64,000 nucleotides of DNA. Source: Loxodes magnus (taxonomy: Eukaryota; Ciliophora; Karyorelictea; Loxodida; Loxodidae). The position numbers and the translations under genes are program-made. The stretch spans positions 62,001 through 126,000 of the forward strand of contig CAMPDV010000947.1 in the NCBI GenBank assembly GCA_946699065.1. The letters are read 5' to 3'. Under the pieces are notes generated by a model that was not told the DNA's origin, ran no database searches, and saw only the letters and a program-made list of their open reading frames with translations. This document shows, piece after piece, positions 1-64,000 of this stretch. Position 1 is the stretch's first letter, and each line of letters begins with the position of its first letter.

Positions 1-1
1 A

Positions 2-2344
2 ATCACTGGATATAGCCACAGCATATACAACACTAGTGTGACCACTCATGGTCTTACAGGTACCTGTCTTGACGTCCCATAGTCTCACCGTATAATCATA
101 ACTTCCCGATACGATGAACTCTGAATCACTGGATATAGCCACATATCATACACAACTAGTGTGACCACTCATGGTCTTACAGGTACCTGTCTTGACGTCC
201 CATAGTCTCACCGTATAATCATAACTTCCCGATACGATGAACTCTGAATCACTGGATATTGCCACATATCATACACAACTAGTGTGACCACTCATGGTCT
301 TACAGGTACCTGTCTTGACGTCCCATAGTCTCACCGTATAATCATAACTTCCCGATACGATGAACTCTGAATCACTGGATATTGCCACATATCATACATG
401 ACTAGTGTGACCACTCATGGTCTTACAGGTACCTGTCTTGACGTCCCATAGTCTCACCGTCTTATCATAACTTCCCGATACGATGAACTCTGAATCACTG
501 GATATAGCCACAGATCATACAGAACTAGTGTGACCACTCATGGTCTTACAGGTACCTGTCTTGACGTCCCATAGTCTCACCGTATAATCATAACTTCCCG
601 ATACGATGAACTCTGAATCACTGGATATAGCCACATATCATACATGACTAGTGTGACCACTCATGGTCTTACAGGTACCTGTCTTGACGTCCCATAGTCT
701 CACCGTATAATCATAACTTCCCGATACGATGAACTCTGAATCACTGGATATAGCCACAGATCATACACAACTAGTGTGACCACTCATGGTCTTACAGGTA
801 CCTGTCTTGACGTCCCATAGTCTCACCGTATAATCATTACTTCCCGATACGATGAACTCTGAATCACTGGATATAGCCACAGCATATACTTAACTAGTGT
901 GACCACTCATGGTCTTACAGGTACCTGTCTTGACGTCCCATAGTCTCACCGTATAATCATAACTTCCCGATACGATGAACTCTAAATCACTGGATATAGC
1001 CACAGATCATACAGAACTAGTGTGACCACTCATGGTCTTACAGGTACCTGTCTTGACGTCCCATAGTCTCACCGTCTTATCTGCACTTCCCGATACGATG
1101 AACTCTAAATCACTGGATATAGCCACAGATCATACAGAACTAGTGTGACCACTCATGGTCTTACAGGTACCTGTCTTGACGTCCCATAGTCTCACCGTAT
1201 AATCATAACTTCCCGATACGATGAACTCTGAATCACTGGATATAGCCACATATCATACATGACTAGTGTGACCACTCATGGTCTTACAGGTACCTGTCTT
1301 GACGTCCCATAGTCTCACCGTATAATCATAACTTCCCGATACGATGAACTCTGAATCACTGGATATAGCCACAGCAGATACCTAATTTGTGTGACCACTC
1401 ATGGTCTTACAGGTACCTGTCTTGACGTCCCATAGTCTCACCGTATAATCATAACTTCCCGATACGATGAACTCTGAATCACTGGATATAGCCACATATC
1501 ATACATGACTAGTGTGACCACTTATGGTCTTACAGGTACCTGTCTTGACGTCCCATAGTCTCACCGTATAATCATAACTTCCCGATACGATGAACTCTGA
1601 ATCACTGGATATAGCCACATATCATACATGACTAGTGTGACCACTCATGGTCTTACAGGTACCTGTCTTGACGTCCCATAGTCTCACCGTCTTATCTGCA
1701 CTTCCCGATACGATGAACTCTAAATCACTGGATATAGCCACAGATCATACACAACTAGTGTGACCACTCATGGTCTTACAGGTACCTGTCTTGACGTCCC
1801 ATAGTCTCACCGTATAATCATAACTTCCCGATACGATGAACTCTGAATCACTGGATATAGCCACATATCATACATGACTAGTGTGACCACTCATGGTCTT
1901 ACAGGTACCTGTCTTGACGTCCCATAGTCTCACCGTATAATCATAACTTCCCGATACGATGAACTCTGAATCACTGGATATAGCCACAGCAGATACCTAA
2001 TTTGTGTGACCACTCATGGTCTTACAGGTACCTGTCTTGACGTCCCATAGTCTCACCGTATAATCATAACTTCCCGATACGATGAACTCTGAATCACTGG
2101 ATATAGCCACATATCATACATGACTAGTGTGACCACTCATGGTCTTACAGGTACCTGTCTTGACGTCCCATAGTCTCACCGTATAATCATAACTTCCCGA
2201 TACGATGAACTCTGAATCACTGGATATAGCCACATATCATACATGACTAGTGTGACCACTTATGGTCTTACAGGTACCTGTCTTGACGTCCCATAGTCTC
2301 ACCGTATAATCATAACTTCCCGATACGATGAACTCTGAATCACT
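2..2344 (-). CDS. WD40 array continuation, fifth frame block, running off the left edge (781 codons)
   Basis: Nineteen WD40 units run in one frame from the deletion at 2345 to the window edge; landmarks at 71 and 2285 are 18 x 123 bases apart. Unit types match those to the right: TSHV or TSCV followed by TGA, TSNV/TSVV followed by Tyr, and SADK alternating with SYDY. Units at about 381-640 match units at about 8865-9125 closely, so the two parts share a recent segmental origin. No terminator, poly(A) signal or non-repeat sequence appears, so the 3' end of the gene lies further left. Confidence 0.5.
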
Positions 2345-2349
2345 GATAT
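2342..2349 (-). other. One-base deletion unit (122 bp), leftmost
   Basis: Same missing G; landmarks at 2285 and 2407 are 122 bases apart. With four such deletions the phase left of this point differs by one base from that of the main block 18949-64000. Confidence 0.93.
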
Positions 2350-3204
2350 AGCCACATATCATACATGACTAGTGTGACCACTCATGGTCTTACAGGTACC
2401 TGTCTTGACGTCCCATAGTCTCACCGTATAATCATAACTTCCCGATACGATGAACTCTGAATCACTGGATATAGCCACAGCATATACTTAACTAGTGTGA
2501 CCACTCATGGTCTTATAGGTACCTGTCTTGACGTCCCATAGTCTCACCGTATAATCATAACTTCCCGATACGATGAACTCTGAATCACTGGATATAGCCA
2601 CAGATCATACACAACTAGTGTGACCACTCATGGTCTTACAGGTACCTGTCTTGACGTCCCATAGTCTCACCGTATAATCATAACTTCCCGATAAGATGAA
2701 CTCTGAATCACTGGATATAGCCACAGATCATACACAACTAGTGTGACCACTCATGGTCTTACAGGTACCTGTCTTGACGTCCCATAGTCTCACCGTATAA
2801 TCATTACTTCCCGATACGATGAACTCTGAATCACTGGATATAGCCACAGCATATACTTAACTAGTGTGACCACTCATGGTCTTACAGGTACCTGTCTTGA
2901 CGTCCCATAGTCTCACCGTATAATCATAACTTCCCGATACGATGAACTCTGAATCACTGGATATTGCCACATATCATACATGACTAGTGTGACCACTTAT
3001 GGTCTTACAGGTACCTGTCTTGACGTCCCATAGTCTCACCGTCTTATCTGCACTTCCCGATACGATGAACTCTAAATCACTGGATATAGCCACAGATCAT
3101 ACAGAACTAGTGTGACCACTCATGGTCTTACAGGTACCTGTCTTGACGTCCCATAGTCTCACCGTATAATCATAACTTCCCGATACGATGAACTCTGAAT
3201 CACT
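2347..3204 (-). CDS. WD40 array continuation, fourth frame block (286 codons)
   Basis: Seven WD40 units lie between two one-base-deletion units. Counting from the right, three deletions have accumulated here, so this block returns to the same phase as 18949-64000. One unit has V19 changed to Leu (cccgataagatg near 2692) and one has C37 changed to Tyr (near 2515). A unit near 2807 has S-N-D-Y-T, a rare state at position 23. The short length between two frame breaks makes this the least secure block as translated sequence. Confidence 0.45.
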
Positions 3205-3209
3205 GATAT
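3202..3209 (-). other. One-base deletion unit (122 bp)
   Basis: Same missing G; landmarks at 3145 and 3267 are 122 bases apart. The unit to the right carries the rare S-G-D-Y-T state, followed by a GHTK-TAG-V linker with K-A-M, a combination that recurs near 56235 and 62135 next to normal 123-base units. Confidence 0.93.
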
Positions 3210-6200
3210 AGCCACATATCATACATGACTAGTGTGACCACTCATGGTCTTACAGGTACCTGTCTTGACGTCCCATAGTCTCACCGTATAATCTCCACTT
3301 CCCGATACGATGAACTCTGAATCACTGGATATAGCCACAGCAGATACCTATTTTGTGTGACCACTCATGGCCTTACAGGTACCTGTCTTGACGTCCCATA
3401 GTCTCACCGTATAATCATAACTTCCCGATACGATGAACTCTGAATCACTGGATATAGCCACATATCATACATGACTAGTGTGACCACTCATGGTCTTACA
3501 GGTACCTGTCTTGACGTCCCATAGTCTCACCGTATAATCATAACTTCCCGATACGATGAACTCTGAATCACTGGATATAGCCACAGCAGATACCTAATTT
3601 GTGTGACCACTCATGGTCTTACAGGTACCTGTCTTGACGTCCCATAGTCTCACCGTCTAATCATAACTTCCCGATACGATGAACTCTGAATCACTGGATA
3701 TAGCCACAGCAGATACAACACTAGTGTGACCACTCATGGTCTTACAGGTACCTGTCTTGACGTCCCATAGTCTCACCGTCTAATCTGCACTTCCCGATAC
3801 GATGAACTCTGAATCACTGGATATAGCCACAGCATATACTTAACTAGTGTGACCACTCATGGTCTTACAGGTACCTGTCTTGAAGTCCCATAGTCTCACC
3901 GTATAATCATAACTTCCCGATACGATGAACTCTGAATCACTGGATATTGCCACATATCATACATGACTAGTGTGACCACTCATGGTCTTACAGGTACCTG
4001 TCTTGACGTCCCATAGTCTCACCGTCTTATCTGCACTTCCCGATACGATGAACTCTAAATCACTGGATATAGCCACAGATCATACACAACTAGTGTGACC
4101 ACTCATGGTCTTACAGGTACCTGTCTTGAAGTCCCATAGTCTCACCGTATAATCATAACTTCCCGATACGATGAACTCTGAATCACTGGATATGGCCACA
4201 GCAGATACACAACTAGTGTGACCACTTATGGTCTTACAGGTACCTGTCTTGACGTCCCATAGTCTCACCGTATAATCATAACTTCCCGATACGATGAACT
4301 CTAAATCACTGGATATAGCCACAGATCATACAGAACTAGTGTGACCACTCATGGTCTTACAGGTACCTGTCTTGACGTCCCATAGTCTCACCGTATAATC
4401 ATAACTTCCCGATACGATGAACTCTAAATCACTGGATATAGCCACATATCATACATGACTAGTGTGACCACTCATGGTCTTACAGGTACCTGTCTTGACG
4501 TCCCATAGTCTCACCGTATAATCATAACTTCCCGATACGATGAACTCTGAATCACTGGATATAGCCACAGATCATACACAACTAGTGTGACCACTCATGG
4601 TCTTACAGGTACCTGTCTTGACGTCCCATAGTCTCACCGTATAATCATAACTTCCCGATACGATGAACTCTGAATCACTGGATATAGCCACAGATCATAC
4701 ACAACTAGTGTGACCACTCATGGTCTTACAGGTACCTGTCTTGACGTCCCATAGTCTCACCGTATAATCATAACTTCCCGATACGATGAACTCTGAATCA
4801 CTGGATATAGCCACATATCATACATGACTAGTGTGACCACTCATGGTCTTACAGGTACCTGTCTTGACGTCCCATAGTCTCACCGTATAATCATAACTTC
4901 CCGATACGATGAACTCTGAATCACTGGATATGGCCACAGCAGATACACAACTAGTGTGACCACTTATGGTCTTACAGGTACCTGTCTTGACGTCCCATAG
5001 TCTCACCGTATAATCATAACTTCCCGATACGATGAACTCTGAATCACTGGATATAGCCACATATCATACATGACTAGTGTGACCACTCATGGTCTTACAG
5101 GTACCTGTCTTGACGTCCCATAGTCTCACCGTATAATCATAACTTCCCGATACGATGAACTCTGAATCACTGGATATAGCCACATATCATACACAACTAG
5201 TGTGACCACTCATGGTCTTACAGGTACCTGTCTTGACGTCCCATAGTCTCACCGTATAATCATAACTTCCCGATACGATGAACTCTGAATCACTGGATAT
5301 AGCCACAGCAGATACCTAATTTGTGTGACCACTTATGGTCTTACAGGTACCTGTCTTGACGTCCCATAGTCTCACCGTATAATCATAACTTCCCGATACG
5401 ATGAACTCTGAATCACTGGATATAGCCACAGATCATACACAACTAGTGTGACCACTCATGGTCTTACAGGTACCTGTCTTGACGTCCCATAGTCTCACCG
5501 TATAATCATAACTTCCCGATACGATGAACTCTGAATCACTGGATATAGCCACATATCATACATGACTAGTGTGACCACTCATGGTCTTACAGGTACCTGT
5601 CTTGACGTCCCATAGTCTCACCGTATAATCATAACTTCCCGATACGATGAACTCTGAATCACTGGATATAGCCACATATCATACACAACTAGTGTGACCA
5701 CTCATGGTCTTACAGGTACCTGTCTTGACGTCCCATAGTCTCACCGTATAATCATAACTTCCCGATACGATGAACTCTGAATCACTGGATATAGCCACAG
5801 CAGATACACAACTAGTGTGACCACTCATGGTCTTACAGGTACCTGTCTTGACGTCCCATAGTCTCACCGTATAATCATAACTTCCCGATACGATGAACTC
5901 TGAATCACTGGATATAGCCACATATCATACACAACTAGTGTGACCACTCATGGTCTTACAGGTACCTGTCTTGACGTCCCATAGTCTCACCGTATAATCA
6001 TAACTTCCCGATACGATGAACTCTGAATCACTGGATATAGCCACAGCAGATACACAACTAGTGTGACCACTCATGGTCTTACAGGTACCTGTCTTGACGT
6101 CCCATAGTCTCACCGTCTTATCTGCACTTCCCGATACGATGAACTCTAAATCACTGGATATAGCCACAGATCATACAGAACTAGTGTGACCACTCATGGT

Positions 6201-7754
6201 CTTACAGGTACCTGTCTTGACGTCCCATAGTCTCACCGTATAATCATAACTTCCCGATACGATGAACTCTGAATCACTGGATATGGCCACAGCAGATACA
6301 CAACTAGTGTGACCACTTATGGTCTTACAGGTACCTGTCTTGACGTCCCATAGTCTCACCGTATAATCATAACTTCCCGATACGATGAACTCTGAATCAC
6401 TGGATATAGCCACAGATCATACACAACTAGTGTGACCACTCATGGTCTTACAGGTACCTGTCTTGACGTCCCATAGTCTCACCGTATAATCATAACTTCC
6501 CGATACGATGAACTCTAAATCACTGGATATAGCCACATATCATACATGACTAGTGTGACCACTCATGGTCTTACAGGTACCTGTCTTGACGTCCCATAGT
6601 CTCACCGTATAATCATAACTTCCCGATACGATGAACTCTGAATCACTGGATATAGCCACAGATCATACACAACTAGTGTGACCACTCATGGTCTTACAGG
6701 TACCTGTCTTGACGTCCCATAGTCTCACCGTCTTATCTGCACTTCCCGATACGATGAACTCTAAATCACTGGATATAGCCACAGATCATACAGAACTAGT
6801 GTGACCACTCATGGTCTTACAGGTACCTGTCTTGACGTCCCATAGTCTCACCGTATAATCATAACTTCCCGATACGATGAACTCTGAATCACTGGATATA
6901 GCCACAGCATATACTTAACTAGTGTGACCACTCATGGTCTTACAGGTACCTGTCTTGACGTCCCATAGTCTCACCGTATAATCATAACTTCCCGATACGA
7001 TGAACTCTGAATCACTGGATATTGCCACATATCATACACAACTAGTGTGACCACTCATGGTCTTACAGGTACCTGTCTTGACGTCCCATAGTCTCACCGT
7101 ATAATCATAACTTCCCGATACGATGAACTCTGAATCACTGGATATAGCCACAGCATATACAACACTAGTGTGACCACTCATGGTCTTACAGGTACCTGTC
7201 TTGACGTCCCATAGTCTCACCGTCTAATCATAACTTCCCGATACGATGAACTCTGAATCACTGGATATAGCCACAGCAGATACAACACTAGTGTGACCAC
7301 TTATGGTCTTACAGGTACCTGTCTTGACGTCCCATAGTCTCACCGTATAATCATAACTTCCCGATACGATGAACTCTGAATCACTGGATATAGCCACAGC
7401 AGATACACAACTAGTGTGACCACTCATGGTCTTACAGGTACCTGTCTTGACGTCCCATAGTCTCACCGTATAATCATAACTTCCCGATACGATGAACTCT
7501 GAATCACTGGATATTGCCACATATCATACATGACTAGTGTGACCACTCATGGTCTTACAGGTACCTGTCTTGACGTCCCATAGTCTCACCGTATAATCAT
7601 AACTTCCCGATACGATGAACTCTGAATCACTGGATATAGCCACAGATCATACACAACTAGTGTGACAACTCATGGTCTTACAGGTACCTGTCTTGACGTC
7701 CCATAGTCTCACCGTATAATCATAACTTCCCGATACGATGAACTCTGAATCACT
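3207..7754 (-). CDS. WD40 array continuation, third frame block (1,516 codons)
   Basis: About 37 in-frame WD40 units lie between the 122-base units at 7755 and 3205. Landmarks at 3267 and 7695 are 36 x 123 bases apart. The blade core is unchanged and the reassigned codons again sit at positions 5, 7 and 25; for example TAG at 3657-3659 replaces the usual Tyr or Lys codon before TVRLWD. Two units have D-F-K (TTC for V32) near 3882 and 4127, a marker otherwise found only right of about 35.9 kb. One unit near 7666 has G1 of GH changed to Cys. As with the neighbouring blocks, this is either a continuation of the giant gene or a non-translated 3' extension of its array. Confidence 0.55.
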
Positions 7755-7759
7755 GATAT
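7752..7759 (-). other. One-base deletion unit (122 bp)
   Basis: Same missing G in cactgatata; landmarks at 7695 and 7817 are 122 bases apart. The flanking linker is again the TSHV-TGA-Tyr type. The following units to the right (a TAA linker unit, then T-Y-K) also resemble those beside the deletion at 2345, so these two copies probably derive from one segmental duplication. Confidence 0.93.
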
Positions 7760-10700
7760 AGCCACATATCATACATGACTAGTGTGACCACTCATGGTCT
7801 TACAGGTACCTGTCTTGACGTCCCATAGTCTCACCGTATAATCATAACTTCCCGATACGATGAACTCTGAATCACTGGATATAGCCACAGCAGATACTTA
7901 ACTAGTGTGACCACTCATGGTCTTATAGGTACCTGTCTTGACGTCCCATAGTCTCACCGTATAATCATAACTTCCCGATACGATGAACTCTGAATCACTG
8001 GATATAGCCACAGATCATACACAACTAGTGTGACCACTCATGGTCTTACAGGTACCTGTCTTGACGTCCCATAGTCTCACCGTATAATCATAACTTCCCG
8101 ATACGATGAACTCTGAATCACTGGATATAGCCACATATCATACATGACTAGTGTGACCACTTATGGTCTTACAGGTACCTGTCTTGACGTCCCATAGTCT
8201 CACCGTATAATCATAACTTCCCGATACGATGAACTCTGAATCACTGGATATAGCCACAGCAGATACACAACTAGTGTGACCACTCATGGTCTTACAGGTA
8301 CCTGTCTTGACGTCCCATAGTCTCACCGTATAATCATAACTTCCCGATACGATGAACTCTGAATCACTGGATATAGCCACATATCATACATGACTAGTGT
8401 GACCACTCATGGTCTTACAGGTACCTGTCTTGACGTCCCATAGTCTCACCGTATAATCATAACTTCCCGATACGATGAACTCTGAATCACTGGATATAGC
8501 CACAGATCATACACAACTAGTGTGACCACTCATGGTCTTACAGGTACCTGTCTTGACGTCCCATAGTCTCACCGTATAATCATAACTTCCCGATACGATG
8601 AACTCTGAATCACTGGATATAGCCACATATCATACATGACTAGTGTGACCACTTATGGTCTTACAGGTACCTGTCTTGACGTCCCATAGTCTCACCGTAT
8701 AATCATAACTTCCCGATACGATGAACTCTGAATCACTGGATATAGCCACATATCATACACAACTAGTGTGACCACTCATGGTCTTACAGGTACCTGTCTT
8801 GACGTCCCATAGTCTCACCGTATAATCATAACTTCCCGATACGATGAACTCTGAATCACTGGATATTGCCACATATCATACATGACTAGTGTGACCACTC
8901 ATGGTCTTACAGGTACCTGTCTTGACGTCCCATAGTCTCACCGTCTTATCATAACTTCCCGATACGATGAACTCTGAATCACTGGATATAGCCACAGATC
9001 ATACAGAACTAGTGTGACCACTCATGGTCTTACAGGTACCTGTCTTGACGTCCCATAGTCTCACCGTATAATCATAACTTCCCGATACGATGAACTCTGA
9101 ATCACTGGATATAGCCACATATCATACATGACTAGTGTGACCACTCATGGTCTTACAGGTACCTGTCTTGACGTCCCATAGTCTCACCGTATAATCATAA
9201 CTTCCCGATACGATGAACTCTGAATCACTGGATATAGCCACAGCATATACAACACTAGTGTGACCACTCATGGTCTTACAGGTACCTGTCTTGACGTCCC
9301 ATAGTCTCACCGTCTAATCTGCACTTCCCGATACGATGAACTCTGAATCACTGGATATAGCCACAGCATATACAACACTAGTGTGACCACTCATGGTCTT
9401 ACAGGTACCTGTCTTGACGTCCCATAGTCTCACCGTCTAATCATAACTTCCCGATACGATGAACTCTGAATCACTGGATATTGCCACATATCATACATGA
9501 CTAGTGTGACCACTCATGGTCTTACAGGTACCTGTCTTGACGTCCCATAGTCTCACCGTATAATCATAACTTCCCGATACGATGAACTCTGAATCACTGG
9601 ATATGGCCACAGCAGATACACAACTAGTGTGACCACTTATGGTCTTACAGGTACCTGTCTTGACGTCCCATAGTCTCACCGTATAATCATAACTTCCCGA
9701 TACGATGAACTCTGAATCACTGGATATAGCCACAGCAGATACCTAATTTGTGTGACCACTCATGGTCTTACAGGTACCTGTCTTGACGTCCCATAGTCTC
9801 ACCGTATAATCATAACTTCCCGATACGATGAACTCTGAATCACTGGATATAGCCACATATCATACATGACTAGTGTGACCACTCATGGTCTTACAGGTAC
9901 CTGTCTTGACGTCCCATAGTCTCACCGTCTAATCATAACTTCCCGATACGATGAACTCTGAATCACTGGATATAGCCACATATCATACATGACTAGTGTG
10001 ACCACTTATGGTCTTACAGGTACCTGTCTTGACGTCCCATAGTCTCACCGTCTTATCTGCACTTCCCGATACGATGAACTCTAAATCACTGGATATAGCC
10101 ACAGATGATACTCAACTAGTGTGACCACTCATGGTCTTACAGGTACCTGTCTTGACGTCCCATAGTCTCACCGTATAATCATAACTTCCCGATACGATGA
10201 ACTCTGAATCACTGGATATAGCCACAGCATATACAACACTAGTGTGACCACTCATGGTCTTACAGGTACCTGTCTTGACGTCCCATAGTCTCACCGTATA
10301 ATCATAACTTCCCGATACGATGAACTCTGAATCACTGGATATAGCCACATATCATACATGACTAGTGTGACCACTTATGGTCTTACAGGTACCTGTCTTG
10401 ACGTCCCATAGTCTCACCGTCTTATCTGCACTTCCCGATACGATGAACTCTAAATCACTGGATATAGCCACAGATGATACTCAACTAGTGTGACCACTCA
10501 TGGTCTTACAGGTACCTGTCTTGACGTCCCATAGTCTCACCGTATAATCATAACTTCCCGATACGATGAACTCTGAATCACTGGATATAGCCACAGATCA
10601 TACACAACTAGTGTGACCACTCATGGTCTTACAGGTACCTGTCTTGACGTCCCATAGTCTCACCGTATAATCATAACTTCCCGATACGATGAACTCTGAA

Positions 10701-13700
10701 TCACTGGATATAGCCACAGCATATACTTAACTAGTGTGACCACTCATGGTCTTATAGGTACCTGTCTTGACGTCCCATAGTCTCACCGTATAATCATAAC
10801 TTCCCGATACGATGAACTCTGAATCACTGGATATAGCCACAGATCATACACAACTAGTGTGACCACTCATGGTCTTACAGGTACCTGTCTTGACGTCCCA
10901 TAGTCTCACCGTATAATCATAACTTCCCGATACGATGAACTCTGAATCACTGGATATAGCCACATATCATACATGACTAGTGTGACCACTTATGGTCTTA
11001 CAGGTACCTGTCTTGACGTCCCATAGTCTCACCGTATAATCATAACTTCCCGATACGATGAACTCTGAATCACTGGATATAGCCACAGATCATACATAAA
11101 ATGTGTGACCACTCATGGTCTTACAGGTACCTGTCTTGACGTCCCATAGTCTCACCGTATAATCATAACTTCCCGATACGATGAACTCTGAATCACTGGA
11201 TATTGCCACATATCATACATGACTAGTGTGACCACTTATGGTCTTACAGGTACCTGTCTTGACGTCCCATAGTCTCACCGTCTTATCTGCACTTCCCGAT
11301 ACGATGAACTCTAAATCACTGGATATAGCCACAGATCATACAGAACTAGTGTGACCACTCATGGTCTTACAGGTACCTGTCTTGACGTCCCATAGTCTCA
11401 CCGTATAATCATAACTTCCCGATACGATGAACTCTGAATCACTGGATATTGCCACATATCATACATAATCTATATGGCCACTCATGGTCTTACAGGTACC
11501 TGTCTTGACGTCCCATAGTCTCACCGTATAATCATAACTTTCCGATACGATGAACTCTGAATCACTGGATATAGCCACAGCATATACAACACTAGTGTGA
11601 CCACTCATGGTCTTACAGGTACCTGTCTTGACGTCCCATAGTCTCACCGTATAATCATAACTTCCCGATACGATGAACTCTGAATCACTGGATATTGCCA
11701 CATATCATACACAACTAGTGTGACCACTCATGGTCTTACAGGTACCTGTCTTGACGTCCCATAGTCTCACCGTATAATCATAACTTCCCGATACGATGAA
11801 CTCTGAATCACTGGATATTGCCACATATCATACACAACTAGTGTGACCACTCATGGTCTTACAGGTACCTGTCTTGACGTCCCATAGTCTCACCGTATAA
11901 TCATAACTTCCCGATACGATGAACTCTGAATCACTGGATATAGCCACAGCAGATACACAACTAGTGTGACCACTCATGGTCTTACAGGTACCTGTCTTGA
12001 CGTCCCATAGTCTCACCGTATAATCATAACTTCCCGATACGATGAACTCTGAATCACTGGATATAGCCACAGATCATACATGACTAGTGTGACCACTCAT
12101 GGTCTTACAGGTACCTGTCTTGACGTCCCATAGTCTCACCGTATAATCATAACTTCCCGATACGATGAACTCTGAATCACTGGATATGGCCACAGCAGAT
12201 ACACAACTAGTGTGACCACTTATGGTCTTACAGGTACCTGTCTTGACGTCCCATAGTCTCACCGTATAATCATAACTTCCCGATACGATGAACTCTGAAT
12301 CACTGGATATAGCCACAGATCATACAGAAATAGTGTGACCACTCATGGTCTTACAGGTACCTGTCTTGACGTCCCATAGTCTCACCGTCTTATCTGCACT
12401 TCCCGATACGATGAACTCTAAATCACTGGATATAGCCACAGATGATACTCAACTAGTGTGACCACTCATGGTCTTACAGGTACCTGTCTTGACGTCCCAT
12501 AGTCTCACCGTATAATCATAACTTCCCGATACGATGAACTCTGAATCACTGGATATAGCCACAGATCATACACAACTAGTGTGACCACTCATGGTCTTAC
12601 AGGTACCTGTCTTGACGTCCCATAGTCTCACCGTCTTATCTGCACTTCCCGATACGATGAACTCTAAATCACTGGATATAGCCACAGATCATACAGAACT
12701 AGTGTGACCACTCATGGTCTTACAGGTACCTGTCTTGACGTCCCATAGTCTCACCGTCTAATCATAACTTCCCGATACGATGAACTCTGAATCACTGGAT
12801 ATAGCCACATATCATACATGACTAGTGTGACCACTTATGGTCTTACAGGTACCTGTCTTGACGTCCCATAGTCTCACCGTATAATCATAACTTCCCGATA
12901 CGATGAACTCTGAATCACTGGATATAGCCACAGATCATACAGAACTAGTGTGACCACTCATGGTCTTACAGGTACCTGTCTTGACGTCCCATAGTCTCAC
13001 CGTATAATCATAACTTCCCGATACGATGAACTCTGAATCACTGGATATAGCCACATATCATACATGACTAGTGTGACCACTTATGGTCTTACAGGTACCT
13101 GTCTTGACGTCCCATAGTCTCACCGTCTTATCTGCACTTCCCGATACGATGAACTCTAAATCACTGGATATAGCCACAGATGATACTCAACTAGTGTGAC
13201 CACTCATGGTCTTACAGGTACCTGTCTTGACGTCCCATAGTCTCACCGTATAATCATAACTTCCCGATACGATGAACTCTGAATCACTGGATATTGCCAC
13301 ATATCATACACAACTAGTGTGACCACTTATGGTCTTACAGGTACCTGTCTTGACGTCCCATAGTCTCACCGTCTTATTTGCACTTCCCGATACGATGAAC
13401 TCTAAATCACTGGATATAGCCACAGATGATACTCAACTAGTGTGACCACTCATGGTCTTACAGGTACCTGTCTTGACGTCCCATAGTCTCACCGTATAAT
13501 CATAACTTCCCGATACGATGAACTCTGAATCACTGGATATAGCCACATATCATACATGACTAGTGTGACCACTCATGGTCTTACAGGTACCTGTCTTGAC
13601 GTCCCATAGTCTCACCGTATAATCATAACTTCCCGATACGATGAACTCTGAATCACTGGATATAGCCACAGATCATACACAACTAGTGTGACCACTCATG

Positions 13701-16700
13701 GTCTTACAGGTACCTGTCTTGACGTCCCATAGTCTCACCGTCTTATCTGCACTTCCCGATACGATGAACTCTAAATCACTGGATATAGCCACAGATCATA
13801 CAGAACTAGTGTGACCACTCATGGTCTTACAGGTACCTGTCTTGACGTCCCATAGTCTCACCGTCTTATCTGCACTTCCCGATACGATGAACTCTAAATC
13901 ACTGGATATAGCCACAGATCATACTCAACTAGTGTGACCACTCATGGTCTTACAGGTACCTGTCTTGACGTCCCATAGTCTCACCGTATAATCATAACTT
14001 CCCGATACGATGAACTCTGAATCACTGGATATAGCCACAGATCATACACAACTAGTGTGACCACTCATGGTCTTACAGGTACCTGTCTTGACGTCCCATA
14101 GTCTCACCGTCTTATCTGCACTTCCCGATACGATGAACTCTGAATCACTGGATATAGCCACAGCATATACTTAACTAGTGTGACCACTCATGGTCTTATA
14201 GGTACCTGTCTTGACGTCCCATAGTCTCACCGTATAATCATAACTTCCCGATACGATGAACTCTGAATCACTGGATATAGCCACAGATCATACACAACTA
14301 GTGTGACCACTCATGGTCTTACAGGTACCTGTCTTGACGTCCCATAGTCTCACCGTATAATCATAACTTCCCGATACGATGAACTCTGAATCACTGGATA
14401 TAGCCACAGATCATACATGACTAGTGTGACCACTTATGGTCTTACAGGTACCTGTCTTGACGTCCCATAGTCTCACCGTCTTATCTGCACTTCCCGATAC
14501 GATGAACTCTAAATCACTGGATATAGCCACAGATGATACTCAACTAGTGTGACCACTCATGGTCTTACAGGTACCTGTCTTGACGTCCCATAGTCTCACC
14601 GTATAATCATAACTTCCCGATACGATGAACTCTGAATCACTGGATATAGCCACATATCATACACAACTAGTGTGACCACTCATGGTCTTACAGGTACCTG
14701 TCTTGACGTCCCATAGTCTCACCGTATAATCATAACTTCCCGATACGATGAACTCTGAATCACTGGATATAGCCACAGATCATACAGAATTAGTGTGACC
14801 ACTCATGGTCTTACAGGTACCTGTCTTGACGTCCCATAGTCTCACCGTCTAATCATAACTTCCCGATACGATGAACTCTAAATCACTGGATATAGCCACA
14901 TATCATACATGACTAGTGTGACCACTCATGGTCTTACAGGTACCTGTCTTGACGTCCCATAGTCTCACCGTATAATCATAACTTCCCGATACGATGAACT
15001 CTGAATCACTGGATATAGCCACATATCATACATGACTAGTGTGACCACTCATGGTCTTACAGGTACCTGTCTTGACGTCCCATAGTCTCACCGTATAATC
15101 ATAACTTCCCGATACGATGAACTCTGAATCACTGGATATAGCCACAGATCATACACAACTAGTGTGACCACTCATGGTCTTACAGGTACCTGTCTTGACG
15201 TCCCATAGTCTCACCGTATAATCATAACTTCCCGATACGATGAACTCTGAATCACTGGATATAGCCACAGATCATACAGAACTAGTGTGACCACTCATGG
15301 TCTTACAGGTACCTGTCTTGACGTCCCATAGTCTCACCGTATAATCATAACTTCCCGATACGATGAACTCTAAATCACTGGATATAGCCACATATCATAC
15401 ATGACTAGTGTGACCACTCATGGTCTTACAGGTACCTGTCTTGACGTCCCATAGTCTCACCGTATAATCATAACTTCCCGATACGATGAACTCTGAATCA
15501 CTGGATATTGCCACATATCATACACAACTAGTGTGACCACTCATGGTCTTACAGGTACCTGTCTTGACGTCCCATAGTCTCACCGTATAATCATAACTTC
15601 CCGATACGATGAACTCTGAATCACTGGATATAGCCACAGATCATACACAACTAGTGTGACCACTCATGGTCTTACAGGTACCTGTCTTGACGTCCCATAG
15701 TCTCACCGTATAATCATAACTTCCCGATACGATGAACTCTGAATCACTGGATATTGCCACATATCATACATGACTAGTGTGACCACTTATGGTCTTACAG
15801 GTACCTGTCTTGACGTCCCATAGTCTCACCGTATAATCATAACTTCCCGATACGATGAACTCTGAATCACTGGATATAGCCACATATCATACATGACTAG
15901 TGTGACCACTCATGGTCTTACAGGTACCTGTCTTGACGTCCCATAGTCTCACCGTATAATCATAACTTCCCGATACGATGAACTCTGAATCACTGGATAT
16001 AGCCACAGATCATACAGAAATAGTGTGACCACTCATGGTCTTACAGGTACCTGTCTTGACGTCCCATAGTCTCACCGTATAATCATAACTTCCCGATACG
16101 ATGAACTCTGAATCACTGGATATAGCCACAGCATATACTTAACTAGTGTGACCACTCATGGTCTTATAGGTACCTGTCTTGACGTCCCATAGTCTCACCG
16201 TATAATCATAACTTCCCGATACGATGAACTCTGAATCACTGGATATAGCCACAGATCATACACAACTAGTGTGACCACTCATGGTCTTACAGGTACCTGT
16301 CTTGACGTCCCATAGTCTCACCGTATAATCATAACTTCCCGATACGATGAACTCTGAATCACTGGATATAGCCACAGATGATACTCAACTAGTGTGACCA
16401 CTCATGGTCTTACAGGTACCTGTCTTGACGTCCCATAGTCTCACCGTATAATCATAACTTCCCGATACGATGAACTCTAAATCACTGGATATAGCCACAT
16501 ATCATACATGACTAGTGTGACCACTCATGGTCTTACAGGTACCTGTCTTGACGTCCCATAGTCTCACCGTATAATCATAACTTCCCGATACGATGAACTC
16601 TGAATCACTGGATATAGCCACAGATCATACTCAACTAGTGTGACCACTCATGGTCTTACAGGTACCTGTCTTGACGTCCCATAGTCTCACCGTCTTATCT

Positions 16701-18946
16701 GCACTTCCCGATACGATGAACTCTAAATCACTGGATATAGCCACAGATCATACAGAACTAGTGTGACCACTCATGGTCTTACAGGTACCTGTCTTGACGT
16801 CCCATAGTCTCACCGTATAATCATAACTTCCCGATACGATGAACTCTGAATCACTGGATATAGCCACAGCATATACAACACTAGTGTGACCACTCATGGT
16901 CTTACAGGTACCTGTCTTGACGTCCCATAGTCTCACCGTCTAATCATAACTTCCCGATACGATGAACTCTGAATCACTGGATATAGCCACATATCATACA
17001 TGACTAGTGTGACCACTCATGGTCTTACAGGTACCTGTCTTGACGTCCCATAGTCTCACCGTCTTATCATAACTTCCCGATACGATGAACTCTGAATCAC
17101 TGGATATAGCCACATATCATACATGACTAGTGTGACCACTCATGGTCTTACAGGTACCTGTCTTGACGTCCCATAGTCTCACCGTCTTATCTGCACTTCC
17201 CGATACGATGAACTCTGAATCACTGGATATAGCCACAGCAGATACAGAACTAGTGTGACCACTCATGGTCTTACAGGTACCTGTCTTGACGTCCCATAGT
17301 CTCACCGTATAATCATAACTTCCCGATACGATGAACTCTGAATCACTGGATATAGCCACAGCATATACAACACTAGTGTGACCACTCATGGTCTTACAGG
17401 TACCTGTCTTGACGTCCCATAGTCTCACCGTATAATCATAACTTCCCGATACGATGAACTCTGAATCACTGGATATAGCCACAGCATATACAACACTAGT
17501 GTGACCACTCATGGTCTTACAGGTACCTGTCTTGACGTCCCATAGTCTCACCGTCTTATCTGCACTTCCCGATACGATGAACTCTGAATCACTGGATATA
17601 GCCACAGCATATACAGAACTAGTGTGACCACTCATGGTCTTACAGGTACCTGTCTTGACGTCCCATAGTCTCACCGTATAATCATAACTTCCCGATACGA
17701 TGAACTCTGAATCACTGGATATAGCCACAGCAGATACAGAACTAGTGTGACCACTCATGGTCTTACAGGTACCTGTCTTGACGTCCCATAGTCTCACCGT
17801 ATAATCATAACTTCCCGATACGATGAACTCTGAATCACTGGATATAGCCACAGCAGATACACAACTAGTGTGACCACTCATGGTCTTACAGGTACCTGTC
17901 TTGACGTCCCATAGTCTCACCGTATAATCATAACTTCCCGATACGATGAACTCTGAATCACTGGATATAGCCACATATCATACATGACTAGTGTGACCAC
18001 TCATGGTCTTACAGGTACCTGTCTTGACGTCCCATAGTCTCACCGTATAATCATAACTTCCCGATACGATGAACTCTGAATCACTGGATATAGCCACAGC
18101 ATATACTTAACTAGTGTGACCACTCATGGTCTTATAGGTACCTGTCTTGACGTCCCATAGTCTCACCGTATAATCATAACTTCCCGATACGATGAACTCT
18201 GAATCACTGGATATAGCCACATATCATACATGACTAGTGTGACCACTTATGGTCTTACAGGTACCTGTCTTGACGTCCCATAGTCTCACCGTCTTATCTG
18301 CACTTCCCGATACGATGAACTCTAAATCACTGGATATAGCCACATATCATACATGACTAGTGTGACCACTCATGGTCTTACAGGTACCTGTCTTGACGTC
18401 CCATAGTCTCACCGTATAATCATAACTTCCCGATACGATGAACTCTGAATCACTGGATATAGCCACAGCATATACTTAACTAGTGTGACCACTCATGGTC
18501 TTACAGGTACCTGTCTTGACGTCCCATAGTCTCACCGTATAATCATAACTTCCCGATACGATGAACTCTGAATCACTGGATATAGCCACATATCATACAT
18601 GACTAGTGTGACCACTTATGGTCTTACAGGTACCTGTCTTGACGTCCCATAGTCTCACCGTCTTATCTGCACTTCCCGATACGATGAACTCTAAATCACT
18701 GGATATAGCCACAGATGATACTCAACTAGTGTGACCACTCATGGTCTTACAGGTACCTGTCTTGACGTCCCATAGTCTCACCGTATAATCATAACTTCCC
18801 GATACGATGAACTCTGAATCACTGGATATAGCCACAGATCATACATAAAATGTGTGACCACTCATGGTCTTACAGGTACCTGTCTTGACGTCCCATAGTC
18901 TCACCGTATAATCATAACTTCCCGATACGATGAACTCTGAATCACT
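7757..18946 (-). CDS. WD40 array continuation, second frame block (3,730 codons)
   Basis: About 91 WD40 units stay in one frame here. That frame is displaced by one base from the block to its right because of the deletion at 18947. Landmarks at 7817 and 18887 are exactly 90 x 123 bases apart. Composition resembles the block to the right: linkers of the TSxV type, and stop codons at positions 5, 7 and 25 only. Markers common here are D-L-E (TTA for S15), K-T-I (ATA for M40) and T-Y-K (TAT for C37). It could be the 3' continuation of the same gene if the one-base shift is bypassed, a separate gene copy, or a decaying 3' tail. The long preserved frame argues either for function or for very recent amplification; the sequence alone does not decide. 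Confidence 0.6.
13919..13927 (-). other. Linker with TGA at both positions 5 and 7
   Basis: The minus strand reads TGA GTA TGA, giving GHTS-W-V-W-SVAIS if TGA is Trp. This WVWSVA pattern is a very common WD40 linker in other organisms. The same double-TGA linker occurs at 16625-16633 and 19699-19707. Confidence 0.85.
16625..16633 (-). other. Linker with TGA at both positions 5 and 7
   Basis: Second double-TGA linker, in the left copy of the 16.5-18.2 kb duplication. Both TGAs are in frame with the surrounding WD40 units (phase of block 7757-18946). Confidence 0.85.
17117..17974 (-). other. Seven WD40 units without any standard stop codon
   Basis: This is the longest stretch open under the standard code (285 codons, closed at its 3' end by TGA). 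Its linkers use Val, Ser or Cys at position 5 and Ser or Tyr at position 7. Units alternate between SYDYT and SADKT. It is not a separate gene: it has no start region, and its apparent GTG start is the V9 codon of a repeat, just after a TGA. It is a run of units that happen not to use W or Q at the variable sites. Confidence 0.85.
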
Positions 18947-18951
18947 GATAT
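18944..18951 (-). other. One-base deletion unit (122 bp), rightmost
   Basis: The plus strand reads cactgatata where all ordinary units read cactggatata. One G is missing, turning TCC AGT (S12 S13) into TCAGT and shifting the minus-strand frame by one base. Landmarks on either side (18887 and 19009) are 122 bases apart. This is the first frame break met when reading the gene 5' to 3', after more than 15,000 codons. The linker just to the right is the TSHV-TGA-Tyr type, as in the three other deletion units. Confidence 0.93.
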
Positions 18952-21900
18952 AGCCACATATCATACATGACTAGTGTGACCACTCATGGTCTTACAGGTA
19001 CCTGTCTTGACGTCCCATAGTCTCACCGTATAATCATAACTTCCCGATACGATGAACTCTGAATCACTGGATATAGCCACAGCATATACAACACTAGTGT
19101 GACCACTCATGGTCTTACAGGTACCTGTCTTGACGTCCCATAGTCTCACCGTATAATCATAACTTCCCGATACGATGAACTCTGAATCACTGGATATTGC
19201 CACATATCATACACAACTAGTGTGACCACTCATGGTCTTATAGGTACCTGTCTTGACGTCCCATAGTCTCACCGTATAATCATAACTTCCCGATACGATG
19301 AACTCTGAATCACTGGATATTGCCACATATCATACACAACTAGTGTGACCACTCATGGTCTTACAGGTACCTGTCTTGACGTCCCATAGTCTCACCGTAT
19401 AATCATAACTTCCCGATACGATGAACTCGGAATCACTGGATATAGCCACAGATCATACATGACTAGTGTGACCACTTATGGTCTTACAGGTACCTGTCTT
19501 GACGTCCCATAGTCTCACCGTCTTATCTGCACTTCCCGATACGATGAACTCTAAATCACTGGATATAGCCACAGATCATACAGAACTAGTGTGACCACTC
19601 ATGGTCTTACAGGTACCTGTCTTGACGTCCCATAGTCTCACCGTATAATCATAACTTCCCGATACGATGAACTCTGAATCACTGGATATAGCCACAGATC
19701 ATACTCAACTAGTGTGACCACTCATGGTCTTACAGGTACCTGTCTTGACGTCCCATAGTCTCACCGTCTTATCTGCACTTCCCGATACGATGAACTCTAA
19801 ATCACTGGATATAGCCACAGATCATACAGAACTAGTGTGACCACTCATGGTCTTACAGGTACCTGTCTTGACGTCCCATAGTCTCACCGTATAATCATAA
19901 CTTCCCGATACGATGAACTCTGAATCACTGGATATAGCCACAGCATATACAACACTAGTGTGACCACTCATGGTCTTACAGGTACCTGTCTTGACGTCCC
20001 ATAGTCTCACCGTCTAATCATAACTTCCCGATACGATGAACTCTGAATCACTGGATATAGCCACATATCATACATGACTAGTGTGACCACTCATGGTCTT
20101 ACAGGTACCTGTCTTGACGTCCCATAGTCTCACCGTCTTATCATAACTTCCCGATACGATGAACTCTGAATCACTGGATATAGCCACATATCATACATGA
20201 CTAGTGTGACCACTCATGGTCTTACAGGTACCTGTCTTGACGTCCCATAGTCTCACCGTCTTATCTGCACTTCCCGATACGATGAACTCTGAATCACTGG
20301 ATATAGCCACAGCAGATACAGAACTAGTGTGACCACTCATGGTCTTACAGGTACCTGTCTTGACGTCCCATAGTCTCACCGTATAATCATAACTTCCCGA
20401 TACGATGAACTCTGAATCACTGGATATAGCCACAGCATATACAACACTAGTGTGACCACTCATGGTCTTACAGGTACCTGTCTTGACGTCCCATAGTCTC
20501 ACCGTATAATCATAACTTCCCGATACGATGAACTCTGAATCACTGGATATAGCCACAGCATATACAACACTAGTGTGACCACTCATGGTCTTACAGGTAC
20601 CTGTCTTGACGTCCCATAGTCTCACCGTCTTATCTGCACTTCCCGATACGATGAACTCTGAATCACTGGATATTGCCACATATCATACATGACTAGTGTG
20701 ACCACTCATGGTCTTACAGGTACCTGTCTTGACGTCCCATAGTCTCACCGTCTTATCATAACTTCCCGATACGATGAACTCTGAATCACTGGATATTGCC
20801 ACATATCATACATGACTAGTGTGACCACTCATGGTCTTACAGGTACCTGTCTTGACGTCCCATAGTCTCACCGTATAATCATAACTTCCCGATACGATGA
20901 ACTCTGAATCACTGGATATAGCCACAGCAGATACAGAACTAGTGTGACCACTCATGGTCTTACAGGTACCTGTCTTGACGTCCCATAGTCTCACCGTATA
21001 ATCATAACTTCCCGATACGATGAACTCTGAATCACTGGATATAGCCACAGCAGATACACAACTAGTGTGACCACTCATGGTCTTACAGGTACCTGTCTTG
21101 ACGTCCCATAGTCTCACCGTATAATCATAACTTCCCGATACGATGAACTCTGAATCACTGGATATAGCCACATATCATACATGACTAGTGTGACCACTCA
21201 TGGTCTTACAGGTACCTGTCTTGACGTCCCATAGTCTCACCGTATAATCATAACTTCCCGATACGATGAACTCTGAATCACTGGATATAGCCACAGCATA
21301 TACTTAACTAGTGTGACCACTCATGGTCTTATAGGTACCTGTCTTGACGTCCCATAGTCTCACCGTATAATCATAACTTCCCGATACGATGAACTCTGAA
21401 TCACTGGATATAGCCACAGATCATACACAACTAGTGTGACCACTCATGGTCTTACAGGTACCTGTCTTGACGTCCCATAGTCTCACCGTATAATCATAAC
21501 TTCCCGATACGATGAACTCTGAATCACTGGATATAGCCACATATCATACATGACTAGTGTGACCACTTATGGTCTTACAGGTACCTGTCTTGACGTCCCA
21601 TAGTCTCACCGTCTTATCTGCACTTCCCGATACGATGAACTCTAAATCACTGGATATAGCCACAGATCATACAGAACTAGTGTGACCACTCATGGTCTTA
21701 CAGGTACCTGTCTTGACGTCCCATAGTCTCACCGTCTAATCATAACTTCCCGATACGATGAACTCTGAATCACTGGATATAGCCACATATAATACATGAC
21801 TAGTGTGACCACTTATGGTCTTACAGGTACCTGTCTTGACGTCCCATAGTCTCACCGTCTTATCTGCACTTCCCGATACGATGAACTCTAAATCACTGGA

Positions 21901-24900
21901 TATAGCCACAGATGATACTCAACTAGTGTGACCACTCATGGTCTTACAGGTACCTGTCTTGACGTCCCATAGTCTCACCGTATAATCATAACTTCCCGAT
22001 ACGATGAACTCTGAATCACTGGATATAGCCACATATCATACATGACTAGTGTGACCACTCATGGTCTTACAGGTACCTGTCTTGACGTCCCATAGTCTCA
22101 CCGTCTTATCATAACTTCCCGATACGATGAACTCTGAATCACTGGATATAGCCACATATCATACATGACTAGTGTGACCACTCATGGTCTTACAGGTACC
22201 TGTCTTGACGTCCCATAGTCTCACCGTATAATCATAACTTCCCGATACGATGAACTCTAAATCACTGGATATAGCCACAGATGATACTCAACTAGTGTGA
22301 CCACTCATGGTCTTACAGGTACCTGTCTTGACGTCCCATAGTCTCACCGTATAATCATAACTTTCCGATACGATGAACTCTGAATCACTGGATATAGCCA
22401 CAGATCATACATGACTAGTGTGACCACTCATGGTCTTACAGGTACCTGTCTTGACGTCCCATAGTCTCACCGTATAATCATAACTTCCCGATACGATGAA
22501 CTCTGAATCACTGGATATAGCCACAGATCATACAGAACTAGTGTGACCACTCATGGTCTTACAGGTACCTGTCTTGACGTCCCATAGTCTCACCGTATAA
22601 TCATAACTTCCCGATACGATGAACTCTGAATCACTGGATATAGCCACAGATCATACAGAAATAGTGTGACCACTCATGGTCTTACAGGTACCTGTCTTGA
22701 CGTCCCATAGTCTCACCGTCTTATCATAACTTCCCGATACGATGAACTCTGAATCACTGGATATAGCCACAGCAGATACACAACTAGTGTGACCACTTAT
22801 GGTCTTACAGGTACCTGTCTTGACGTCCCATAGTCTCACCGTCTTATCTGCACTTCCCGATACGATGAACTCTGAATCACTGGATATAGCCACAGCATAT
22901 ACTTAACTAGTGTGACCACTCATGGTCTTACAGGTACCTGTCTTGACGTCCCATAGTCTCACCGTATAATCATAACTTCCCGATACGATGAACTCTGAAT
23001 CACTGGATATAGCCACGGCATATACTTAACTAGTGTGACCACTCATGGTCTTACAGGTACCTGTCTTGACGTCCCATAGTCTCACCGTATAATCATAACT
23101 TCCCGATACGATGAACTCTGAATCACTGGATATAGCCACATATCATACACAACTAGTGTGACCACTCATGGTCTTACAGGTACCTGTCTTGACGTCCCAT
23201 AGTCTCACCGTATAATCATAACTTCCCGATACGATGAACTCTGAATCACTGGATATAGCCACAGATCATACAGAACTAGTGTGACCACTCATGGTCTTAC
23301 AGGTACCTGTCTTGACGTCCCATAGTCTCACCGTATAATCATAACTTCCCGATACGATGAACTCTGAATCACTGGATATAGCCACATATCATACATGACT
23401 AGTGTGACCACTCATGGTCTTACAGGTACCTGTCTTGACGTCCCATAGTCTCACCGTATAATCATAACTTCCCGATACGATGAACTCTGAATCACTGGAT
23501 ATAGCCACATATCATACACAACTAGTGTGACCACTCATGGTCTTACAGGTACCTGTCTTGACGTCCCATAGTCTCACCGTATAATCATAACTTCCCGATA
23601 CGATGAACTCTGAATCACTGGATATAGCCACAGATCATACAGAACTAGTGTGACCACTCATGGTCTTACAGGTACCTGTCTTGACGTCCCATAGTCTCAC
23701 CGTCTAATCATAACTTCCCGATACGATGAACTCTGAATCACTGGATATAGCCACATATCATACATGACTAGTGTGACCACTCATGGTCTTACAGGTACCT
23801 GTCTTGACGTCCCATAGTCTCACCGTCTAATCTGCACTTCCCGATACGATGAACTCTGAATCACTGGATATAGCCACATATCATACATGACTAGTGTGAC
23901 CACTCATGGTCTTACAGGTACCTGTCTTGACGTCCCATAGTCTCACCGTATAATCATAACTTCCCGATACGATGAACTCTGAATCACTGGATATAGCCAC
24001 AGATCATACACAACTAGTGTGACCACTCATGGTCTTACAGGTACCTGTCTTGACGTCCCATAGTCTCACCGTCTTATTTGCACTTCCCGATACGATGAAC
24101 TCTAAATCACTGGATATAGCCACAGATGATACTCAACTAGTGTGACCACTCATGGTCTTACAGGTACCTGTCTTGACGTCCCATAGTCTCACCGTATAAT
24201 CTGCACTTCCCGATACGATGAACTCTAAATCACTGGATATAGCCACATATCATACATGACTAGTGTGACCACTCATGGTCTTACAGGTACCTGTCTTGAC
24301 GTCCCATAGTCTCACCGTATAATCATAACTTCCCGATACGATGAACTCTGAATCACTGGATATTGCCACATATCATACACAACTAGTGTGACCACTCATG
24401 GTCTTACAGGTACCTGTCTTGACGTCCCATAGTCTCACCGTATAATCATAACTTCCCGATACGATGAACTCTGAATCACTGGATATAGCCACAGATCATA
24501 CACAACTAGTGTGACCACTCATGGTCTTACAGGTACCTGTCTTGACGTCCCATAGTCTCACCGTATAATCATAACTTCCCGATACGATGAACTCTGAATC
24601 ACTGGATATTGCCACATATCATACATGACTAGTGTGACCACTTATGGTCTTACAGGTACCTGTCTTGACGTCCCATAGTCTCACCGTATAATCATAACTT
24701 CCCGATACGATGAACTCTGAATCACTGGATATAGCCACAGCAGATACACAACTAGTGTGACCACTCATGGTCTTACAGGTACCTGTCTTGACGTCCCATA
24801 GTCTCACCGTATAATCATAACTTCCCGATACGATGAACTCTGAATCACTGGATATTGCCACATATCATACACAACTAGTGTGACCACTCATGGTCTTACA

Positions 24901-27900
24901 GGTACCTGTCTTGACGTCCCATAGTCTCACCGTATAATCATAACTTTCCGATACGATGAACTCTGAATCACTGGATATAGCCACAGATCATACATGACTA
25001 GTGTGACCACTCATGGTCTTACAGGTACCTGTCTTGACGTCCCATAGTCTCACCGTATAATCATAACTTTCCGATACGATGAACTCTGAATCACTGGATA
25101 TAGCCACAGATCATACATGACTAGTGTGACCACTCATGGTCTTACAGGTACCTGTCTTGACGTCCCATAGTCTCACCGTATAATCATAACTTCCCGATAC
25201 GATGAACTCTGAATCACTGGATATAGCCACAGATCATACAGAACTAGTGTGACCACTCATGGTCTTACAGGTACCTGTCTTGACGTCCCATAGTCTCACC
25301 GTATAATCATAACTTCCCGATACGATGAACTCTGAATCACTGGATATAGCCACAGATCATACAGAAATAGTGTGACCACTCATGGTCTTACAGGTACCTG
25401 TCTTGACGTCCCATAGTCTCACCGTCTTATCATAACTTCCCGATACGATGAACTCTGAATCACTGGATATAGCCACAGCAGATACACAACTAGTGTGACC
25501 ACTTATGGTCTTACAGGTACCTGTCTTGACGTCCCATAGTCTCACCGTCTTATCTGCACTTCCCGATACGATGAACTCTGAATCACTGGATATAGCCACA
25601 GCATATACTTAACTAGTGTGACCACTCATGGTCTTACAGGTACCTGTCTTGACGTCCCATAGTCTCACCGTATAATCATAACTTCCCGATACGATGAACT
25701 CTGAATCACTGGATATAGCCACGGCATATACTTAACTAGTGTGACCACTCATGGTCTTACAGGTACCTGTCTTGACGTCCCATAGTCTCACCGTATAATC
25801 ATAACTTCCCGATACGATGAACTCTGAATCACTGGATATAGCCACATATCATACACAACTAGTGTGACCACTCATGGTCTTACAGGTACCTGTCTTGACG
25901 TCCCATAGTCTCACCGTATAATCATAACTTCCCGATACGATGAACTCTGAATCACTGGATATAGCCACAGATCATACAGAACTAGTGTGACCACTCATGG
26001 TCTTACAGGTACCTGTCTTGACGTCCCATAGTCTCACCGTATAATCATAACTTCCCGATACGATGAACTCTGAATCACTGGATATAGCCACATATCATAC
26101 ATGACTAGTGTGACCACTCATGGTCTTACAGGTACCTGTCTTGACGTCCCATAGTCTCACCGTATAATCATAACTTCCCGATACGATGAACTCTGAATCA
26201 CTGGATATAGCCACATATCATACACAACTAGTGTGACCACTCATGGTCTTACAGGTACCTGTCTTGACGTCCCATAGTCTCACCGTATAATCATAACTTC
26301 CCGATACGATGAACTCTGAATCACTGGATATAGCCACAGATCATACAGAACTAGTGTGACCACTCATGGTCTTACAGGTACCTGTCTTGACGTCCCATAG
26401 TCTCACCGTCTAATCATAACTTCCCGATACGATGAACTCTGAATCACTGGATATAGCCACATATCATACATGACTAGTGTGACCACTCATGGTCTTACAG
26501 GTACCTGTCTTGACGTCCCATAGTCTCACCGTCTAATCTGCACTTCCCGATACGATGAACTCTGAATCACTGGATATAGCCACATATCATACATGACTAG
26601 TGTGACCACTCATGGTCTTACAGGTACCTGTCTTGACGTCCCATAGTCTCACCGTATAATCATAACTTCCCGATACGATGAACTCTGAATCACTGGATAT
26701 AGCCACAGATCATACACAACTAGTGTGACCACTCATGGTCTTACAGGTACCTGTCTTGACGTCCCATAGTCTCACCGTCTTATTTGCACTTCCCGATACG
26801 ATGAACTCTAAATCACTGGATATAGCCACAGATGATACTCAACTAGTGTGACCACTCATGGTCTTACAGGTACCTGTCTTGACGTCCCATAGTCTCACCG
26901 TATAATCTGCACTTCCCGATACGATGAACTCTAAATCACTGGATATAGCCACATATCATACATGACTAGTGTGACCACTCATGGTCTTACAGGTACCTGT
27001 CTTGACGTCCCATAGTCTCACCGTATAATCATAACTTCCCGATACGATGAACTCTGAATCACTGGATATTGCCACATATCATACACAACTAGTGTGACCA
27101 CTCATGGTCTTACAGGTACCTGTCTTGACGTCCCATAGTCTCACCGTATAATCATAACTTCCCGATACGATGAACTCTGAATCACTGGATATAGCCACAG
27201 ATCATACACAACTAGTGTGACCACTCATGGTCTTACAGGTACCTGTCTTGACGTCCCATAGTCTCACCGTATAATCATAACTTCCCGATACGATGAACTC
27301 TGAATCACTGGATATTGCCACATATCATACATGACTAGTGTGACCACTTATGGTCTTACAGGTACCTGTCTTGACGTCCCATAGTCTCACCGTATAATCA
27401 TAACTTCCCGATACGATGAACTCTGAATCACTGGATATAGCCACAGCAGATACACAACTAGTGTGACCACTCATGGTCTTACAGGTACCTGTCTTGACGT
27501 CCCATAGTCTCACCGTATAATCATAACTTCCCGATACGATGAACTCTGAATCACTGGATATTGCCACATATCATACACAACTAGTGTGACCACTCATGGT
27601 CTTACAGGTACCTGTCTTGACGTCCCATAGTCTCACCGTATAATCATAACTTTCCGATACGATGAACTCTGAATCACTGGATATAGCCACAGATCATACA
27701 TGACTAGTGTGACCACTCATGGTCTTACAGGTACCTGTCTTGACGTCCCATAGTCTCACCGTATAATCATAACTTCCCGATACGATGAACTCTGAATCAC
27801 TGGATATAGCCACAGATCATACAGAACTAGTGTGACCACTCATGGTCTTACAGGTACCTGTCTTGACGTCCCATAGTCTCACCGTATAATCATAACTTCC

Positions 27901-30900
27901 CGATACGATGAACTCTAAATCACTGGATATAGCCACAGATCATACACAACTAGTGTGACCACTCATGGTCTTACAGGTACCTGTCTTGACGTCCCATAGT
28001 CTCACCGTATAATCATAACTTTCCGATACGATGAACTCTGAATCACTGGATATAGCCACAGATCATACATGACTAGTGTGACCACTCATGGTCTTACAGG
28101 TACCTGTCTTGACGTCCCATAGTCTCACCGTATAATCATAACTTCCCGATACGATGAACTCTGAATCACTGGATATTGCCACAGCAGATACCTAATTTGT
28201 GTGACCACTCATGGTCTTACAGGTACCTGTCTTGACGTCCCATAGTCTCACCGTATAATCATAACTTCCCGATACGATGAACTCTGAATCACTGGATATA
28301 GCCACAGATCATACAGAAATAGTGTGACCACTCATGGTCTTACAGGTACCTGTCTTGACGTCCCATAGTCTCACCGTATAATCATAACTTCCCGATACGA
28401 TGAACTCTGAATCACTGGATATAGCCACAGCAGATACACAACTAGTGTGACCACTTATGGTCTTACAGGTACCTGTCTTGACGTCCCATAGTCTCACCGT
28501 CTTATCTGCACTTCCCGATACGATGAACTCTGAATCACTGGATATAGCCACAGCATATACTTAACTAGTGTGACCACTCATGGTCTTACAGGTACCTGTC
28601 TTGACGTCCCATAGTCTCACCGTATAATCATAACTTCCCGATACGATGAACTCTGAATCACTGGATATAGCCACAGATCATACACAACTAGTGTGACCAC
28701 TCATGGTCTTACAGGTACCTGTCTTGACGTCCCATAGTCTCACCGTATAATCATAACTTCCCGATACGATGAACTCTGAATCACTGGATATAGCCACATA
28801 TCATACACAACTAGTGTGACCACTCATGGTCTTACAGGTACCTGTCTTGACGTCCCATAGTCTCACCGTATAATCATAACTTCCCGATACGATGAACTCT
28901 GAATCACTGGATATAGCCACAGATCATACAGAACTAGTGTGACCACTCATGGTCTTACAGGTACCTGTCTTGACGTCCCATAGTCTCACCGTCTAATCAT
29001 AACTTCCCGATACGATGAACTCTAAATCACTGGATATAGCCACATATCATACATGACTAGTGTGACCACTCATGGTCTTACAGGTACCTGTCTTGACGTC
29101 CCATAGTCTCACCGTATAATCATAACTTCCCGATACGATGAACTCTGAATCACTGGATATAGCCACATATCATACATGACTAGTGTGACCACTCATGGTC
29201 TTACAGGTACCTGTCTTGACGTCCCATAGTCTCACCGTATAATCATAACTTCCCGATACGATGAACTCTGAATCACTGGATATAGCCACAGATCATACAC
29301 AACTAGTGTGACCACTCATGGTCTTACAGGTACCTGTCTTGACGTCCCATAGTCTCACCGTATAATCATAACTTCCCGATACGATGAACTCTGAATCACT
29401 GGATATAGCCACAGATCATACAGAACTAGTGTGACCACTCATGGTCTTACAGGTACCTGTCTTGACGTCCCATAGTCTCACCGTATAATCATAACTTCCC
29501 GATACGATGAACTCTAAATCACTGGATATAGCCACATATCATACATGACTAGTGTGACCACTCATGGTCTTACAGGTACCTGTCTTGACGTCCCATAGTC
29601 TCACCGTATAATCATAACTTCCCGATACGATGAACTCTGAATCACTGGATATTGCCACATATCATACACAACTAGTGTGACCACTCATGGTCTTACAGGT
29701 ACCTGTCTTGACGTCCCATAGTCTCACCGTATAATCATAACTTCCCGATACGATGAACTCTGAATCACTGGATATAGCCACAGATCATACACAACTAGTG
29801 TGACCACTCATGGTCTTACAGGTACCTGTCTTGACGTCCCATAGTCTCACCGTATAATCATAACTTCCCGATACGATGAACTCTGAATCACTGGATATTG
29901 CCACATATCATACATGACTAGTGTGACCACTTATGGTCTTACAGGTACCTGTCTTGACGTCCCATAGTCTCACCGTATAATCATAACTTCCCGATACGAT
30001 GAACTCTGAATCACTGGATATAGCCACATATCATACATGACTAGTGTGACCACTCATGGTCTTACAGGTACCTGTCTTGACGTCCCATAGTCTCACCGTA
30101 TAATCATAACTTCCCGATACGATGAACTCTGAATCACTGGATATAGCCACATATCATACATGACTAGTGTGACCACTCATGGTCTTACAGGTACCTGTCT
30201 TGACGTCCCATAGTCTCACCGTATAATCATAACTTCCCGATACGATGAACTCTGAATCACTGGATATAGCCACATATCATACATGACTAGTGTGACCACT
30301 CATGGTCTTACAGGTACCTGTCTTGACGTTCCATAGTCTCACCGTATAATCATAACTTCCCGATACGATGAACTCTGAATCACTGGATATAGCCACAGCA
30401 TATACTTAACTAGTGTGACCACTCATGGTCTTACAGGTACCTGTCTTGACGTCCCATAGTCTCACCGTATAATCATAACTTCCCGATACGATGAACTCTG
30501 AATCACTGGATATAGCCACAGATGATACTCAACTAGTGTGACCACTCATGGTCTTACAGGTACCTGTCTTGACGTCCCATAGTCTCACCGTATAATCATA
30601 ACTTCCCGATACGATGAACTCTGAATCACTGGATATAGCCACATATCATACACAACTAGTGTGACCACTCATGGTCTTACAGGTACCTGTCTTGACGTCC
30701 CATAGTCTCACCGTATAATCATAACTTCCCGATACGATGAACTCTGAATCACTGGATATAGCCACAGATCATACAGAACTAGTGTGACCACTCATGGTCT
30801 TACAGGTACCTGTCTTGACGTCCCATAGTCTCACCGTATAATCATAACTTCCCGATACGATGAACTCTAAATCACTGGATATAGCCACATATCATACATG

Positions 30901-33900
30901 ACTAGTGTGACCACTCATGGTCTTACAGGTACCTGTCTTGACGTCCCATAGTCTCACCGTCTAATCTGCACTTCCCGATACGATGAACTCTGAATCACTG
31001 GATATAGCCACATATCATACATGACTAGTGTGACCACTCATGGTCTTACAGGTACCTGTCTTGACGTCCCATAGTCTCACCGTATAATCATAACTTCCCG
31101 ATACGATGAACTCTGAATCACTGGATATAGCCACAGATCATACACAACTAGTGTGACCACTCATGGTCTTACAGGTACCTGTCTTGACGTCCCATAGTCT
31201 CACCGTATAATCATAACTTCCCGATACGATGAACTCTGAATCACTGGATATAGCCACAGATCATACAGAACTAGTGTGACCACTCATGGTCTTACAGGTA
31301 CCTGTCTTGACGTCCCATAGTCTCACCGTATAATCTGCACTTCCCGATACGATGAACTCTAAATCACTGGATATAGCCACATATCATACATGACTAGTGT
31401 GACCACTCATGGTCTTACAGGTACCTGTCTTGACGTCCCATAGTCTCACCGTATAATCATAACTTCCCGATACGATGAACTCTGAATCACTGGATATTGC
31501 CACATATCATACACAACTAGTGTGACCACTCATGGTCTTACAGGTACCTGTCTTGACGTCCCATAGTCTCACCGTATAATCATAACTTCCCGATACGATG
31601 AACTCTGAATCACTGGATATAGCCACATATCATACATGACTAGTGTGACCACTTATGGTCTTACAGGTACCTGTCTTGACGTCCCATAGTCTCACCGTAT
31701 AATCATAACTTCCCGATACGATGAACTCTGAATCACTGGATATAGCCACAGCAGATACACAACTAGTGTGACCACTCATGGTCTTACAGGTACCTGTCTT
31801 GACGTCCCATAGTCTCACCGTATAATCATAACTTCCCGATACGATGAACTCTGAATCACTGGATATAGCCACATATCATACACAACTAGTGTGACCACTC
31901 ATGGTCTTACAGGTACCTGTCTTGACGTCCCATAGTCTCACCGTATAATCATAACTTTCCGATACGATGAACTCTGAATCACTGGATATAGCCACAGATC
32001 ATACATGACTAGTGTGACCACTCATGGTCTTACAGGTACCTGTCTTGACGTCCCATAGTCTCACCGTATAATCATAACTTCCCGATACGATGAACTCTGA
32101 ATCACTGGATATAGCCACAGATCATACAGAACTAGTGTGACCACTCATGGTCTTACAGGTACCTGTCTTGACGTCCCATAGTCTCACCGTATAATCATAA
32201 CTTCCCGATACGATGAACTCTAAATCACTGGATATAGCCACAGATCATACACAACTAGTGTGACCACTCATGGTCTTACAGGTACCTGTCTTGACGTCCC
32301 ATAGTCTCACCGTATAATCATAACTTTCCGATACGATGAACTCTGAATCACTGGATATAGCCACAGATCATACATGACTAGTGTGACCACTCATGGTCTT
32401 ACAGGTACCTGTCTTGACGTCCCATAGTCTCACCGTATAATCATAACTTCCCGATACGATGAACTCTGAATCACTGGATATAGCCACAGATCATACAGAA
32501 CTAGTGTGACCACTCATGGTCTTACAGGTACCTGTCTTGACGTCCCATAGTCTCACCGTATAATCTGCACTTCCCGATACGATGAACTCTGAATCACTGG
32601 ATATAGCCACAGATCATACAGAAATAGTGTGACCACTCATGGTCTTACAGGTACCTGTCTTGACGTCCCATAGTCTCACCGTATAATCATAACTTCCCGA
32701 TACGATGAACTCTGAATCACTGGATATAGCCACAGCAGATACACAACTAGTGTGACCACTTATGGTCTTACAGGTACCTGTCTTGACGTCCCATAGTCTC
32801 ACCGTCTTATCTGCACTTCCCGATACGATGAACTCTGAATCACTGGATATAGCCACAGCATATACTTAACTAGTGTGACCACTCATGGTCTTACAGGTAC
32901 CTGTCTTGACGTCCCATAGTCTCACCGTATAATCATAACTTCCCGATACGATGAACTCTGAATCACTGGATATAGCCACGGCATATACTTAACTAGTGTG
33001 ACCACTCATGGTCTTACAGGTACCTGTCTTGACGTCCCATAGTCTCACCGTATAATCATAACTTCCCGATACGATGAACTCTGAATCACTGGATATAGCC
33101 ACATATCATACACAACTAGTGTGACCACTCATGGTCTTACAGGTACCTGTCTTGACGTCCCATAGTCTCACCGTATAATCATAACTTCCCGATACGATGA
33201 ACTCTGAATCACTGGATATAGCCACAGATCATACAGAACTAGTGTGACCACTCATGGTCTTACAGGTACCTGTCTTGACGTCCCATAGTCTCACCGTATA
33301 ATCATAACTTCCCGATACGATGAACTCTAAATCACTGGATATAGCCACATATCATACATGACTAGTGTGACCACTCATGGTCTTACAGGTACCTGTCTTG
33401 ACGTCCCATAGTCTCACCGTATAATCATAACTTCCCGATACGATGAACTCTGAATCACTGGATATAGCCACAGATCATACAGAACTAGTGTGACCACTCA
33501 TGGTCTTACAGGTACCTGTCTTGACGTCCCATAGTCTCACCGTATAATCATAACTTCCCGATACGATGAACTCTAAATCACTGGATATAGCCACAGATCA
33601 TACATGACTAGTGTGACCACTCATGGTCTTACAGGTACCTGTCTTGACGTCCCATAGTCTCACCGTATAATCATAACTTCCCGATACGATGAACTCTGAA
33701 TCACTGGATATAGCCACAGCAGATACTTAACTAGTGTGACCACTCATGGTCTTACAGGTACCTGTCTTGACGTCCCATAGTCTCACCGTATAATCATAAC
33801 TTCCCGATACGATGAACTCTGAATCACTGGATATAGCCACATATCATACACAACTAGTGTGACCACTCATGGTCTTACAGGTACCTGTCTTGACGTCCCA

Positions 33901-36900
33901 TAGTCTCACCGTATAATCATAACTTCCCGATACGATGAACTCTGAATCACTGGATATAGCCACAGATCATACATGACTAGTGTGACCACTCATGGTCTTA
34001 CAGGTACCTGTCTTGACGTCCCATAGTCTCACCGTATAATCATAACTTCCCGATACGATGAACTCTGAATCACTGGATATAGCCACAGCAGATACACAAC
34101 TAGTGTGACCACTCATGGTCTTACAGGTACCTGTCTTGACGTCCCATAGTCTCACCGTATAATCATAACTTCCCGATACGATGAACTCTGAATCACTGGA
34201 TATAGCCACAGATCATACAGAACTAGTGTGACCACTCATGGTCTTACAGGTACCTGTCTTGACGTCCCATAGTCTCACCGTATAATCATAACTTCCCGAT
34301 ACGATGAACTCTAAATCACTGGATATAGCCACATATCATACATGACTAGTGTGACCACTCATGGTCTTACAGGTACCTGTCTTGACGTCCCATAGTCTCA
34401 CCGTATAATCATAACTTCCCGATACGATGAACTCTGAATCACTGGATATTGCCACATATCATACACAACTAGTGTGACCACTCATGGTCTTACAGGTACC
34501 TGTCTTGACGTCCCATAGTCTCACCGTATAATCATAACTTCCCGATACGATGAACTCTGAATCACTGGATATAGCCACAGATCATACACAACTAGTGTGA
34601 CCACTCATGGTCTTACAGGTACCTGTCTTGACGTCCCATAGTCTCACCGTATAATCATAACTTCCCGATACGATGAACTCTGAATCACTGGATATTGCCA
34701 CATATCATACATGACTAGTGTGACCACTTATGGTCTTACAGGTACCTGTCTTGACGTCCCATAGTCTCACCGTATAATCATAACTTCCCGATACGATGAA
34801 CTCTGAATCACTGGATATAGCCACATATCATACATGACTAGTGTGACCACTCATGGTCTTACAGGTACCTGTCTTGACGTCCCATAGTCTCACCGTATAA
34901 TCATAACTTCCCGATACGATGAACTCTGAATCACTGGATATAGCCACATATCATACATGACTAGTGTGACCACTCATGGTCTTACAGGTACCTGTCTTGA
35001 CGTCCCATAGTCTCACCGTATAATCATAACTTCCCGATACGATGAACTCTGAATCACTGGATATAGCCACATATCATACATGACTAGTGTGACCACTCAT
35101 GGTCTTACAGGTACCTGTCTTGACGTTCCATAGTCTCACCGTATAATCATAACTTCCCGATACGATGAACTCTGAATCACTGGATATAGCCACAGATGAT
35201 ACTCAACTAGTGTGACCACTCATGGTCTTACAGGTACCTGTCTTGACGTCCCATAGTCTCACCGTATAATCATAACTTCCCGATACGATGAACTCTGAAT
35301 CACTGGATATAGCCACGGCATATACTTAACTAGTGTGACCACTCATGGTCTTACAGGTACCTGTCTTGACGTCCCATAGTCTCACCGTCTAATCTGCACT
35401 TCCCGATACGATGAACTCTGAATCACTGGATATAGCCACAGCAGATACACAACTAGTGTGACCACTCATGGTCTTACAGGTACCTGTCTTGACGTCCCAT
35501 AGTCTCACCGTATAATCATAACTTCCCGATACGATGAACTCTGAATCACTGGATATAGCCACAGCAGATACCTAATTTGTGTGACCACTCATGGTCTTAC
35601 AGGTACCTGTCTTGACGTCCCATAGTCTCACCGTCTAATCTGCACTTCCCGATACGATGAACTCTGAATCACTGGATATAGCCACAGATCATACAGAACT
35701 AGTGTGACCACTCATGGTCTTACAGGTACCTGTCTTGACGTCCCATAGTCTCACCGTATAATCATAACTTCCCGATACGATGAACTCTGAATCACTGGAT
35801 ATAGCCACAGATTATACATTACTAGTGTGACCACTCATGGTCTTACAGGTACCTGTCTTGACGTCCCATAGTCTCACCGTCTTATATGCACTTCCCGATA
35901 CGATGAACTCTGAATCACTGGATATAGCCACAGCAGATACACAACTAGTGTGACCACTCATGGTCTTACAGGTACCTGTCTTGAAGTCCCATAGTCTCAC
36001 CGTATAATCATAACTTCCCGATACGATGAACTCTGAATCACTGGATATAGCCACATATCATACATGACTAGTGTGACCACTCATGGTCTTACAGGTACCT
36101 GTCTTGACGTCCCATAGTCTCACCGTATAATCATAACTTCCCGATACGATGAACTCTGAATCACTGGATATAGCCACAGATGATACTCAACTAGTGTGAC
36201 CACTCATGGTCTTACAGGTACCTGTCTTGACGTCCCATAGTCTCACCGTATAATCTGCACTTCCCGATACGATGAACTCTGAATCACTGGATATAGCCAC
36301 AGATGATACTCAACTAGTGTGACCACTCATGGTCTTACAGGTACCTGTCTTGACGTCCCATAGTCTCACCGTCTTATCTGCACTTCCCGATACGATGAAC
36401 TCTGAATCACTGGATATAGCCACGGCATATACATTACTAGTGTGACCACTCATGGTCTTACAGGTACCTGTCTTGACGTCCCATAGTCTCACCGTATAAT
36501 CATAACTTCCCGATACGATGAACTCTGAATCACTGGATATAGCCACAGATCATACATGACTAGTGTGACCACTCATGGTCTTACAGCTACCTGTCTTGAC
36601 GTCCCATAGTCTCACCGTATAATCATAACTTTCCGATACGATGAACTCTGAATCACTGGATATAGCCACATATCATACATGACTAGTGTGACCACTCATG
36701 GTCTTACAGGTACCTGTCTTGACGTCCCATAGTCTCACCGTATAATCATAACTTCCCGATACGATGAACTCTGAATCACTGGATATGGCAACAGCATATA
36801 CATAATCTATATGGCCACTCATGGTCTTACAGCTACCTGTCTTGACGTCCCATAGTCTCACCGTATAATCATAACTTTCCGATACGATGAACTTTGAATC

Positions 36901-39900
36901 ACTGGATATAGCCACGGCATATACTTAACTAGTGTGACCACTCATGGTCTTACAGGTACCTGTCTTGACGTCCCATAGTCTCACCGTATAATCATAACTT
37001 CCCGATACGATGAACTCTGAATCACTGGATATAGCCACAGATCATACAGAACTAGTGTGACCACTCATGGTCTTACAGGTACCTGTCTTGACGTCCCATA
37101 GTCTCACCGTATAATCATAACTTCCCGATACGATGAACTCTGAATCACTGGATATGGCAACAGCATATACATAATCTATATGGCCACTCATGGTCTTACA
37201 GCTACCTGTCTTGACGTCCCATAGTCTCACCGTATAATCATAACTTTCCGATACGATGAACTTTGAATCACTGGATATAGCCACGGCATATACTTAACTA
37301 GTGTGACCACTCATGGTCTTACAGGTACCTGTCTTGACGTCCCATAGTCTCACCGTATAATCATAACTTCCCGATACGATGAACTCTGAATCACTGGATA
37401 TAGCCACAGATCATACACAACTAGTGTGACCACTCATGGTCTTACAGGTACCTGTCTTGACGTCCCATAGTCTCACCGTATAATCATAACTTCCCGATAC
37501 GATGAACTCTGAATCACTGGATATAGCCACAGCAGATACCTAATTTGTGTGACCACTCATGGTCTTACAGGTACCTGTCTTGACGTCCCATAGTCTCACC
37601 GTATAATCTGCACTTCCCGATACGATGAACTCTGAATCACTGGATATAGCCACAGCAGATACCTAAATTGTGTGACCACTCATGGTCTTACAGGTACCTG
37701 TCTTGACGTCCCATAGTCTCACCGTCTAATCTGCACTTCCCGATACGATGAACTCTGAATCACTGGATATGGCAACAGCATATACATAATCTATATGGCC
37801 ACTCATGGTCTTACAGCTACCTGTCTTGACGTCCCATAGTCTCACCGTATAATCATAACTTTCCGATACGATGAACTTTGAATCACTGGATATAGCCACG
37901 GCATATACTTAACTAGTGTGACCACTCATGGTCTTACAGGTACCTGTCTTGACGTCCCATAGTCTCACCGTATAATCATAACTTCCCGATACGATGAACT
38001 CTGAATCACTGGATATAGCCACAGCAGATACACAACTAGTGTGACCACTCATGGTCTTACAGGTACCTGTCTTGAAGTCCCATAGTCTCACCGTATAATC
38101 ATAACTTCCCGATACGATGAACTCTGAATCACTGGATATAGCCACATATCATACATGACTAGTGTGACCACTCATGGTCTTACAGGTACCTGTCTTGACG
38201 TCCCATAGTCTCACCGTATAATCATAACTTCCCGATACGATGAACTCTGAATCACTGGATATAGCCACAGATGATACTCAACTAGTGTGACCACTCATGG
38301 TCTTACAGGTACCTGTCTTGACGTCCCATAGTCTCACCGTATAATCTGCACTTCCCGATACGATGAACTCTGAATCACTGGATATAGCCACAGATGATAC
38401 TCAACTAGTGTGACCACTCATGGTCTTACAGGTACCTGTCTTGACGTCCCATAGTCTCACCGTCTTATCTGCACTTCCCGATACGATGAACTCTGAATCA
38501 CTGGATATAGCCACGGCATATACATTACTAGTGTGACCACTCATGGTCTTACAGGTACCTGTCTTGACGTCCCATAGTCTCACCGTATAATCATAACTTC
38601 CCGATACGATGAACTCTGAATCACTGGATATAGCCACAGATCATACATGACTAGTGTGACCACTCATGGTCTTACAGCTACCTGTCTTGACGTCCCATAG
38701 TCTCACCGTATAATCATAACTTTCCGATACGATGAACTCTGAATCACTGGATATAGCCACATATCATACATGACTAGTGTGACCACTCATGGTCTTACAG
38801 GTACCTGTCTTGACGTCCCATAGTCTCACCGTATAATCATAACTTCCCGATACGATGAACTCTGAATCACTGGATATGGCAACAGCATATACATAATCTA
38901 TATGGCCACTCATGGTCTTACAGCTACCTGTCTTGACGTCCCATAGTCTCACCGTATAATCATAACTTTCCGATACGATGAACTTTGAATCACTGGATAT
39001 AGCCACGGCATATACTTAACTAGTGTGACCACTCATGGTCTTACAGGTACCTGTCTTGACGTCCCATAGTCTCACCGTATAATCATAACTTCCCGATACG
39101 ATGAACTCTGAATCACTGGATATAGCCACAGATCATACACAACTAGTGTGACCACTCATGGTCTTACAGGTACCTGTCTTGACGTCCCATAGTCTCACCG
39201 TATAATCATAACTTCCCGATACGATGAACTCTGAATCACTGGATATGGCAACAGCATATACATAATCTATATGGCCACTCATGGTCTTACAGCTACCTGT
39301 CTTGACGTCCCATAGTCTCACCGTATAATCATAACTTTCCGATACGATGAACTTTGAATCACTGGATATAGCCACGGCATATACTTAACTAGTGTGACCA
39401 CTCATGGTCTTACAGGTACCTGTCTTGACGTCCCATAGTCTCACCGTATAATCATAACTTCCCGATACGATGAACTCTGAATCACTGGATATAGCCACAG
39501 ATCATACACAACTAGTGTGACCACTCATGGTCTTACAGGTACCTGTCTTGACGTCCCATAGTCTCACCGTATAATCATAACTTCCCGATACGATGAACTC
39601 TGAATCACTGGATATAGCCACAGCAGATACCTAATTTGTGTGACCACTCATGGTCTTACAGGTACCTGTCTTGACGTCCCATAGTCTCACCGTATAATCT
39701 GCACTTCCCGATACGATGAACTCTGAATCACTGGATATAGCCACAGCAGATACCTAATTTGTGTGACCACTCATGGTCTTACAGGTACCTGTCTTGACGT
39801 CCCATAGTCTCACCGTCTAATCTGCACTTCCCGATACGATGAACTCTGAATCACTGGATATAGCCACAGCAGATACCTAATTTGTGTGACCACTCATGGT

Positions 39901-42900
39901 CTTACAGGTACCTGTCTTGACGTCCCATAGTCTCACCGTATAATCATAACTTCCCGATACGATGAACTCTGAATCACTGGATATAGCCACAGATTATACA
40001 TTACTAGTGTGACCACTCATGGTCTTACAGGTACCTGTCTTGACGTCCCATAGTCTCACCGTATAATCATAACTTCCCGATACGATGAACTCTGAATCAC
40101 TGGATATAGCCACAGCAGATACACAACTAGTGTGACCACTCATGGTCTTACAGGTACCTGTCTTGACGTCCCATAGTCTCACCGTATAATCATAACTTCC
40201 CGATACGATGAACTCTGAATCACTGGATATAGCCACATATCATACATGACTAGTGTGACCACTCATGGTCTTACAGGTACCTGTCTTGACGTCCCATAGT
40301 CTCACCGTATAATCATAACTTTCCGATACGATGAACTCTGAATCACTGGATATAGCCACAGATCATACACAACTAGTGTGACCACTCATGGTCTTACAGG
40401 TACCTGTCTTGACGTCCCATAGTCTCACCGTATAATCATAACTTCCCGATACGATGAACTCTGAATCACTGGATATGGCAACAGCATATACATAATCTAT
40501 ATGGCCACTCATGGTCTTACAGGTACCTGTCTTGACGTCCCATAGTCTCACCGTATAATCATAACTTCCCGATACGATGAACTCTGAATCACTGGATATA
40601 GCCACAGCAGATACCTAATTTGTGTGACCACTCATGGTCTTACAGGTACCTGTCTTGACGTCCCATAGTCTCACCGTATAATCTGCACTTCCCGATACGA
40701 TGAACTCTGAATCACTGGATATAGCCACAGATGATACTCAACTAGTGTGACCACTCATGGTCTTACAGGTACCTGTCTTGACGTCCCATAGTCTCACCGT
40801 CTTATCTGCACTTCCCGATACGATGAACTCTGAATCACTGGATATAGCCACGGCATATACATTACTAGTGTGACCACTCATGGTCTTACAGGTACCTGTC
40901 TTGACGTCCCATAGTCTCACCGTATAATCTGCACTTCCCGATACGATGAACTCTGAATCACTGGATATAGCCACAGATGATACTCAACTAGTGTGACCAC
41001 TCATGGTCTTACAGGTACCTGTCTTGACGTCCCATAGTCTCACCGTCTTATCTGCACTTCCCGATACGATGAACTCTGAATCACTGGATATAGCCACAGC
41101 AGATACACAACTAGTGTGACCACTCATGGTCTTACAGGTACCTGTCTTGACGTCCCATAGTCTCACCGTATAATCATAACTTCCCGATACGATGAACTCT
41201 GAATCACTGGATATGGCAACAGCATATACATAATCTATATGGCCACTCATGGTCTTACAGGTACCTGTCTTGACGTCCCATAGTCTCACCGTATAATCAT
41301 AACTTCCCGATACGATGAACTCTGAATCACTGGATATAGCCACAGCAGATACCTAATTTGTGTGACCACTCATGGTCTTACAGGTACCTGTCTTGACGTC
41401 CCATAGTCTCACCGTATAATCTGCACTTCCCGATACGATGAACTCTGAATCACTGGATATAGCCACAGATGATACTCAACTAGTGTGACCACTCATGGTC
41501 TTACAGGTACCTGTCTTGACGTCCCATAGTCTCACCGTCTTATCTGCACTTCCCGATACGATGAACTCTGAATCACTGGATATAGCCACAGATCATACAT
41601 TACTAGTGTGACCACTCATGGTCTTACAGGTACCTGTCTTGACGTCCCATAGTCTCACCGTATAATCATAACTTCCCGATACGATGAACTCTGAATCACT
41701 GGATATAGCCACATATCATACATGACTAGTGTGACCACTCATGGTCTTACAGGTACCTGTCTTGACGTCCCATAGTCTCACCGTCTTATATGCACTTCCC
41801 GATACGATGAACTCTGAATCACTGGATATAGCCACAGCAGATACACAACTAGTGTGACCACTCATGGTCTTACAGGTACCTGTCTTGAAGTCCCATAGTC
41901 TCACCGTATAATCATAACTTCCCGATACGATGAACTCTGAATCACTGGATATAGCCACATATCATACATGACTAGTGTGACCACTCATGGTCTTACAGGT
42001 ACCTGTCTTGACGTCCCATAGTCTCACCGTATAATCATAACTTTCCGATACGATGAACTCTGAATCACTGGATATAGCCACATATCATACATGACTAGTG
42101 TGACCACTCATGGTCTTACAGGTACCTGTCTTGACGTCCCATAGTCTCACCGTATAATCATAACTTCCCGATACGATGAACTCTGAATCACTGGATATAG
42201 CCACAGCATATACAACACTAGTGTGACCACTCATGGTCTTACAGGTACCTGTCTTGACGTCCCATAGTCTCACCGTCTAATCTGCACTTCCCGATACGAT
42301 GAACTCTGAATCACTGGATATAGCCACAGCAGATACACAACTAGTGTGACCACTCATGGTCTTACAGCTACCTGTCTTGACGTCCCATAGTCTCACCGTA
42401 TAATCATAACTTCCCGATACGATGAACTCTGAATCACTGGATATAGCCACAGATCATACATGACTAGTGTGACCACTCATGGTCTTACAGCTACCTGTCT
42501 TGACGTCCCATAGTCTCACCGTATAATCATAACTTTCCGATACGATGAACTCTGAATCACTGGATATAGCCACATATCATACATGACTAGTGTGACCACT
42601 CATGGTCTTACAGGTACCTGTCTTGACGTCCCATAGTCTCACCGTATAATCATAACTTCACGATACGATGAACTCTGAATCACTGGATATAGCCACAGAT
42701 GATACTCAACTAGTGTGACCACTCATGGTCTTACAGGTACCTGTCTTGACGTCCCATAGTCTCACCGTCTTATCTGCACTTCCCGATACGATGAACTCTG
42801 AATCACTGGATATAGCCACAGATTATACATTACTAGTGTGACCACTCATGGTCTTACAGGTACCTGTCTTGACGTCCCATAGTCTCACCGTATAATCATA

Positions 42901-45900
42901 ACTTCCCGATACGATGAACTCTGAATCACTGGATATGGCAACAGCATATACATAATCTATATGGCCACTCATGGTCTTACAGGTACCTGTCTTGACGTCC
43001 CATAGTCTCACCGTATAATCATAACTTTCCGATACGATGAACTTTGAATCACTGGATATAGCCACGGCATATACTTAACTAGTGTGACCACTCATGGTCT
43101 TACAGGTACCTGTCTTGACGTCCCATAGTCTCACCGTATAATCATAACTTCCCGATACGATGAACTCTGAATCACTGGATATAGCCACAGCATATACAGA
43201 ATCTGTGTGACCACTCATGGTCTTACAGGTACCTGTCTTGACGTCCCATAGTCTCACCGTATAATCATAACTTTCCGATACGATGAACTCTGAATCACTG
43301 GATATAGCCACAGATCATACACAACTAGTGTGACCACTCATGGTCTTACAGGTACCTGTCTTGACGTCCCATAGTCTCACCGTCTTATCTGCACTTCCCG
43401 ATACGATGAACTCTGAATCACTGGATATAGCCACAGATTATACATTACTAGTGTGACCACTCATGGTCTTACAGGTACCTGTCTTGACGTCCCATAGTCT
43501 CACCGTATAATCATAACTTCCCGATACGATGAACTCTGAATCACTGGATATGGCAACAGCATATACATAATCTATATGGCCACTCATGGTCTTACAGGTA
43601 CCTGTCTTGACGTCCCATAGTCTCACCGTATAATCATAACTTTCCGATACGATGAACTTTGAATCACTGGATATAGCCACGGCATATACTTAACTAGTGT
43701 GACCACTCATGGTCTTACAGGTACCTGTCTTGACGTCCCATAGTCTCACCGTATAATCATAACTTTCCGATACGATGAACTCTGAATCACTGGATATAGC
43801 CACAGATCATACACAACTAGTGTGACCACTCATGGTCTTACAGGTACCTGTCTTGACGTCCCATAGTCTCACCGTATAATCATAACTTCCCGATACGATG
43901 AACTCTGAATCACTGGATATAGCCACATATCATACATGACTAGTGTGACCACTCATGGTCTTACAGGTACCTGTCTTGACGTCCCATAGTCTCACCGTAT
44001 AATCATAACTTCCCGATACGATGAACTCTGAATCACTGGATATAGCCACATATCATACATGACTAGTGTGACCACTCATGGTCTTACAGGTACCTGTCTT
44101 GACGTCCCATAGTCTCACCGTATAATCATAACTTCCCGATACGATGAACTCTGAATCACTGGATATAGCCACAGATCATACATGACTAGTGTGACCACTC
44201 ATGGTCTTACAGGTACCTGTCTTGACGTCCCATAGTCTCACCGTATAATCATAACTTTCCGATACGATGAACTCTGAATCACTGGATATAGCCACAGATC
44301 ATACATGACTAGTGTGACCACTCATGGTCTTACAGGTACCTGTCTTGACGTCCCATAGTCTCACCGTATAATCATAACTTTCCGATACGATGAACTCTGA
44401 ATCACTGGATATAGCCACATATCATACATGACTAGTGTGACCACTCATGGTCTTACAGGTACCTGTCTTGACGTCCCATAGTCTCACCGTATAATCATAA
44501 CTTTCCGATACGATGAACTCTGAATCACTGGATATAGCCACAGATGATACTCAACTAGTGTGACCACTCATGGTCTTACAGGTACCTGTCTTGACGTCCC
44601 ATAGTCTCACCGTCTTATCTGCACTTCCCGATACGATGAACTCTGAATCACTGGATATAGCCACAGATTATACATTACTAGTGTGACCACTCATGGTCTT
44701 ACAGGTACCTGTCTTGACGTCCCATAGTCTCACCGTATAATCATAACTTCCCGATACGATGAACTCTGAATCACTGGATATGGCAACAGCATATACATAA
44801 TCTATATGGCCACTCATGGTCTTACAGGTACCTGTCTTGACGTCCCATAGTCTCACCGTATAATCATAACTTTCCGATACGATGAACTCTGAATCACTGG
44901 ATATAGCCACATATCATACATGACTAGTGTGACCACTCATGGTCTTACAGGTACCTGTCTTGACGTCCCATAGTCTCACCGTATAATCATAACTTCCCGA
45001 TACGATGAACTCTGAATCACTGGATATAGCCACATATCATACATGACTAGTGTGACCACTCATGGTCTTACAGGTACCTGTCTTGACGTCCCATAGTCTC
45101 ACCGTATAATCTGCACTTCCCGATACGATGAACTCTGAATCACTGGATATAGCCACAGATGATACTCAACTAGTGTGACCACTCATGGTCTTACAGGTAC
45201 CTGTCTTGACGTCCCATAGTCTCACCGTATAATCATAACTTCCCGATACGATGAACTCTGAATCACTGGATATTGCCACAGCAGATACCTAATTTGTGTG
45301 ACCACTCATGGTCTTACAGGTACCTGTCTTGACGTCCCATAGTCTCACCGTCTTATCTGCACTTCCCGATACGATGAACTCTGAATCACTGGATATAGCC
45401 ACAGCAGATACACAACTAGTGTGACCACTCATGGTCTTACAGGTACCTGTCTTGACGTCCCATAGTCTCACCGTATAATCTGCACTTCCCGATACGATGA
45501 ACTCTGAATCACTGGATATAGCCACAGATGATACTCAACTAGTGTGACCACTCATGGTCTTACAGGTACCTGTCTTGACGTCCCATAGTCTCACCGTCTT
45601 ATCTGCACTTCCCGATACGATGAACTCTGAATCACTGGATATAGCCACGGCATATACATTACTAGTGTGACCACTCATGGTCTTACAGGTACCTGTCTTG
45701 ACGTCCCATAGTCTCACCGTATAATCATAACTTCCCGATACGATGAACTCTGAATCACTGGATATAGCCACAGCATATACAGAATCTGTGTGACCACTCA
45801 TGGTCTTACAGGTACCTGTCTTGACGTCCCATAGTCTCACCGTATAATCATAACTTCCCGATACGATGAACTCTGAATCACTGGATATAGCCACAGATCA

Positions 45901-48900
45901 TACAGAACTAGTGTGACCACTCATGGTCTTACAGGTACCTGTCTTGACGTCCCATAGTCTCACCGTCTCATCATCACTTCCAGATACGATGAACTCTGAA
46001 TCACTGGATATAGCCACAGCAGATACCTAATTTGTGTGACCACTCATGGTCTTACAGGTACCTGTCTTGACGTCCCATAGTCTCACCGTATAATCATAAC
46101 TTCCCGATACGATGAACTCTGAATCACTGGATATAGCCACAGATTATACATTACTAGTGTGACCACTCATGGTCTTACAGGTACCTGTCTTGACGTCCCA
46201 TAGTCTCACCGTCTTATATGCACTTCCCGATACGATGAACTCTGAATCACTGGATATAGCCACAGCAGATACACAACTAGTGTGACCACTCATGGTCTTA
46301 CAGGTACCTGTCTTGAAGTCCCATAGTCTCACCGTATAATCATAACTTTCCGATACGATGAACTCTGAATCACTGGATATAGCCACATATCATACATGAC
46401 TAGTGTGACCACTCATGGTCTTACAGGTACCTGTCTTGACGTCCCATAGTCTCACCGTATAATCATAACTTTCCGATACGATGAACTCTGAATCACTGGA
46501 TATAGCCACAGATGATACTCAACTAGTGTGACCACTCATGGTCTTACAGGTACCTGTCTTGACGTCCCATAGTCTCACCGTATAATCTGCACTTCCCGAT
46601 ACGATGAACTCTGAATCACTGGATATAGCCACAGATGATACTCAACTAGTGTGACCACTCATGGTCTTACAGGTACCTGTCTTGACGTCCCATAGTCTCA
46701 CCGTCTTATCTGCACTTCCCGATACGATGAACTCTGAATCACTGGATATAGCCACGGCATATACATTACTAGTGTGACCACTCATGGTCTTACAGGTACC
46801 TGTCTTGACGTCCCATAGTCTCACCGTATAATCATAACTTCCCGATACGATGAACTCTGAATCACTGGATATAGCCACAGATCATACATGACTAGTGTGA
46901 CCACTCATGGTCTTACAGCTACCTGTCTTGACGTCCCATAGTCTCACCGTATAATCATAACTTTCCGATACGATGAACTCTGAATCACTGGATATAGCCA
47001 CATATCATACATGACTAGTGTGACCACTCATGGTCTTACAGGTACCTGTCTTGACGTCCCATAGTCTCACCGTATAATCATAACTTTCCGATACGATGAA
47101 CTCTGAATCACTGGATATAGCCACAGATGATACTCAACTAGTGTGACCACTCATGGTCTTACAGGTACCTGTCTTGACGTCCCATAGTCTCACCGTCTTA
47201 TCTGCACTTCCCGATACGATGAACTCTGAATCACTGGATATAGCCACAGATTATACATTACTAGTGTGACCACTCATGGTCTTACAGGTACCTGTCTTGA
47301 CGTCCCATAGTCTCACCGTCTTATCTGCACTTCCCGATACGATGAACTCTGAATCACTGGATATAGCCACAGATTATACATTACTAGTGTGACCACTCAT
47401 GGTCTTACAGGTACCTGTCTTGACGTCCCATAGTCTCACCGTATAATCATAACTTCCCGATACGATGAACTCTGAATCACTGGATATAGCCACAGATCAT
47501 ACACAACTAGTGTGACCACTCATGGTCTTACAGGTACCTGTCTTGACGTCCCATAGTCTCACCGTATAATCATAACTTCCCGATACGATGAACTCTGAAT
47601 CACTGGATATAGCCACATATCATACATGACTAGTGTGACCACTCATGGTCTTACAGGTACCTGTCTTGACGTCCCATAGTCTCACCGTATAATCTGCACT
47701 TCCCGATACGATGAACTCTGAATCACTGGATATAGCCACATATCATACATGACTAGTGTGACCACTCATGGTCTTACAGGTACCTGTCTTGACGTCCCAT
47801 AGTCTCACCGTATAATCATAACTTTCCGATACGATGAACTCTGAATCACTGGATATAGCCACAGATGATACTCAACTAGTGTGACCACTCATGGTCTTAC
47901 AGGTACCTGTCTTGACGTCCCATAGTCTCACCGTATAATCTGCACTTCCCGATACGATGAACTCTGAATCACTGGATATAGCCACAGATGATACTCAACT
48001 AGTGTGACCACTCATGGTCTTACAGGTACCTGTCTTGACGTCCCATAGTCTCACCGTATAATCATAACTTCCCGATACGATGAACTCTGAATCACTGGAT
48101 ATTGCCACAGCAGATACCTAATTTGTGTGACCACTCATGGTCTTACAGGTACCTGTCTTGACGTCCCATAGTCTCACCGTATAATCTGCACTTCCCGATA
48201 CGATGAACTCTGAATCACTGGATATAGCCACATATCATACATGACTAGTGTGACCACTCATGGTCTTACAGGTACCTGTCTTGACGTCCCATAGTCTCAC
48301 CGTATAATCTGCACTTCCCGATACGATGAACTCTGAATCACTGGATATAGCCACAGATGATACTCAACTAGTGTGACCACTCATGGTCTTACAGGTACCT
48401 GTCTTGACGTCCCATAGTCTCACCGTCTTATCTGCACTTCCCGATACGATGAACTCTGAATCACTGGATATAGCCACGGCATATACATTACTAGTGTGAC
48501 CACTCATGGTCTTACAGGTACCTGTCTTGACGTCCCATAGTCTCACCGTATAATCATAACTTCCCGATACGATGAACTCTGAATCACTGGATATAGCCAC
48601 AGCATATACAGAATCTGTGTGACCACTCATGGTCTTACAGGTACCTGTCTTGACGTCCCATAGTCTCACCGTCTAATCTGCACTTCCCGATACGATGAAC
48701 TCTGAATCACTGGATATAGCCACAGATGATACTCAACTAGTGTGACCACTCATGGTCTTACAGGTACCTGTCTTGACGTCCCATAGTCTCACCGTATAAT
48801 CATAACTTCCCGATACGATGAACTCTGAATCACTGGATATTGCCACAGCAGATACCTAATTTGTGTGACCACTCATGGTCTTACAGGTACCTGTCTTGAC

Positions 48901-51900
48901 GTCCCATAGTCTCACCGTATAATCTGCACTTCCCGATACGATGAACTCTGAATCACTGGATATAGCCACATATCATACATGACTAGTGTGACCACTCATG
49001 GTCTTACAGGTACCTGTCTTGACGTCCCATAGTCTCACCGTATAATCTGCACTTCCCGATACGATGAACTCTGAATCACTGGATATAGCCACAGCATATA
49101 CAACACTAGTGTGACCACTCATGGTCTTACAGGTACCTGTCTTGACGTCCCATAGTCTCACCGTATAATCATAACTTCCCGATACGATGAACTCTGAATC
49201 ACTGGATATAGCCACATATCATACAGAACTAGTGTGACCACTCATGGTCTTACAGGTACCTGTCTTGACGTCCCATAGTCTCACCGTATAATCATAACTT
49301 CCCGATACGATGAACTCTGAATCACTGGATATAGCCACAGATCATACACAACTAGTGTGACCACTCATGGTCTTACAGGTACCTGTCTTGACGTCCCATA
49401 GTCTCACCGTCTAATCTCCACTTCCCGATACGATGAACTCTGAATCACTGGATATAGCCACAGATCATACATAACCTGTGTGACCACTCATGGTCTTACA
49501 GGTACCTGTCTTGACGTCCCATAGTCTCACCGTCTCATCATCACTTCCAGATACGATGAACTCTGAATCACTGGATATAGCCACAGCAGATACCTAATTT
49601 GTGTGACCACTCATGGTCTTACAGGTACCTGTCTTGACGTCCCATAGTCTCACCGTATAATCATAACTTCCCGATACGATGAACTCTGAATCACTGGATA
49701 TAGCCACAGATTATACATTACTAGTGTGACCACTCATGGTCTTACAGGTACCTGTCTTGACGTCCCATAGTCTCACCGTCTTATATGCACTTCCCGATAC
49801 GATGAACTCTGAATCACTGGATATAGCCACAGCAGATACACAACTAGTGTGACCACTCATGGTCTTACAGGTACCTGTCTTGAAGTCCCATAGTCTCACC
49901 GTATAATCATAACTTTCCGATACGATGAACTCTGAATCACTGGATATAGCCACATATCATACATGACTAGTGTGACCACTCATGGTCTTACAGGTACCTG
50001 TCTTGACGTCCCATAGTCTCACCGTATAATCATAACTTTCCGATACGATGAACTCTGAATCACTGGATATAGCCACAGATGATACTCAACTAGTGTGACC
50101 ACTCATGGTCTTACAGGTACCTGTCTTGACGTCCCATAGTCTCACCGTATAATCTGCACTTCCCGATACGATGAACTCTGAATCACTGGATATAGCCACA
50201 GATGATACTCAACTAGTGTGACCACTCATGGTCTTACAGGTACCTGTCTTGACGTCCCATAGTCTCACCGTCTTATCTGCACTTCCCGATACGATGAACT
50301 CTGAATCACTGGATATAGCCACGGCATATACATTACTAGTGTGACCACTCATGGTCTTACAGGTACCTGTCTTGACGTCCCATAGTCTCACCGTATAATC
50401 ATAACTTCCCGATACGATGAACTCTGAATCACTGGATATAGCCACAGATGATACTCAACTAGTGTGACCACTCATGGTCTTACAGCTACCTGTCTTGACG
50501 TCCCATAGTCTCACCGTATAATCATAACTTTCCGATACGATGAACTCTGAATCACTGGATATAGCCACATATCATACATGACTAGTGTGACCACTCATGG
50601 TCTTACAGGTACCTGTCTTGACGTCCCATAGTCTCACCGTCTTATCTGCACTTCCCGATACGATGAACTCTGAATCACTGGATATAGCCACGGCATATAC
50701 ATTACTAGTGTGACCACTCATGGTCTTACAGGTACCTGTCTTGACGTCCCATAGTCTCACCGTATAATCATAACTTCCCGATACGATGAACTCTGAATCA
50801 CTGGATATAGCCACAGATGATACTCAACTAGTGTGACCACTCATGGTCTTACAGGTACCTGTCTTGACGTCCCATAGTCTCACCGTATAATCTGCACTTC
50901 CCGATACGATGAACTCTGAATCACTGGATATAGCCACAGATGATACTCAACTAGTGTGACCACTCATGGTCTTACAGGTACCTGTCTTGACGTCCCATAG
51001 TCTCACCGTCTTATCTGCACTTCCCGATACGATGAACTCTGAATCACTGGATATAGCCACGGCATATACATTACTAGTGTGACCACTCATGGTCTTACAG
51101 GTACCTGTCTTGAAGTCCCATAGTCTCACCGTATAATCATAACTTTCCGATACGATGAACTCTGAATCACTGGATATAGCCACATATCATACATGACTAG
51201 TGTGACCACTCATGGTCTTACAGGTACCTGTCTTGACGTCCCATAGTCTCACCGTATAATCATAACTTTCCGATACGATGAACTCTGAATCACTGGATAT
51301 AGCCACAGATGATACTCAACTAGTGTGACCACTCATGGTCTTACAGGTACCTGTCTTGACGTCCCATAGTCTCACCGTATAATCTGCACTTCCCGATACG
51401 ATGAACTCTGAATCACTGGATATAGCCACAGATGATACTCAACTAGTGTGACCACTCATGGTCTTACAGGTACCTGTCTTGACGTCCCATAGTCTCACCG
51501 TCTTATCTGCACTTCCCGATACGATGAACTCTGAATCACTGGATATAGCCACGGCATATACATTACTAGTGTGACCACTCATGGTCTTACAGGTACCTGT
51601 CTTGACGTCCCATAGTCTCACCGTATAATCATAACTTCCCGATACGATGAACTCTGAATCACTGGATATAGCCACAGATCATACATGACTAGTGTGACCA
51701 CTCATGGTCTTACAGCTACCTGTCTTGACGTCCCATAGTCTCACCGTATAATCATAACTTTCCGATACGATGAACTCTGAATCACTGGATATAGCCACAT
51801 ATCATACATGACTAGTGTGACCACTCATGGTCTTACAGGTACCTGTCTTGACGTCCCATAGTCTCACCGTATAATCATAACTTTCCGATACGATGAACTC

Positions 51901-54900
51901 TGAATCACTGGATATAGCCACAGATGATACTCAACTAGTGTGACCACTCATGGTCTTACAGGTACCTGTCTTGACGTCCCATAGTCTCACCGTCTTATCT
52001 GCACTTCCCGATACGATGAACTCTGAATCACTGGATATAGCCACAGATTATACATTACTAGTGTGACCACTCATGGTCTTACAGGTACCTGTCTTGACGT
52101 CCCATAGTCTCACCGTCTTATCTGCACTTCCCGATACGATGAACTCTGAATCACTGGATATAGCCACAGATTATACATTACTAGTGTGACCACTCATGGT
52201 CTTACAGGTACCTGTCTTGACGTCCCATAGTCTCACCGTATAATCATAACTTCCCGATACGATGAACTCTGAATCACTGGATATAGCCACAGATCATACA
52301 CAACTAGTGTGACCACTCATGGTCTTACAGGTACCTGTCTTGACGTCCCATAGTCTCACCGTATAATCATAACTTCCCGATACGATGAACTCTGAATCAC
52401 TGGATATAGCCACATATCATACATGACTAGTGTGACCACTCATGGTCTTACAGGTACCTGTCTTGACGTCCCATAGTCTCACCGTATAATCTGCACTTCC
52501 CGATACGATGAACTCTGAATCACTGGATATAGCCACATATCATACATGACTAGTGTGACCACTCATGGTCTTACAGGTACCTGTCTTGACGTCCCATAGT
52601 CTCACCGTATAATCATAACTTTCCGATACGATGAACTCTGAATCACTGGATATAGCCACAGATGATACTCAACTAGTGTGACCACTCATGGTCTTACAGG
52701 TACCTGTCTTGACGTCCCATAGTCTCACCGTATAATCTGCACTTCCCGATACGATGAACTCTGAATCACTGGATATAGCCACAGATGATACTCAACTAGT
52801 GTGACCACTCATGGTCTTACAGGTACCTGTCTTGACGTCCCATAGTCTCACCGTATAATCATAACTTCCCGATACGATGAACTCTGAATCACTGGATATT
52901 GCCACAGCAGATACCTAATTTGTGTGACCACTCATGGTCTTACAGGTACCTGTCTTGACGTCCCATAGTCTCACCGTATAATCTGCACTTCCCGATACGA
53001 TGAACTCTGAATCACTGGATATAGCCACATATCATACATGACTAGTGTGACCACTCATGGTCTTACAGGTACCTGTCTTGACGTCCCATAGTCTCACCGT
53101 ATAATCTGCACTTCCCGATACGATGAACTCTGAATCACTGGATATAGCCACAGATGATACTCAACTAGTGTGACCACTCATGGTCTTACAGGTACCTGTC
53201 TTGACGTCCCATAGTCTCACCGTCTTATCTGCACTTCCCGATACGATGAACTCTGAATCACTGGATATAGCCACGGCATATACATTACTAGTGTGACCAC
53301 TCATGGTCTTACAGGTACCTGTCTTGACGTCCCATAGTCTCACCGTATAATCATAACTTCCCGATACGATGAACTCTGAATCACTGGATATAGCCACAGC
53401 ATATACAGAATCTGTGTGACCACTCATGGTCTTACAGGTACCTGTCTTGACGTCCCATAGTCTCACCGTCTAATCTGCACTTCCCGATACGATGAACTCT
53501 GAATCACTGGATATAGCCACAGATGATACTCAACTAGTGTGACCACTCATGGTCTTACAGGTACCTGTCTTGACGTCCCATAGTCTCACCGTATAATCAT
53601 AACTTCCCGATACGATGAACTCTGAATCACTGGATATTGCCACAGCAGATACCTAATTTGTGTGACCACTCATGGTCTTACAGGTACCTGTCTTGACGTC
53701 CCATAGTCTCACCGTATAATCTGCACTTCCCGATACGATGAACTCTGAATCACTGGATATAGCCACATATCATACATGACTAGTGTGACCACTCATGGTC
53801 TTACAGGTACCTGTCTTGACGTCCCATAGTCTCACCGTATAATCTGCACTTCCCGATACGATGAACTCTGAATCACTGGATATAGCCACAGCATATACAA
53901 CACTAGTGTGACCACTCATGGTCTTACAGGTACCTGTCTTGACGTCCCATAGTCTCACCGTATAATCATAACTTCCCGATACGATGAACTCTGAATCACT
54001 GGATATAGCCACATATCATACAGAACTAGTGTGACCACTCATGGTCTTACAGGTACCTGTCTTGACGTCCCATAGTCTCACCGTATAATCATAACTTCCC
54101 GATACGATGAACTCTGAATCACTGGATATAGCCACAGATCATACACAACTAGTGTGACCACTCATGGTCTTACAGGTACCTGTCTTGACGTCCCATAGTC
54201 TCACCGTCTAATCTCCACTTCCCGATACGATGAACTCTGAATCACTGGATATAGCCACAGATCATACATAACCTGTGTGACCACTCATGGTCTTACAGGT
54301 ACCTGTCTTGACGTCCCATAGTCTCACCGTCTCATCATCACTTCCAGATACGATGAACTCTGAATCACTGGATATAGCCACAGCAGATACCTAATTTGTG
54401 TGACCACTCATGGTCTTACAGGTACCTGTCTTGACGTCCCATAGTCTCACCGTATAATCATAACTTCCCGATACGATGAACTCTGAATCACTGGATATAG
54501 CCACAGATTATACATTACTAGTGTGACCACTCATGGTCTTACAGGTACCTGTCTTGACGTCCCATAGTCTCACCGTCTTATATGCACTTCCCGATACGAT
54601 GAACTCTGAATCACTGGATATAGCCACAGCAGATACACAACTAGTGTGACCACTCATGGTCTTACAGGTACCTGTCTTGAAGTCCCATAGTCTCACCGTA
54701 TAATCATAACTTTCCGATACGATGAACTCTGAATCACTGGATATAGCCACATATCATACATGACTAGTGTGACCACTCATGGTCTTACAGGTACCTGTCT
54801 TGACGTCCCATAGTCTCACCGTATAATCATAACTTTCCGATACGATGAACTCTGAATCACTGGATATAGCCACAGATGATACTCAACTAGTGTGACCACT

Positions 54901-57900
54901 CATGGTCTTACAGGTACCTGTCTTGACGTCCCATAGTCTCACCGTATAATCTGCACTTCCCGATACGATGAACTCTGAATCACTGGATATAGCCACAGAT
55001 GATACTCAACTAGTGTGACCACTCATGGTCTTACAGGTACCTGTCTTGACGTCCCATAGTCTCACCGTCTTATCTGCACTTCCCGATACGATGAACTCTG
55101 AATCACTGGATATAGCCACGGCATATACATTACTAGTGTGACCACTCATGGTCTTACAGGTACCTGTCTTGACGTCCCATAGTCTCACCGTATAATCATA
55201 ACTTCCCGATACGATGAACTCTGAATCACTGGATATAGCCACAGATGATACTCAACTAGTGTGACCACTCATGGTCTTACAGCTACCTGTCTTGACGTCC
55301 CATAGTCTCACCGTATAATCATAACTTTCCGATACGATGAACTCTGAATCACTGGATATAGCCACATATCATACATGACTAGTGTGACCACTCATGGTCT
55401 TACAGGTACCTGTCTTGACGTCCCATAGTCTCACCGTCTTATCTGCACTTCCCGATACGATGAACTCTGAATCACTGGATATAGCCACGGCATATACATT
55501 ACTAGTGTGACCACTCATGGTCTTACAGGTACCTGTCTTGACGTCCCATAGTCTCACCGTATAATCATAACTTCCCGATACGATGAACTCTGAATCACTG
55601 GATATAGCCACAGATCATACATGACTAGTGTGACCACTCATGGTCTTACAGCTACCTGTCTTGACGTCCCATAGTCTCACCGTATAATCATAACTTTCCG
55701 ATACGATGAACTCTGAATCACTGGATATAGCCACAGATGATACTCAACTAGTGTGACCACTCATGGTCTTACAGGTACCTGTCTTGACGTCCCATAGTCT
55801 CACCGTCTTATCTGCACTTCCCGATACGATGAACTCTGAATCACTGGATATAGCCACAGATTATACATTACTAGTGTGACCACTCATGGTCTTACAGGTA
55901 CCTGTCTTGACGTCCCATAGTCTCACCGTCTTATCTGCACTTCCCGATACGATGAACTCTGAATCACTGGATATAGCCACAGATTATACATTACTAGTGT
56001 GACCACTCATGGTCTTACAGGTACCTGTCTTGACGTCCCATAGTCTCACCGTATAATCATAACTTCCCGATACGATGAACTCTGAATCACTGGATATAGC
56101 CACAGATCATACACAACTAGTGTGACCACTCATGGTCTTACAGGTACCTGTCTTGACGTCCCATAGTCTCACCGTATAATCTCCACTTCCCGATACGATG
56201 AACTCTGAATCACTGGATATAGCCACAGCAGATACCTATTTTGTGTGACCACTCATGGCCTTACAGGTACCTGTCTTGACGTCCCATAGTCTCACCGTAT
56301 AATCATAACTTCCCGATACGATGAACTCTGAATCACTGGATATAGCCACAGCAGATACACAACTAGTGTGACCACTCATGGTCTTACAGGTACCTGTCTT
56401 GACGTCCCATAGTCTCACCGTATAATCATAACTTCCCGATACGATGAACTCTGAATCACTGGATATAGCCACAGATCATACACAACTAGTGTGACCACTC
56501 ATGGTCTTACAGGTACCTGTCTTGACGTCCCATAGTCTCACCGTATAATCATAACTTCCCGATACGATGAACTCTGAATCACTGGATATAGCCACAGCAG
56601 ATACCTAATTTGTGTGACCACTCATGGTCTTACAGGTACCTGTCTTGACGTCCCATAGTCTCACCGTCTAATCTGCACTTCCCGATACGATGAACTCTGA
56701 ATCACTGGATATAGCCACAGCATATACAACACTAGTGTGACCACTCATGGTCTTACAGGTACCTGTCTTGACGTCCCATAGTCTCACCGTATAATCATAA
56801 CTTTCCGATACGATGAACTCTGAATCACTGGATATAGCCACAGCATATACAACACTAGTGTGACCACTCATGGTCTTACAGGTACCTGTCTTGACGTCCC
56901 ATAGTCTCACCGTATAATCATAACTTCCCGATACGATGAACTCTGAATCACTGGATATAGCCACAGCAGATACACAACTAGTGTGACCACTCATGGTCTT
57001 ACAGGTACCTGTCTTGACGTCCCATAGTCTCACCGTATAATCATAACTTCCCGATACGATGAACTCTGAATCACTGGATATAGCCACGGCATATACATTA
57101 CTAGTGTGACCACTCATGGTCTTACAGGTACCTGTCTTGACGTCCCATAGTCTCACCGTATAATCATAACTTCCCGATACGATGAACTCTGAATCACTGG
57201 ATATAGCCACAGATCATACATGACTAGTGTGACCACTCATGGTCTTACAGCTACCTGTCTTGACGTCCCATAGTCTCACCGTATAATCATAACTTTCCGA
57301 TACGATGAACTCTGAATCACTGGATATAGCCACATATCATACATGACTAGTGTGACCACTCATGGTCTTACAGGTACCTGTCTTGACGTCCCATAGTCTC
57401 ACCGTATAATCATAACTTCCCGATACGATGAACTCTGAATCACTGGATATAGCCACAGCAGATACACAACTAGTGTGACCACTCATGGTCTTACAGGTAC
57501 CTGTCTTGACGTCCCATAGTCTCACCGTCTTATCTGCACTTCCCGATACGATGAACTCTGAATCACTGGATATAGCCACAGATTATACATTACTAGTGTG
57601 ACCACTCATGGTCTTACAGGTACCTGTCTTGACGTCCCATAGTCTCACCGTATAATCATAACTTCCCGATACGATGAACTCTGAATCACTGGATATAGCC
57701 ACAGATCATACAGAACTAGTGTGACCACTCATGGTCTTACAGGTACCTGTCTTGACGTCCCATAGTCTCACCGTATAATCTGCACTTCCCGATACGATGA
57801 ACTCTGAATCACTGGATATAGCCACAGATGATACTCAACTAGTGTGACCACTCATGGTCTTACAGGTACCTGTCTTGACGTCCCATAGTCTCACCATCTA

Positions 57901-60900
57901 ATCTGCACTTCCCGATACGATGAACTCTAAATCACTGGATATAGCCACAGATCATACACAACTAGTGTGACCACTCATGGTCTTACAGGTACCTGTCTTG
58001 ACGTCCCATAGTCTCACCGTCTAATCATAACTTCCCGATACGATGAACTCTGAATCACTGGATATAGCCACATATCATACAGAACTAGTGTGACCACTCA
58101 TGGTCTTACAGGTACCTGTCTTGACGTCCCATAGTCTCACCGTATAATCATAACTTCCCGATACGATGAACTCTGAATCACTGGATATAGCCACAGATCA
58201 TACAGAACTAGTGTGACCACTCATGGTCTTACAGGTACCTGTCTTGACGTCCCATAGTCTCACCATCTAATCTGCACTTCCCGATACGATGAACTCTAAA
58301 TCACTGGATATAGCCACAGATCATACACAACTAGTGTGACCACTCATGGTCTTACAGGTACCTGTCTTGACGTCCCATAGTCTCACCGTATAATCATAAC
58401 TTCCCGATACGATGAACTCTGAATCACTGGATATAGCCACAGCAGATACCTAATTTGTGTGACCACTCATGGTCTTACAGGTACCTGTCTTGACGTCCCA
58501 TAGTCTCACCGTATAATCATAACTTCCCGATACGATGAACTCTGAATCACTGGATATAGCCACAGCAGATACCTAATTTGTGTGACCACTCATGGTCTTA
58601 CAGGTACCTGTCTTGACGTCCCATAGTCTCACCGTCTAATCTGCACTTCCCGATACGATGAACTCTGAATCACTGGATATAGCCACAGATGATACTCAAC
58701 TAGTGTGACCACTCATGGTCTTACAGGTACCTGTCTTGACGTCCCATAGTCTCACCGTATAATCTGCACTTCCCGATACGATGAACTCTGAATCACTGGA
58801 TATAGCCACAGATGATACTCAACTAGTGTGACCACTCATGGTCTTACAGGTACCTGTCTTGACGTCCCATAGTCTCACCGTATAATCATAACTTCCCGAT
58901 ACGATGAACTCTGAATCACTGGATATTGCCACAGATCATACATGACTAGTGTGACCACTCATGGTCTTACAGCTACCTGTCTTGACGTCCCATAGTCTCA
59001 CCGTATAATCTGCACTTCCCGATACGATGAACTCTGAATCACTGGATATAGCCACATATCATACATGACTAGTGTGACCACTCATGGTCTTACAGGTACC
59101 TGTCTTGACGTCCCATAGTCTCACCGTATAATCTGCACTTCCCGATACGATGAACTCTGAATCACTGGATATAGCCACAGATGATACTCAACTAGTGTGA
59201 CCACTCATGGTCTTACAGGTACCTGTCTTGACGTCCCATAGTCTCACCGTATAATCATAACTTCCCGATACGATGAACTCTGAATCACTGGATATAGCCA
59301 CGGCATATACATTACTAGTGTGACCACTCATGGTCTTACAGGTACCTGTCTTGACGTCCCATAGTCTCACCGTATAATCTGCACTTCCCGATACGATGAA
59401 CTCTGAATCACTGGATATAGCCACGGCATATACATTACTAGTGTGACCACTCATGGTCTTACAGGTACCTGTCTTGACGTCCCATAGTCTCACCGTATAA
59501 TCATAACTTCCCGATACGATGAACTCTGAATCACTGGATATAGCCACAGCATATACAGAATCTGTGTGACCACTCATGGTCTTACAGGTACCTGTCTTGA
59601 CGTCCCATAGTCTCACCGTCTAATCTCCACTTCCCGATACGATGAACTCTGAATCACTGGATATAGCCACAGATGATACTCAACTAGTGTGACCACTCAT
59701 GGTCTTACAGGTACCTGTCTTGACGTCCCATAGTCTCACCGTATAATCATAACTTCCCGATACGATGAACTCTGAATCACTGGATATTGCCACAGCAGAT
59801 ACCTAATTTGTGTGACCACTCATGGTCTTACAGGTACCTGTCTTGACGTCCCATAGTCTCACCGTATAATCTGCACTTCCCGATACGATGAACTCTGAAT
59901 CACTGGATATAGCCACATATCATACATGACTAGTGTGACCACTCATGGTCTTACAGGTACCTGTCTTGACGTCCCATAGTCTCACCGTCTTATCTGCACT
60001 TCCCGATACGATGAACTCTGAATCACTGGATATAGCCACGGCATATACATTACTAGTGTGACCACTCATGGTCTTACAGGTACCTGTCTTGACGTCCCAT
60101 AGTCTCACCGTATAATCATAACTTCCCGATACGATGAACTCTGAATCACTGGATATAGCCACGGCATATACATTACTAGTGTGACCACTCATGGTCTTAC
60201 AGGTACCTGTCTTGACGTCCCATAGTCTCACCGTATAATCATAACTTCCCGATACGATGAACTCTGAATCACTGGATATAGCCACAGCATATACAGAATC
60301 TGTGTGACCACTCATGGTCTTACAGGTACCTGTCTTGACGTCCCATAGTCTCACCGTCTAATCTCCACTTCCCGATACGATGAACTCTGAATCACTGGAT
60401 ATAGCCACAGATCATACATAACCTGTGTGACCACTCATGGTCTTACAGGTACCTGTCTTGACGTCCCATAGTCTCACCGTCTCATCATCACTTCCAGATA
60501 CGATGAACTCTGAATCACTGGATATAGCCACAGCAGATACCTAATTTGTGTGACCACTCATGGTCTTACAGGTACCTGTCTTGACGTCCCATAGTCTCAC
60601 CGTATAATCATAACTTCCCGATACGATGAACTCTGAATCACTGGATATAGCCACAGATTATACATTACTAGTGTGACCACTCATGGTCTTACAGGTACCT
60701 GTCTTGACGTCCCATAGTCTCACCGTCTTATATGCACTTCCCGATACGATGAACTCTGAATCACTGGATATAGCCACAGCAGATACACAACTAGTGTGAC
60801 CACTCATGGTCTTACAGGTACCTGTCTTGAAGTCCCATAGTCTCACCGTATAATCATAACTTTCCGATACGATGAACTCTGAATCACTGGATATAGCCAC

Positions 60901-63900
60901 ATATCATACATGACTAGTGTGACCACTCATGGTCTTACAGGTACCTGTCTTGACGTCCCATAGTCTCACCGTATAATCATAACTTTCCGATACGATGAAC
61001 TCTGAATCACTGGATATAGCCACAGATGATACTCAACTAGTGTGACCACTCATGGTCTTACAGGTACCTGTCTTGACGTCCCATAGTCTCACCGTATAAT
61101 CTGCACTTCCCGATACGATGAACTCTGAATCACTGGATATTGCCACAGCAGATACCTAATTTGTGTGACCACTCATGGTCTTACAGGTACCTGTCTTGAC
61201 GTCCCATAGTCTCACCGTCTTATCTGCACTTCCCGATACGATGAACTCTGAATCACTGGATATAGCCACGGCATATACATTACTAGTGTGACCACTCATG
61301 GTCTTACAGGTACCTGTCTTGACGTCCCATAGTCTCACCGTCTAATCTGCACTTCCCGATACGATGAACTCTGAATCACTGGATATAGCCACAGCATATA
61401 CAACACTAGTGTGACCACTCATGGTCTTACAGGTACCTGTCTTGACGTCCCATAGTCTCACCGTATAATCATAACTTCCCGATACGATGAACTCTGAATC
61501 ACTGGATATAGCCACATATCATACATGACTAGTGTGACCACTCATGGTCTTACAGGTACCTGTCTTGACGTCCCATAGTCTCACCGTATAATCATAACTT
61601 TCCGATACGATGAACTCTGAATCACTGGATATAGCCACAGCAGATACCTAATTTGTGTGACCACTCATGGTCTTACAGGTACCTATCTTGACGTCCCATA
61701 GTCTCACCGTATAATCATAACTTCCCGATACGATGAACTCTGAATCACTGGATATAGCCACAGATCATACACAACTAGTGTGACCACTCATGGTCTTACA
61801 GGTACCTGTCTTGACGTCCCATAGTCTCACCGTATAATCATAACTTCCCGATACGATGAACTCTGAATCACTGGATATAGCCACAGCAGATACCTAATTT
61901 GTGTGACCACTCATGGTCTTACAGCTACCTGTCTTGACGTCCCATAGTCTCACCGTATAATCATAACTTCCCGATACGATGAACTCTGAATCACTGGATA
62001 TAGCCACAGATCATACACAACTAGTGTGACCACTCATGGTCTTACAGGTACCTGTCTTGACGTCCCATAGTCTCACCGTATAATCTCCACTTCCCGATAC
62101 GATGAACTCTGAATCACTGGATATAGCCACAGCAGATACCTATTTTGTGTGACCACTCATGGCCTTACAGGTACCTGTCTTGACGTCCCATAGTCTCACC
62201 GTCTTATCATAACTTCCCGATACGATGAACTCTGAATCACTGGATATAGCCACAGCAGATACACAACTAGTGTGACCACTCATGGTCTTACAGGTACCTG
62301 TCTTGACGTCCCATAGTCTCACCGTATAATCATAACTTTCCGATACGATGAACTCTGAATCACTGGATATAGCCACATATCATACATGACTAGTGTGACC
62401 ACTCATGGTCTTACAGGTACCTGTCTTGACGTCCCATAGTCTCACCGTATAATCATAACTTCCCGATACGATGAACTCTGAATCACTGGATATAGCCACA
62501 GCAGATACACAACTAGTGTGACCACTCATGGTCTTACAGGTACCTGTCTTGACGTCCCATAGTCTCACCGTATAATCATAACTTCCCGATACGATGAACT
62601 CTGAATCACTGGATATAGCCACAGATCATACACAACTAGTGTGACCACTCATGGTCTTACAGGTACCTGTCTTGACGTCCCATAGTCTCACCGTATAATC
62701 ATAACTTCCCGATACGATGAACTCTGAATCACTGGATATAGCCACAGCAGATACCTAATTTGTGTGACCACTCATGGTCTTACAGGTACCTGTCTTGACG
62801 TCCCATAGTCTCACCGTCTAATCTGCACTTCCCGATACGATGAACTCTGAATCACTGGATATAGCCACAGCATATACAACACTAGTGTGACCACTCATGG
62901 TCTTACAGGTACCTGTCTTGACGTCCCATAGTCTCACCGTATAATCATAACTTCCCGATACGATGAACTCTGAATCACTGGATATAGCCACATATCATAC
63001 ATGACTAGTGTGACCACTCATGGTCTTACAGGTACCTGTCTTGACGTCCCATAGTCTCACCGTATAATCATAACTTCCCGATACGATGAACTCTGAATCA
63101 CTGGATATAGCCACAGATCATACACAACTAGTGTGACCACTCATGGTCTTACAGGTACCTGTCTTGACGTCCCATAGTCTCACCGTATAATCATAACTTC
63201 CCGATACGATGAACTCTGAATCACTGGATATAGCCACAGCAGATACCTAATTTGTGTGACCACTCATGGTCTTACAGGTACCTGTCTTGACGTCCCATAG
63301 TCTCACCGTATAATCATAACTTCCCGATACGATGAACTCTGAATCACTGGATATAGCCACAGATCATACATGACTAGTGTGACCACTCATGGTCTTACAG
63401 CTACCTGTCTTGACGTCCCATAGTCTCACCGTATAATCATAACTTTCCGATACGATGAACTCTGAATCACTGGATATAGCCACATATCATACATGACTAG
63501 TGTGACCACTCATGGTCTTACAGGTACCTGTCTTGACGTCCCATAGTCTCACCGTATAATCATAACTTCCCGATACGATGAACTCTGAATCACTGGATAT
63601 AGCCACAGCAGATACACAACTAGTGTGACCACTCATGGTCTTACAGGTACCTGTCTTGACGTCCCATAGTCTCACCGTCTTATCTGCACTTCCCGATACG
63701 ATGAACTCTGAATCACTGGATATAGCCACAGATTATACATTACTAGTGTGACCACTCATGGTCTTACAGGTACCTGTCTTGACGTCCCATAGTCTCACCG
63801 TATAATCATAACTTCCCGATACGATGAACTCTGAATCACTGGATATAGCCACAGATCATACAGAACTAGTGTGACCACTCATGGTCTTACAGGTACCTGT

Positions 63901-64000
63901 CTTGACGTCCCATAGTCTCACCGTATAATCTGCACTTCCCGATACGATGAACTCTGAATCACTGGATATAGCCACAGATGATACTCAACTAGTGTGACCA
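18949..64000 (-). CDS. Giant WD40-repeat protein, internal part, read with all stop codons reassigned
   Basis: This is one uninterrupted frame of 15,017 codons on the minus strand, entering from the right edge (GGT CAC at 63999-63994) and running to a one-base deletion at 18947. Landmarks at 19009 and 63904 lie exactly 365 x 123 bases apart. Each 41-residue unit is a WD40 blade, enough for roughly 45-52 propellers of seven or eight blades. The frame is open only if TGA, TAA and TAG are sense codons. They occur at variable positions 5, 7 and 25, where W and Q are normal for the family, while core W30 is always TGG. WD40 propellers act as binding platforms; no catalytic domain, signal peptide or membrane segment is visible. 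Start, N-terminal domains and promoter lie beyond 64000. The WD40 identity is certain, the reassigned code is likely, and the biological role is unknown. A satellite derived from a WD40 gene is the alternative. Confidence 0.78.
19699..19707 (-). other. Linker with TGA at both positions 5 and 7
   Basis: Third double-TGA linker, the counterpart of the one at 16625 in the right-hand copy. It is in phase with block 18949-64000. Confidence 0.85.
21790..21792 (-). other. Position 7 changed from TGA to TTA (Leu)
   Basis: The plus strand reads atataatac where sibling units read atatcatac. This is the only unit seen with TTA at position 7, a one-base change from TGA. Confidence 0.85.
22300..27766 (-). 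repeat. Tandem segmental duplication, 22 units (spacing 2,706 bp)
   Basis: The order of unit variants from about 22,300 to 25,060 is repeated from about 25,006 to 27,766. Matching marks include the GHTIS linker units ending at 22893 and 25599, SANK units near 24070 and 26780, and identical GCA-coded linkers near 24850 and 27556. Both copies begin and end beside a unit with V-S-E-S (TTTCCG on the plus strand), which probably marks the exchange point. Boundaries are good to about one unit. Confidence 0.88.
27300..32455 (-). repeat. Dispersed direct repeat, 35-unit spacing (4,305 bp)
   Basis: Units at about 27,300-28,150 recur at about 31,605-32,455, including two V-S-E-S units at the same relative places. 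After a two-unit mismatch, the GHTIS-containing units 28309-28551 match 32614-32856. The spacing of 4,305 bases is exactly 35 units. Confidence 0.8.
29400..35187 (-). repeat. Direct repeat, 39-unit spacing (4,797 bp), sharing a rare D31N unit
   Basis: Units 29,400-30,390 recur at 34,197-35,187. Both copies end with a unit in which the Asp after core Trp is Asn (gacgttcc at 30325 and 35122), and both carry a K-T-I unit at the same place (gaccacttatgg at 29925 and 34722). A related third copy lies at about 14,780-16,000, which matches about 28,925-30,140. Confidence 0.82.
35895..39856 (-). repeat. Tandem segmental duplication, 17-unit period (2,091 bp)
   Basis: Units at 35,895-37,765 match those at 37,986-39,856 in order. 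Diagnostic marks are D-F-K at 35985 and 38076, two consecutive TGA-linker units near 36190-36310 and 38270-38400, G-S-C units (agctacc) near 36588 and 38679, and paired GHIDYV units. Differences are single bases, for example GHTI-TAG at about 37660 against GHTN-TAG at about 39750. The copies are therefore slightly diverged. Confidence 0.85.
42658..42660 (-). other. Single TGA at core position 21 (normally Gly)
   Basis: The plus strand reads aacttcacgatacg instead of aacttcccgatacg, so the minus strand has TCG TGA AGT where other units have TCG GGA AGT. This is the only stop codon I found outside positions 5, 7 and 25. Read as Trp it would put a bulky residue before S-Y-D. Confidence 0.88.
45965..46520 (-). 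repeat. GSDDET cassette, copy 1 of 4
   Basis: A block of about five units starts with the only unit type reading [11 protein letters not shown] (plus-strand gtctcatcatcacttccag), then a GHTN-TAG linker unit, a unit with TAA at position 7, an S-A-Y-K unit and a unit with D-F-K and V-S-E-S. The DDE state at positions 23-25 and the TCT codon for S20 set the first unit apart; it looks closest to a typical WD40 repeat of other organisms. Confidence 0.85.
49532..50087 (-). repeat. GSDDET cassette, copy 2 of 4
   Basis: Same unit order as the copy 29 units (3,567 bases) to the left. Here the cassette is preceded on its left by the rare linker GHTGYV followed by TGA (plus-strand cataacctgtg near 49470). 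Confidence 0.85.
54329..54884 (-). repeat. GSDDET cassette, copy 3 of 4
   Basis: Exact positional counterpart of copy 2, 4,797 bases away, inside the 39-unit duplication. The GHTGYV linker is present at about 54267. Confidence 0.85.
57130..64000 (-). repeat. Direct repeat, 50-unit spacing (6,150 bp)
   Basis: Units at 57,130-57,850 match 63,280-64,000, including the G-S-C unit (57250 and 63400) and the block at 57337-57579 and 63487-63729. The stretch 56,460-56,790 also matches 62,610-62,940 at the same spacing. The right copy runs off the window, so its full length is unknown. Confidence 0.8.
60479..61034 (-). repeat. GSDDET cassette, copy 4 of 4
   Basis: Same unit order, 6,150 bases (50 units) from copy 3, with the GHTGYV linker at about 60410. 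Its left and right neighbours differ from those of copies 2 and 3, so the cassette moved as a short block. Confidence 0.85.

Follow-up and report, generated by a model that had tools for sequence, protein, structure and literature searches.

How can an array of WD40 repeats be read as protein when most of its units carry a standard stop codon in frame? The question is raised by a window of 64,000 nt from the L. magnus assembly (the whole stretch of DNA analyzed here, at C947:62001–126000 in an assembly of 705,730,643 bases and 7843 contigs). Our answer is that the window is part of a 162-kb WD40 array in a ciliate genome, that this genome very probably uses code table 27, and that the stops are probably residues on the variable face of the propeller. 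In the mechanism that we propose, UAA and UAG would specify glutamine. UGA would specify tryptophan over most of a message but would stop translation close to its 3′ end. Exchange between repeats would homogenize the units, and codons 5, 7, 23, and 25, together with 4 and 8, may owe their diversity to their place along the binding face of the WD40 propeller. The reassigned codons would then simply be further residues on that face.

Array layout and in-frame stops

The whole window consists of WD40 repeats, with the reading frame on the minus strand. TRF describes a single tandem array over positions 1–64000 (period 123, 520.4 copies, 94% matches), and we walked 520 units in it, nearly all (516) with a length of 123 bp and the other 4 shorter by one base, at 122 bp. 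Each unit is 41 codons, and its minus-strand translation is a WD40 repeat. The longest ORF under the standard code (17117–17974, minus strand) encodes 285 aa of WD40 repeats; this stop-free piece matches Pfam PF00400 at 4.4e-75 and also served as the control query in the homologue searches discussed below. The array extends past both edges of the window and, in all stretches fetched around it, fills contig C947 (162,182 bp) from end to end with ~1,307 anchored units. Arrays with a 126-bp unit are present on other contigs of the assembly, and a PF00400 profile search of the assembly gave 98,851 first-look candidates, a loose number, 150 of which were scored. The array DNA has a GC content of ~45%, and flanks sampled away from the array edge have 0.14–0.29 per 500 bp. 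The macronuclear assembly of L. magnus has been reported as 706 Mbp, with 231 Mbp classed as low-complexity tandem repeats and with the table 27 code (PMC11441545). Three protein searches gave no close relative, as none of the best 120 matches listed for each exceeded 57% identity. Phages gave no match to the array, and an exact 36-mer of it was absent from the genome_contigs and viral_contigs collections, which may leave out records of the genome itself.

As the preliminary description had said, in-frame stops occur in most units: at least one standard stop is found in 426 of the 516 full units, with one in 397, two in 29, and none in 90. TGA stands at codon 7 in 280 units (54%) and at codon 5 in 58, TAG at codons 5 and 25 in 35 each, and TAA at codon 5 in 29 and at codon 7 in 17. 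Worked out from the unit start, these codons lie on the minus strand of the first full unit at 63985–63987 (codon 5, here a TGA), 63979–63981 (codon 7), and 63925–63927 (codon 25). Our recount of the 516 units agrees that stops are confined to codons 5, 7, and 25 with one exception, a TGA at codon 21 (42658–42660, minus strand).

It had further been argued that decay would have placed stops in the core of the repeat as well, and this argument proved weak, with 0.9 stops expected and 1 seen among the 25 core codon variants of the window (codons 4, 5, 7, 8, 23, and 25 excluded). The stronger point is that stops at high frequency sit at codons that vary like a protein surface. Each array stop is one mutation away from a codon found at the same place (TCA, TGT, AGA, GGA, TAT, and AAG), and we found no enrichment of stops among the variable codon states relative to base make-up (6 states against 5.3 expected). 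Thus, stops are tolerated at the variable codons, not favored. TGG is absent from codons 5 and 7 of the window array, and W30 is TGG in 493 of the 493 units tabulated. An open frame alone is no evidence, because any frame opens once all stops are read as sense.

Variable codons, reading frame, and translation

Codon entropy in the window is led by codons 5, 7, 8, 25, 23, and 4, and the codon states at variable codons are nearly all nonsynonymous, in units that recombine. In the HNWD genes of Podospora, codons 7, 9, 25, and 27, which flank the conserved codons 8 and 26, are reported to be under strong positive selection and to form an interaction surface (PMC1805685). At an offset of 2, the selected codons are array codons 5, 7, 23, and 25, which flank V6 and D24. 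These four rank 1, 2, 5, and 4 of 41 in entropy, and four given codons would all place in the top five by chance with a probability of 4.9e-5. The same four are among the eight most variable codons in all eight arrays sampled (mostly 10–15 kb each), which by our own grouping make up three sequence families, four arrays being in one family; for five pairs of consensus units, nucleotide identity is 57–65%. In-frame TGA is found at codon 5 in 8 of 8 arrays and at codon 7 in three (C947, C620, and a single unit of C1503). Seven of the arrays have 42-codon units, and in five of them, including four from a single family, TGA is also found at codon 41. TAA and TAG are common in C947 only among the eight samples, and an extra stretch of contig C9 (L054), which lies outside this count, has some at codon 25. 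A linkage of W5 with R7, which appears as TGA5–AGA7 in the 126-bp arrays, was not found in WD40 homologues. Since the four surface codons are variable across arrays, selection, or its memory, appears to have acted on the protein face, with the reassigned codons taking part as residues.

This result bears on a reading that we consider possible but doubtful, in which the array is a non-coding satellite that arose from a WD40 gene and is untranslated, so that its stops are ordinary mutations at hotspot codons and the code is irrelevant to it. That variation falls on the very surface codons, four in number, that are under selection in HNWD, and does so in three families, is hard to explain without past selection at the protein level; moreover, the variant code exists in this genome regardless of the array.

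The reading frame offers evidence on both sides. The window is not a single open frame, because four units, at 18860–18981, 7668–7789, 3118–3239, and 2258–2379 on the minus strand, share an identical 1-bp deletion at codon 12 (ATATCC to ATATC), a feature absent from the preliminary description. The frame is lost in these 122-bp units, and the shared deletion counts in favor of the satellite. Against this, positions 18948–64000 (minus strand) belong to a stretch of ~68 kb that keeps its frame and runs on outside the window. From anchor to anchor it measures 68,144 bp, or 22,714 codons, with 351 TGA, 44 TAA, and 97 TAG. Five arrays other than that of the window were likewise free of frameshifts in the sample examined, 484 anchored units in all. 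Across the 162 kb of C947 there are 53 frame changes, mostly close to the contig ends, where the assembly may be poor. A wrong frame was also seen to open when all stops were taken as sense.

The placement of gaps differs between arrays. In C947, gap runs at variable codons number 4 of 49 against 20% expected, which speaks against an untranslated satellite, although this placement depends on gap scoring: a higher mismatch penalty gave paired gaps at codons 7–8, which we take as substitutions. In the sampled 126-bp arrays (C9 and C119), 10 of 16 gap runs are at variable codons, which favors the satellite; by array the counts are 5 of 6 (L054), 3 of 4 (C119), 2 of 3 (L034), and 0 of 3 (L033).

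Variation in the core of the repeat is likewise divided. In C947, 12 synonymous and 34 nonsynonymous core variants (p 0.73) are not distinguishable from neutral, as a satellite would have it. Pooled over the eight arrays, the core leans to synonymous change (45 synonymous to 84 nonsynonymous, against ~23% synonymous expected; p 0.002), which counts toward translation, with the pooled excess driven by arrays other than that of the window and the arrays not being independent of one another. A protein-pattern filter on the core variants made the core look more constrained and was rejected, and DNA anchoring was used in its place.

The surroundings of the arrays lend the satellite some further support, in that two array starts adjoin AT-rich DNA without a known domain. 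In three frames, the starts L034 and L025 showed no Pfam domain other than WD40 that could serve as an N-terminal domain. A search for a domain, or for a short intron that would connect one with the C119 array, gave no convincing candidate, and a Pfam search of the 10-kb flank L026 in six frames gave nothing at E 0.001.

The 1-bp deletion in four units and the neutral-looking core variation count against translation of the array itself. We regard translation of the window array over long stretches as a serious minority prospect, and we lean toward a model in which the array is largely an untranslated reservoir of a coding repeat. A bolder model would have the arrays encode very long repeat proteins in which UGA is both the only stop and the commonest surface tryptophan, so that a small chance of release at every UGA would let one array produce a ladder of proteins that differ in repeat number, and ambiguous decoding would diversify a recognition receptor in both surface and length; we consider this very improbable.

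The genetic code of the genome

By itself the array shows only that a protein surface tolerates stops. Which amino acids they stand for has to come from the rest of the genome and from the literature. The preliminary description had read W and Q from WD40 homologues, a route that turned out to be circular, since the composition of the homologues follows the query. With a query in which W and Q stood for the stops, 789 repeats gave W at 28% for codons 5 and 7 and Q at 32% for codon 25. With the stop-free query, 243 repeats gave W at 7% for codons 5 and 7 and Q at 5% for codon 25, where K leads.

Housekeeping genes provide a more direct test. The preliminary description had set against its own reading the case that such genes use TGA, TAA, and TAG solely as terminators. 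We found instead that all 29 matches to PF00118 (TCP1) in the assembly carry in-frame TAA or TAG (327 TAA and 136 TAG), and that seven of the 29 contain TGA, one each. Seven of the 29 matches were fetched, and six of these, nearly full length, were translated with table 27 and align to chaperonin subunits of known structure (eta, beta, zeta, alpha, delta, and eta; E 2e-151 or better). In the six genes, TAR is opposite Q in 30 of 100 aligned places (TAA in 21 of 69, TAG in 9 of 31), and CAR is opposite Q in a similar share, 16 of 48 (CAA in 12 of 37, CAG in 4 of 11). Summed substitution scores over the 100 TAR codons make Q the best residue, ahead of E by 19 nats, in alignments that have few gaps and that, being built with Q in place of TAR, are slightly biased to Q. 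These data show that UAR is a sense codon, best read as Q.

The evidence for UGA is less direct. Three of the seven internal TGAs were aligned: one stands opposite a W that is conserved in CCT-eta, another opposite an N of CCT-beta, and the third, from the PIKfyve-like seventh match, opposite a D. Thus, the assignment of UGA to W in this genome comes mainly from the literature (PMC11441545), with one of three aligned TGAs on W here, and we infer the same meaning for UGA in the array. The earlier proposal that UGA is W and UAR is Q is therefore upheld for UAR by the chaperonin genes and rests for UGA chiefly on the published table 27.

UGA also appears to end genes. We followed ten plus-strand PF00118 matches for 300 bp past the domain. 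All ten meet their first TGA 3–23 codons on, and in nine of them the GC content drops behind it, from 0.29–0.51 to 0.15–0.22 (L051 is steady at 0.22 and 0.23). Several of the ten gene ends are near-duplicates, L052 and L053 having an identical tail. TAR codons just ahead of the terminal TGA are apparently read through in three of them (L044, L045, and L048), and none of the ten requires TAA or TAG as a terminator. Because TGA stands at the expected end of all ten genes and also inside seven of the 29 TCP1 matches, UGA is likely to be a stop in these genes as well as an internal codon.

Table 27 fits best among the codes named, and the code itself was already known. It had been suggested that table 27, table 28, or the Amoebophrya code would each account for all three codons, and of these suggestions table 27 is the one that we retain, with the addition that UGA also terminates. 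Another code in which all three are sense is unlikely. TGA, TAA, and TAG are indeed all sense in the Condylostoma type (table 28), in the Blastocrithidia type, where UAR is E, and in Amoebophrya (PMC4967479, PMC12153298, PMC6394959). The lead of Q over E, the terminal TGA in all ten chaperonin genes, and the apparent readthrough of TAR before it all argue against these codes; in Condylostoma, TAA and TAG are also able to end genes (PMC4967479). The size and repeat content of the assembly fit Loxodes (PMC11441545). Most improbable of all is a standard-code pseudogene array with stops acquired by decay, which would suit the frameshifts and the neutral-like core but is refuted for UAR by the TAA and TAG within all 29 TCP1 matches and is at odds with the placement of stops on the surface, at three codons of which one carries them in more than half of the units.

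Implications and relation to known systems

What appears to be new is the presence in this genome of a WD40 repertoire whose variable surface has the signature of self/non-self receptors in fungi. If the array is partly translated, the 351 UGA codons among the 22,714 codons of one stretch would be a test of how sense UGA is told from stop UGA: with 1% release at each UGA, 3% of ribosomes would reach the end of the stretch. To our knowledge, such a UGA load would be the hardest natural test of this discrimination. If the array is untranslated, it would be a protein-derived satellite whose units are still marked by selection on a protein surface. We found no description of WD40 arrays in the available text of the Loxodes literature, including the genome paper, and the repertoire presumably lies within the fraction that the genome paper classed as low-complexity tandem repeats (PMC11441545).

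The code itself does not differ from table 27 as described for the karyorelicts Loxodes and Parduczia, with UAR as Q in housekeeping genes and UGA both inside genes and at their ends (PMC4967479, PMC11441545). The density of UGA is an unusual feature of the array, at 1.55% of codons in its in-frame stretch compared with 0.12% reported for Parduczia (PMC4967479).

The Tetrahymena LRR genes, built of 90-bp exon arrays, are another young, species-specific expansion of a coding tandem repeat in a ciliate (PMC6564038). They differ in that the repeat is an LRR, the units are split by introns, and there are mostly 1 to 50 per gene, whereas the units here are WD40 repeats of 123 or 126 bp without interruption.

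The array also resembles the HNWD genes of Podospora anserina (het-d and het-e), which have near-identical WD40 units, the same four variable surface codons, and unit variants in many combinations, as in the array (PMC1805685, PMC12222747). With 94% matches by TRF, the array also lies above the within-gene unit identity of >80% that marks HNWD/HIC repeats. The differences are considerable: ~1,300 units in one contig here compared with about ten per gene in HNWD, a ciliate rather than a fungal host, and reassigned stops that contribute to the variable residues. Neither NACHT nor HET turned up at the array starts L034 and L025, and the start of the window's array lies outside C947. The array may nonetheless work like HNWD repeats, an analogy of units and surface that makes it at most a candidate member of the HNWD class.

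Unit diversity and a shared deletion in the window

The window holds 124 distinct units among 516, with the variable codons combined in many ways, and across ten codons its units form 100 haplotypes. Four units, at window positions 2258-2379, 3118-3239, 7668-7789 and 18860-18981, all within the low-coordinate third, have an identical 1-bp deletion in common. These four units probably represent a single frame-breaking event that was spread by unit duplication.

Frame changes and indels

On the reverse strand of C947, the contig that contains the window, frame changes are frequent in two regions, one spanning roughly 9-13 kb and the other 138-162 kb, and rarer between these regions (n = 9). This concentration near the contig ends suggests that assembly quality is lower there. 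Frameshift indels show no clustering at variable codons in C947, where 4 of 49 gap runs fall at such codons; in the arrays of contigs C9 (loci L054 and L034) and C119 they do cluster there, with 10 of 16 gap runs. The clustering in the C9 and C119 arrays may be a polishing artefact where reads from different repeats were mixed, or it may stem from a genuine process acting locally.

Other WD40 arrays and their TGA and TAG codons

A loose count gives 98,851 WD40 candidates across the whole genome. WD40 arrays with 126-bp units, comprising at least two sequence families, also occur on seven further contigs of the same assembly (C1503, C119, C9, C1832, C620, C272 and C6957), the last with a 2,899-aa frame reported by the genome search as open under the standard code. 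Codon 41 of the 126-bp units is an additional variable site, whose states, TTT (F), TGT (C) and TGA, are consistent with an F/C/W set. CAG is changed to TAG at conserved glutamine codons, in five units at codon 33 of C1832 and in one unit at codon 15 of C119, as expected if TAG is synonymous with CAG.
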